The translations under genes were made by a program, and so were the position numbers. Shown here piece by piece: positions 1-64,000 of a DNA stretch of 64,000 nucleotides. The notes below the pieces were generated by a model, which had not been told where the DNA came from, ran no database searches, and saw nothing but the letters and a program-made list of their open reading frames with translations. Source of the DNA: Echinarachnius parma (Eukaryota; Echinodermata; Echinoidea; Clypeasteroida; Echinarachniidae); assembly GCA_037951105.1 (NCBI GenBank), contig JBAMJV010004342.1, positions 1 through 64,000 on the forward strand. Direction: 5' to 3'. The stretch's first letter is position 1. Every line of letters begins with the position of its first letter.

Positions 1-94
1 AGTTCTGTATAGATTCTGGATGACTACATCAAAATTATATAATCTTATTCATCTCATCAATATCTCCCATATATATAACATGTACAATTCAGAG

Positions 95-499
95 GTCACG
101 CTGTTACCGTCACGCTGTTACCGTGCACAGATACGTTTATGATATCATATTTACTATGATCACTGGATTTTTTCTACATTTTTATTTGGATGTTCTAGCT
201 TAATGTCTAGTACAAAGAATCAATGTGACAAAATTGCAAAATGTTCCTGTAGTTCACAGAGTTTGCTTAGTTTCTTACCATGTAAGAAACCCATGTCTTT
301 TTGCCGTCACGCTGTTACCGCAGATATTGATATTCATAATTCATAATTTAGTGGGAATTTTGATTTTCTTTCCTATTGTAAATAATTGGTAGGATAGTGG
401 TAACAGATGCATATCAAAATTTGGTTCTGGACTTTTTTATTTTGTGAGTTATTTAGACTTTCATCGTGAGAAACACCCTCCTACCGTCACGCTGTTACC
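95..499. repeat. Dispersed 14-bp minisatellite motif, four copies
   Basis: The exact core GTCACGCTGTTACC occurs at 95-108 and 109-122 in tandem, then at 306-319 and 486-499. Each is GC-richer than its surroundings. Identity of all four cores over 400 bp of otherwise AT-rich, unrelated sequence is not expected by chance. Confidence 0.8.
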
Positions 500-1373
500 T
501 TGGAATTGCCCTTTAGTATCACAGTTTAACATCCATTATACTTTGATAAATCTAGGATCATTCAACCATTTCACTGCAGGAATTAATGGTTTTGGAACAA
601 TGCTGAATGAATGGGACTAATAGGGACCTAGCTGCAGTGTCCTTGGACTTTGTACTTGATACATTGAAGATATGAGATAAAATGGTTCAAAAGTGATGCC
701 AACAAAAAAAAGATAGCAATTGTTAACATCATGCCAGATATAAGCATACAACATTTTACAGTGTACATGTGTATGCACAGTTTGTAAAAGTAAATGATCT
801 GATAAGATTTGGGGGTCAATGTTCAATGTTTCTATAAGCTTAAATTTAATAATGGAAACTGTGCTAAGATAGCTTAATTTGTTCATACGCACAATCCAAA
901 GAACCATTTGCCAAATAGGCACCAATCTTTGTACGATTCAGAGCCGGGTACATTTGTCAAAGTTCAAAGTAATAATTGTATATGAGCAAACATATCATGA
1001 TATTATCCCAGAATATGGCAGATAGGCATAAAATTTGGTATTTGTATATAATATGTGCAATTTTCTTTAAAAATATTTGTGTACATGTATATGATCTGAC
1101 TAGATTATATGGTTATATGTAAACCCGATGTTGCTTACAGGAACCAGGTAGGCTATGTACAAAGTATATGGGGATTTCAGAATCTTGTTGTGAACGGGTT
1201 AAGAGGTTTCAGTGCTACATGGCTAATCATACATGTATATCAGCATGTATAAGTATAAAACCCATTAACAGATTGACATCAACTTGTTTATGTTTACAAG
1301 TTTGCAATTAGATGAATGGAGTGCAAACAATGTTGATTTGGGGTCAAAAGGTCACAGATCACTGTAGACTATT

Positions 1374-1617
1374 AAAGGGATAGTACAGTTTTGGTCAAAT
1401 TAAATTTTAGTAATCAAAACCTGCACCATAACATTACAAACTTATAGTTATAAACTCCACCATGCTCTAAATCTATACAAAATTACAAACAACTAAGTAA
1501 AAAGCCTGTTTATTCTGCCATTAAAATTATATACTCTCTCAAATTTGACACTCAGTTTTTCATTATTTTACAACAAAATAATTTATTGAAGCGCAGCTTC
1601 TATACCAAAACTGGACT
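1374..1617 (+). mobile_element. MITE family D copy (TTAAAGGGATAGTACAGTTTTGG ends), truncated
   Basis: The left end starts TTAAAGGGATAGTACAG. The body includes the run ACCTGCACCATAACATTACA, and the right end closes with the reverse of the terminal repeat. Related copies lie at 29828-30344, 52058-52595 and 57216 to about 57535. Central parts are shorter than in the 29.8-kb copy. Confidence 0.6.
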
Positions 1618-1741
1618 GTTCCTGTAAGTTAATGCACATATTTCATTTGCTTTAGTTGTAATTTCTTGTACATGTACATTATTTGAATAGATGAATGAAC
1701 ACGCTTTGAATATCTTGTTGCATTTATTCAGTTCTCTGCAG

Positions 1742-3782
1742 ATAGCATGATTGAAATATTGAAGGCAGAGCTCCCAGCAGCGGTCAAGATATCTGTTCCA
1801 CGGGTGAGCACCTGTAATGTTTAAGATTTTAGTTATTACGTTCAAATGCCACATGCAAATTCACCTGATTGCCTTCAAGAGCTTATTAGTTTTCATAGAT
1901 CATCTAGGGTCCTTCGATCAAGTTCAACAAATCTTTTAGTTCAATATTCTTTTAAAACCAAGACATATGGTCAGTGGTCCTTCCAGTTTGCTGTACCTAT
2001 GCTCTGGAACAAACTTCCTTTTAATGTGAAACAATCTGATACAGAGCAACAATTTTGAGCTAGTTTGAAAGCCTTTTTCTGTAATTTGTTAATGAATTGT
2101 AAGTTTGAATTATTTATATTTTTGCTCAAATACTCTTCTATTTCTATCATTGTAAGACTGCTTTATAAGAAAGGATTATTATTAAACAGGTTTTCATGGG
2201 GTCTTAGAAAACTTAACCCGTTCAGGACTGATTGATTTGGCTATAGAGTACAGAAGCCATGACGTCATAAAAACACTTTTTTTAGAATTTTCAAATTTGG
2301 ACTTCATTTTCAGAAAGAGCATAACAAATAATGTCCAAATACCGAAAATCAAAGGAATAGGTTACGTATTGGCTGAGATATGCCCATCTGAATGAATTTT
2401 ACTTCAATGGGCAATCAGTATTATAGTGCACTGGTTCATAAATTTATGAACCAGTGCACTATAACACAGATTGCCCATTGACAAAAAAATCATTCGGATG
2501 GGCATATCTCAGCCAATACGTAACCTTATTCCTTTAATTTTCGGTATTTGGACTTTATTTGTTATGCTCTTTCTGAAAATGAAGTCCAAATTTGAAAATT
2601 AAAAAAAAAATGTTTATGACATCATTTATGACATCACACTTCACCACTCTATAACATGTGTTCTCCGTAGACCCCAGCCCCAGGTATTTTCGGGACCAGT
2701 CCTGAATGGGTTAAACAATTAGTTAGAGAAAATTCACAGTCACAAAATATAGTGTATGAATTTAAACATTAGAAAACTGACCCAAACTATTCTGTTAACT
2801 AACAAAATGAGAATGAGCAAAGAAAAATGAGAGAACAAAAAAAGAGGAAAACTATGTAGAGTCATGACATTTTCATGAAAGCATTCTCACCTCACCTTCT
2901 CACCCTGACGCCTGTAGGCCAGTTGGCCTGTCAGTTAACAGCCTCGTAATGTCCGGTCAAGAGTCAATGCTTTGACTTTCTGGAAGTTGCTCTCCTCTTT
3001 CTGGGTAATTTCTCTGATCTAATGTTTTACATTATTTGATTGTTTTTAATAATATGTATTTATTCAACATGATTCCAAAGTATTTAATGGTGCCTTTATC
3101 TTACAATGACAAAGATAGCATTTCATATCTTCTCTTTTTACAATATTCTTTTTTTCCCCCACTCCCGACGACAGACAGTCAACTTGAAATGTCGAGCCCT
3201 TCCTACCACCCTACCCTTCTCTACAAAAAAAACTTATACTAGCGCTGTAGTCCCCCAGCAACTGCAAGCACAAGAAAGAATATCCAACAGTCCTTTAAAA
3301 AACTTCCACAGTCCTTTTCAGGACTAACCAAGAAAGAATTACAGTCCTTTTCAGGGCTACCAATCCCTCCTCTCCATAAATGGTGCTACCGCAAATTAAT
3401 GTTTATTCTCTTTTTGTTTGAACTTTTCTCTGATGGTAGGGTGGGTACTTCATCTGGATAGAGCTACCAAAGACGGTTGATGTTGACCAACTGGCGGCGC
3501 TTTGCAAGGAGAAATACAAAGTCACATTTGCTGCGGGAAAGCAGTGAGTTTTGTCTTCTTTTTCTTTTGATAAGAGGATGGTAGTGGATGGTAGTGGTGT
3601 CGAATGATGATGATGATGATGAGAATGATGGTGATTATGGTGGTGGTGTTGTTGGTGGTATTTATGATGCTGATAATGATGACGACGATTGTGATGATGG
3701 CGATGATGATGATGATGATGATGATATTGATCATGATAATGATGGTAATGATGATAGAGAAGATGATGGTGGAGCTAGGTGC

Positions 3783-3838
<56 letters not shown>

Positions 3839-4363
3839 GATGGCGATGATGATGATGATGATGGCGATGATGATGATGATGATATTATTGATCATGATAA
3901 TGATGGTGATGGTGGTGGTGGTAATGATGCTAGAGAAGATGATGGTGATGATGGTGGAGGTGGTGATGATGTTACTGCTACTTTGGCTGCTCCTTCTGCT
4001 GATGATAATGATGATGATATTGATCATGATAATGATGGTGGTGGTGGTAATGATGATAGAGAAGATGATGTTGGTGATGATGATGGTGATGATGGTACTG
4101 CTGCTTCGGCTGCTGATGTTGATGATGCTGATACTGCACTGCTCTTTCAGCTGATAATGATGATAAAGATGGTGATGGAGATTTCTTGTCATTTTGAAAA
4201 ACAAAACCTCATCTATTTTTTTCTCGTCAGTTTCGGCACTCGCTCCGAAAACTGCATCCGGCTGGCATTCAGTTACTTCCCAGTAGAGAGGCTACAAGAG
4301 GCGACTAAGAAGCTATGTCAGGCAATCATGGAGGTCATGAACTCACCAGCTCAAACAAATTGA
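1742..4363 (+). CDS. PLP-dependent aminotransferase class I/II, last three exons (partial gene)
   Basis: Three exons join in frame: 1742-1803, 3440-3543 and 4231-4363 (stop TGA). Each has AG upstream and GT downstream where needed. The joined C-terminus of about 99 residues has the aminotransferase C-terminal layout: a helix with ELPAAVKISVPR, then GGYFIWIELP (the family's GG-aromatic-F-x-W motif before a small domain), then AAGKHFGTRSENCIRLAFSY, where the Arg of IRLAFSY matches the conserved Arg that binds the substrate carboxylate in fold-type I enzymes. The PLP-binding Lys and the large domain must be encoded left of the window. The style resembles the 2-aminoadipate transaminase / kynurenine aminotransferase group, but substrate cannot be fixed from this piece. 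Intron 3544-4230 is filled by a GAT microsatellite. Family assignment is firm; exact enzyme is not. Confidence 0.85.
1846..2090 (+). pseudogene. Non-LTR retrotransposon 3' fragment (reverse transcriptase C-terminus, CR1/L2-like)
   Basis: The 70-codon frame 1846-2058 contains RSSSTNLLV, then YGQWSFQFAVPMLWNKLP, and after the stop the sequence still reads as SFKAFFCN. This is the familiar tail of LINE ORF2 proteins of the CR1/L2/Jockey kind (pattern: aromatic-G...SF..A.P.LWN.LP, then FK..LK..LF). Only the end is present and the frame breaks at 2058, so this is a dead 5'-truncated copy. It sits just inside the aminotransferase intron, 43 bp after the donor at 1804. Confidence 0.75.
2213..2714. 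mobile_element. 502-bp perfect-style foldback MITE
   Basis: The left arm starts TTAACCCGTTCAGGACTG and the right arm ends CAGTCCTGAATGGGTTAA. The whole element folds on a centre near 2440 (GGTTCATAAATTTATGAACC). The arms are about 230-250 bp with high identity. No open reading frame is present, so it is a non-autonomous inverted-repeat element. TTAA at both tips could be the target duplication. Confidence 0.85.
3598..4150 (+). repeat. GAT/ATG trinucleotide repeat tract with internal longer repeats
   Basis: An imperfect (GAT)n tract fills the intron between the last two aminotransferase exons. On top of the triplet there is a longer unit: GATATTGATCATGATAATGATGG, or a close variant (for example GATATTATTGATCATG), recurs near 3722, 3880 and 4015, each followed by TAATGAT and a GAGAAGATGATG segment. 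Poly-Asp, poly-Met and poly-Ile reading frames on both strands are by-products of the triplet. Confidence 0.9.
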
Positions 4364-4380
4364 GTATCTTTGCAGCCGGC

Positions 4381-4554
4381 CTGGGCCCCGATGCAGAAAG
4401 AGTTGCAATCAACCGTAAAGTTAAAGTGAATTGCAAGTTAGAACATGTGACTAATTGTGCAAATCTGATTGGCTCAAATCTGCATATTTTTCTGACTTGC
4501 AATTAATTTGCGATTTTACAACTGATTGCAACTCTTTGTGCAACCGGGCCCCAG
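4381..4554. mobile_element. 174-bp MITE with CTGGGCCCC ends in the aminotransferase 3' UTR
   Basis: The left end CTGGGCCCCGATGCAGAAAG and right end CTTTGTGCAACCGGGCCCCAG are inverted. The internal GAGTTGCAATCA is mirrored by TGATTGCAACTC. It begins 17 bp after the stop codon at 4363, so it probably lies inside the transcribed 3' UTR. Confidence 0.7.
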
Positions 4555-6457
4555 TATAATATTACCCTAAGTTGTTCATCATATCGGGTATTTCGTTATG
4601 ACGGAGCTCGTTATGAAGAGGTTCCTTTGAATACACTATACTATAGCCTCGATCAAAGGGAACTCAAAATGTATTCTTTATTTTAAATTGTGAAAATTAG
4701 AATCTGATGAACTTGTACAATTAAAGTGTGATAAATTGGTGTTATCTGTAGTAATTCACTTTCATCGTCATTCCACTCGAAATGCTGCTTATTATATCCC
4801 ACTCTAACAATAATGCATACATTTATTAGACATGCTGGTCCCAACGTTTTTTGTATCCTCTCTCAAATGATATCAAAAGTTGTCCCTCAGTTGCAATGAA
4901 AGAGAATTTAATTCGATTGTAAATCAACCTTAATTTGTATTGTATTTAATAGTTTTCTCATTGATACTGTTCCCGATATCATTAATTTAAGATTCTTTAC
5001 TAATTATTATAAATATATATAATACAATATATTAGAAACAATGTTTTTTTTTCTGGCTGCATTTTCATGTTGTTTGGCTTATGGTACAGAATGAAAGTGT
5101 TAATTTGTCAAATGTCTTCCTTATTATAGAGATATTTATGATTGATCTGAAAAGTATTCAGGAACATTTTTCAATTGTATTCAAATTCAATGGGTAGTAG
5201 CCTAGTAATGTAGGTGATAGTAATATTTTAATTGTCATTTGTTTCACTAGGTAAACAGTGTTCTATTTATGTGAAACTATCACACATTGTTCAGAAGAAT
5301 TTTACAATGATATTAGTACATGATTGTGTGTCAAATGTCACCTTTTGAAGTTAACGGATCAATTTAATTCAAGCAATGCTTCAAACGAATGTCCCGCGTA
5401 CATTTCTCTTAAGACGTTACTTAATGGAATATACAACCTTTTATATTCATTTAAAACTGTTTTGTAAAGATGTTATTTTCTGTCATTAATATTGGAAACT
5501 CTTGTTATGTTCCTGTTCCTGATATCTATAAATCTTGTAATACTAGACATGGATTCTTCATTTAAATTATGAATGTGTAATAAATTTGAATGAAAACAGT
5601 ATGATAAAGCAAAATTATCATTCCAGTTAAAAATATGAAATGTTTGAGTACCTTATATTATAAATGATTTCATGCAAAAATTGCCTTCCTTTTAATGTTT
5701 TAAAGTATATTTTTTATAAATGTTCATAGATATTATCATGGTTGATTTGGTTTAATTTACACTCTCAATATGCACAGAAGACAGTATGGTAAATTGCAAA
5801 TAGCATTCCAGTTAAAAAAATGTGATTTGTTCTACTGAGTACTTTATTATATTTTTAACGATAAAAGTGCCTTCTAAAGTATATTTTTAAAACAAACTTT
5901 AATGCACTTTCACAGATTGTTTATGATTGATTGATACAGTGTTATTTCTGAAATAGCACACAGATGATTTTATTTTTAATTTACAAATCATGACTTTGAG
6001 TCATTATATATGAACTTGTATTCACTTTCACAGATAATTTTTTGAATGGTAGATGTGGTGCTATTTCTGAAATATCACACAGATAATATATTTTCAATTA
6101 ATAAATTATGACTTTAAGTCATTATATAGAACAATGAATATAGTGTATTGGATTGTTTCATGCCTGCAACATGTTGTCATGGATTAAATGTCAATAACAA
6201 CAAATAATACAAAACAAATAAACACATAGTTGTACATGTTGGAACAGTTCATTATTTCATTATTATTTCAACATTTATTATCATACAGTATATATGCATA
6301 TACAAATAAAATGTACATGGTGAACTAGAATGCCGATGATATTCAACCCAAATATACAAAATATATGCATTCACACTCATCATTACATTACTACTTTGTA
6401 AAAGTTATTACAAGGTATGTTTCAAACCTGAATACACCTACATTGCATGTAGATAAA

Positions 6458-6645
6458 TACAGTGGAACCTCGTTATAAAGAGCTCTGATGTAACAAAACC
6501 CTCTTAAAACAAAGTAAATGTTTTGCTTATCTCATCTTTTTATATTCTTTAGTATGTTCATCCTGATATAGCAAGTGACCCAAACATGTATAACAAGGCA
6601 ATTTTCACGGTCCCACAGTTCTCACTATAATGAGGTTCCACGGTA
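6458..6645. mobile_element. MITE with GTGGAACCTCGTTATA terminal repeats
   Basis: Left end ACAGTGGAACCTCGTTATAA and right end TATAATGAGGTTCCACGGTA are inverted. The same terminal sequence is the unit of the 60-bp tandem array at 60895-61560, so this is a dispersed single-copy form of the sequence that was amplified there. Confidence 0.65.
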
Positions 6646-6900
6646 TGACAATTTCAAACCTGCTTGTGCTGCTCACTGCCTATACAGAATATACTCCTTT
6701 CAATTGTCTATACCCGAAAGACAAAAAATTGGCAACATGGAGCAATTTTGATCATTGAAATTAACGAAACAAAGGCAAAGCAAGAGACACTGGAATGTGC
6801 TTTCAGTGCAGTCAATTGAGCTGTGTTCTATCAAAGCTTTTTTTACTGTCCCACATCTACAATGTACTAGACATATTTTGATTGCATTACATTGTTAATT

Positions 6901-7209
6901 TTAAAGTGAGGCAACTCCACGAAAATTACTTGGAGCTTCCTCGTTTCTCTTCTACCGTGTTGTTTAGCTTATGGTAAGAGAAGAATAAAATAGGGTTCGA
7001 TTTTTTCAAATGCCCCTTTAGTATGACGATATAAACGTCCGTTGTTAAAGCTGACGCATATTTTCGCTTTTTTAACCAGGAAAGCAGTGTTCTTTTTCAA
7101 TGAAACTTTCACACATCATTTGGACATATCTTACAATGATTTTGGTACAGGATTGAAGTCTCAAATGTCATTTTGGGCAATATCTGACACTTTACAGGCC
7201 TCACTTTAA
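6901..7209. mobile_element. MITE with TTAAAGTGAGGC ends
   Basis: Starts TTAAAGTGAGGCAACTCC and ends CAGGCCTCACTTTAA; about 309 bp, no ORF. Diverged relatives may be at 5040-5350 (shared TTGTTTGGCTTATGGTA and AAACAGTGTTCTATTTATG-like blocks) and at 60190-60508. Confidence 0.6.
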
Positions 7210-8040
7210 TATCTGAAGAATTCCGTCAATGATGGTAAACGTGTGCAAAGCTACACAAAACATAATGAATAAAAGCTATGCAGAGAGAGCATGGCTCTCT
7301 GATCTCCACTGTAATTTTAGACTGGATAATTATCAATGTTCCTTTGTTTAATGTTAATGATGGATTTCACATTGCCAATTTGTATAAAGTGGACAGCATA
7401 CAATAGGAAAGACCTACGGGTCATAGGAATTAGAGATTTCTTTTTTCCTGCCAGGCAGCTTGGGGATCGAGGCTCACCAGGGTGCTATTTAAAAAAACAA
7501 CTTGTAATTCACTGTTCAATTTGTATCTTTACATTGTATTTTGTATGGAATGCTGAATAAATAATAATAATAATAATAACGTACAAAATCTGACAGGTTG
7601 CCTGTTATGAGAAATAACCAAAGTATAAAGCAATAGGATTCTGAAACTGTTTTGGTAGCTTCTTTTCAGATCATAAATTGACACATTTTATGTTTTTCAC
7701 ACACACACACACACACAATGGAAAACTTACATTGAATTACACTGAACACATTAGACTAGCGACAGTGATTGTTTCTCTTGCTCCAAAACCTGACATTACA
7801 AATAAACAACAAAGTGAATTGATATAGTAACACATATTTATAAAACAAAATATTTGTCCATACATTTGTATTATTGCACAAGTCTTTAATATATATATAC
7901 GTACATTTCATTATGTTCTCTCATAATAAATGAATGAGAATAACACATTTATAAATAAAGCACTATATTATGATGACCACAAAAGTCACTTTACAATAAT
8001 GTCAACTATTTTCAACATTACATTCTCTCCACCACAGTAT

Positions 8041-8102
8041 AGCTGGTGTAGTGGTTAGATTTGTTACTACCTAATACAAGGGTTGTGGGTTCAAGTCCAC
8101 TT
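8041..8102 (+). mobile_element. tRNA-derived SINE fragment
   Basis: AGCTGGTGTAGTGGTTAG resembles a tRNA D-arm / A box and GTGGGTTCAAGTCC a T-arm / B box, with spacing close to a tRNA. There is no acceptor stem, so it is a SINE head and not a working tRNA gene. A weaker relative is at about 9042-9095. Confidence 0.5.
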
Positions 8103-8148
8103 AATATATGTTTGTCTTTCAACCCACAGCCTGTGCTAAATATGGACC

Positions 8149-8427
8149 TGGGGGTGTTTCACAAAGATTCAAAGTGGAATTTAACTTGGACTTAACAATT
8201 ATGGAAAGCCAATTGTAGCCTTGCAATAAAACATATTCAAAGCCCAAAACATTGAACCTTCCAACAACAATTTGTATTAATTAGTTCAAGGGCTCAATGA
8301 TAACAAAATACTTAATTTTATTAAACTTAATGCCTTTTCAAAAGAACTGTTTCAGCAATTTTACATAGGAACTAACAGCTTTCCATAATAGTTAGCTCCA
8401 CCTTAGAATATTCGCGAAACACCCCTG
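8149..8427. mobile_element. MITE family C copy (GGGGTGTTTCACAAAGAT ends)
   Basis: Left end GGGGGTGTTTCACAAAGATT, subterminal AACTTGGACTTAACAATTAT and the inverted right end TTCGCGAAACACCCCT. Other copies: about 15380-15649 (left end lost), about 31203-31294 (right part), 38300-38612 and 63294-63617. Confidence 0.75.
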
Positions 8428-8717
8428 CAGGATTTGATTCCTTGAAATGCTTGATGCCCATTTTCCCCATTTTTTATTTAACAGTTTTTTGTTTATTCAG
8501 GTTAATTTTTAAATTAAGGTATCAACTAAAAATTAAAATGTACATACATGTATATTTAGCAAATACTTTGAAAGTTTCTTTTAGATCTTAGATTAATGAC
8601 TATACAAACACTGGCTAATTACAAAAGAAATGATTATACATAATAATAATTGCATTTATATGGCGCTTTATACGGGCGTTTCTAAGCGCACTGGTGGTCT
8701 GTCTAAATAAGAAAACT

Positions 8718-8803
8718 AGTAAACACGATAGCATAAAAACAATACAACACATGTACTGGCAGTAAACACGATAGCATAAAAACAATACAACACATGTACT
8801 GGC
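8718..8803. repeat. 43-bp perfect tandem duplication
   Basis: The 43-bp unit beginning AGTAAACACGATAGC is present at 8718-8760 and again, unchanged, at 8761-8803. Identity implies a recent slippage or duplication. Confidence 0.85.
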
Positions 8804-9298
8804 ATTATAGATATTTCAATGTATTTCTCAAGACCTGAGATGACAGTACTGTGATCAAAATGATAGAATAAAGCATGAATATAATACATTGAATGATAAT
8901 AATAATAATTCAATATTCATAACAGACACAAATCTATCAAAAACGCTTGAGGCCCACAAAATGTAAAAATGTTTCATGCATTCAGCTCGAGTTCATACTT
9001 TACATGTCCTGAATAGGTAACAAGAATATCCAAGTAAGGCTGTCTAGTGGTTTGTTCTGTGGCTCATGTAGAAGGGTTATGGGTTCAATATAGAAATCTG
9101 CAAGATGTTGATTTGGCCTCTAGAAAAAAAGGCACTCTATCTAGTCTTGATCAAGGTGTAGTCAATTAATTCTTCCTACCTCTCAAGCAAAATGTTCCCA
9201 AAATAGACAAGAGATCATAAGTAATATTAATCATGATAAATAATGTTTTGGTTTATAAAGCACCTAATATAATCGATAATCCTCACTAAGTACTTAAC

Positions 9299-9304
9299 TT
9301 TATT
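9299..9304 (-). terminator. Candidate poly(A) signal for WDR31
   Basis: TTTATT on the + strand reads AATAAA on the - strand, about 160 nt past the WDR31 stop codon at 9461. It is only a motif match in AT-rich DNA. Confidence 0.3.
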
Positions 9305-9460
9305 ACTCCAGTCGTTTGACACACTCGCAATTAATCTGCATGTGATGTGCACTTTCTGCTCCCTTGGGAGCAATGCACTCTACAGAGTGGACACTATTCT
9401 TGTTTCCCTTAGGTGGTCACTATATATACACAGGTTGGACTGCATTTCCATATAACTCGT

Positions 9461-12400
9461 TCAGTATTGACAGACTTCTCTGATTTCCCACGATCCATCG
9501 CTTGATTCTAGTAACGACATTATGTGGACACCAGTCTCAAAGCTGCCGACGCAGATGCTGAAAGATGAAAAGATAAAGAATGGAATAAAAATTTACATTT
9601 AAAATTAGCCCAGTGGGCGAAAGCATGATCATGTACCAGGACTATATAGCCCTAGTTCCACTGATCTCTAATGTGAGTATGGGAGACTATCTGCTCTGCC
9701 ATGTTCGTTTGAGTGTTAGGTTGATTCTAGCATATTGCCAACGATGAGTTAGGGCCAATGATGCTATAATTACCATGGTATAAAGTTGCTGGTCTGTAAT
9801 CGGGGCCCCCGGGCCCAGGTGGAGGTTCTGTAGAGAAATTTCATTCACACAGATGGTCTTATAACCATGCATCTAAGTGCCAAATTAAATTGCAGGAATC
9901 CATATGTGACCTTACACCACAAAACGACCATTATGTCGCCGAGGTAGTTTCTCTTTTATTAGGTAAAATAGTCAAATTTTGTTCAAAATATGAGATTTAG
10001 GATTTTGCTATTTCCTGAATGAGCATATCTTAATCTACTTTCTGTGAAATTTTGAGCGCTGGAAATCATGTTTAAATATTATTTTTCATCTTTAAAAATG
10101 TGATCTTATTACAGCCCTTGAATGGACACTGATCTTTTAAGCGGACCGTTTCTCCCTTATTTAAAAAATGCTTCAGCCATATTCCAAATCTTTGGTGTTC
10201 ATTTTGTGAGGGTTTCGTTAGTCCAATTAGGACAAAATATATATCATTTTAAAGGTAATGACTTCTATTTGAATGTTATATGAAAATCAGCACAATCAGT
10301 TTTCCCGACTTATTGGTCGTTTTGTGGTGTAAGGTCACATATGACCCACGTAGATAGAATGAAATTTTAGAAACATGAAAAGCTTGTTCCCCCTATTCAT
10401 CGACATTGAATAGAAGCTTGGTAAGAATTCAAGTGTCTACATGTATACAATTCATTCCACACACAACTATTATGCGCATTAAAGAAAAAATTAGCAGATT
10501 CAATTCTATGAGTATTGTGACTATAGTCTAGAGTCAACCGTGGTGATTTCTTCATGGCATGGCACTGTTGTTGGGAACAGCGGAACATTTAAAACTATTA
10601 GAATCAAAAACGCAGAAGTTCACAATATGGATATATATAGGACAGTGTTAATGTTATAAACTAACATGTGGAGATGGGGTGGAGATGGTGCACACAATGT
10701 GTGCTGGTTTGCATTGTATCCTATGACCGGGGTAATAATAGCATTGTAAAGTGCTTAGAGATGATTATCATATTAGGTGCTATATAAATCAAGTATGTTA
10801 TTATTATTTATGAGCAAGTATTTTAGGAAGAATTATGTTTGAGCCTTTTTTTTTATATTAAGGTCTAATTCAAATTCCACATAGTTCATATACCACAATT
10901 TTCTTTATTTAAAAAAATGTTTAAAGGGATCTATAGTAACATTGTCCAAATCCACAAAACTTCATTGGAAATCTAGTGGTTCTCTCATACCTTGTTGTAT
11001 TTGTATTACCAATAGAAGCATGGAACAGGTTTTGTTTTTTTCAAATTTCCTTTTCTTAAGAAAGACATTTACAATTTAAGTCTTTGGATTTTTAAACTGT
11101 GTACAAAGTCAGTGCAATGAGTTAGCAAATATCACTTTGCATTTTTGCTCATTACTCGGCCATAGGGACATCCATTTAACGTGAAATTTTCACACATTAC
11201 TCAGTGGACATATCAGATCATGACAGTTCAACCATATATCGCTTTCTGCAAGTGCCAAAGTTACTAGATCCATTTAATCCCGTGACTACGAGAACCGGGT
11301 GGGTTGTGTACAGAGTCTATGGAGATTTCAGAATATCGAAGGGAAGGGGTTAAAGGGGACCACCAGACAAAGAACAACACATACTTATATGATTTGGTAT
11401 CGTTTTGTGATATCAAATAGATACCCAACATTTTGCAAAGGGTTGTGTAATTCATAAACAAAGCAATTAATTACCACCACTTACGGAACCACTATTATTT
11501 CCTGGTTCCGTACGGGCGAAAACATTTGCGAGTGCGCCAATGCTATTCACGCGTACGTTTGGAGACAACAGAATCCCAGACGATTTGTTCGCTCTGGACA
11601 AATTAGTCTTCGTAATTCAGACCCATGAACGCATGCTTTAGAATGGTGATCCGTTTTCCAATTTTTTTTCTTTTTTCTGGAAACATATTCTTGTGAACTT
11701 GTTGATGGAATGGACTACTAAAGGTGTTACCTTTCATTTATAAGAATATTATTTTTGGGTGATGGTACCCTTTAAGAGCAACTTACCTTCCATTTTCTTG
11801 TGCTGCTACTGATGTGAGCTGCTTAGATCCAGGAAGCGTAAACGAGCATAAACAACCTACAAAGGATGCGTCATAGAAAATAATTATTATTTTAGGAAAT
11901 TTAAAAATTAATGTTGAATACATGTAGCTTATCAACATGATTTCCAATTCAATATAATGTAATATGTATTAAACCAATGCACATTAGGGCCATTCTTTGA
12001 AAAGAATATCATTGTAAAGATATCAATGTAAAGGGGGGGAAACAAGCTGTCTAATGATACTAAATTTATGAATGGTAATAAAGTAATAGGAGAGATATGA
12101 ACGCTCAAACTGGAATTGCAGAACTTTTTTGAGAGGGGTTTATTTCAATATTTGTATAAAATCATAACTCAGAAAATAATCGAGACTTCTCCAAGTTCTC
12201 CAACCTGGCCGAGTGTTCCCGCTTCTACAATAGGTAGTCACACTCATATCACCTCCAGTCTTCAAGCCTTTCTCCAAATAGAACAAAACAACTGAAATTA
12301 GATATATTGGGGTCAGATTTAAAATGTCAAAAGTCAAAACAAAACGCTAATATTACCTCCAGAGTCTTGATCCCACAGCGTGACAGTCTGGTCGTGCGAG

Positions 12401-15400
12401 CATGTGACAATCATGTGACGACCACCTGACGTCCGAGCAAAGCAGCAACCGCTGGCAGTCTGTGTGTGACCTTTGAACTCTCGGACAGGATCTTTCAGGC
12501 TCCGAACGTCCCATAACTGGAGGAGACACACAAATTAATCATTTAAAATTTAGATGTTTGTATTTGCAGCAACAAAAAAAAGGTATGTCATGGACAGCCC
12601 CAATTCAAAGAGGAATCAAATTTAGTGGAATATATTTACATAAACTTAAATATTATTTCTTAAAATCTGATCAAAGATTTGGACGAAACATTTCTACACA
12701 TTTTTGTGGTACACATGCTTATGATTTTTCCTTGACCAGGGGCGTAGCCAGGAATTCTCAAAGGCGAGGGCTCCAACCTAAAAAGACTTAAGCGTGAGCC
12801 CCTTTTGGTGGGGTCCAGAGCCCTTGGAAGCTTTTGTTATCATGCCTATACAATTAAAATGTTTTTGTTTTGAAATGTTTATGGAAATTAATTGTTATAA
12901 TTGTTAAGATTTACATAATTGTTGTTATTGCCTTCTCTTTCCATTTGCCAATGGATGACACATTTCTTTATAACAATTGTATGTTTGAAGACCAAATAAA
13001 AAATATTTATATCTCTCTATATCTATATCTATCTATATCGATCTTATAGTGTTCTAGTGTTGTAGTGCAAATCTAAAGCCAGAATAAAGAATTAAATGAA
13101 TGCTTTCTCACCGATGCTTCACAGCCCTGTCCGCTGAAGCCGTTACTACACGAGATGCAGTAGTTTCCATCTGCACTGACATCGCAACACGTCTGAATGT
13201 AACTCTTCTTGTTCGACTCGGCTATCTCTTCCATGGTCCTTGTATCCCATAATCTAGAAAGAAATTAAAACAAAATTGTAACCTTCATTTCTTGACCCTT
13301 CTTGTGAGATAATCTACATAAAATGTTTTAAAAAGTGCCAATAAATGAGAAAAAAACTTGTAAGCAATTTTGGATTCTTATGAAACTTTTTTGGAACACA
13401 AGATGCAGTAATTTTCATCACAACACAACTGAAATGTAACTCTTCTTTTTATTTTAATAGATAACTTTACCTTTAAGTTTGTCTTTGTATTTGGCATTGT
13501 CACAACATGTGTAACTAAGTTGTGTTGTGTGACGACATGATCTCAGAAATATATCAATCTGAAAGATAAATCCATGGAATCTAGCATATATCTATCATGT
13601 GCACAATCTCAATTCCCCTAAGAGCATTCAGACCTCCTTACCTTAGAGACTTGTCCTCACTGGCTTGTAACACAGTCTCGGTATTGGGAATTGTCACCAT
13701 GTGCGTCACTAAGTTGCGTGATGATGTCACGTCACGTATGCAGTTGCCCGTCTCCGTGTCCCACAGTCTGAGCGAGTTGTCCCGACCACCTGTGCACAGA
13801 CGCCTTGATACATCCACTGTGTGAAGCAGGAATTTAAAATACAGTCAAACCTGTGTTAGTTTTATTTCCCAAAGCTTATATTTTCAAATTTGTAAGTGTT
13901 TTTTAATGGGAATTTGTGGGGATATAAGGTGATTGGTGTTTGACAAAAGAAAAAAACATACAATAGTTTACTATTTTCACAAGTTTCAAAACATCCCCAA
14001 AGTGATTGAGGAAGTTGTAACAACCACTTTTAAGTAAATAAAGCATCCACCCAGACCCAGTAATATGTATTTCTAACCGCCCACGTTTCATGACAGACTT
14101 GGAAATTATGAAATAAAATAGTTCTTAACACTAAACAGGTTAGCTGAACCCACCTGGTGCAAGTCCCATCGCTACAAGGCTATGGCCAACAAACGTCAGT
14201 CTGGCTTCCGCAGAAGAGTCCTCTCTTGTCCACATCTTCGCAGTCTTGTCCCGTGACGTGCTGAACATGCAGTCCATCGATGACGAGTAAGCAACCTTTG
14301 AAGAAATTTTACAAATACGAAGGCAATTAGACAAAAACAAATCAGATGTTTTAAGTATTGATTTAAAAAAATATATCAGCCATCACATGTCCATATTTTT
14401 AAAGTCTTATCTTGTGACATATATACGCTCAATGCACATTTTTTAGACCACAAGAAGGTTAAAAATTAATCAAAGGCACGTACATTACAAATCTTTGCAC
14501 AAACATACATAATCATGCATCTTTTAAATAATACACAAAGACATCTTAACCCGTTCCATTTGAGTTTTTGAAATCCCCATAGAGTTTGTACACAACCCAC
14601 CCGGTTCCCGTAGTCAAGGGGTTAACCAACAGATATTCTTGCACACTCTCATCGAGAAATATAATTTGTTTAATTATCAACTTCCAACTTGTTTATCATA
14701 CTTTTCAGGGCCTTACAAATCAACTTGCCTGGGACAATGTTTAAAGCAACAAGATTATGTGGATAAAATGCAAGAAAATAATTGACAGCTCAACTTTTTA
14801 CTCAACATTTACTAAATAAATGTTCATTACAGATGTCTTTTGCATGCTCTGAATGACAGTGACAATTGAATGCTTGTTTTCTCAATATGTACCAAATTAT
14901 TAACAAGCTATTTTTCTTGCAAGCTTGCCTGACTGGGCAAGTCAGAAAACAACTTAAATCCTCGGCAAGTAGTCTGGATCCAAATTGAAAATTTTGGGTT
15001 TATAAATATGCAAGAAAATAATTGACAGTAACATTTTACTCACTAGATTTCTCTTGAGTGCTATGAATAACAGTGACAAATTGACAAATTGAATGCTAGT
15101 TTTTATGTAACAAAATTCGGGCAAGTCAGAAAATTAAAGCTTAATGGCCCGGTCAGATATCAACGGATATCGGAAACGTATGCCCAACGAATAGACAATT
15201 TGCGAAATTAAATTATCCGGTGATGAAAGTCGTCTCCATTGCTTCATGTACAGAACATAGAACAACGTACATCACCGGACAAGGAACGAACAAGAAACGT
15301 ATAGAATGGATGGAAAATTTAGCTCTCCGTTTGACATCCGTTTGCGCAATCCGTTGATATGTGACCGGGCTATTAGAGGCGTTGGACCTAACTATTATGG

Positions 15401-17190
15401 AAAGCAATTTGTAGCCTTGGAATAAAATATACTCAAAAGCAAACAAATAAAAGCATTTGAAACTTTCAACAAAATGTTATATAAATAATTTCAAGGATCT
15501 TTGATTTCAACAAATATAACTTTTTAAATCAAAATGAATGCCTTTTTAAAAGAATTGTTTTATTTTTTCTCAAAAAACTAACAGCTTTCAATTTTTGTTT
15601 AGTCCAACAAAGAGTTGAGTTAACTTAGGATCTTTGTGAAACATTCCCAGCATTTACCTTGGTTACATCTCGACTGTGTCCAGTCCATCTCTGCAGTACT
15701 CTGCCTTCTCCCCAATGATATGACACGATGGTCTGTACATGTGTCAAATGAAAAGAAACAATTAATTTCAGTATCAAGCTTCAAAGTAAATTCTAACCTG
15801 CTCTGCCTTAGAGTGAAACAAAAAAAGAAAGATTGCAAATACCTAACGTTTAAATATTTAACTTTTGGTGGTCTCACAATGAAATCTCACATATTGAAAT
15901 GCAATTCATATCTTTCATAGAATATTTTGACACATACTGTTAGCACTGTATGGGAAGAAGTTTGGTGTTTCACCAGCCAGTGATAAATAAAGAAAACAAC
16001 ATGATATATCGCTCAGATACGCTCACTCCTAATTCTATCATATCAATCAAAATTATACTTTAAGTTAAACCTGTCTTAGCGGCCACCTGTCTATAGATAG
16101 CAGCCAACCTGCCTATAAGGGCCGCAAGAAGAGTTCCCCCTGCAGAGAAAAACAGTGTTGACATGCATACCTGTCTATTGAGGTCACAGGTATAATTCAG
16201 TGGCCACTTTTCTTGTTTACCTCAAGGTGGATACTGTACACAAGTTTGACTGTAATATTATAATTAAATTAAGAAAATACTGCTGAAAACTGCTCATCTA
16301 CTAAATATCGCCAATGTGGTAAAATGAGAGTCGTATGCAGCCTAGCTTTCAATCCTAGCAGGATCTTCGTCAGGGCAAATGACAGTAACTACATAAAGAC
16401 ATCAGAATATGCTGTAATATTATAACTCACTTTGTCAGCCCCTGCAGACAAAAAACTCTCACTCCCTAGAGAGGCAACAGAGTGGACAGCATCTGTGTGA
16501 ACTGGATTGTAGCGTTTCACTCTGTCAAACTCAGCTTGTTGAGTTGTTGGTCTTTCAACTGGCATCCTAATATACAGGGGGAAACATCAATACATGTTCA
16601 TTTCAATCTTGTATTACTACAATCTAAACAAGACATCCTTTTATCGTGAGAAAGAAATCAAATCACAAGATTAATGGATTCCCCAAATGAAACTTATGAC
16701 TATCTCAAAAAATAAGAAAATTTCAAATAGCATTTGCATTGTAAAAAAGAGAATTACAGTTGAAATCCTTTAACCCTGACTCACATATTGTATATTAAGC
16801 TTAATCTTCATTAAGTTAAAACATTATTCTCCAAGCACAAAATTACAAAGTTCTGCAGATCTAGACAAAAGAACCATTAGAAATTATATCTGATCATCAT
16901 CCAACATGCTCATGAATGAATATTTTGGTCTTGAAGCACCTTCCTTTGCACTGCTGAGTTAAATCAAAATCAAAATCAAATCATGTAATGCTTAGATTAT
17001 TCAAATAAAACAGTTTATGAGTGATCTTATATCTACTTCCGATTGAATTATTAAAAGTGTGCATGATTTTAAAGACGAAAAAAAGATGAAAAAAAAAGTA
17101 ATCAAATTGTTTACGAATCTACTCTGGTCATCATCTAACTTACTCATATCTTGATGCGCTATTCTTCGCCTTGCTGTGCCTCAGCCCCAT
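9461..17190 (-). CDS. WDR31: WD repeat-containing protein 31 homologue, 9 coding exons, complete
   Basis: Exons on the - strand, in transcript order: 17190-17144, 16566-16431, 15732-15658, 14295-14154, 13816-13642, 13253-13112, 12516-12357, 11856-11787, 9557-9461. All junctions are GT-AG, phases agree throughout, and the sum is 1044 nt (347 aa plus stop); human WDR31 is similar in length (about 367 aa). The N-terminus MGLRHSKAKNS has Gly2 and a basic stretch, as in vertebrate WDR31, consistent with N-myristoylation. WD40 blades include CMFSTSRDKTAKMW, LCTGGRDNSLRLWD, LQASEDKSLRLWD, CISCSNGFSGQGCEASLWD and VTCSHDQTVTLWDQDSG; the SCSNGF-G-GCEA-LWD segment is a WDR31 signature. The family is linked to cilia in animals. 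A probable 5' acceptor gives exon 2 as 17212-17144. A TSS may lie near 19.9-20.0 kb. Assignment is strong. Confidence 0.95.
9901..10343. mobile_element. 443-bp MITE with ATATGTGACCTTACACCAC ends
   Basis: Left end CATATGTGACCTTACACCAC then AAAACGACCA; right end TGGTCGTTTTGTGGTGTAAG then GTCACATATG. The inverted ends match over about 30 bp. No ORF inside. Lies in the last WDR31 intron. Confidence 0.8.
10725..10812 (+). mobile_element. SINE 3' tail (GGGGTAATAATAGC...GCTATATAAAT, ATT run)
   Basis: ACCGGGGTAATAATAGCATT, AAAGTGCTTAGAG and GGTGCTATATAAATCAAG followed by a TTATTATTATT end form the 3' end of a SINE type seen widely in marine invertebrates. Similar parts are at 30600-30745 and 52670-52700. 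Confidence 0.55.
10921..11277. mobile_element. MITE family B copy (TTAAAGGGATCTAGTAAC ends)
   Basis: Begins TTAAAGGGATCTATAGTAAC and ends GTTACTAGATCCATTTAA. Six copies are in the window: here, 27845-28448, 34350-34684, 37446-37832, 47391-47707 and 61626-61978. They share internal blocks TACCTTGTTGTATT, CATGGGACAGGTTT and TTACTCGGCCATA. Confidence 0.85.
11274..11353. mobile_element. 80-bp TTAA-ended mini-element, abutting the previous MITE
   Basis: Contains GAACCGGGTGGGTTGTGTAC, then GAGTCTATGGAGATTTCAGA, and closes AAGGGGTTAA. Related copies: about 1120-1203, 14546-14625, about 58087-58165 and 62381-62460. It starts in the TTAA that ends the family B copy. Confidence 0.6.
13112..13816 (-). 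other. WDR31 exon 5-exon 6 block with degenerate echoes between them
   Basis: Between functional exon 6 (13112-13253) and exon 5 (13642-13816) are two decayed copies: an exon 6 echo at about 13390-13443 (shares GATGCAGTA, then CAACAC and GAATGTAACTCTTCTT in the same order as 13150-13215) and an exon 5 echo at about 13466-13545 (GGCATTGTCACAACATGTG versus GGAATTGTCACCATGTGCG, then ACTAAGTTG). The echoes have deletions and no intact frame. Confidence 0.75.
14379..14440 (-). pseudogene. Possible degenerate echo of WDR31 exon 4
   Basis: CATGTCCATATTTTTAAAGT then CTTATCTTGTGACATATA resembles the exon 4 stretch TTGTCCACATCTTCGCAGTC then TTGTCCCGTGACGTGCTG. Identity is moderate and there is no frame. 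It lies about 85 bp from exon 4. Confidence 0.4.
14546..14625. mobile_element. 80-bp TTAA-ended mini-element
   Basis: TTAACCCGTTCC at the left and AAGGGGTTAA at the right, with the family core ACACAACCCACCCGGTTCCC. It is inverted relative to the copy at 11274-11353. Confidence 0.65.
15143..15376. mobile_element. 234-bp MITE with TAATGGCCCGGTCAGATAT ends
   Basis: Left end ATGGCCCGGTCAGATATCAA then CGGAT; right end ATCCGTTGATATGTGACCGG then GC. Inverted and well conserved; no ORF. It directly precedes the truncated family C copy at about 15380-15649. Confidence 0.65.
16062..16258. mobile_element. MITE with CAAACCTGTCTATA ends
   Basis: AAACCTGTCTTAGCGGCCAC near the left and the inverted AAGTTTGACTGTA at the right. 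The family (ACAGTCAAACCTG...CTATAAAGACCACC) recurs at 40133-40308, 49753-49875, about 54030-54085 and 62640-62814. Confidence 0.6.
16885..16962 (-). pseudogene. Possible degenerate echo of WDR31 coding exon 1
   Basis: ATCATCATCCAACATGCTCA here aligns with GTCATCATCTAACTTACTCA at 17126-17145, the intron/exon border of coding exon 1. Then CTTCCTTTGCACTGCTGAG follows CTTCGCCTTGCTGTGCCTCAG. The donor GT is changed and the ATG is lost. Confidence 0.4.
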
Positions 17191-17339
17191 TGTAAAGCAT
17201 GTAGTACAAGAGCTGTGAGGAGGTGAATCTGACATCAAGCCTTCACTTCACGGGAGGTGTCCAAATTCAATATACCTACATCATATTTGAAGGAATATGA
17301 ATACAACATCAATAATTTGGTATGAAATTGTTGGTTAAA

Positions 17340-17400
17340 CCAATGCTCGAAATTAGCATAGGCCCGATGGCCCGGGGCCACTAAAAATTGCCGTCGGGCC

Positions 17401-17431
<31 letters not shown>

Positions 17432-18470
17432 GAAGATTTTTTTTGTTTTTTTTTTGCAGATACCCAGTAGTCATGTTTAGTCCTGTATAGGGCATGACAA
17501 GAGCTTGCTCTTAAATGTAGCATTCAGCAAGTTATACCCTTTTCTCACATACAAAATATTGGTTAGTAAAAAACGTTGCAAGTTAATTGAGCAAGTAATA
17601 CTGCTGCTAATGAATATTCATACATTCTTGAGCAGCCGTACTCATTTTCTAACCAGTTGTTGTAAACAAAAATTTCATATTAAAAATCGTTTCAGTTATT
17701 TGCGTATTTTGCATATCTAATGAGCATCATAAATATTCATATATACTGCTCATGAATATTCATATATTGCTACTCAATGTACAACTACCCAATAAATGTG
17801 CAATTTTTGTACTAACCACTAATTTTTTACGTGAGAAAATGTATATGTTGATGAATGCTAGACCAGGGGTATAAGCATTCCAACAGCACTACACGGTGTC
17901 TAACAAAAATACAGGGTGTCTAAAAAAAATTGTTTTTGTAAGAATCCCGTAAATTCAACATCATACATGTTTGAACAGTGTTTTGTGAGTTGTCTCGATC
18001 ACTTGTCTGCAATACTGTTTACAAAGAATCCAAATATGTAATTTGTCTAAGGTGTTCAGACAACACTGCACATAATTTTGAGATCAAATTGAATTTTCTC
18101 CTTTTCTACCATTTTTGTTTTGTCACCTAGACCCTGGCTATAGTTTATGACTGGAAGTGTAATTGTCACTCGTGTGTATTCAATCGCTGTGATTTGTTGA
18201 TGAAGACAATGAATAAAAAGACATGACACACAGACATTTATCCTAATTCATGCTTAATGATCTTACAATGAAACAAAGGGGAATGAAAAATAAAAAGTAT
18301 TGCCTAGTACCCTGAAACTATCAATATGGCTATTGTATTAATTTTACTTTTGTTTTTCCTTATTTTTTTCGGGCCAGTAGATTTTGGTTTCGGGCCACCA
18401 AATTTGGAAAAATACTAATTTTACTGGCCCGACCGGGCCACCAGCAAAAAAAGTTAATTTCGAGCATTGG
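17340..18470. mobile_element. 1.13-kb transposon-like element with TTAAA target duplication
   Basis: Ends CCAATGCTCGAAATTA and TTAATTTCGAGCATTGG are perfect inverted repeats, and TTAAA occurs directly outside both (17335-17339 and 18471-18475). Subterminal GGGCCACTAAAAATT / AATTTTACTGGCCCGACCG blocks are also inverted. It holds an A tract of about 29 nt (near 17403-17431). No transposase frame is visible. A diverged fragment with GTGGCCC/GGGCCA blocks lies at about 35205-35395. Confidence 0.75.
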
Positions 18471-18475
18471 TTAAA

Positions 18476-19210
18476 GACTTACAGTTACACTTTAGAAGTT
18501 TAGTTACACTTACACTTTTACAGATATTAGGGAGATTGGTGAAAAATTGATTTTTTTTTTGCAACCCAACAAATTTGGTAAAACTGGAAAGCTTATCCAA
18601 AAAGAAACACAATCAGCTTTATATCCTTAAATTTGACCGAGATATGACATGTCTTAAATCATTTGTATAGAAAGCCATTCTGTAAAATTAAATAGCGAAA
18701 TACAAAACATCGCATATAAGATCAATTATTGGAAAACACATGTCTCAACATGGTGGAAAATATCAAAATCAGAACGTGGGCAATTTGTTTACATTGGATG
18801 ATCGCAGCTTAGCGCTATTACTAGCCCCACCACAGTAATATCTTGCAACGTGATCAGAAAACTTCAGACTTTCATAAAATACTACTTTTTCATACCTTTT
18901 TCAGATTCCTTCTTAAAGTTTTGGACGATTTTAACAGCAAATTTTGAAAAAGGTGAAAATGTAAAAAAACTACGTCAAATTTGGTGTCAGTCGAAAGCTC
19001 AGGGTCTCCTCTATAAGAAAATGGACTCGAATGAATGTAGAGGGCGTTTACAATTAAACATTGGAAAGCAAATTTAAGGTAAATATTGAAAAATATTATT
19101 TTTACCGTAAGTTTTTGTTAGCAAGTTTTCACACAGTACTTAGCAGATAGGACTACGTGATCATGATTCATGGTGATGATTGTGATGTGATGCTATTGTT
19201 CTCCCTACAG
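18476..19210. other. WDR31 5' intron or flank with nothing recognised
   Basis: No coding exon or repeat that I can name. The short forward frame 18850-19077 has no recognised similarity. Confidence 0.4.
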
Positions 19211-19213
19211 ATA

Positions 19214-20972
19214 TACCGTAGTGGCTAGAGAACCCGGACGGGGGGAGAACCTGGCCAAAAAATGGACAGGGCTACCTTTGAAATTAGATTTGCCGAGAAT
19301 GCACTGAACATGCGACTCGAAACTTATATCAAACGATTTATCTGCATATTGCTCATAAAATACATGTATATTGCTGTTCTGTAGTCCTCCTGGTTATCCA
19401 GAAAATCGCTTGAAAGTCAGTCTTTAAACTCCAACATTTGTTATTTTTTATTTTATTCACGATCATTTGAGATTACAATTTTTATAATCTTTATTCTCGC
19501 TTTTGTAAATCTACGCTCAGTAGTTCATTTCGGTAGAAACTTACACCAATTGGACCGTAATATCGCGGTGCCTTCGCTGATAAAAAATTATCGCTCAACG
19601 GCAAAGCGGGTTTCCGCACGGCGCGATTTCATGCACGAAGGTTCAATTTATCGCAGTGCAGGAGAACCCGGACACCGCGCACGGTGCGTGTACAAAGACA
19701 AAGTCAATGACGCACTTAACTATGATCAGCTCTGTGCGTAGCACAGAGCTGTGAATTACTGACGATCGAAATGGTGTAGCGTTTTTGCGATGAGGTGTTT
19801 TTATCACCTTTAATTATAATTTTTTTGTATTTGGTTAACCTTTTCTAGAGAACAAAAGTGCGTTTTATCTGCGCGCTACATAGAAATTATATGAAAAGAA
19901 TAATAACTTACCTCAAATTGATGATTAATCCCAAACGGCTTCGCACAAATATTCGAAATTGTCCTGTCGCCTCCAAAGTCATCGGCAATGCATGCTGGGA
20001 TATATAGGCGAGGTTTTATTCCGGTTCCGCGCGTAAGTGGCGATCGGTTGACTAATACATATAAGCCAAGCCACTGTACTCAATGTTAACCTAACCGCCT
20101 GGCATATACATCGCTCGAAATCTTGCAGGAACATGTTTGTAGATGGGCGATGAGGTGTTTTATCCTCTTTAAGCAGATTTTTTTAAAATTTTGTTTACTT
20201 GTACTGCACCCTAAAATACCTATGTACGACGGCGCTACACAAAATTGCTATAAAAAGAATGATAACTTACCTCAAATTGATTATTTATGTCGATCGTCCT
20301 TATTAGAATCCGGCTTTTTTTTTCGATCCGTCGGCATCGCACAGCGGGATTCTAACAAGGACAATCGACATAAATAATCAATTTGAGGTAGGTTATCATT
20401 GTTTTTATAGCAATTTTGTGTAGCGCCGTCGTACATAGGTATTTTAGGGTGCAGTACAAGTAAACAAAATTTAAAAAAAATCTGCTTAAAGAGGATAAAA
20501 CACCTCATCGCCCATCTACAAACATGTTCCTGCAAGATTTCGAGCGATGTATATGCCAGGCGGTTAGGTTAACATTGAGTACATCTTGGCTCGTACGCCA
20601 AAGTTTGACCTGCGACCTCACGCATGCGCACTGTGGACACAAATTCGGATACCATTTTGGAATTTTTGCTTCTTACCACAATCTGGACGATAAAAACCTA
20701 ATTTTGTGAATTAATACACCGAATGGAGCCTCATGTATCAAGACAGTGGACCATTGATGTCCATGGATAACATCCGTCGTAAGTATAAAACCAGATATAA
20801 ATTGTATAGTATCTTATATACTATTTTTACCAATAATTGTTACGACCGATACACCTAACACACACTTCAATATGCCAGACTCTGTGCTACGCACAGAGCC
20901 TGGTTAGGTTATGACGCACTGTGCTTCTGTGTTGTGTGCGACTGTCCGGGTTCTCTAGCACCCACGGTAGTA
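19214..20972. repeat. Nested palindrome between WDR31 and TNNI3K
   Basis: Outer arms: TACCGTAGTGGCTAGAGAAC (19214) against GTTCTCTAGCACCCACGGTA (about 20953-20972). Middle arms: 19664-19760 (GAGAACCCGGACACC ... CTCTGTGCGTAGCACAGAG) against about 20873-20965. Inner arms: about 20061-20325 against about 20345-20595, near-perfect over about 240 bp, centred near 20333. The inner arms and the unpaired left part (19780-19925) share GCGATGAGGTGTTTT and ACCTCAAATTGAT blocks. Could be a composite TIR element or a locally inverted duplication. Confidence 0.8.
19912..20010 (-). promoter_or_regulatory. Candidate non-coding first exon and promoter of WDR31
   Basis: On the - strand, AATTTGAG|GTAAGTT is a strong splice donor at 19912/19911, upstream of the WDR31 coding exons. 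The segment is GC-richer, contains TGCATGCTGGGATATATA (a GCATGCTGGGA core like the ZNF143/Staf motif, beside a TATA-like run) and is followed by GGTTCCGCGCG. No transcript evidence; it sits inside the palindrome, so a transposon origin is an equal possibility. Confidence 0.35.
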
Positions 20973-20975
20973 TAC

Positions 20976-21927
20976 TAGATATGATACTAGCACTCCTTAA
21001 GAATGATACGATTTATTAAAATCTAGTTTTAGGAATTTAGCTAGAGTAGACATCGCGATCACCAAAGTTGCTAGTATTGGCAATTTGGCATTCGATTGTT
21101 ATGGAATTCTCCCCCAGCGCAACTAACAGCAGTTCTCGGCGCGGCGGCGCGGCCTGACCAGCTGGCGCCCCGGCGGAACCCCGCGGTTTGGCGCGAGCAA
21201 GCGCAAGCGCTTGCTGCAGCTGCAACTAGCTGCGAAAGCGAAAAGATAAATATCAATCAACTTGTGAATTGCTTAGACTAGGACTTAGTATTGTTATGGA
21301 AATAATAACTAACCATGAAAGAATGTCAACATACCAATGTGGTTGTATTTGTCACTTCCCAAGAGATGTAAACGGCCCGAGAACAGAAGCAAATATTGTT
21401 CGTAACGGTTGTCATGTCAGGAATCGACGCTAATATAGAGTTATTAACATATAGGCCAGACATCACATAAACATTTTACGGACCGAGATTAACACGCTAA
21501 TAAGCAAGGAAAGCGGTATTATTTTGCGCTTCCGTATAGTTCTTAAATGTAGACGAGATCCGAGTAATATGATTTTTGTATTAACCAGCGTAGAGAACAA
21601 CACCGGACATGTAGACTTTCCTATCAAAATAGTTGTCTACTTGCGTGTTTTTTTTTGCTTTTATGATAATGATATTTCTTCAAGAACATTTTGATCACGG
21701 CAATAATAACTAGGAAAACACACTGGACTTGACAGACTATCCTACTACACTTCCCTTTCTTCATAGGCTCTCTATGCATGGCCTGGTTATTTTTTTAAAT
21801 TTTAGCCAGGAATGAATGAATGTCGGATGATTAACGATCACCATCCATTTTTTTGTTGTGAAGCTAAGTGGATGAAGTGAGACATTTATGATTCCCCTAG
21901 CCTAGAGGCTGTGGAATACAAAATGTC
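20976..21927. promoter_or_regulatory. TNNI3K upstream region with CpG-rich patch
   Basis: No exon is recognised. A CpG-rich block at about 21110-21240 (CGGCGCGGCGGCGCGGCC, GGCGCGAGCAAGCGCAAGCG) stands out from AT-rich surroundings about 700 bp before the start codon. It may mark a promoter. Frames on both strands there are short and unlike any known protein. Confidence 0.3.
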
Positions 21928-24900
21928 ATGGGGGCCTACAAGTCAAGACCTACTTCTTCTTGTGCAGGTAAAGAAACTTGTAAGAAATTGAGTTGAACTT
22001 GAACAAAATGTCATCGTCGAGTTGATTGTATTGTAATTTGTATTCTCAAATTTGGTACCAACAATTTAAGGCAATTTAATTATTTGAATGAATACATTTT
22101 TTAATAATAAAGTCATAGCTCATCACATTGTCATGGAATCTCTTTGGCTTTGTATGCAAATGGCAATGCTGTAGTTGTTAAATTCTAATCTTTGAGTTTG
22201 ACTATTTCTTTTCAAACTGACTTGGTGATTACACATTTTAATGTACTAACTGTTATTTTGGCAATGGACATGATGGAATGAACTTGAATTGTTATTTGAT
22301 CAATATCATGATTTGATTTACATGCTACAGGGGTGCAGGCGGGGGCCGCACTCGAGCTGCCCCTACATTTAAAGGCAAACGGCTTTCCTGGGTGACTGGG
22401 TCTATATCACCGGCTGTCCTAGCACGTAGAACTTATCGCACTTAGCCATGTACAGTGAGTTAGCGAGCTCCCATTGGTTGATCGCCCGATCTCCGGTCAA
22501 ACGTCAGAGCGCTCTCTCCCTGACTGGGCTCAGTCAAGCAGAGAGCGCAGTGATGTTTCACCTTGTGGGCGGAGCCTTGCTCTACTGCTCGAGTCTAATA
22601 CATGCAGAGCGCTATGCCTGGCTTCGGCTCTTGCGCGAAGCCACGCCCCATCTGTCAATCTTCATCCGTGCCAAGCAAAAACGGTGACCAAAACTCACTG
22701 ACATGCCATACATTATACACGTGTCGAATCTCACCCATAAGTGTCGCACACTAATCATCGGTACACATAGACAATAGAAAAATCAAAGAATCATTCAAAA
22801 CAACTCGCGAATTTATAAGTTACATATTACGAAAATGAGAACTTACCAAACTGCTGAGAAGCCGATTAGTAGGAAGAATATCTCGGCTTTCGAATGGTGC
22901 AAAAAAATTCGTCAAAAATCGAGATTTGACTGGAATATCACGAGTTTGGTATCAGAATGTAGGGGCCATCGACAGCTTTCTCCTCGCATACAAATGGTAT
23001 AACGTTGAGTCTATGGCAGCATGCGAAAGCCAATCAGAAGGCGCCTTCTAGCTGCAGCGTGAGTTGGCTTATGCAAATGAGGCTGATCGGATCGCGAGCC
23101 GGTTTGAACGTAACGCGCATGCGCGAATGGGAGCAATAGTTCTACGTGCCTAGCCTATACTGTGCGTTCATATTATATCTACGTAAAGAATCGCATTGCC
23201 GACCGTGCATATTTTGTTCGCGCAGCGCGGCTACTGCGTACATTGATATTGCACGAGGGGTGTTGGCGAATTCACTTTGACCCAGTTAATTGGTTACGAC
23301 CCGATCGCTACCGGTATTAAATGGAATAATAGTACCACGTAGTGTGTCATGTACAGTATGATTGAGTGACCCCCACATCGGCACACTAAAACATTTCCGA
23401 CAGTTTAAGACTTAAAAATTGTACACATTTCTTGAAATTGTACTCACACATTGAGAAAATAGTGCAGATTCCGATGCGATGATCAGATTTGCGATGTATT
23501 AATTATATTTTGAGATAGCGCCTTCGAACGCGCGCGTGGTTTTTTGGCTTCACAAGTTCAAAGTGTTTTTAATACCGGCACCCCCTCAACTCTCGTTGAC
23601 AATGCACGCAACTCCAAATTGCTTGTGCGATGTTAATTTTATTGGCATCATTTCACAAATTTACTAGTAGCGGACGATCTACGCATTATTTCTCCTCAAA
23701 ATTTCAACCAGTTTAGTTTTTAAGGGTAGCGCGCATCATCACATGCGCGATTTTTTACAACACGCGCAAAAACAAATATAACGCGGTGTGCCGATATTAA
23801 AAACAGTGCCGATGTGTAGTACACCTACCATATAACATACAGAGTATTTTACACATGACAGAACAGGTATGATTCAAAGGCAAGCCAGCTTTCCTGGGTC
23901 TATGATATGCCATATTATTTATACTGAATAAATCGAGAGCTCCAGTTATCTCTGTTATTTAATTCTCAAATTAGACTAGAATTAAGGCATGATGTTTTAT
24001 AAATATTATGTTTTGTTCATTTTTAATTTTTTTAAATCTGTGACCTTTCATGTTTGTGTAATTGTTGTCTTCAGAGGAGTGGCACAAGAAGATAAGTGAG
24101 AGTTACACTGCTCTCAGGACTCGAGTCAAAGAGGACCTGCACCAAAAGGAGCCAGAGAAATTGACAGCAATTCAACAAGCTTGTTGGTAAGTTGCAGGGG
24201 AATTTGAGGCAATAAAGGGATAATGACAGAACCACTGAGAAACCAAATTTATGAGTTTTAGATAATTAATAGAAGGTCAGATTGTAAATTATAAGAAACA
24301 ACACAAAGAAAGAAACAAAAATAGGTATCGGTAGGGTTAAACCTCTCCATCTTTGTCGTCCTCCATCTCCACTCCACTACTCTAATCACACCCCCTCCTC
24401 TTCTTCTTCCTTCTCCTCCTCCTCCTCCTCCTCCTCCTCCTCCTCCTCCATCTCCGCTCCACTACTCTAGACACACCTCCTCTTCTTCTTCTTCCTCCTC
24501 TTCCTCCTCCTCCTCCTTCATCATCTCTACCCATCTCTCCTCCAAGTTCAGTATACAATCCTAACTTTGATCACAATTTCTTCTGCTCTACTCCAGTGCG
24601 GCAGACACTGACAGAGTGGTAGAGTTGGCCAACGAGAGGAATTTAGGGAGCAAAACAGACACCGGACTAACGCTCCTGCATCTCAGCTGTGTATCATCAG
24701 GTGAGAGCATATTAATTATTTAAAAATTTATAAATTATATGCTCTCATTACAAACTTTACCAATTGTTTCAATTTATTTATGTTTACAACAAAATGTACA
24801 TAACAAAATGTAATTGTATTAATTATGACAACATTACAAAAGTCAATTTATGGGAAACAAGAGGGATCCACTTAAAAGCCGCATGTAAGATTGTGGATCA

Positions 24901-27900
24901 CTCAGTATTAATATTTACTTAAATGGATAAGGAACTAACTGGTCCGGATTCACAAAGGAGGTTTGTACAAACCATGGTTTAAACCATGGTCTACATCTAT
25001 GGAGTGCCATTTGTAAACTGATGGAGAAAGAACATGTAAACTCCTTACTTGTTAACAATGTTGATGGTACACATTTACTTGATGCACCAAAACAAAAAAT
25101 GCTCTCAGATGGTGAAACTTGCTGGTTAGCAAGCACTATCAGTCATATCATTAGACGTTTTACTTGTCTACGAGCAGCACTCCATAGATGTACATGTAGA
25201 CCATGGTTTAAACCATGGTTTGTACAAACCTAGCTCCTTTGTTAATCCGGGCCATATGTTTGATAAAGGAAACTACAAAGGAAAATAAAAGAGTGAATGT
25301 CAACGGAGAAAAGAACAGGACAGGAGAATGGCACATGAGAAAGAGAAGTGGAGAATTATTATCTCGTCATTATCTCATCTATGTCAACTTAAAATCCAAT
25401 TATGATTGTGTTCATAATTGCAGCTTCAAAACCGTTTGTGAAGTTCCTGCTGAGCGCTGGAGTGAGAAGGAACAGTCTAAGCAAAAATGGCTTCTCACCT
25501 CTCCACTTGGCTTGCTTTATTGTAAGTATTTTTCCTTTTCCTTAAAATAATAGAACAAGGTTGCGGCGACGTCGCCGCGACTTCTGCCTGTCAACTAGAT
25601 GATAAAGACCTCGGTCACGTGGTCTCTAAAGTGGGTCAAGCACCGTCAAGCAAAGTCGCGGAGACGTCGCCGTAACATCTCCTCTCAGTCGCCTTGGTCT
25701 CCAGTAGGTTTCGGAGACGTCGACGAGACGTCGCTGGAGACTGGAGAAAAAATCAGACACGTTTGATTTCCCTGGCACAATGGGCGTAGATCTGTCATTG
25801 ATACCTATTCAACAAGGGGGAAGATCTATTCATTCATTCCCCCTGATGAATATGTATTACGTAAGTATCTACGCCCATGTTCCCCGCGACTCCCCGGCGA
25901 CCCGGCTAGTCTCCAGGAGACGTCGCGGCGACGTCGCGGAGACTCAGTCGCCAACAGGTCACCAATTAGTCTCCAGGCCGGTGAGATAGTACCTTTAAAT
26001 ATATATATCATCATCATCATCATCATCATCACTTCTTTATTGACATATAAAAAGTTCTTTGAAATATTCATTCAATCTTTCTAAGATTGAGATTTGTCTT
26101 CAATTATCTCCAAGCTTTCTCCTCCCCATGTGTGAGGTTTGTGTGTATTTTTTTCTAGGATCTAAAAGTTGGGCCCTTCTGTAATTCTTTACCCCTTTTC
26201 TGTATACATTTTTACTCTGTTACAAATGTATACATCTTCTTTTCTTCTTCTTTTCAGGATGATGTTGATATGGTGAAAGATCTGTTGCAGGGTGAGGTGG
26301 ATCCTAACATTGTTGGCTACAGCTCAACCACACCCATGCACATTGCCAGTTTGGGAGGGAACGAAGAGGTGAGAGCTTTACCAAAAGGATTTAAAATTCC
26401 CTTACAACATTTTCATGTCAACTTGAAATAATTTGGCCAAGGACTACTTGGGGATAGGGAAGAGAGCGGGATCATACTATTGTGAAATAATATTTGCAGA
26501 CAAAGTTTGATCCGAACATTGTTGGCTACAGCTCGACCACATCCATGCACATTGCCAGTTTGGGAGGGAACGAAGAGGTGAGAGCTTTAACAAAAGGATT
26601 TAAAATTCCCTTACATTTTCATGTCAACTTGAAATAATTTGGCTTTTTCAAACATTGTCAGGACTGCTTGGGGATAGGGAGAGAGGGGGATCATAATATT
26701 ATGAAATAATATTTGCAGACTATTAAGTTTGATCCTAAACATTGTTGGGTTTAACTCAACCACACCCATGCACATCAATCCCCAGTTTGGGAGGTAACAA
26801 AGGTGAAAGATTCAATCTGGAGATCGTATCTTTGTTTTATTCTTCACAGATATTTGAATATATTACGACGTTAACTTCAATTGAGTGGGCTTTTTGAAAG
26901 GTTATAATAGAACTGGTTGGGGTAAAAGGGGGACAGGGATGGAGGGGATAATGATATTGTGATAAACTTGTTGGAGGCTTAGGTGGTTCCTAACATCATT
27001 GGCTATAGCTCAACCACACCTATGCACATTGCCAGTTTGGGTGGGAATGAAGAGGTAAGGATATCATACATTTTCTATGTCGATCTATATGTAGGTGTAT
27101 ATTTATTACAGCGTGAAAGTAATAACTTGTTGCTATTTATTAAATGGCTGTACAGAATACTGTACAGTAGTACATTAATTAAAATGTATACATTAAATGT
27201 TAATTAATAACCAATTACTATACCGGTGCTGTAGCTCTTATTAGAACTACAAGCTCAAGAAAGAATACCAACAGTCCTTTTTAGGACTATCCTTGAAATA
27301 ATACCAACAGTTCTTCTCAGGACTCACCAATCCTCTCCTCAGACATGGTGCAACTGCAAATCACACATATCAATTCTTATTTATTGACTGTTTAATCATT
27401 TTTGGAGAAAATTATTTGTAAATTTGTTGTTTTTTGTTGTTGTTGCTTTGATAGATTGTGGAACAGCTGATCAAGGCCGGGGCTGACATCCATGCCAAGG
27501 ATACAGTCAAGTTCACACCGCTTCACATAGCCTGTTACTTTGGTCATGAAAAGGTAGATTCTTTGTTTGATTTGATTTTTCTTCATCTACTAGTCTGTTA
27601 TTCTTTCTATTTTATTTTATTTGGCAACAAGAAACTCTTAGTCTTGTATTGGTCACCAACGAATTGAAGATCTACAACTGATACACACAAGTCGATGGTA
27701 AGCTCAGGTGCCAATTATGGCCACCGGACATTTCAATTGGCCACAAGATCAAAACTCTTATATTGGCCACTAATCTACAGCACACAAGTCTATGGTAGGA
27801 GACTACACATTGTTGTGTCATTTTGGCTACCTGAAAGAAAAGCCTAAAGGGATCTAGTAACTTTGATGACATGTGAACAATCTGATGAAGGGTTGATAAA

Positions 27901-30900
27901 ATATGTATTTTGTGATCACATACCGTAGAACACCATCGTCAAGCACCCCCAAGCACCTATACGCATCTTGCTTTTAAAGAGCGCCCACTCTCTGTCCAAA
28001 AGGGAAACGTTAATCAAGAATGCAAATAATGGTGAGGAATATTCATGAGGATGATAATGGAGGTGAATCTCATGGAAACGTCACCTAAAAGCAAGATTCG
28101 TATAGGTGATTGGGGGGTGCTTGACGATGGTGTTCTACGGTATGTCCACTGAGTAATGTCACGGTGTAGACATTCCACGATAAATGAATGTCATATGACC
28201 AAGAAAGTATTTTCTAACTCACTGCACTTACTTTCTACACAGTTATAATTCTCGCTATAGATAATTTGAAATCCGAACACTAGCTTCAATCATAAATATC
28301 TTTTTATCAAAAGAGAAATTCAGAAATCAGAAACCTGCTCCATGTTTCTACTGTTTATACGATTAAAATGAGTTATGTGGGAACCTCTAAAAGTTCTTGG
28401 TAAGTTTTTAGGGGTTTTGAAAATGTTACTACATGTAGATCCCTTTTACATTTTAATCATTGTTTGCAGGTTGTGAAATGCCTGATCAACCATGGAGCAG
28501 ATATCAACCTGTCGGGGGAGGTCGGGGACGTACCCCTCCATCTCACATGTGTCAAAGGTCACCAGAGCATTACAGAGCTACTGGCCAAGGGAAGACGGAA
28601 CAGCAAGGCTGACGGTAAGATGAATTCATTAATGTATGTACGCACAAATACATGTAGCTTGTCATGGGTACCTGGTCTGGTGAAAATAAGCTTGGTGCAC
28701 CTATTTGGCTAGTATGCTCCCCGGGGAGTTGAGAATGTGTACAAGATAATTGTGCAGGTCTGACCAATAAAAATTATAAATAAAATTGTCACCTACAATT
28801 TAATAATCTTAATTCTGTTCATTTTTCCTTTGATTTTGTTGCAGTGAATGCAAAGGACAATGAGCAGCACACGCCTCTCCATTTCAGCTGCAGGGCGGGA
28901 CACATAGCCTCCGTCGACTTTCTTCTACAACCCAATCTAGGGACCAAACCTCATGAAGTGAACATCTATGGCGATACACCTCTACATTTGTAAGTGAATG
29001 GGTTATTCTCAAATCTGTCATAAATGTAATGCAGGTTTTACGAACAATAGAGCTGATTTTTCAATATTGATTAGTAAATAATTAGTTCAGAATTTGCTCA
29101 TATAAACAAATAAAAATGAACTATAACAACTGGAAGGTCCTTCAAATTGATTGTGATTGCATAGTCTTACTTTTACATGATTCTTGAATTAAGTTGACAA
29201 GATGGCACCATACGTCTCAGTTACAAATCCAACTACCTTATAAATAGATTTCACATCCAGACACCTCTCAGCCATAGATTTGTAAAGATATTTTTTGTAT
29301 ATAACTTTATATACTTTTACTTTGTGTCATTTCAGAGCATGCTACTGCGGTAGACTAGATATTGTGAAGACACTTATCACCAATACAGGACCCACTAGTC
29401 TAGCGGTGGAGAACATATTCAGTGAAACCCCATTGCACAGGTAACGAGTGTGACTGTATCGTTTGTTGTAAGAGCAAAGTATTTTATCTGCGACTGCATG
29501 TCCCAAGAATCTTAATATGATTATATTTCGTTATTATACATGTTTTAGTTTATTATTTTGTCAAATGTTTTAATTTAAAAAAAAAAATCTTCCACAAATT
29601 ATAGCAAAGAGCAACAACTATTCATCAGCATAAATTGAGCTTTTTATTGCATAGCTTGGGCCCATTCAGGCAAATAGAATGAAGGCAAATAACAATTTGA
29701 CAAAGGTTTGGTCACCAAATATTATGTTCTGACCTTTAGTGTTAGAAGAAATATATGGTGCCTTTAAAGAAGATAGATGTGAACTGTATACAATACAAAA
29801 GGGAAAGTCTAATGTTTTGATATGTCCTTAAAGGGATAGTACAGTTTTGGTCAAACAGAAGTTTAGTTTCTAAAACTTGTCAGTTATCATTAAAAACTAA
29901 CATTTATAATTCAATGATGCTTGAATGGTATAAAAAAAAAACATTTACATGGCTATGTTCCAGGGCTGTTTTCATTTTTAAAAAAGCAGCTGTTAACCCA
30001 AGAGGGCACCCTCCAGACACCTCAAGTTTTGAACATTTTAAAAATAAAAATATACATATGTGTGTGGTAAAAATAATTACTCAACACAGAGATCATGAAC
30101 AAAAAATTCTGAAATGTGTAGGATGTAAACATATTTTATTGAATAAAAGTTGGTCCCCAACATTTACTCCAATCAGATATACATTTATGGATATTTCTGG
30201 ACTGATTTTAATAAAACAAAGTTGATTCTGTCATTAAAATTGTGTGCTTTTTCACATTTTACACTTAGTTTTTCATTACCTCTCAAAACAAAAATTATTT
30301 CTTGACGCGCCCTCTAAGCCCAAACTGAACTATACCCCTTTAAATCTATGTCTTTATCCAGTGCCTGCACATATGGCAACAATCTTGAGCTGGTAGAGTA
30401 TCTGCTGGAACAAGATGAGGTTGATATCAACACACAGGGTAGAGATGGTCATACAGGTAAGTTTATCGGGCGCTTGACTTCCAATCAAATGTCCCGAGTT
30501 TGAAACCGATTGATGTCCCAATATTTATGTTCGTCATGCAAGAAATTGAATCTGCATAGCTGCTAGCTGCTCTCTACCCAGGAGTATAAATGGGTGCCAT
30601 GGTCGGGTGTTAATTAGCCTCGCACCATTCGCAAGCAAATGGCTGGTATGCTCCCTTGGGAGTTGAACAAATATGCAATGTAATTGTGTGGGTTTGAATG
30701 TACATTTGAATGACCATGGGTAATAATAGCACCAAGAGGCTTAGTCCGAAAAGTCAGCCAATGTTTCGAGGGTTCTTTGACAATTTTTTTTTCTTACCCG
30801 CTCTACATTAGTCTGAAGTATTGGCCATTCGCTTGTGTGACGAGTACCTTCGAGGCACAAAATCAATCAAAGACAAGTGCAAAAGTATCCCAATTCACCA

Positions 30901-32617
30901 CTTATCAAATTAGAGGATTGGTAAAAATATCATGAAAGTAAACCTGCATTATTAATTCACAAGTCAAGTTCTTCACTTACTAAATCAATCTCTGTCTGGT
31001 CATTTTATTCGCCTTTTTCGTTGTAAATATCCTGTAAATCTTTCTCACTCCATGATCGCCATTTTGTTATTCATAACGTACGCGTGCGAGTGCTGAACCC
31101 GGTACCCCTGTGTTATCGATATGCTCGCTCACAGGTAAAAAAAACGTGTCATATTTGACCTGTGATATATATCGTGAGACTGGTTTCTAGCCCTTTTGCT
31201 CCATCACAGTACGAACACCTTAGACTTCCATCATTTTTAAGTCCAACTTACAGTTAAGTTCAACTTTATAGGATCTTTGTGAAACACCCCCAGGTCTTTT
31301 ATATAATCAAACATTAACTTTCTCTCCCTTCTTTTATTATTCTTCCTCTCAGCTCTTCACAGTGCCTGCTATCACGGTCACTACCCCCTGGTCCAGCTTC
31401 TTCTAGACAATGGGGCTGACCTCAATCTGGTGGCCTCGGAGCTGAACGGGGACTCTGAGAAGGACCAGGAACAGACCTGTCTGGTCTGGGCCTATCAGAG
31501 AGGTATAGTTTCAATAGACCAGTAGCCCATTTCATAAAACACTTGCAATTGTTGTAAGTGTCCAATTCTTGTAACTACCATGGCAACAGCTGTAATGCTC
31601 CATGCTGATTGGCTGTTGACCAAATAGTTACAATAATTGGACACTTACAGCAATTGCAAGTGTTTTATGAAATGAGCTACAGATATGCACATTTTATATG
31701 GACAACACTAGTACCAAACCAGCTTATTTGTCAAACCTGTTGTTTATTTTTCCTTTTCCTTGTGTCTAAATTGATTGTAAGGCGCTTTTCATATTTTAAG
31801 TTGTTGCTTTGTCAGACAAGCTTTGTAGCGTTAACTCTTGGTTAATAAAGTATGTATAAAGTTTGAATAAAAATACAATATTTGAATACCATAAAATGCA
31901 ATATTCCAGTATTCATGTTTTAGCTTCCTGTAACACGCAGAAACAAAAACAAAAGTTGACAGTGATGTTAACCAGCGAGTCCTTTATTACTACCTGTTCC
32001 TCTACTTTCCCAACTGAATTATCACAGCAATTATAGTTCATGGATACAGGGTCGCTTTTTATGAGCTTATTTCCAAAAGGGGCTATATCCACTTTTTCAG
32101 TTTCGGAGAAAATCAGGTTTCTTTGTCCACCTTTGTGCACCTGCCTATGGAAATATGAAAATTGAACGTTCCTTATTTTGATTTTGATCTCGTAATTCGT
32201 CCTAAAATTCAGATTTCTAGATAGCTACTTACATGTAGCTTATTAATGCGCTGATATCGTTAACTCATTTTGAATGGAAAGTGGATATAGCCCCTTTTGG
32301 AATTAAGCTCTTCATTTGTTCACACATTTTCCAGGACATGATGCTATTGTGACGCTCCTCAAGCATCACAAGAGGCCCCAAGACGAGTCTGCGTGTGGAG
32401 ACTACTCACAGCCTGGTGGAGGTAGAATCATAATTACACTCTTGCTGAAAATTATAGCTATAATACATGTGATGATAATGATAATGGCAATAACAACTAC
32501 CATGTTTATGAATAAGATTATGATAATATTCATTATACTATAATAATTGATAGTTATAGTGATCATCATCATCATCATCATCATCATCAGCATCAGCATC
32601 ATCATTATCATCATCAC

Positions 32618-32665
<48 letters not shown>

Positions 32666-32666
32666 G

Positions 32667-32706
<40 letters not shown>

Positions 32707-33695
32707 ATCATCATCATACTGTTTTTAAAAGATTAAATTATATATCATGTTTGAGGGTGACCTGATGATGATGTTAAAATTGTAAATGATATGTAAATTT
32801 ACACTTTAGATTATGAACCTGACAATGACTTTGATTAAATCATGTATTTGTTATACCTGTTAAACACAGTATGTAAAATTATCTTTCTCTTGTTTATATA
32901 TTTAAAAATTTTTTAGATGGCTCATATGTGTCAGTTCCATCTCCTTTGGGCAAACTGCGATGTATAACAAAAGGTAAATAGTGGATGGTATGTCGGGCAA
33001 GCTAGAAGTACAGCAATTTATTATACAAATCTTGCACAAAATTAAATCAATCACGAAGATGAAAAACATTTGTACTCTTTCACCACATCTAAGTAATCGA
33101 GATGCATTTTTAGCCCCACCTCTTCTTTTATACTAATATCTTCAAAACGGGTCTGTTGTCAAATTTTATGTGATGTTTAAACAAAATATGTTGTACTTAT
33201 TTATTTCTTATTGGTCTGAATTATTCAGACGTTGTTTCGCCAAATAATAAGTATTTACGGCATGGTAACTTAAATTATAAATAAAGTGTTACCTCGTAGT
33301 TTAGATTTTTTAATGAAGCTTCTCTGCTTTATTTCTTGCCTTGTGGTAATGATGGGATATATATTGGTTTATGCTCAGAGAAAATCAATGTGCTGCAGCT
33401 GAGGACGGCCCTTCCAAAGAACTTTCACCTTGACGTCAACGAGATCGAATTCCAGGAAACGATTGGCAGTGGTAAGCATTTAATGTCATTCATCTTGATA
33501 TTAACTACATGTAATAACGTTGTAAAAACCATGCTGACACAATTATACAGAAACATTGTAAGCAAACATGAAATGTATATAGTATAGTGCTGTAACCGAT
33601 CATCGGATCGGCATGCCGATCACGATCCGATCATACATGATCGGACCGTTTTTGCCGATTTCCGATCATTCAGAAAAAATCGGAAGATCGGATCG

Positions 33696-33738
<43 letters not shown>

Positions 33739-36700
33739 TTTTTTTTCTTTGGAAAATGATCCCAAAAAACATATTTTGGGAATATAAATGAATACCAAAG
33801 CAACATATATCCATATGAATAAGCCCAAGGTAATCTTGTATGGGTATGCTTTCATTTAAAACTGATTACCTCTCCTTTTACAAAATTACTCACGCCGATT
33901 TTGAGCTTAGTCCCATGTGATTAATTTGGCGTAACCTTTAGGAATCACATGGGACTAAGCTCAAAATCGGCGTGAGTAATTTTGTAAAAGAAGAGGTAAT
34001 CAGTTTGAAATGAAAGCATACCCGTACAAGATTACCTTGGGCTTATTAATATGGATATATGTTGCTTTGGTATTCATTTATATTCCCAAAATGTGTTTTT
34101 GGGGGATCATTTTCCAAAGAAAAAAAAACTGATTTTTTGTTTTGTTTTGTTTTTTAGCCGATCATCCGATCCCGATCATCGATCCGATTTCGAAGATCGA
34201 TAAATTTTTGCCGATCCGATCAAACGATCCGATCATCAAGGTCAGTTACAGCACTAATATAGTACGTAAACTATGTTGTACATAAAATCTTAATTTTGCG
34301 TGTGTGAATGGCAAGTGTTTATTAAACAAAATTATAATTTCATGTTTAATAAAGGGATCTAGTAACTTTGTTGACATGTGCAAAAATTGATGAATAGTTG
34401 ATACAATGTATATTGTTGTTATCTGATATGTCCACTGGGTGTTGTGTGACAATTAAAAGTTAAATGGACGTTATATGGCCGAGTAATGGGCAAAAATGCA
34501 AAGTGATATTCACTAACTCATTGCACTCACTTTGTGCACGGTTTTCAAGGTCCAGTGGATAATTTAACATCTGAAAACCTGTCCCATGCTTCTATTGTTA
34601 ATACAAATACAACAAGGTACGAGGGAAACGCTATAATTCCAACTGTATTTTGAGAATTTGAACAATGTTACTAGATCCGTTTAATTGGAAACAAAATTGA
34701 TTGTGTTTATGTTGTCCTCAGGTTCATTTGGCAATGTGTATAAAGGATGCTGCAGGGGGAAAACAGTTGCCATCAAAAGGTCAGTTTTGTGATAACAGTC
34801 AACAAATGTATACTTAAAAATTGTCTGATGCCTGATTTTTAAAAATATTTTTACATTTTGTGTTGTGGTGGTGTGGGGGAGGGGGGGGGGGGGGGGGGGA
34901 CAACGACGATTCAGGACCACAATAAATGAATGTTTGCTCCTATGCTGGCTGTGTATCAGGTATCATGGTGTTTTAAATATCCCAAGTTTTAATAATTTTC
35001 AACAAATAATAGCAAGGGCCAAAGTTTTTACTGCCCTTTCCTTGACCAGATGTCAGTCGGTTGTGTTTAGTGCCAAATTAGATCTGCATAAGTTTGGTAG
35101 GGAGATGTTAATTCTAGTTGACTTTGAATTTGCTTCTACAATGTTTTTCAACATTTTCACAGAGTTTGTTGCCAATGTTATAAATTAACTTGTTATGCCT
35201 CGTGGTTCAAATTCTAGTGGCCCAAAAGCTGAATCAGTTGGCTCCAAAAAAAACAACAACCTTATTATGAGTTCTGTTATATATGGTTGCCCATTTGGGG
35301 CCAGTGGAATTTAGCATCATTGAATTTTGGTGGCCCGAATCTAATTTTGTTTGTGCCCCGGGCCAGCCAGCAGGCCTGAGCTAATTTCCAGCGCTGGATA
35401 AACCAACAAGTATTACACAAGTAATAAACCAGCAATAACTACTTTTCTGATTGTTTTTCCCTCATACATGTAGATATCGATCTAGTGCGTTCAGTGCCAA
35501 GTCAGATGTGGACATGTTCTGTCGGGAGGTGTCTATTCTGTGTCGTCTGGACAATCCCTACGTCATTCGGTTTGTGGGAGCGTGTGTAGAAGACCCAAGT
35601 GTAAGTGTGTTCAAATTTTGAATCGATGTGTTATTTTCACACTGTTGAGGACATCTAAGCTATGTCATCTCACTTCTGTTGTGTATATACTGCATTGAAT
35701 ACTTTAAAAAGATACATGTAGGATGATATACATATGCAAATGTATCACTAACCATAACAGCAAATGCTTGTGCACTGTTATGCTAGAAGTAAAATTGTGA
35801 TATTTGATTCGTTTGTATACAAATTTGAACTACATGTAGATCTTTTTTCTTTAAAAAAATACAAGACTGATTTTCATAGAACAAATACAATTTGAAAATT
35901 TTAACCTGTGTTATAAGCAATGCTTTACAATCCAAACATAATTGTATTGTAACTTATGTTTTTTCGAATCATGAATATAAGTTAGAAAAACTATATAAAA
36001 TTTAACAAAACAGAAAACAGTAAACATGTGCATTAGTATTACAATAAATTTAACTTGAAAACATAAGAATTACACCAATAAAGAGGTAACCTGTTGTCTT
36101 TATTCCGTATTTGTTTCACAGCATTTTGCCATTGTGACCCAGTATGTGGCTGGAGGCTCATTGTTTTCATTGCTACATGTCCAAAAAAGGTAAGTTGGAT
36201 GTAGATTTTTGTTCAGTTTTCCATGATATCCACTGAAAAAGTAAATTCCATCGTCTGTTAGAGTGAATTTTCTGTTCATGTTTGGGGATTTATTTTGACC
36301 ACTTTCTTGCTGTAGCAATCCTTGAAATTAAGAAAATAGCAAACAAATATCAATGTTGTGTCTTACAAAATGTATTATTATGTGAATGAACATTTGATTA
36401 ACATGTGCTGGCCAGTTATCTTCAAGTGATGAGGTAATAATTTTTGCAGGAATTTAAAAAAAAAAATTGTCATTCATGTTTCGGGAATTAAAAAAAACAC
36501 TTTCTTGCTGTAGCAATCCTGGAAATGAAGAAAATAGCAAACAAATCCATGTTGTGTGTGTCTTACAAAATGTATTATTATGTGAATGAACATTTGATTA
36601 TCGTGTGCCAGTTATCTTCAAGTGATGAGGTAATAATTTTTGGAAATGAAAAAAATAGCAAACAAATCCATGTTGTGTCTTACAAAATGTATTATTATGT

Positions 36701-39700
36701 GAATGAGCACCGGTCTAGCAATCCGGAGGTCTCGGGTTCGAATCCCGTTGGAATCCCATTTTTCTTTGCTCACTTTTAATCACAATATATTCTTGGTCAG
36801 TTTTGCTATATGTTTGAATTAATTGAACATTTTTATTAACGTGTGCCAGTTATCTTCAAGTGATGAGTGATTGCTTGGCAATACATACATGCATTAGGTA
36901 ATTCTATAGCTAGCTGAATACCGCTCCTGGAGAGCTGAGGAGCGGTAGTGATTTTTGACCACTCAAGCTTGCATCCAGTACATTTGATCAGGGTTGGCAC
37001 TTCTTATCTCTAGCCCCTGGGCGCTAATGACTCAGCAGAGGATTAGAGGATTAGGATTGTTGACAGCAGTAATAAAACTTGTAAGAATGTGGTCGATACG
37101 GAAACAAAAATGATAAAAATTGATCACCACGATGGTGGAAGACAAGCTAATGGGACAATCACGTCATGTGTATGATTTAAATTAACCAATTTTAAATGTC
37201 TCACAGTGAAGTTTGATAGCATTAATGCCTAATGGATGCATTGGATGCCTACAATAATTTTTTTTATTTGTAATTTTTCTCCTACAGAACCATAGACATG
37301 CAGTCCAAGATGACGATAGTCCTAGACGTGGGCTATGGCATGGACTACCTACACAACCTGCCACATCCTATAATCCATAGGGACCTCAACAGGTAAGTAG
37401 AAGAACTTTGTTATCTTATTTCCCCCTCTAAGTGGTTATGGTTTATTAAAGGGACTTAGTAACATTGTCCTAATCCTCAAAATCCAATTGGAATTCTAGC
37501 GGTTCCCTCATACCTTGTTGTAATCTTATTAACAAAAAAAGCATGGGACAGGTTTCGTTTTTTTAAAATTTCCCTTTCGTTAAAAAGATATTTACGATTG
37601 AAGTGTTCAGATGTCAAATTATCCAATGGATCGTCAGAACCGTGTACAAAGTGAGTGCAATGAGTTAGTGAATGACACTGTGCATTTTTGCTCATTACTC
37701 GGCCATATAAAGTCCATTTAACTTGAAATTTTCACACAACACCCAGTGGACATATCAGATAACAACAATATACATTGTATCAACCACTCATCACTCTTTG
37801 CCTATTTCAACAAAGTTACTAAACCCCTTTAACTGTTGTGGTTAAAATAAATAAGAGAATTACATATTAAATGTGATGGCCAATAGTTAAGTTCCCTTTA
37901 TAAGGAGTCAGTGGAGCGCCCATGCAAGCTTTCAAGCCTAGCAGAAATGTAATCAGAAGGCATAAGTAGTTTCAGTAATCCTTTTCTTCATTTCCTTGTT
38001 ATTATTTTCTCAAAGAAAGCAGCAGAGTGTGTCATTTCTATTACAGTTTTCATCCTTTCCAGTCATCATATTCTAAATTAATTTGGCCATACAATTATCT
38101 CGGATCTTGATGCAACCAAATACGATACATCTGTTTTCATTGCTGTATTAAAATGTATGATCTATTGAACCAACTACTTACATATTTGTGGCTTTGTCTT
38201 GTTACGTAATTAGTTTTATTTTAATTGCCCTCTTTGCAGTCACAATATCCTTCTGGATGAGTTTGGCCATGCAGTTGTCTCTGACTTTGGTGAATCCAGG
38301 GGGGTGTTTCACAAAGATCCTAAGTTGAACTTAACTCTAAGTTGGACTTAAAAATTATGGAAAGCCATTTGTGTTTTTGAAAATTTTGTGAAAAGTTCTT
38401 TTAAAAGGCATAAGATGTTAATTCAATTCATAATAATATTTTCTATCATCAAGGAAATTTCACGTTCTTGATGTAATATTTATGAAATTCTAAAATACTT
38501 GCATTTATGCATTTGAACATATTTTATTCCAAGGCTACAAATGGCTTTCCATACTTTTTAAGTCCAACTTAGAGTTAAGTTCAACTCAGGATCTTTGTGA
38601 AACACCCCCCTGATGTGTTACATCATTGCATGCACATATCTTTTACACCTACTAAAGACACATTTTAGGCTATTTATTGTAATATAGATGACTTGGTTTA
38701 TACTATGTTCATATTTGCAGTCATAATATCCTACTTGACGAGTTTGGCCATGCAGTTGTCTCAGACTTTGGTGAATCCAGATTTGTGACGTCAGTGAATG
38801 AAGACAACATGACCAAGCAGCCTGGGGTGAGTCTCATTAAACCTATTGCATAACGGCAAGCCTCCACACTAACTCTTGTTCTACTTGCCTGTTTGGGTAA
38901 ATAAAATCATAAATTGTCACATTTTACTTGCCCAAACAATTTGGCCCGTATTCACAAAGGAGGTTTGTAGGAGGTTTGTACAAACAATGGTTTGACCAAG
39001 GTTTACATCTATGGAATGCCATTTGTAAACTGATGGAGAAGGAATGTAAACTCCATACTTGTTAACAATGTTGATTTACAATTTACGGTATGCGAGCAGC
39101 ATTCCATAGATGTAAACCATCGTCAAACCATGGTTTGTACAAACCTCCTTTGTGAATACGGGCCATAATGTACTTAAAATACTTAAATAAATGTGAAACA
39201 AAAGAGGAAAATTAATTGTGCTAGGTCTATCAATCTGCATGGGACATTTTTCCTTGTTTTTTAGATGAAATGTAAGTTGCCCGATCGGGGCAACCAAACT
39301 ATGCATTTGAAATCGTACTTGCCCGAAATCAATTCTTACTTGTCCTGGGCAAGTGGGCTAATGCTATTGTCGAGCCCTGCATTCCTTTTGCTTTTTTTTT
39401 TTCTTTTCAAAGAGGAAATAGGACATTTAAAAACACCTTTCTGAATAGAGAGACTTTAATTGTTATCACCCAAATCTGACTAGTAAGAATATTCGTAAGC
39501 CAGGAAGTAAGGATGTAACATTGTATAAAAGAGTCAAATTTGATGTTACAAAATGTGAACTCTGGAATATAGAAATGTAAGTCAGTAGGCTTTCAGAATG
39601 CTTACTGAGCCTTCTAAGAGCCATTGCTTAGTTGTATTTATGTCACTTATATCCACTTGCAATCATGAGATTCATTGTACTTCCTAATTCATTTCTAACA

Positions 39701-42700
39701 TACTCTCTGATTGACTTTGGATTTTTCCACCCACTTCGAAACAGAATTTGAGATGGATGGCCCCTGAAATCTTCGCTCAGAACACCAAATACAGTATCAA
39801 AGCCGACGTCTTCAGCTACGCCCTGTCCCTTTGGGAACTGCTTTCAGGAGAGCTCCCGTTCGCCCACCTCAAGCCGGCCGCAGCCGCGGCTGAGATGGCA
39901 TACCGTTGCACCCGTCCTCCCATCGCCATCACCATCCCGAAGTCCATCGTCAATGTGCTGCAGATAATGTGGAGTCCAATCCCAGAAGTAAGCAGCTAGA
40001 AGCTTTAGAGTTTGAAAGATATGTTTTTTAGTGTCAATTTATGTCTGTGATTGTGAGCTTGTATTATATTCTCAGCAATTCATAGCACAAAATATTAGCA
40101 GAAAATGTAGTTGTATATATTTCTACGTACATGTACAGTGAAACCTGCGCTGGTGGCCACCTGTCTATAAAGACATGCTGCTTAAATAAAGACTGTTATC
40201 TTGACTCTCCATATACAGTGCATGTAAACAAAACTGTCTATAAAGGCCACCTGATTCACCTTTTCTGACTCCCATGGGATGTTCTTGGAGACATGTTTGA
40301 CTGCATATTAATTGTTAGTTTTTATGATAATTCTGCTGTTCTTTATTTTTTATATTTTTGAGTAGATTTCCAACCCTTTTCATCCTAAATTTTAAAATTC
40401 ATTTTGGGTTATGTTACACAAGCTTCCCATAGAGTAATGTGGGAATATTATATTTTCATGTATATTTCTTGGAGAGACCAACGTTTGGTCAGATTCTGCC
40501 AATTCTTTAACGATTGTCATCAAGCAATTCTCTGTCTGATATGCTGACCTGCTGGTTACTTGTTTTACAATAATATCAATAATAATATAACAGTAATAAT
40601 TGTATGTTTTTTCCATGTCTTTCCTTTTTTTTCTCAAGGAGAGGCCAACGTTTGCTCAGCTTCTGTCGATGCTCGAGGATCTGCCTGGTTTGCTGATCAA
40701 TTAAAGATCAAATTAAAGATCAATTGTGTGCTTTAATTACATTTTTTTTTTGTCCAGGAAAGGCCAACGTTTGCTGAGCTTCTGCCGATGCTAGAGGATT
40801 GTCGTCAGGAGATCCTGGCCGTAAGCAAATCACTGTCTGGTGTGCTGACATGCTGGTTACTTGGTTTCAAATTAAACAATGATATGAATAATAATATAAG
40901 TTTAAAATGGTAATAATGGTATGTTTTTCCATGTCTTTTCTTCTTTTTTTTTTCCAGGAGAGGCCAACGTTTGCTCAGCTTCTGCCGATGCTAGAGGATT
41001 GTCGTCAGGAGATCCTGGCCGTAAGCAAATCACTGTCTGGTGTGCTGAGCATGCTGGATGCAGAATGGGTAACGTGTGGCATGCCGCCCTCTCTTGTTTC
41101 ATTCCAACTAACTTTAACATAAGAGTATCGAGAGTCAATAAATTCTGATCCTTGCAGAATCTTCTTCAGAGGCAAAATTGGGAAAATAAAAATATTGGGA
41201 GAAACGCAATTCAGCACTCTTTACAATTAAAATCCAGTGGATAAATAGTAGTCTTGGCTATCTAGTGTCAGTATTCGGCTATGATTTCAGTGTGTAATCT
41301 GGTGCAAAGTAATTGTGTTTGATAAGAAACTTTTATGATCAAACCCAACTGCCTATTGATTTTAGGGAGATGTGATTTTTGAAAGTGGCCAAATAATCGC
41401 ATTCAATGCAAGTTATACTTTAAATTATACATATATATTTTTAATGCAATGACGTTTTTTTTAACACAAAGTTTTGTTATAATGGTCAGATTTGCATTTA
41501 CAGGCATCTAGGCATAACATGATATAAACTTGTAGATGGCATATTCCTGTCTTTCAATAATAGTAAGAATTTTTCTTTTTAATCTTCTTGCCATCATTTA
41601 CATGATTGTTTCTTTACATTTATTTGGATTTTGATGTCAAGTTTGTAATTTTATGCATGAAGACTTTTGCATTATGATGTGTTTTTGAACTGCAGTTTAA
41701 TATTAACATATTTAGTTTGAGATACTGTAATTTCCTTCAAAGAATGCACACAACAGTCTTGGTTTTAAAAAAAAAATGTTTGTTTACGATAATCTTTTAA
41801 CATATTGATTGAGAGGATTTTACTTGAATCAAATATATATTTCAGTGTTATGTGAGAGTTTGGACTGATAAAAGCATGAAGAATTTGATGTGTTTTGATG
41901 TGATTTTGGTCTGTGTGAAATATACTAATGTAGTTATGTTGTGTTATCGTGAATTGTACAGAATTGAGAGTATAATGATGATGATGATGGTGATTACATT
42001 GATGATGATGTCAAAGAGTAAGAAGATCATGGTTAGTATCTCAACTCATAACAACACTCACTACTCGTGTCTACCTTACAGGCCTCGCCCATAGATGCCA
42101 ATGACGATTGTTGCGAACTGGGCTACAGCGGACTGGAGCCCTCGCCTGGTGACCTAGAGCCAGGCGAACTCCCAGCAGGCAATGTGATGGCACTGCGGAC
42201 CCAGTGGGAAATGTGTGCAAAGTCACTCAGGTACATTTTTAATGAAAATCAGTCTGACAGAAGTTGGCCAGAGACATTATGTTTTTTTGGCACGGGGGCA
42301 GTCTGTCCATTTGTACATTTCTCATTGTCATGATATCTCAATGATTCTTTGACAGATCAGCGTCAAATTTGGTACCTGTTTGCAGTCCGATTGGTTTAGT
42401 TTAGGTTATACACCTCTATTTTGATGTTTAATAAATCATAACAATATGAATACTAGTATCATCAGACAATAATCAGTAAATGAGTATAATGTTGGCATAT
42501 AAGGCGGCGCCTATCTCCGATTCATTAACCCTAGGCCACACGTCTGCTAAATGTAGCAAAAGCTACAGAAGGGGGCCAGTCCTTGGGTAACTCTTGTGAT
42601 TAACTTTCCCTTCTCCATTCTTTAAATACTGAGCGCCTGGCAAGAAGGCAGAAGCTACCATTTTTAAAAGTCTTTGGTATGACCCAGTCTGGGTTCGAAC

Positions 42701-43862
42701 CCGGGACCTCCCGTGCATCAGGTGGACACTCTAACCGCTAAGCCACCATTCTCTGTATAATGTAAAGTCTAACAATATTTCTCTTTTCTGTATCCTTTTA
42801 CAGTGCTGAACCCATTGGTAATGGCATTTTCCCAACTACAGACAAAAATGGTGAGTAAATAATTGGTTTGTCAAACATAGGGGAAGCTGAGCAGAAAAAT
42901 ATGAAATGAATGAAAAATGAGGAAATAACATTGTGTAGTTTCCCAGGGAATCAAAACCCAATACCTCTGGATTGATAGACCAGTGCTCTAACCATTGAGC
43001 CACAAGGCACTATCGATGGTAATACTTCCCAGGTTAATTATTTTGCTCATTATTCATATAAAATACATTGTACATGTATAGATAGGATAAATAAATATTC
43101 AAATACTATTAAATGTGTGATAAATTCTTGATTTGAAAAGATACTTCATTGTCATACATGTAGCTCTACCAGAAAACCTACTTGTGGATAATGATTGTTA
43201 TTGTGAACAAGTTTATTTGATTTTTCTTGAACATCCCAAAATGTATGCCTCTGATGCTTTATTTTGCTCTATTAAAATATCGATACGAGTTTATTTCATC
43301 AACCAACCATTAGGGCTTCTTCACTTTAACGCTAGACCGAGATATTTGCAATATATGAACTACAATTGTTGCTATAACCTTTCAGCCTAGAATGCTAGGA
43401 TGAATACATGTTGATAGGTGCTGGTGAAAATTTAAGCAGTTTAGATAAAAAATAAATATATGTTTTTGTCTATTTAAAATGTGTTTCGTTCTCTCTTCCT
43501 TCTCTTTAATAGGTTATGTATCGTGTCGGAACCACTAATCACCCCAAGAGCCTTCCATTCATCCTGACTAACCTCCACAAGCATACAGATAGAGGGCGCT
43601 TTGAATTTTATCCTATTTCTTTTCTTTTCATTCTTTACCTTCTTTACCACATGTTTCAAGGTTATGTCCCAGATCGACTAACACCCTAACAGCCAGCCAT
43701 TCAATCTAGACTACCACCATACAAGCAGAAAGATAGAGGGCGCTTTAAATTTACCTTTTTTTGTCTATTGTTCTTCCTTTCTCACATGACGCAGGTTATG
43801 TATCCGATCCATTAAGCACCCTCCGAGCCAACCATTCACCAAGACAACCACCACAAGAGTAG
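21928..43862 (+). CDS. TNNI3K: TNNI3K homologue: ankyrin-repeat / tyrosine-kinase-like kinase, 24 coding exons, complete
   Basis: Exons: 21928-21967, 24075-24186, 24597-24700, 25424-25521, 26258-26368, 27455-27553, 28470-28614, 28845-28989, 29336-29440, 30362-30456, 31353-31502, 32335-32421, 32917-32973, 33379-33471, 34722-34779, 35474-35600, 36122-36189, 37288-37392, 38721-38826, 39745-39987, 40958-41068, 42082-42230, 42804-42850, 43795-43862. All are GT-AG with matching phase; sum 2523 nt, 840 aa (human TNNI3K 835). The start MGAYKSRP matches vertebrate MGNYKSRP. After a coiled N-terminus come about ten ankyrin repeats (about residues 70-430; e.g. [29 protein letters not shown]). The kinase has GSGSFG (about 479-484), VAIK Lys499, HRDLN Asp597, DFGES Asp615, and NLRWMAPE (636-643), so catalysis should be intact. 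The end GYVSDP is conserved. In vertebrates it is cardiac and binds troponin I; the role here is unknown. Confidence 0.97.
22370..23925. mobile_element. CpG-rich composite insertion in TNNI3K intron 1
   Basis: A near-repeat GGCAAACGGCTTTCCTGGGT (22374) / GGCAAGCCAGCTTTCCTGGG (23879) brackets the block. Inside, CCTAGCACGTAGAACT (22418) and AGTTCTACGTGCCTAG (about 23136-23151) are inverted and delimit about 730 bp; a second pair, CACATCGGCACACT near 23383 and GTGTGCCGAT near 23787, delimits another. The first block has CCAAT-type (CCATTGGTTG, GCCAATCAG), GGGCGG and ATGCAAAT motifs. Small frames at 22448-22701 look non-coding. Confidence 0.5.
24340..24545. repeat. CCT/CTT-rich microsatellite before TNNI3K exon 3
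   Basis: (CCT)n about 24414-24449 plus CTT runs. The segment CTCCATCTCC(A/G)CTCCACTACTCTA occurs twice (near 24361 and 24446), so a block of about 85 bp was tandemly duplicated. It forms a long pyrimidine tract 50-250 bp upstream of the acceptor. Confidence 0.8.
24942..25252. mobile_element. MITE family G copy (GGATTCACAAAGGAGGTTTGTA ends)
   Basis: Left GGATTCACAAAGGAGGTTTG then TACAAACCATGG; right CCATGGTTTGTACAAACC then a diverged end. Second copy at 38942-39168 with better preserved ends (GGCCCGTATTCACAAAGG / CCTTTGTGAATACGGGCC). Both lie in TNNI3K introns. Confidence 0.8.
25555..25990. repeat. GACGTCGC-rich palindromic cluster in TNNI3K intron 4
   Basis: GCGACGTCGC, GGAGACGTCGC and close variants occur at least eight times (for example near 25565, 25650, 25715, 25728, 25917 and 25930). 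The middle is a separate foldback with TGGGCGTAGAT (about 25780) and ATCTACGCCCA (about 25868). CpG-rich in AT-rich DNA, with CTCC AG/GGAGACT flanks in inverted order, as in a decayed TIR element. Confidence 0.65.
26010..26031. repeat. (ATC)n microsatellite
   Basis: A short run of ATC triplets next to an ATATAT stretch in TNNI3K intron 4. Confidence 0.8.
26500..27054 (+). pseudogene. Three extra copies of TNNI3K ankyrin exon 5
   Basis: Functional exon 5 is 26258-26368. Copy 2 (26500-26577) keeps an acceptor (TATTTGCAG), 26 open codons in the same phase 0 and the donor GAAGAG|GTGAGA, with one P-to-S change. Copy 3 (26719-26804) has stops and frameshifts. Copy 4 (about 26949-27054) is full length but has TAG in frame; its donor GTAAGG is intact. 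The intron flank after copies 1 and 2 is also shared (GAGCTTTA(C/A)CAAAAGG), so units of about 220-240 bp were duplicated. Confidence 0.85.
27845..28448. mobile_element. MITE family B copy, split by a nested MITE
   Basis: Starts TAAAGGGATCTAGTAAC and ends GTTACTACATGTAGATCCC. The family F element at 27923-28140 is inserted within it. The right end lies 21 bp before the acceptor of TNNI3K exon 7. Confidence 0.8.
27923..28140. mobile_element. 218-bp MITE family F, TA-flanked (Tc1/mariner-like), copy 1
   Basis: Left CCGTAGAACACCATCGTCAA then GCACCCCCAAGCACC; the right end is its reverse complement, ending GGTGTTCTACGG. TA lies directly outside on both sides. Copy 2 is at 63008-63224 and very similar. 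TA duplication is typical of the IS630-Tc1-mariner group. Confidence 0.85.
29828..30344. mobile_element. MITE family D copy, fullest form
   Basis: TTAAAGGGATAGTACAGTTT at left, inverted AACTGAACTATACCCCTTTAA at the right (shown here in parts). It ends 17 bp before the acceptor-side exon start of TNNI3K exon 10. Confidence 0.75.
30480..30745 (+). mobile_element. SINE-like element in TNNI3K intron 10
   Basis: CTACCCAGGAGTATAAATGG, GCCATGGTCGGGTGTTAATT, TGGTATGCTCCCTTGGGAGT and GACCATGGGTAATAATAGC match the body and tail of the SINE whose tail is at 10725-10812. A short related piece is at 28662-28760. Confidence 0.55.
31522..31680. mobile_element. 159-bp hairpin MITE after TNNI3K exon 11
   Basis: Left GTAGCCCATTTCATAAAACA then CTTGCAATTG; right CAATTGCAAGTGTTTTATGA then AATGAGCTAC. 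Almost the whole length is arm. Begins 20 bp after the exon 11 donor. Confidence 0.8.
32063..32310. mobile_element. 248-bp MITE just upstream of TNNI3K exon 12
   Basis: GAGCTTATTTCCAAAAGGGG then CTATATCCAC at left; GTGGATATAGCCCCTTTTGG then AATTAAGCTC at right. The right tip is 24 bp from the exon start at 32335. Confidence 0.8.
32563..32712. repeat. (ATC)n microsatellite, about 150 bp
   Basis: ATC triplets with few interruptions in TNNI3K intron 12. It gives rise to poly-Met, poly-Ile and similar frames that are not genes. Confidence 0.95.
33585..34256. mobile_element. 672-bp hAT-type foldback element with 8-bp target duplication
   Basis: Ends TAGTGCTGTAAC and GTTACAGCACTA are inverted. 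ATATAGTA occurs directly outside both (33577-33584 and 34257-34264), the 8-bp duplication typical of hAT transposons. Long arms pair over most of the length (CATATTTTGGGAATATAAAT, ACGCCGATTTTGAGCTTAGT). CGATC-rich subterminal blocks and an A run of about 35 nt (near 33699-33734) are also present. No transposase, so non-autonomous. Lies in TNNI3K intron 14. Confidence 0.92.
34350..34684. mobile_element. MITE family B copy before TNNI3K exon 15
   Basis: TAAAGGGATCTAGTAACTTT at left and GTTACTAGATCCGTTTAA at right. It ends 37 bp before the exon start. Confidence 0.85.
34871..34899 (+). repeat. Poly-G tract (19 G, plus GGGGG) in TNNI3K intron 15
   Basis: GTGTGGGGGA followed by an unbroken run of 19 G at 34881-34899. 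Able to form G-quadruplex on the sense strand. Confidence 0.85.
36200..36880 (+). repeat. Tandem repeat of about 180-240 bp in TNNI3K intron 17, interrupted by a SINE
   Basis: Blocks CACTTTCTTGCTGTAGCAAT, AAATAGCAAACAAAT, ACAAAATGTATTATTATGTG and GCCAGTTATCTTCAAGTGAT recur three to four times (near 36302, 36500, 36650 and the last block at 36847). The third unit is split by the tRNA-like SINE at about 36706-36826. Confidence 0.85.
36706..36826 (+). mobile_element. tRNA-derived SINE inside the intron 17 repeat
   Basis: GCACCGGTCTAGCAATCCGG is an anticodon-arm-like block and CTCGGGTTCGAATCCCG a T-arm / B box. The following CATTTTTCTTTGCTCAC tail also follows the copy at 57545-57650, so they are one family. 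The 5' tRNA portion is missing here. Confidence 0.7.
37446..37832. mobile_element. MITE family B copy after TNNI3K exon 18
   Basis: TTAAAGGGACTTAGTAACAT at the left and AAAGTTACTAAACCCCTTTAA (21 nt with a mismatch to family) at the right, shown here as its parts AAAGTTACTAAACC and CCTTTAA. Starts 53 bp after the exon 18 donor. Confidence 0.8.
38063..38299 (+). pseudogene. Two extra, truncated copies of TNNI3K DFG exon 19
   Basis: Functional exon 19 is 38721-38826. Copy A (about 38063-38116) is decayed (ATTTGGCCATACAATTATCT for GTTTGGCCATGCAGTTGTCT). Copy B (38240-38299) keeps the acceptor TTTGCAG and 20 intact codons through DFGES, then stops at a MITE boundary at 38300. Copy B lacks the DNMTKQPG part and a donor, so it could not give a normal kinase. 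Confidence 0.85.
38300..38612. mobile_element. MITE family C copy abutting the DFG exon echo
   Basis: Starts GGGGGTGTTTCACAAAGATC and ends GATCTTTGTGAAACACCCCC. No continuation of the exon is seen after its right end, so either the copy ended there or later DNA was lost. Confidence 0.85.
38942..39168. mobile_element. MITE family G copy 2
   Basis: GGCCCGTATTCACAAAGGAG at left and the inverted CTCCTTTGTGAATACGGGCC at right. It is inserted in an older element with repeated (A/C)TTGCCC blocks (about 38850-39370). Confidence 0.85.
40133..40308. mobile_element. MITE with ACAGTGAAACCTG ends (TATAAAGACC family)
   Basis: ACAGTGAAACCTGCGCTGGT at left; inverted ACATGTTTGACTGCA at right; inner CTGTCTATAAAGGCCACCTG. 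See the copy at 62640-62814. Confidence 0.6.
40457..40957 (+). pseudogene. Three extra copies of TNNI3K kinase C-lobe exon 21
   Basis: Functional exon 21 is 40958-41068. Copy 1 (about 40467-40545) is decayed. Copy 2 (about 40639-40682) is cut short. Copy 3 (40758 to about 40856) has the acceptor TGTCCAG and matches the functional exon almost base for base through LSGVL, with E for Q at one site, but loses the SMLDAEW end and its donor. The flanks (TGCTGGTTACTTG..., TCCATGTCTTT) are shared, so whole units of about 200 bp were duplicated. Confidence 0.88.
42493..42754 (-). mobile_element. Complete tRNA-derived SINE with 9-bp target duplication
   Basis: On the - strand it begins near GGTGGCTTAGCGGTTAGAGT (A box) and has GAGGTCCCGGGTTCGAACCC (B box), then a body to about 42493. 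GTATAATGT flanks it at 42484-42492 and 42755-42763. It lies in the 3' third of the TNNI3K gene (intron 22). Confidence 0.85.
42945..43015 (-). mobile_element. tRNA-derived SINE head
   Basis: Reverse strand GTGGCTCAATGGTTAGAGCA (A box) and GGTATTGGGTTTTGATTCCC (altered B box). Lacks a proper acceptor stem. Confidence 0.6.
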
Positions 43863-44308
43863 AAAATCAGAGAAACTGCACATCTAGCAAGTTACAAAAA
43901 CAATAAATAGAGGAGAAAGGAAAGTTTGAACCAGAGAACTTTGGAGTACTATTCAGGGCCGGTTGACATAAAACTCCACAGGTTTTTAGCTTATGTAAGA
44001 TCTGCTAAGCACCCTCCGAGCCAACCGTTCACCAAGACCACCACCACACGAGTGAAAATCAGAGAGGCTACACCTCTACCAAGTATGTAAAACAAAAACA
44101 ATAAATGGGGAGTAAAGGAAAGTTGACTGTTACAGAATTTGCACAAGCAACAATTTAACAATTCAGGGCTGGTATTCACAAAACCCCACATGTTTTAGGT
44201 TATGTGTTGGATCTGCTAAGCCCTCTAAGAGCCAGTCATTCACCGAGACCACCATCACACGAGTACCGAGTCAATAGGAAGCAGAGAGGCTACATTTCTA
44301 ACATTTAG
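43513..44308 (+). pseudogene. Five tandem copies of the TNNI3K terminal exon (one functional)
   Basis: Starts after AG at 43513, 43661, 43795, 43990 and 44199. Copy 3 (43795-43862) gives GYVSDP and is taken as real. Copy 1 ends after about 7 codons; copy 2 after about 9; copy 4 is frameshifted; copy 5 (44199-44308) is open for 36 codons plus stop, keeps GYV then DLLSPLRASHSPR, and has acceptor TGTTTTAG. AATAAA follows copy 3 (43902-43907) and copy 4 (44101-44106 region). Flanking AGAGGGCGCTTT and ATTCAGGGC blocks are also repeated. Confidence 0.85.
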
Positions 44309-45137
44309 AATTCAAAACTCAAGTCTGTTGCACGTGCAACTATACGTTCTACACCGTTAAAAATTGTGCGTACATACATGTATAATAATTATGCAAAGCT
44401 GTGTGTGCTATGATATATATATATTTTGTTGGCAGAAGATAATCATTGAAGTATATATTTAGCTAAATATGTGAGTGTATAAACAATATCAGTGTGTGGG
44501 CTTTGATCAAAGAAATGCTGAAACATATAGAATTGTTAAATTCTGAGTTTTATGACAATATAATACTGTGAATCAGTGTTACCTTTTATTCAGCAAGTGT
44601 TGTAATGAATAACAAAATACCAAGTTGTCAGTCTATTTTTGACAGTAGGTTAAATTTAACCAATGGATTAAATTTAGAATTGTTTGTTTGTTCATCTTTT
44701 TTTATCCATGACCTCTTGATAATCTAGGGTTGAATTTTAACTTCTTAATCTATAAGAAATTTTGTCAATATGTGCACAGATTTTCCCTTTTAGGTTTTTG
44801 CCTGAAATACAAGAGTGCAAAAATTAAACTGCCCAAAATACGGGTAGAGCTACTACAAAGATTTTACATCATGGGCAGTGGGGTAAATTTAACCCATGGA
44901 TTAAATTTAGAATTGCTAAATGTATGTTTATTGTTCTTAAGATTGCATATATACACTCTTTATCTATAAGAAGAAAATGGGCCACTATGTGTAAAGATGT
45001 TCCTTTTGAGGAAGCCTGAACTACACATGTATAACTCAAATCGCTTTTTTGTATGGAAAATGTATATTCATATCTTTTTAAAATGTCTCCAATGAGTTGT
45101 TTTAACTGAGGAAGTTGTATAACTATTAGAGGGAGGT

Positions 45138-45161
45138 GGGGGGGGGGGGGGGGGGGGGGGG
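45138..45161 (+). repeat. Poly-G run of 24
   Basis: Unbroken G run preceded by GGGAGGT. Second strong G-quadruplex candidate; both G runs are on the TNNI3K sense strand. Confidence 0.85.
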
Positions 45162-47390
45162 CAAAAAGGGCTTATACATATAACATTATATTTAAAAGTG
45201 AGAGTCAGGTTTTAAGTATGTGCACGTGCTCATATGAACATCTGCATGTTTTGTTTTTATTCATTATTATTATTTTATTTTTTATTTTTTTGCAAAGAAT
45301 TAAGTTAGTAACTTTTATATCTTTTATATCTTCTCATGTCTTATTCTAACTGAATCCACCTGATCCATTTGATGCCTTAAACAAATCTTAATGTTTTCAA
45401 TGTTGTTTTTTGTCGTCATTATAGTGTGGGCTCTCATGCTTACATAAACTGAGTGGCAAAAGGCTACCTCGGTGAGTTCGAAAAGTATCTTGGCGGCCAT
45501 TGCAAACCTGCCAACCGTCCCAAATTTCCAGGGACAGTCCCGATTTCTGAATTTTATACAGCCCTTAAATTGGGACGTCCCGATTTCCGATGTTTTTTTT
45601 TTTTTTTTTGAAAGTCTTATTTATCCAGGTTAGCCTCTTCAGTGCACTTTTGCCCTGTTCTCCAAGAGAGACCTGCATATTCTGGTATCATTTTAGTCCT
45701 CTAATGGCCCTTAAAAGGGCTTTTTTGTGTCAGCTTCAGGGGCCGCTGCCCCCTGAACGCCCGCAAGGCTAGGACCCCCAGCCAAATTTGTCCCCATTTC
45801 CAGAATTGAAATGTTGGCAAGTACAGTATGCCATTGCCAGGTCGTTTGGTCAAAAAGCTATTTTATAATGAGAATTATTTAACAGTGTGATTTTTCTCAA
45901 CATGTTTTATATTTGTTAATTGGCAAAGAAAGCTATTCAGGGGATTTTAAAGTAAGATAATATACAATTCACATTTGCTGCAACGTATACACAGGGTACA
46001 TTTTTACTTTACGTTTTAGTGCTCTTTGTATTATTTTAAAGATGTCAAGTATAGCTCCCTTGGTTTATTAAGACTCAGTAATGTTTCAATTTCTATACCA
46101 CCCAATATGATTGATTGTGGAAGTAGTGTACAATATTATGGTATATATAGTACGCTCATATTCATAAAAACATGCAAAATATTCATGTAGTTATTTAGTG
46201 TAATAAGACTTGACACATGTCTTTAAATGTACACCCTGTACAATTCAAGGTTTTTCATGTATTAAAACTATACATGTCATTTAATGTATTATACATTTGA
46301 ACTTGCACATTTCAAATATTGGCAATATAATTCAATTCTATATTCTGGTTCTTATTTGTCTTGTTCCAACTTACAGTAACTGTAATACTGCTCATTGTTT
46401 AATACAATAATGTTATAAAGATAGATGCTGCATGCATTTACTGCTAGTAATCCTTGGATTATCATTTTTAGTGCAATAACATTGAAATATGGTAATACTT
46501 GTAATATTTAATTCATTGATTGTGACCCATTAACTTTATATAATTTCCCAATAATAATATTTTAGACTTTTATCATATACCAATTTCATTGCAAGATTCT
46601 TGAGAATTATTTGTGAGGTTTTCATAGAATGTTTACACAGTAAAAAAACAGTTAAGTACCGAATTCGGATGACTATGGATGATTGAGTATCCGAACTCGG
46701 ATACTCTGGACTATGGTCTAAAAACGTCTGTATAGATGCTTTCAAATTCTAAAATAACCTGATGATTAGGGAGACATTTGAAAAGTCAAAATCCATTTTG
46801 TTCTTCTGTTACCATAAGCCAAACAACAAGGTACAAGAGAAGTGTGAAAGCTCAGAGTGATTGTGGTTGAATTTTTACAAAGTTAATGGATCACTTTATT
46901 TGTAATACTTGTATTCAGAGTTCTCAGCTCACAAAGCAGCAATTACATGTACTTAATTTACTGTAACAACATTTTTCTTGATTTAAATGTATTCAGGTAT
47001 TTTTAAAAATAGTTGATAGATATATTTGATTCTCTACATTAAAAATGTGAAGTGGTTTTAACAAATTTTAGTTCACCTTTTTGAAGAAAAAAATAAGCCA
47101 AACCAGTTTATACCTAGTAGTATCATTTTTTCATAAGAAAAGCTTTTGACATTTGTTTTAATATTGATGAAAACAAAATCTGGTTATTAAAAGCATATGT
47201 TTTGATCTCAATGTCTTAAATATGTTACATTTATTTAAGTGCTACAACCTTGATATTACAAAGAATTAATATTAAGGAGTAATTTCACTGGCAAAAATAT
47301 ATTTTGCATGAAACTTCTTTTTCTGTTACTCCAAACTTTATCCCTAACCCTTATCCCAAGCCCCTGAATGCTGATTTTGCTAGTAGACAA

Positions 47391-47707
47391 TTAAAGGACC
47401 AAATCCTCAAAATACAATTGGAATTCTAGCGGTTCCCTCATACCTTGTTGTATTCGTATTAACAATAAAATCACGGGACAGGTTTCAGTTTTTCAAATTT
47501 CCCTTTCGTTAAAAAGGTATTTACGATTGAAGTGTTCAGAGTTTGTGAACATCACTTTGCATTTTTGCTCATTACTCGGCCATATAACGCCCATTTGACT
47601 TGAAATGTTCACATAATACCCTGTGGACATATCAGATAACAACAATATACATTGTATCAACAATTCATCACTTTTTGCATGTTAACAAAGTTACTAGTAC
47701 CCTTTAA
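47391..47707. mobile_element. MITE family B copy, internally shortened
   Basis: Starts TTAAAGGACCAAATCC and ends GTTACTAGTACCCTTTAA. Shares CTTGTTGTATTCGTATTAAC and TTACTCGGCCATATAACG with other copies. Confidence 0.8.
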
Positions 47708-50700
47708 AATGGGTATAGGCAGTTTACAGTTTGTATTCACTTATATGTAGGCCTAATATTTAAATTAATGCTGATCTGCATTTGTTTTATTATTGAACAT
47801 TAACTTGGATAAAAGTGCAATTCTTAAAACTGGAAATGGTCACAGGGATATGTTTCCCTTTAAAAAAAAAAATTGATGTTAAGAAATGGTCTTGTTCTTG
47901 TATATTTTTTTTGCTCAGTGTATGTCAAATGAATAAAATGTGGTTTATCTTGCCTAAACCTGGACATACAGTCATGATTTATTATGGGAGTTGCTGTTGT
48001 TTTGTGCTGTTTTTGTGTTATGTTGTCATACATTTGTACTTCTCACTAGCTTCAGTCACACAGAAGAGAAAGGAAATATCTTAATCATATCAGAAATTAA
48101 AATCAAAGAAAAATTACAACTCAATATTGATAAGTCTTTGGTAGAAAATATATTTTGAGTGAAAGACAATAGATTTAATACAAACAAATATATACATAAA
48201 CTGCTTATTTCAGGAAATGAAGAAAAATGATTTTAATAAAATACTGAAATTCAATAAATAGATCAGCCAAAATAAAGATCTACCGAACTAGATCCACATG
48301 CACCACTGTCAAATATTTCATTTTTTCTGAGTCTTTGTCTATCTTGGAATCACAAATTCCAGGGCTTTATTCAATAGACTAAGATATAAATAAATGAAAT
48401 ATATACAAAGTCAAGCTAAGAAAAGGGTTTACTTTTGCATGATTCAAACCAGCGACCTGCGGATTATCAGACCACTCCCTTGGGAGCAATGCATTCTGGC
48501 AGCCAAAGGGGCACATACAAAGTGGTTTACAAATAATAATTACATGTATAATACTTGCAAGCCAAATAACGGTACTGGGAAACGCCCCACACACAAAAAA
48601 TGAAAAATATGCTTTCATCACCTGTACCATGTGAAAGAATGTATAATAACTTAGATGTTAATGAAAATATTTTGGGGGGAAAAATGCTATGAAACTAGCC
48701 ACGGTATGCGGGCTAGTCGATAAAATTTAGGCCAAATTTCACTGGCGCGCATTAGATTTCCTCTGATATTTGTGCATTTAACGATACTAAGGTTAGGATT
48801 TTACTACACAAGACCCTTTTGATACTTATTCAACAATATTGATCAATTAGTTTGGCCAATAAAGATGTATTTGGTAACTTTCCCAATACTGTTATTTGGC
48901 TTTTATAAACATGTAGCTGTATGATTGATCATCCTCTCTAAGCGCTCTACAGTGGTACATCTATTACCGCGTTATCGGACACACTCATAATCAATCCTTG
49001 GGAGCAATGCATTCCGAAAGCCATAGAGCACACACAATGGTTCATATATCGGTGTATAATACTGTATACGCCATATATTTCGCGTACATACATTTTCGTG
49101 AATCAGGACTTTACGACAATCATGCGAGTGGTTAAATTTGTGTTCGGCTGTTACCAGCATGCATTATGACTATCTCGAGAGAGAGATGCTAGTGCAGTAA
49201 TGCATGCAATACACGTATGTGAATTGCTTTGCATTTGGTGTCAATATTTTAGCATGTTAATAGGTTAATTTTGCGATTCACAAGTGATTCACGAAAATCG
49301 CTATAAATAAAACCGTCACAAAATATACGACTATACAGTATACAATTGCCACTCCTAGCGGGTCCCATTTTTTACACCAGGGGGTTATTTCACAATAAAT
49401 AATATAGACATAAATTTGAAAATCTAATAGACCACATACAAGAGACTTGCTGAATCTATGGAACGCCCCTCGGAGCGGAGGGGTTCATAACCGACGTAGC
49501 CATAATACCATATGGTGATTTTTTTCTGGAAACATATTTTTCTGAACTTGGTGGAATATGGACTACCTTTCATTTATAAGAATATTATTTTTGGGTGATG
49601 GTACCCTTTCAGGAAAGGGTCCTGCAATGTGGTAGAGCTCTTGAGCTGCATGCATAGTTAAAGATACAGAAGCACCATACAAACCCCAATAGAAACAAAT
49701 CTGTTCTACATCAACAACAGCAAAAATTCACATCAAGTACAATTATTGCCCTCAAACCTGCTTGAGCAACCAGCTGTATGTAAAGGCTACATGTCTATAA
49801 AGACCATGGATCTTGATTCCCTAGGAATCATTTTGAATAAAATGAACCTGTCTATAGAGACCACCTGCGACTCGAGACCATTTTTTATGTCTCCCTTTGA
49901 CAGTCTTTATGGTAATGCTGTTAGGTAAAAAAAATATCCCGTCTCGAACCCTGGCTCGGTAGAATTACAAAATTATTAACGGGATCCCGGATCGTCCCGG
50001 TTCCCTTGTGTATGAGCAAAAAACTGCCTGTACCCATGCACACACAGTTGCTTATGTTGGAAGTTATGAGGAGACATACCATACATATACATTAGCCCAG
50101 GTTCAGTGGACATGCATATCATACCAAACTCACAACCACATGTGAACTCGGGGCCATGTGTGTAAGATCATGTTTGGACGATTTTTTTATGACTACAAGA
50201 AACACATTGTTTGAAAAGTTTGTTATCTAAAAAAAAATGGGAGGCAGCATTGGGGTAATTTATTTTTGGGGGTGTGCCAGTGTTTGGGGCAGAGTTATGT
50301 GGTTTGTTTTGGAGTTATGTTCAATAAAGCATACACAGGAAAAGCAAGTTCTCAATATATCTTTGTGGGAGTCAAGATAAAAAGTTTTATAAAGTATATT
50401 CAAAGGTTGGGGTAAGCTTTCCAACAGGTGGGGGGCATTCCCCTTAAACCCTTTGTAAAGCTCTACACAAATTCAGGTAATTGACTTCAAGGCTCAACCT
50501 GTTTAAAACATTGTGACCTTCTCTGCCACTGGTCACAGCCACAGGTCGTAAATCTGTCATAACTACTGCAGTTTACTTGAGCCAATCCCATTTTTTTCTT
50601 ATATGTACCAGTATACAGATTTGTTATTATTACTGGAGAAAATTTGTTGCCAAAACCGAGAATTATACAAACAAAGGGCCAATTCTCGGACCGCTCGTTT

Positions 50701-51084
50701 CCCGGTTTGAAGGCCATAATCGCCGGGAATCCCTTCTCGTCTCGGATCGGATAACAGCACTACTTTATGGACAGGTTTTTGTCCAACGTTTATGTTCTAA
50801 TAATCAAAATAAATACTGACTAACGACTATTTTGTCAAACGTTGCATCTCTGTCTATTGGGTTTGCATACACATACACAACTCTTTATGAAACACAACTT
50901 ACATGACACATACTGCACTATGATAAGTCTGCACAATCTGGAAGACATAAAATATTATTTCATAGTACAATCGCACACTTGAAAGTTAGAACCTGCTTCT
51001 AAATGAATTAATCGCTCTGCAATGAAGTCTTGAAACCTCCATGCTTTGAAAACTAGGACAGAGAATGGTATTGTGAAGTTTCGA

Positions 51085-54000
51085 TCATTCTGTATGTTTC
51101 GCAATGAAGTCCCGAAACCGGCGTGCATACTTTGCGGAATTTACGGACGAAAATGGAGTCCGGGGCGAGATGCAATACTTCAAAATCGTCTCCATCCTCT
51201 TCTTCAACGTGTACTGCCCCAGGATGTCGATGATCCCCACGAAGTAACGATCGTCCGTGCCATCAATCACGTGACTCGCATTTGCCACGTTCGGCAACAG
51301 GCGCTGGTTGCGCAAGGCGTCTGCTTCATCTATGGTCTCGTCCTCGCCTGATCGGTGCGCAACGAGCCTCATGTCGTTGAGCGATTGCTCCTGTAATGCT
51401 GCCATCTTGAGCGCAACTGGATCATCGTTTTCTCCCCTCGGATTCGTATTGTACTGAATGGTTGATTTATTTGCATTAACATCCTCGTCGTCATCATCAT
51501 CGTTTATGTGCCCTCGGTTTACCATTCCTGGAAGCTGTGTGTTTTCTTTATCTTGTTCTCTTTGTTCGCCAGAGTTTGGACTGTTGGATCCTATTCCTGC
51601 TTGATTGTTTTCAATAAGTGGGTTGTGCCTATCATGATCATCATTGATGTGTTCTTGCTTTATAAATCCCTGATTTTGTTCTCTGATTCGCTGACTGGAG
51701 TTGTTTGAAGCATCTTCAGTTTGAACCTGACCTGGAGGGGGACCGCCATGAGGTACTGACCTAAATGTGAAAGAAGTTCAGAAAGAAACAAAGAAATAGT
51801 CATGTTTCTATAAATATGACCTTGAATTGAATTTGTTTTTATAACAATGAACAGTAAACAATAAACAGAGTATATAATAATACAATACAATTATAGATAT
51901 ATGTCATATGCTCCAGTGACAAATAACTGATTTTTTCCGCAACATTTTCATTTGAGCAAAAGTTTGGGTCAAGATTAAGTATAGGGTTACTTTGTAGGTT
52001 TAGGAAAAGGGTTTGGGTTTTGGTTAGGATTTAGAGTCTTTTTAGATTTACACAAATTTAAAGGGGTAGTACAGTTTTGGTAAGGCTGAACTTTAGTAAC
52101 CAAACCTGGACAGTAACATTATAAACTAATAGTTATAACTTCACCATGCTCGAAAGGTATATAAAATTACAAACGACTAAGTAAAAAGCCCGTTATCATT
52201 CAAAAAGAGCCATTAAAACACAAGAGGGTGCTTTCTAAAAAGGTATTGGTTTCAACCATTTTTCATACAAAATTATGCATGTGATGTTTTATTGAAATAA
52301 CGATTAAATAGAGAGATCATCAACAACTATTTAAAAAACGCTTTTGAACATTTTTGAAAAAGTGCAAGCATTTATTTTTTATTTTTTTAAAAATCATCTA
52401 ATTATTTGGGCTCCAAATAATTATAAGGTCAGATATATTTATTGATATTTCAGCCGTTTCTGGGTCGATTTTGACCAAATAAAGTTTATTCTGCCATTAA
52501 AATTGCATGTTCTTTCAAATTCGACACTCAGTTTTTCATATACCTCACAAAAAAATTGTGATGTGCAGCAAAACTAAACTAAACTACCCCTTTAATTGCG
52601 GAGCAATTTGCACCAGAGCAAATGTCGTGGACCCAGATCGCCCATGTGCAGCTATGATTGCAGATCCGTTGACCGGGGTAATAATAATCGTGTAAAGGGC
52701 TATGATCCCCATGGAAATAGCGCTATTATACAATTAACGAATGGGCTTCTTGTGATAGTCAAATCTATTACCGAGGTGGGCTCAAAATGATTATTACCCG
52801 AAGCGTAGCTGAGGGTAATAGTCATTTTGAGCCCACCGAGGTAATAGATTGCCTATCACAATCAAGCACATTCGTTAGTTGTTTTATATCACTCATCAAT
52901 ATCAGTGATTGTGTTCAGCTTATAGCAAAATAAGTGAAAATCTCTTGAATATTTCATAAAATCGTTATAAATTTTTATATAAAAAATCAATCGACATTAA
53001 TGAAGCCAGTATGAGCAAAACTGAGTGCGCACCAACGCGCTGGCAGTTGCGCACATACGCGATGAATGCGTGCTAGCGCTCCCACGGATGTGCTTATTGG
53101 CTGTCTTGACGTTCTTCTTCCTAGGTGAATAGTTTTTACCAACAAGGGCAATCAAGTGACTAGAACGTGTGCGCCATAGAGTACTGCACAAATTTGATCG
53201 CGTGTGCATTTTTCTTAAACACATGATCTATGGAACGAGCGCGTAACGAACTTTTAGAGTTAATTATTTTACTAACGCCCCGGTCACGTTATTTTGCGAG
53301 TTGTCCAAAACTATCGTTTGTCAAATTCAATGGTAAAACGATCTCATGAGGGATATAAATATCAATAACCGTTATTATTATCATTATGATATTTGTTCAA
53401 ATCATTTCTACTCACTTCACAATTCTCTGTACGATACCAGCAAAGCCATCGTTGGTGCTCATTTCGGTGAAGTGCAGCATTTGACGTCCAACGAGCAGGC
53501 TATAGTCCATGATGTTGAAGCCTTGCAGGAACTTGGAATCGATTTCAATCTGATGCAGGAACCAGTCCTTCTGTGTTGCTGATTAGATGACCAATAAAGA
53601 AATGATAAAAATGATGATAGAAATAATGATTATAATAATGATGCGATAAATAAAATGAATCAAATTCATAATAACAATAATAATCAGAATGTGAAGTGCA
53701 GTGTCGCGTTAAACATTGAAGATTTGCAGAAACTTGGAATCAGTTTCAACCTAACGCAAGAACCAGCCTTTCTTGTTGGCTGTAATTGATGGTGTAATCG
53801 ATGATGATGATGATGATGATGATGGTTGTGATGAAGGTGATGATGATGGGTGATGATGATGACTATGACGATGACGATGAAGATGACGATGTTGATGATG
53901 ATGATGAAGACGATGATGACGATGATGATGATGATGATGATAATGATAACAATGATGATGATGATGATGATATTAGTGGCGGTGGCAGTGGTTTTGGTCT

Positions 54001-57000
54001 TGGCCAGGAATCTCTTCATCTGTTTTATAAAGACCACTTGTTGTGTCTTCCTTAGGAGGTCTTAATAGATAGGTTTGACTGCAGTAGGATAAACAGTACT
54101 AACCCAAACTCAGTTTCTGCTCTCCGAAATTGACGTCTTTCAGGACGGTAACAAATTCGCTGTCCTCCTTCTCTGGTTTGACATAACGGTTAGCGATGCA
54201 TCCCTTTAGATCATACCTCGCGTAGATCCTTCCTTCTGGGTGGAACACACTCTGCATGACCGAGAAGAATTTCTGAAAGAGATATTAATAGATGGTACAT
54301 TTCTTTAGTTTTATGATTTGTAATTTTATTGTTATGAACCCAAGATAATTTTCTACCGTGTTGGCGGACAAGTTGGATTGCTGTTAGCGATGCACCCCTT
54401 CAGATCATACCTCGCATATATCCTTCCTTCTGGGTGGAACACACTCTGCATGACCGAGAAGAATTTCTGAAAGAGATATTAATAGATGGTACATTTCTTT
54501 AGTTTTATCATTTGTAATTTTATTGTTATGAACCCAAGATAATTTTCTACCGTGTTGGCGGACAAGTTGGATTGCGGTTGGCGATGCACCCCTTCAGATC
54601 ATACCTCGCGTAGATCCTTCCTTCTGGGTGGAACACACTCTGCATGACCGAGAAGAATTTCTGCAAGAGAAATATAGAAATAGATGATGTATTTCTTTCA
54701 TTTGGTCATTTGTAATTTGTGACTTGTGAACCCAAGATAATTTTCTACTTTGTTGGACTAGTTGGATTGCTGTTGGCGATGCACCCCTCCAGATGATATC
54801 TCTCATAGATCCTTCCTTCTGGGTGGAACACAACCGAGAAGAATTTCTGAAAGAGAAATATAGAGATAGATGATGGATTTCTTTCATTTGGTCATTTGTA
54901 ATTTGTGACTTGTGAACCCAAGATTATTTGTTGGACGAGTTGGAATGGGGATACCGATGCACACCTTCAGATCATTCCTCGCACAGATCTGATTTAAAAA
55001 AAGAACCCAGAATATGTGGTGCATTTCTTCTTTTTTTTCATTAGTAATGACAGAATTGAATTTTAATCTAAAATATTTGTTAAAATATTAAAATGAAGTA
55101 ATCAGCAGTTTTTGTCACTTCATAAACACAGAGTCCCTTTTTGCTGAGCAGTATGCCATAGTGGAAGTGCATGTTGCCAATTCCATTATACAATGAAATA
55201 AATGTAAATACTTTGTTATTCTTATTAGTTTTCTTGATCTTACATAAGGTGATTCTGTAGTTAGTTTGATTTCCACCATCGTGGTAATCAACTCGGTCAC
55301 ATTCTTATCAGTTTCTGACAGTTTTGTCACTACTGTCAACAATCCCAGCTGTGTTTACTGCCCCCCGAGGCCCAGTGCTATCACAGAGAGAGGGGCAAGT
55401 GATAAGAAAGTGTCAACACTGATAAAAATCTCCTGGATGCAGGCTTGAGAGCGGAAAACTCGCACCGTTTGTCAGGCCCTCAGAAGCGGTTCAGCAAGCA
55501 ATAAAATTACGTCATGACTTACCCCCTTCTTTCCCGGTAGTTTGATGTAGTGTAATCCCAGTATCCGCACAATGAGCGAGTGTGGGTAGTAGGAAAGATG
55601 GCCGACGTATGAAGGTAGGATTCGAAGCAGGAACCTGGCGTCCTTTGCATTCTCGGTCTTCAGGAAATATTGCTTGTCATTACTGCAGAGAAAATGGATT
55701 TATTTATTTTATTTCCAGGAAAAGAATAACAATGACATAAATGTATGATGACAAAAGAAGAAATCCCATCGACTAGTGCCTGAGGATAGCCAAAAGGACT
55801 CTTGAAAGTTCCTGTCAACGGCTCTCCTCACTAGTCGATGTGTTACCAACAATATATTAACACATCGAAGACATACAAAAACATTACAAATATGATGGAG
55901 ACATTTTTAAAGGTAATATCATTCACAGCTTACTCATGAAATTGGCATTCATGTAGGAGCAAATATACAAAATATAGGGATTCAAAAGAGAAACCTAATT
56001 GGCACCCTTTGCATTTTACTGTCTTTAGAAAATATTGCTTGTCATTTCTTCCGAGAAAACATGACAATTTTGTTTCAATAAGGCAAAATCATCCGCTAAC
56101 TTGCTTTCAAAACTGGCAGAGGAGCATGAGGATACAAAAAAGACACTTCAAACAAATTGGCAACATTTATATTCTCCGTCTTCAGAAAATATCACTTGTC
56201 ATTACTGCAGGGAAAATACATCATGATAACTTGCTCATAAAATGAGCATCTAGGAGCATATGATTCAAGAGAGAAACTGTAACAAATTGGCAACCGTTAC
56301 ATATCTCCCTCTTCAGGAATTACTGCTTGTCATTACTGGTGAGAAAGCATAATATAGATATTATATACCATCGATGACAGGTAATTTAATCACTATTTTG
56401 ATCATAAATTGGTATCTCCTCAAGATTTCCCTACTTGTTATATGACATTAAAATAGGAGCTTACTCAGCATTTGCTTTAAATCAACTCGAACACAGAACA
56501 AAATAAGCTAGAATGGTTGCATCGTTGCACTGGACATTATTAGAAAATAACTAATTGACGCAATAGTTACGTACTGATCTCTTACCACAAGAAGAATATC
56601 TGCCCATTCCGTGAGTTGCTCTTGTACTGTAGGTACGGTTCAACCTCAAGGGTCTTGTTGTAGTCCGTTGATTTAATTCCAAGTGAGTTGCGCAGGGCCT
56701 CAAACACTGCAGGGGAATAGCTCCTGAATTCAACATTCTGTAGAAAAAAGGAACAATATACATACATATATCATTATTCTATTCATATACACGTTAGGGT
56801 GGTTATAGTTTCTTTTGATGCATATATTGCAAGCCTTAATTCACACATTCTCATAACTTTTCAAATTTTACTTGCCCGAACAGAAAGTTAAATTGCCAGC
56901 TTACTTCCAGAGGCTAGCAGCCAAAATACAAGGGACTATATAGATCTACAGACAAAGCTTTTATTCAAATACAAGTCATTATTTGAATAAAAGCTTTGTC

Positions 57001-58966
57001 TGCCAACTCATGTTGACATAAAGAGTCAATCAGTCTGTGAAAGGATGAATGGAGTATGTATTACCTTGTTTGAGTTGTCCATAGTAACGCTGTGCGTCTC
57101 TACTTCACTGTAGTCATCTTGCGAAAGACCATACTGAAATATCAGAATTTAAAAAGTAAGAAATACCATTAAATATTTTACACAAAAAATCATATTTACT
57201 TTAAAATTAAGACAATTAAAGGGATAGTTGAGTTTTGGTATAGAGAGTAAAGTTTTGGTCAAACTGAATTTTAGTAACCAAAACCTGCACCATTACATTA
57301 CAAACTAATAATTAACGACTAAGTAAAAAGCCTGTTATAACATTGACAAAGAGCCGTTAAAACTCAAGAGGGCACTCCCTAAAACTAATTGGTATGAACT
57401 ATTTTAAATTACTAAATTGTACATGTGATGTTTTATTAAAATAATAATTAAATAGAGAGATTATCCAACAACTATTTAAAAACATCTTTTGTAAATTTGG
57501 GAGAAGTGTTTTTTTGTTCAAACATATAGAGAAAGTGACCAGAAATATATAAGGTGATTGAAAAAGAGCAAAGAAAATGGGATTCCAACGGGATTCGAAC
57601 CCGAGACCTCCAGATTGCTAGACCGGTGCTCTTACCAACTGGGCTATAGAAAACCCTAGTACGGCGTTCGTCCCTGCAACCCCTTAATTTTCATTGCTCG
57701 TGTGGTCAGAAGCTATTATAAACCTGACATAAACCCGAAAGATAGAAATCAACTTGGGGACATATGCGAGGGATCAATAAGGGGTATTACATTTTTTTTT
57801 CTTCGTATTTCACTTTACATACATCTCTATTTCACTGCATGCAACTTGCTTAAGATAAATTAGGCTTGAAAGAAATACAAGAGAACAAGACCAGGTTAAA
57901 TTATTAGGTAATGTGTGATGGAATTGGAAAACATAGTCTACTTATAATTTAACTCATCCCTTGGTTTACATGGCACTTGTCCAAGCCTCTCTTCATACAG
58001 GTAGCCATCTGGTGCAGGGGGTGGTCCTTGTGGATTCAATTGCCCCCTCAGAATGTAAAATGATTGCAATAAAAACAAAAAATAACCCATTGCCTACAGG
58101 AACCTGGTGCGAGCTGTATTAACTCCATGGAGATTGAAAAATCTAGTTGGGAACAAGTTAAATGGTGATCGGCTACAGGATGGAAAACATTGTCTACTTA
58201 CTATGGAAACTTCACCACTGGACTCTCTGTGGCACTTTTGCAAGCCTCTCTTCATACAGGTTGCCATCTGGTTCAGGGGATGTTCCTTGTGGATTTCTTC
58301 CAGACCCCTCAGCTTCAGCTTCTGCTGGACGTCCCTCACAAACTGGCTGAACTTTCCTGGATGATGTGATTCACCGGAGGACTCAGACCCTGCTGCAGCT
58401 GCTTTTGCTGATGGTTTGGATGAATCGCTCTGTCCTTCACCATCATTTACCCTTTGGCCATCAGAGCCCATGGGTGCCTTTGAAGAATCCTCAGCAGATG
58501 ATCCATGTTGCTTTGACAGAGATCCATAGGATCCACCCTGCCCAGGTCGTACATCACCATCAGGTACCTGTTGGTCATCAGAGCTAATGGGTGCCTTCAC
58601 TGAATCCTTAGAGGATAATCTTATCCTTGACGAGGATGCCGCTGAATTGCTATGTGAGGCTGCACCATGACCAGCTGTCCTTTCACCCTCTTTGCCATCT
58701 GGGCCAATGAGTGCCTTTGAAGAATCCTTAGCTGATGATCGGCCATGTTGCTTTGACAGAGATCCACAGGATCCAGTCCGCCCTGGCTGCTTTCCACTAG
58801 CTACACTTTGTTCATGTGGATCAGGAGGTGCCTTTGATGCAGAGTCACCAAGAGGCACTTCATGTTGTTTGATACCAGTGTCTCTTGACACTAAGGCTGG
58901 TGATGATCTGCCTTCCAGATCCTCCATGGTAACATGACCTGATGGAAGTAGACTTGTAGAAGACAT
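51085..58966 (-). CDS. PIP5KL1: PIP5KL1 homologue: phosphatidylinositol-4-phosphate 5-kinase-like protein 1, 7 coding exons
   Basis: Exons, - strand order: 58966-58202, 57133-57065, 56737-56586, 55682-55523, 54272-54110, 53578-53416, 51760-51085. GT-AG and phases agree; 2148 nt, 715 aa. PIP5KL1 in mammals is about 390 aa; the extra length is a Ser/Gly-rich N-terminus (1-about 200) and an acidic linker (about 495-635). PIPK features: YFLKT Lys337, RYDLKGC (401-407), VLKDVNF (425-431), IMDYSLL Asp461, [12 protein letters not shown] with IID near 669, and the PIP5KL1-type end [11 protein letters not shown]...[12 protein letters not shown] and [17 protein letters not shown] also match PIP5KL1 better than PIP5K1. 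Catalytic residues appear present, but the vertebrate protein is reported to have little activity and to act as a scaffold for type I kinases, so activity is uncertain. Exon 1 continues 5' to 59043 (acceptor TTTTCCAG), where a 4-codon upstream ORF starts in the leader. Confidence 0.95.
52058..52595. mobile_element. MITE family D copy in PIP5KL1 intron 6
   Basis: TTAAAGGGGTAGTACAGTTT at left and AACTACCCCTTTAA at right; about 538 bp, comparable to the 29.8-kb copy. Confidence 0.75.
52735..52880. repeat. Long hairpin (GGTAATA...TATTACC)
   Basis: ATCTATTACCGAGGTGGGCT then CAAAATGATTATTACCC is mirrored after a GAAGCGTAGCTGAG loop by GGGTAATAGTCATTTTGAGC then CCACCGAGGTAATAGATT. The pairing continues outward to ACGAATG / CATTCGT. 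Likely a MITE core. Confidence 0.8.
53690..53790 (-). pseudogene. Degenerate echo of PIP5KL1 exon 6
   Basis: GTGAAGTGCAGTGTCGCGTT ... GAAGATTTGCAGAAACTTGG ... CAAGAACCAGCCTTTCTTG parallels functional exon 6 (53416-53578: GTGAAGTGCAGCATTTGACG ... GAAGCCTTGCAGGAACTTGG ... CAGGAACCAGTCCTTCTGTG). Order is conserved; deletions break the frame. Next to a GAT microsatellite. Confidence 0.85.
53800..53972. repeat. (GAT)n microsatellite
   Basis: Imperfect GAT/GAC run in PIP5KL1 intron 5. It is the source of poly-Met, poly-Asp and poly-Ile frames. Confidence 0.95.
54381..54990 (-). pseudogene. Tandem array of four extra copies of PIP5KL1 exon 5 (YDLKGC exon)
   Basis: Functional exon 5 is 54110-54272. 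Copies: 54381-54466, about 54573-54660, about 54769-54846 and about 54946-54990, period about 190 bp. The first two are near identical to the functional exon's 5' half, with acceptor TCTTTCAG or a close form, and code [14 protein letters not shown] through RYDLKGC before diverging. The third has small deletions; the fourth is a fragment. The intron spacer (CCCAAGATAATTTTCTAC) is part of the unit. All lack the VLKDVNF part. Confidence 0.9.
56000..56345 (-). pseudogene. Three degenerate echoes of the 5' part of PIP5KL1 exon 4
   Basis: At about 56000-56057, 56150-56215 and 56284-56345. Each carries CTTCAGGAAATATTGCTTGT-like and GTCATTACTGCAG-like blocks (the exon 4 start and acceptor at 55682). 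The three copies also share AACAAATTGGCA(C/A)C. None has a usable frame. Confidence 0.75.
57216..57535. mobile_element. MITE family D copy, damaged
   Basis: TTAAAGGGATAGTTGAGTTT at the left and the family core ACCTGCACCATTACATTACA; the right end is not clear. Confidence 0.55.
57545..57652 (-). mobile_element. tRNA-derived SINE, nearly complete tRNA part
   Basis: On the - strand: TAGCCCAGTTGGTAAGAGCA (D-arm / A box), CCGGTCTAGCAATCTGG (anticodon arm, loop CTAGCAA with AGC in the anticodon position), TCGGGTTCGAATCCCG (T-arm). The acceptor stem does not pair, and a TTTTCTTTGCTC tail follows, as at 36706-36826. So it is a SINE and not a tRNA gene. Confidence 0.75.
58087..58165. mobile_element. 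Possible TTAACCC mini-element next to PIP5KL1 exon 1
   Basis: CCCATTGCCTACAGGAACCT and GGGAACAAGTTAAATGG resemble the ends of the 80-bp family (see 62381-62460). The right end is 37 bp from the exon 1 donor at 58201. Similarity is partial. Confidence 0.4.
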
Positions 58967-59043
58967 GATTTATATGCCTTCTTTTCGGTTTCGTCTGACA
59001 GAAGTTGTTATTTTCTATCCATCTTACTCACTTCTCTGCTGTC

Positions 59044-60894
59044 CTGGAAAAGACAGGGAAAAATAATCATTAGGTTAACAGGTAAGATTACACCTCTCTT
59101 TTATCTATGAAATTAGTAGAACATATATATATACATGTATGTATACTTCCACTGGATTCCATTAAAATAATTTATCACACATTATTGCTATGAAGTTTGA
59201 TTTATATTCTGTTTGTTTGTTTGTTACTCATATTATTTCTACATAAAACAAATTTAATAATACTAATTGATAAAGCACAATTAGAGTTAATTTGTAATTT
59301 AAAAGTTCATATCAAACACTGATAGGCCCATGGCCTTTGTCTATCACCCCACATGATATATTCTCATGTTTTGTTTTGTATTTCTATGTTTTACCTTTTG
59401 TATGTGTTTCTTTAGTATATTATTGTATACATGTTCTTATCAAATACATGAGAAAATGATATACACAATGTATTTATCTTACAGGTTATATTCAGGAAAG
59501 TCACACAATCCATAGATATATTGTATATATTCTACATACATGTATGTGTATAATACAGAAAAATAAAATGACATATATATTGTAGAGATATTGTATATTA
59601 GGCTCACCTTATTCACAATGAAGTATGAATGCACGTTTCAACCATTCTTGTGCATGCAGGCACCAGAATATACAGTATATAATTTATTCCTAATGCTCCA
59701 AATCTTAGACAGATTTATCTTGATTCCACCAGGCCTCATAAGTAAATATCAACATATTCAACAGCCCTTAATTCACCTCACATCATATATCCATATCTCT
59801 TCTCTTCAAAGTTGGATAAAACATAATATTACAAAGGAGGTACATCACGTATACTTGACATGTATTATTTTGTGCTAACCTTCAAATGCATGCTATGTAG
59901 CCGCTATACTACTAGTATACACATGTATCACATTTATCTTCTTTCAAAAGAATCACTCGAGCTTATTAACCTTTGTCACACACACACAGATCCTTCAGGC
60001 GTGCACGTTTTCCTTGTGAATAGCTTGGGTGGTTGCTTAGCGCATAGAGAGACTGGTCCATTATTTATACAGGGGACAAAGACCTTTTCATGGCAGAGGG
60101 ATAGATGGTTTGTGCATATTAAATGTCGTTTGTGTTTTGTTTACACTGGTGGTGTGTATATAGAGTTCAGAAAGACAACAGTAGCTCTTAAAGTGATCCA
60201 TTAACTTTGTTTTATTACCAAAAATAATATTTGAGACTTCAAACATAACATTCTGTGAATGATGTGTGATAGTTTCTTAGAAAAAATAACACCGTTTTTA
60301 CCTTGTAGTAAAAAAAAGTGAAGTTGATGTCAGAACGTATACCCTACTGCCAATTAAATCTGACAACAATAAAAAAGCATCTTTTCGATTCGATTCAATT
60401 TTAAATATCTCCATAATTAGGGACCAAGCCAAACAAACCTAGCAACAATTTGCAAATAGCTCCAAGCGGTTCTGGTTGAATCCGACAAAGTAAATGGATC
60501 TCTTTAATTCTTATTCTACGTACAGCTCATGATTAGCATTTAAAACAAAGTTTTATATCAAAGGCATAAAAGGTATCTATAATAGACATATTTCAAATTC
60601 CAAGAACAAATGAAAGTGTTATTGAGATCTATCAAAAATATGTGTAAAGTTATACGAACAAGCATACAAATTCATACATACAATGAAGAGCATATACATT
60701 AAAAACCCAAATAGCTTCATAAATTATGTTAAAGTATGTCTTTAATTAAATATTTGTTTCAATTATAATCAATACACAGAGGAAGAATTTGACAAATAGT
60801 GTCACTGTAACAATTTACACATTGAATTTGATATTATTCCAGTCTATTTCCCAAAATACTAAAATTAAATCATTAACAAATTATGAACTAGTAC
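59044..60894. other. PIP5KL1 5' flank with no recognised gene
   Basis: AT-rich, includes the intron or promoter 5' of PIP5KL1. Forward frames at 59591-59878 and 59860-60204 have no signs of real coding. A CACACACACA piece (about 59979) and a MITE-like block at about 60190-60508 (TTAAAGTGATCC ... GGATCTCTTTAA) are seen. Confidence 0.4.
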
Positions 60895-61560
60895 AGTGGA
60901 ACCTCAATATAAAGAGCTCTGATATAAAAAAACAACATTCTAATAACAAGGTAATACAATGGAACCTCATTATAAAGAGCTCTGATATAACAAAACAATT
61001 TAATAACAAGGTAAATCAATGGAACCTCGTTATTAAGAGCTCTGATATAACAAAAACCTCTTATAACAAGGTAATACAGTGGAAGGCTTGTTATAAAGAG
61101 CTCTGATATAACAAAAACCTCTTATACAAGGTAATACAATGGAACCTCGTTATAAAGAGCTCTGATATAACAAAACCCTCTTATAACAAGGTAATACAAT
61201 GGAACCTCATTATGAAGAGCTCTGATATAACAAAACCCTCTTATAACAAGGTAATACAGTGGAACCTCATTATAAAGAGCTCTGATATAACAAAACCCTC
61301 TTATAACAAGGTACTACAGTGGAACCTCGTTATAAAGAGCTCTGATATAACAAAACCCTCTTATAACAAGGTAATACAATGGAACCTCATTATGAAGAGC
61401 TCTGATATAACAAAAGCCTCTTATAACAAGGTAATACAGTGGAAGGCTTGTTATAAGGAGCTCTGCTATTACAAGACCCTCTCTTAACAAGGACATTTTT
61501 TAATACTGGTCCAAGCTCTTTATATATATATTTTTAAAACCCTGATATAACAAGATATCT
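60895..61560 (+). repeat. 60-bp tandem array, about 10-11 units
   Basis: Unit begins GTGGAACCTC(A/G)TTATAAAG, then AGCTCTGATATAACAAAAC, then CCTCTTATAACAAGGTAATA. Units start about every 60 bp (near 60897, 60959, 61018, 61079, 61139, 61199, 61259, 61319, 61379, 61439). Variant units with GGAAGGCTTG lie near 61080 and 61440, exactly 360 bp (six units) apart, and ATTATGAAG units near 61207 and 61387. Unit length divisible by three keeps frames open. The left and right ends match the MITE at 6458-6645. Confidence 0.92.
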
Positions 61561-61625
61561 GCCTATTAACAAGGTTATTTGACTGTATGTCCTCAAAGTC
61601 CTCATTATATTGAGGCTCCACAGTA

Positions 61626-61978
61626 TTAAAGGGATCTAGTAACTTTGTTGACATGTGCAAAAAGTGATTAGTGGTTGATACAATGTATATTGTTGTTATC
61701 TGATTAGTCCACTGGGTGCTGTGTGAAAATTTCAAGTTAAATGGACGTTATATGGCCGAGAAATGAGTAAAAATGCAAAGTGATATTCACTATGTTCCAG
61801 TGGATAGTTTATAACATCTGAACACTTCAAACGTAAATATCTTTTTAACGAAAGGGACATTCGAAAAAACAAAACCTGTCCCATGCTTCTATTGTTAATT
61901 TGAATACAAGGTATGAGGGAACCGCTATAATTCTAATTGGATTTTGAGGATTTAGACAATGTTACTAGATCCCTTTAA
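61626..61978. mobile_element. MITE family B copy beside the 60-bp array
   Basis: TTAAAGGGATCTAGTAACTT at left, GTTACTAGATCCCTTTAA at right: the best-preserved ends of the family in this window. Confidence 0.88.
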
Positions 61979-62380
61979 GTTCACTCACAAATTTTTAAAT
62001 TTTTCCAAAAATCTTTAATGGAAATAACTCTGCATGGTATGCCAAACATAATAAACAGAAAAAACATTAATGCATTCTGTAAATTTAAAGGCTGTTCAAA
62101 TATTCAATTATTTGAATTTGATAATATATATATTGGTGCAAGTTAAAATTCACCAGTAGTTTCATATATGAATTGTTTTTGACAAATACTTTTTTTTTCC
62201 AACACCGAATTGCAAATAAAATCCAGAAGTTTTCATATTGCATAAAAGATATTTTTAACCCCCCAAAAATCAACAGAATCGATTAATTTTTAAACTCCAC
62301 TTGTGAACTCCACATACTTCAAACTGTATTTTGACTTCATATAGAACTACAGACAGTATCATGCATGTTATCATAATTTG

Positions 62381-62460
62381 TTAACCCCTTGCCTATGGGA
62401 GCCTGGTGGGCTATGTACAAAGTCTATGGGAATTTAAGAAACTCCAAGGGAACAGGTTAA
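62381..62460. mobile_element. 80-bp TTAA-ended mini-element
   Basis: TTAACCCCTTGCCTATGGGA at left, CCAAGGGAACAGGTTAA at right, core TGGGCTATGTACAAAGTCTA. Same family as at 11274-11353. Confidence 0.65.
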
Positions 62461-62639
62461 CATTGCAAACTGAACTATAGTAGAGACAAGATGTATGGGT
62501 ATTGAGTTGTGAATTCATTACAAATTACAATTACAGATCACAATAATTACAATTACAGATTACAATAATTACAAATATTGGTGATAAAAATAGATAAGAT
62601 AATATAAGATCAAATTTAAACAGATAAAGCAAACATAAT

Positions 62640-62814
62640 ACAGTCAAACCTGTTTTACTAGTAAACTCCTATAATAATCAAGACCACCGGTTAAGAAAAG
62701 ACCACCACTTGTTTACCTGGTGAAGAACACTGTCTATAAAGACCACCAGCTCAGATATCTACTGCTTTTTGTATCTCCTTTGTGTGGTCTTTATAGACAG
62801 GTTTGACTGTATTC
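62640..62814. mobile_element. MITE with TACAGTCAAACCTGT ends, best copy
   Basis: TACAGTCAAACCTGTTTTAC at left, CTATAGACAGGTTTGACTGT at right (inverted), with TATAAAGACCACC inside. TA at each tip would fit a TA target duplication. Confidence 0.75.
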
Positions 62815-63007
62815 ATGAGCAATAAATCACATTATGATGTGCAAAATTATTTCATGAAGCATAAAATGATAGATACCAGTGTTCAAATGATTGCATCAGT
62901 GCAGTTTTCCTTTTTAATTTATGATTGATAAATATTGAAATAAAATATATATTGAACTATTGAAGTCAAAACTTCACTCATAAAAAAAAAAACATGATTC
63001 GAACATA

Positions 63008-63224
63008 CCGTAGAACACCATCGTCAAGCACCCCCAAGCACCTATACGCATCTTGCTTTTAAAGAGCGCCCGATCTCTGTCCAAACGGGAAACTTTAATC
63101 AAGAATGCAAATAATGGTGAGGAATATTCCTGAGGATAATAATGGAGGTGAATCTCATGGAAACGTCTTTAAAAGCAAGATGCGTATAGGTGCTTGGGGG
63201 GTGCTTGACGATGGTGTTCTACGG
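63008..63224. mobile_element. 217-bp MITE family F, copy 2
   Basis: Same TIRs and TA flanks as the copy at 27923-28140. The two differ at a handful of sites only, so both inserted recently. Confidence 0.88.
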
Positions 63225-63293
63225 TATGGCAACTGCCCCTTAAATTAATACAAGATTGTAGTGTCAATATTCAATGATCATAAAACCCTGATC

Positions 63294-63617
63294 TGGGGGT
63301 GTTTCAAAGTTTCAAGGATTCAATGTTGAACTTAACTCTTAAGTTGGACCTAACTTCTATGGAAAGCAATTAGTTTCTTTGTAAATTGTTGAAACTGTTC
63401 TTCTGTAAAGGCATAGCGCTTGATAAAAAATCAATGTATTTTGTTAATATCAAGGAGGCTTGACATTATTGATATACATTTTAGTTGGAAGTCTTAAATA
63501 CTTGTATTTTTTTTGCTTTTTAATATATTGAATTTCAAGGCTACAAATGGCATTCCATAATTGTTTAGTCCAACTTAGAGTTAAATTCTACTTAGGATCT
63601 TTGTGAAGCACCCCCAG
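63294..63617. mobile_element. MITE family C copy
   Basis: CTGGGGGTGTTTC at left, GAAGCACCCCCAGG at right, subterminal AACTTAACTCTTAAGTTGG and CCAACTTAGAGTTAAATTC inverted. Confidence 0.78.
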
Positions 63618-64000
63618 GCCATTTAATTAAAACATTTACAGAATAACTGACCCAAAAAGGAATGTAATTGATTTATATGATTTGTGTAACAATAATATAT
63701 ATGTACATGTACATGTAGCACCTTCACACAACGTTTACAACACACAATAATCCAGGCACTTGATAGGCAAAATGTTTATAGCCTAATCCTAACTTCTTAA
63801 GGGATCCAACACGGAAAAATAATGTTCTAATTTAAGAAAGAGAATAGTTTTAGTAGTCTATCCTACTGACAAGTTAACAAAAAATATTTATAAATTTAAA
63901 AATTATGATATCGATAATAATATCGCTAATGATATTCCTTTGTCTCGCAATGTATGCATGGTCAACAAGGAATCTAAAGATCACGACGTTGATTCCTTGT
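63618..64000. other. Right-edge sequence, nothing recognised
   Basis: AT-rich with a TACATGTACATGTAG run near 63700. A short inverted pair, AAGGAATC / GATTCCTTG, is at 63968-63999. No exon seen. Confidence 0.4.

Follow-up and report, generated by a model that had tools for sequence, protein, structure and literature searches.

Tandem duplication near 190 bp and half-exon copies beside exons in the echinoid Echinarachnius parma

In their available text, Ivanov and Pervouchine (2022; PMC9013439) and Martinez-Gomez et al. (2022; PMC9741552) treat tandem exon duplication and mutually exclusive exons, and in a published scan made with another method copied exon bases amount to about 2% for human and 0.08% for fly. 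Pace et al. (2009; PMC2671141), in the sections available, describe repair-mediated duplication of proximal DNA, 50-619 bp in length, with microhomology or filler at the breakpoints. A preliminary description of the locus considered here knew of no named system of its kind; published accounts exist of both tandem exon duplication and small duplication through repair. The locus is a window of 64,000 nucleotides (the whole stretch of DNA that was analysed) from Echinarachnius parma, in which exons of neighbouring genes have partial copies of themselves close by. These copies, here called echoes, are mostly half-exons in tandem arrangement, and they are more informative on the way this DNA mutates than on any new splice variants.

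Copies beside exons in the window

The window was searched by self-BLAST and by tblastn with S. purpuratus and Diadema TNNI3K and echinoid WDR31 proteins. Together the searches confirmed extra exon copies beside functional exons in TNNI3K, a PIP5K-like gene and WDR31, with identities from about 97% down to about 70%, in agreement with the range from near-identical to decayed that had been proposed. Seven of the 36 annotated coding exons in the window have adjoining local DNA copies (four in TNNI3K, three in the PIP5K-like gene). WDR31 has decayed pieces in one intron, and the sites number eight instead of ten or so.

TNNI3K lies on the plus strand, and its exon numbers (E5, E19, E21) are those of this analysis. 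Exon 5, in the ankyrin region, is intact at 26252..26371 (tblastn) and has donor-half echoes downstream; the decayed copies (26470..27059; self-BLAST, tblastn) start at 26470, about 26735 and 26944, the first at a spacing of about 209 bp. Exon 19, which includes the kinase catalytic loop, is intact at 38719..38826 (tblastn), and its acceptor-half echo at 38233..38299 is 92.5% identical (self-BLAST, tblastn) and truncated by a MITE-like inverted-repeat element at 38297..38612, which lies between echo and exon (self-BLAST, both strands). Stretches related to this element are found in the window at 63295-63622, 15381-15650, and 8142-8405. Exon 21 is intact at 40955..41074 (tblastn), with three echoes upstream (40472-40507, 40636-40680, and 40755-40850; self-BLAST, tblastn). 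Many units include flanking intron, as had been stated, but at exons 19 and 21 the similarity of the echoes ends at the splice site. The last coding exon (43764..43859; tblastn) stands in a cluster of its copies (43534..44264; copies at 43534, 43988, and 44210; spacing 143-211 bp), the sole case among 42 echoes in which the whole exon is spanned. TNNI3K also contains duplicated units without a known exon, at 36275..36867 on the plus strand with an offset of about 198 bp (self-BLAST).

The PIP5K-like gene was labelled PIP5KL1 in the preliminary description, a putative name, as a protein search gave two poor matches; three of its exons, all on the minus strand, match Pfam PF01504. The exon at 53463..53582 has an acceptor-half echo at 53716..53778 (81%, offset 201; self-BLAST). 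The intact copy of the second exon, at 54105..54299, is the 3' end in gene direction of an array (54189..54989) of about four further copies in 194-bp units (TRF, repeat search, sequences), each unit made up of the 3' end of the intron, pyrimidine tract and AG included, and then the first part of the exon. Three decayed echoes lie upstream of the exon at 55514..55693 (55978..56350; copies at 55978, 56158, and 56288; self-BLAST). In WDR31, on the minus strand, decayed pieces of two exons are found in the intron between them (13381..13537; protein match and DNA match): the intron at 13256-13640 holds 60 bp at 75% to exon 13641-13826 and 67 bp at 70% to exon 13109-13255.

Geometry, unit length and extent in the genome

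The proposed genome-wide habit is supported by dynein and kinase genes elsewhere in the same genome, with echoes at four kinase loci. Across the window and 17 dynein loci, 42 of 150 exons have an echo, with alignments 71.9-96.8% identical; 11.3% of exon bases are copied at an identity of at least 80%, and seven exons have an echo at 90% or more. One dynein exon forms a 6-unit array on contig C979, which also appears on the overlapping contig C4544, and on a further contig, C3447, a single dynein exon has 13 additional copies. Because counting echo copies as exons would inflate any exon enrichment, 21 segments that are echo copies were left out of the exon set and matches were counted on intact exons only; the exon end at dynein locus L020 was set about 60 bp too far in these final counts. 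The overlapping-haplotype loci L022, L025, and L027 were excluded from exon and event counts and included in the codon-position, decoupling, and dispersed-cluster sets, the last comprising 103 clusters, 15 of them classed as dispersed. Most arrays with units of 143-151 bp were set aside, as nucleotide matches between loci make them look like a dispersed repeat family. In one run of the same pipeline on 200 kb of Markov-resampled sequence, no events were found.

The 42 echoes comprise 35 half-exons across one splice junction, six inner echoes, and one whole exon. All 23 acceptor halves lie upstream of the intact exon and all 12 donor halves lie downstream; all 35 half-exons are thus on the tandem side, in keeping with direct duplication of a unit next to its copy, and contiguous arrays occur as well. 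The unit size of about 100-250 bp given in the preliminary description agrees with the measured offsets, which have a mode near 190 bp: 32 of 79 non-dispersed events fall at 179-209 bp, compared with 11 at 148-178 bp and 8 at 210-240 bp (window-scan p 0.0002 against a smoothed null). The array at L027, a young one, has the microhomology CAAGAA at both unit ends, seen in this one array only. A separate stretch at dynein locus L023 (515-838) may be readable as intron gain by tandem duplication.

Proposed origin and fate of the half-exons

We think it probable that small tandem duplications near 190 bp leave half-exon debris, which is occasionally refreshed beside the conserved exon. Direct tandem duplications with this characteristic unit would be generated within and near the genes of this echinoid, perhaps by microhomology or by replication or repair slippage. 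A unit lying across one exon-intron boundary would leave the exon and its splice sites entire and add a half-exon on the intron side; in the acceptor case the intron end and the exon 5' half would stand twice, followed by the remaining exon, and the donor case would be the mirror image. Having a single splice site, the half-exon should be ignored under exon definition and so tolerated. Silent in splicing, it would then drift neutrally, sometimes after expansion of the array to four to six units. With the true exon remaining under conservation, the echo would still have homologous sequence at a distance of about 190 bp, and occasional gene conversion or unequal exchange may renew the exon part as the intron parts diverge. 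Exon echoes refreshed in this way would outlast intronic duplications, which would account for much of their excess. The six inner echoes of the 42 count against this explanation.

Divergence of exon and intron parts is decoupled in ten exons, in which the exon part of the echo is 84-98% alike and the intronic portion of that unit has lost its similarity. For the nearest echo of TNNI3K exon 21 (40755-40850), the exon part is 98% identical and the intron flank is at 0.52 (expected 0.97; unrelated introns 0.54), and at dynein L020 5431 the values are 94% and 0.52 (expected 0.92; unrelated 0.53). The expected intron identity ignores indels, so that the decoupling may be exaggerated, and at L014 6616, L016 3292, and L023 4640 flanks scored as unrelated retain faint similarity by eye. 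Coupled exons are about as many as decoupled ones, and by permutation the similarity of spacer to unit flank is weak overall (z 2.1 and 3.5; 39 events). The region of TNNI3K exon 21 occurs once in the species' own genome assembly, a search for another copy of it having given none. The decoupling, as read from these alignments, suggests that gene conversion or unequal exchange may have renewed the exon part at a later time. A bolder version is possible but doubtful: a physical ruler, either nucleosome spacing or Okazaki-fragment length, would set the length of about 190 bp in the germline, about a quarter of exons would be touched, and exons would anchor repeated conversion, yielding nearly ageless, inert half-exons in all parts of the genes.

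Exons do receive more than a random share of events, although the size of the preference is modest. Matches to exons were found for 37 of 64 events compared with 25.8 expected at random placement (z 3.0), about a 2-fold odds excess, and this share is uncertain because 14 of 35 'unique' dynein-locus events have a protein match with E<0.01 to another dynein locus. In the window alone, seven of 14 non-dispersed events are on exons compared with 4.2 expected (z 1.7, not significant) and the other seven are non-exonic local duplications. A duplicating process with a bias of its own towards exons, owing for instance to nucleosomes or stalled transcription there, is rather unlikely; it would give rise to exon echoes at a higher rate and make refreshing unneeded. 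Such targeting fits the size mode near the nucleosome repeat and the persistence of the excess at identities of at least 85% (15 of 25 events compared with 9.9 expected, z 2.1), but at 90% or more the excess per base is not significant. Also in favour of targeting, events with offsets of 120-260 bp number 64 in 234 kb of gene loci compared with 2 in 58.6 kb of control (p 6e-5), the controls being 12 arbitrary stretches of undefined gene and exon content; the window alone has 12 in 64 kb (p 0.01 against the same arbitrary stretches). Conserved exons keep echoes detectable longer than introns do, which already predicts some excess, and targeting leaves the saturated-looking intron parts in ten exons unexplained. 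To separate exon-biased birth from longer survival would take more young duplications of full units than there are.

It is improbable that the echoes are exon fragments copied into nearby intron breaks by synthesis-dependent strand annealing and never accompanied by an intron part. Part of the events do show exon-only similarity with unrelated spacers, and the human data document capture of nearby sequence with microhomology and filler (PMC2671141, available sections), but capture would be expected to place copies on either side of the exon, and all 35 half-exons lie on the tandem side with none of 35 on the opposite side; of the 824 human donors, 8 are entered with partial or full exons, UTRs apart (PMC2671141, Table 2 as available). 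As the main source, fragment capture is therefore disfavoured by the half-exon geometry.

The idea that the copies supply raw material for alternative splicing is not supported, and functional alternative or mutually exclusive exons with both copies under selection are very improbable. One echo, that of the last coding exon of TNNI3K, covers its exon completely, but the other 41 of 42 fall short of doing so, a copy of the whole exon being the exception, and two of the TNNI3K exon 5 echoes contain in-frame stops (tblastn). Differences between exon and echo at codon positions 1, 2, and 3 number 150, 126, and 247 in 39 dynein-locus events, haplotig loci included, so that 276 of 523 are at positions 1 and 2 in this pooled set, from which single echoes may differ. 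These shares suggest a drifting echo beside an exon that changes mainly at silent sites, and purifying selection on the copy was not found in the pooled events. Half-exon form and drift at all codon positions together suggest that the echoes are mostly inert debris, and mutually exclusive exons were rejected as a general reading on both counts. An assembly artefact in which haplotypes were joined in tandem is scarcely credible: the assembly does have redundant contigs, L021 and L022 differing by about 2.4%, but echo identities of 71.9-96.8% lie beyond that difference, and one 6-unit array is identical on two contigs, themselves 99.96% identical and possibly sharing reads.

Significance and comparison with known systems

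Should the whole genome show this rate, small duplications close to exons would be several times as common as in human and more than 100 times as common as in fly, by a similar though not identical measure, and a preferred unit near 190 bp would connect one kind of mutation with the spacing of chromatin or of the lagging strand. Exon-like pieces in introns can be dead half-exons, a caution for annotators, and the numerous isolated splice sites flanked by exon sequence offer a natural test of exon definition. A literature search by title and abstract opening gave no account of such echoes in echinoids. When tandem repeats evolve in concert, through gene conversion or unequal exchange, their likeness exceeds what the flanks would predict. 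Echoes of the decoupled set show this trait, but homogenisation would here be confined to the exon part, with selection on the true exon as its anchor.

Like the tandem exon duplications in the available text of PMC9013439 and PMC9741552, the echoes are same-strand exon copies that adjoin the original in the same gene, and unannotated intronic copies are found in both; the interest of that literature is in whole, mutually replaceable exons, whereas most copies here are drifting half-exons. The exon-base share is several times that reported for human by the other method, and the offsets are near 190 bp. The duplications of PMC2671141 are likewise small and local, with copies of exons and splice sites occurring, but here the copy side is fixed, as in tandem duplication, and sizes have a mode near 190 bp; exon involvement is far above that in the available sections of PMC2671141, although the present sample is gene-rich. 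Intron gain by tandem genomic duplication, in the available text of PMC4974935, also involves a small duplication of coding sequence that splicing can hide, but the echoes described here sit within introns.

Exon copies in the window

Protein matches place WDR31 at about 9.5-17.2 kb (- strand) and TNNI3K at about 21.9-43.9 kb (+ strand; exon numbering is our own, from the matches), and domain-family matches for a PIP5K-domain gene extend from 51.1 to 55.7 kb (- strand). In protein searches, the conceptual TNNI3K protein is closest to those of the sea urchins Strongylocentrotus purpuratus (76%) and Diadema antillarum (75%), followed by a brittle star (60%), and WDR31 agrees with this affinity (S. 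purpuratus, 72%). The extra exon copies that the preliminary description reported in the three genes are borne out by self-comparison and protein matches. Additional copies adjoin TNNI3K exons 5, 19, 21 and the last coding exon, as well as three exons of the PIP5K gene, and WDR31 has decayed fragments of two exons within the intron separating them. Such local direct copies, often partial, are here called echoes. Non-exonic DNA is also duplicated, as at 36275-36867 inside a TNNI3K intron; in the window 7/14 non-dispersed events lie on exons, versus 4.2 expected at random (z 1.7). The identical pipeline returned 0 events from one Markov resampling of 200 kb. The TNNI3K exon 21 region was found once, a second copy having been sought without success in the E. 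parma genome (1.2 Gb, 14,790 contigs).

Other repeats in the window include a MITE-like inverted-repeat family (38297-38612, 63295-63622, 15381-15650, 8142-8405), one copy of which breaks up an echo of TNNI3K exon 19, and long palindromes with arms 91-94% alike (2259-2625, 20075-20583, 33712-34155), which are probably hairpin-type elements. About ten 60-bp units are arrayed at 60892-61492, with a lone related unit about 54 kb away (6451-6519). A 291-codon open frame (58097-58969, - strand), serine-rich by eye, has duplications in and beside it (57925-58786) at offsets of 117, 236 and 256 bp.

Spread, geometry and unit length

Echoes also occur in dynein and kinase loci elsewhere, which favors a genome-wide over a local habit. 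A dynein AAA_6 family search found 13 additional copies of one exon on contig C3447, in three clusters at 172-206-bp spacing; this locus (L018, C3447:76500-86499) carries, in one gene's introns, three distinct arrays of the acceptor half of a single exon, each with 4-5 units 93-97% alike. A kinase family search gave repeated exon matches at four loci, and all four contained local direct copies when fetched (units near 183-214 bp in three, 147 and 298 bp in one). Twenty 10-kb dynein loci were annotated by paralogue agreement and family matches; three overlapping-haplotype loci were omitted from exon counts, 21 echo segments were set aside, and copies were sought within 1.2 kb. In the window and these loci, a sample picked as dynein genes and thus not a genome average, 42/150 exons have a local copy (28%; bootstrap over loci 21-38%), 34 at ≥80% and 7 at ≥90% identity. 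Copies at ≥80% cover 11.3% (7.8-14.5) of 29,706 exon bases; the corresponding figures taken from Ivanov and Pervouchine (PMC9013439) are about 2% in human, 0.08% in fly and 0.06% in worm, obtained with another tool and by searching whole genes rather than 1.2 kb.

Arrays of 143-151-bp units within a dispersed repeat family (L010 7009-8187, L015 4568-5903, L017 1484-2343, L013 and others) were set aside as different from echoes. Contigs C979/C4544, C9139/C9335 and C7299/C7896 are redundant: one pair shares an overlap with 99.2-99.96% identity, another consists of haplotypes about 97.6% alike, and a third is more diverged (pieces 78-96%).

When echoes were typed by nearest partner (boundary tolerance 15 bp), 23/42 were acceptor-side, all upstream of the exon, and 12/42 donor-side, all downstream; 6 were inner and 1 crossed the entire exon. 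A fixed side of this kind is the necessary outcome when a tandem unit spans a single splice junction, and would not arise if fragments were captured at random breaks. In the young array on C979 (L027), each of the six units (about 171-176 bp) joins 45 bp from the end of the intron, acceptor included, to about 131 bp of exon, and CAAGAA stands at either end of the unit; the young C3447 array (183-bp units) and the PIP5K array (194-bp units) have like form. At L023 515-838 (coding orientation), the copies are placed such that duplication could have given rise to an intron or shifted one, which makes the site a candidate case of intron gain through tandem duplication.

Offsets among 79 events peak at 179-209 bp (32), with 11 at 148-178 and 8 at 210-240; the mode is shared by exon (19/42) and non-exon (13/37) events. 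The drop above 210 bp should be real, since short units, not long ones, are harder to detect. Nucleosome or Okazaki-fragment spacing is a guess for the ruler; sea-urchin nucleosome repeats are somewhat longer than the mode, about 205-240 bp.

Exon preference and the fate of copies

Of 64 non-dispersed events with offsets of 120-260 bp in the gene loci (234 kb), 37 touch intact exons, where random placement within those loci predicts 25.8 (odds ratio 2.0, z 3.0). An excess is also seen at ≥85% identity, with 15/25 versus 9.9 (z 2.1), and is absent from events with other offsets (4/15 versus 5.4). Fourteen of 35 "unique" dynein-locus events match another dynein locus in protein (E<0.01) and may themselves be exons, one having later been counted as such. 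Twelve arbitrarily selected stretches of unannotated exon content, totalling 58.6 kb, gave 11 events, 2 of which have offsets of 120-260 bp; such events are scarcer there than in the gene loci (p 6e-5) or in the window, which has 12 in 64 kb (p 0.01). At 80% identity, the exon coverage of 11.3% is 2.8 times (1.6-4.4) the 4.1% of non-exon unique DNA that non-exon duplications cover; the factor becomes 1.9 (1.1-3.2) at 65% and 1.8 (0.6-4.3, not significant) at 90%. Part of the excess reflects survival, since conservation of an exon keeps its echo recognizable longer than an intronic pair, by a factor of perhaps 1.6 on our own estimate; the scoring of both copies of an intronic duplication, and of only one for an exon, acts in the opposite direction.

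Differences in 39 dynein-locus events fall at codon positions 1/2/3 as 150/126/247, about as expected for a drifting echo and an exon changing mainly silently. With these counts and a single echo of 42 spanning its exon, the proposal that duplication supplies exons for alternative splicing is unsupported. A half-exon lacking one splice site should go unseen under exon definition.

In ten exons the exon part is 84-98% alike, which would imply a young copy, and the 50-bp intron flanks within the unit are no more similar to each other than unrelated introns are (z below 1), though by eye faint flank similarity persists in some. Against flank identities expected in a calculation without indels, TNNI3K exon 21 (exon part 98%) has 0.52 versus 0.97 and exon 19 (92%) 0.58 versus 0.88; the others are L014 6616, L015 290, 2541 and 3528, L016 3292, L018 3, L020 5431 and L023 4640. 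Coupled exons are about equally numerous (e.g., TNNI3K exon 5, L009 7854, L014 4903, L023 3450). Since the geometry puts the intron part in the original unit, the simplest reading of these alignments is a later renewal of the exon part, whether through conversion or through unequal exchange.

Exon echoes are real and broader than the preliminary description could know. Their rate, preferred length and half-exon geometry are surprising, but small tandem duplication is already known, and every step is a variant of it.
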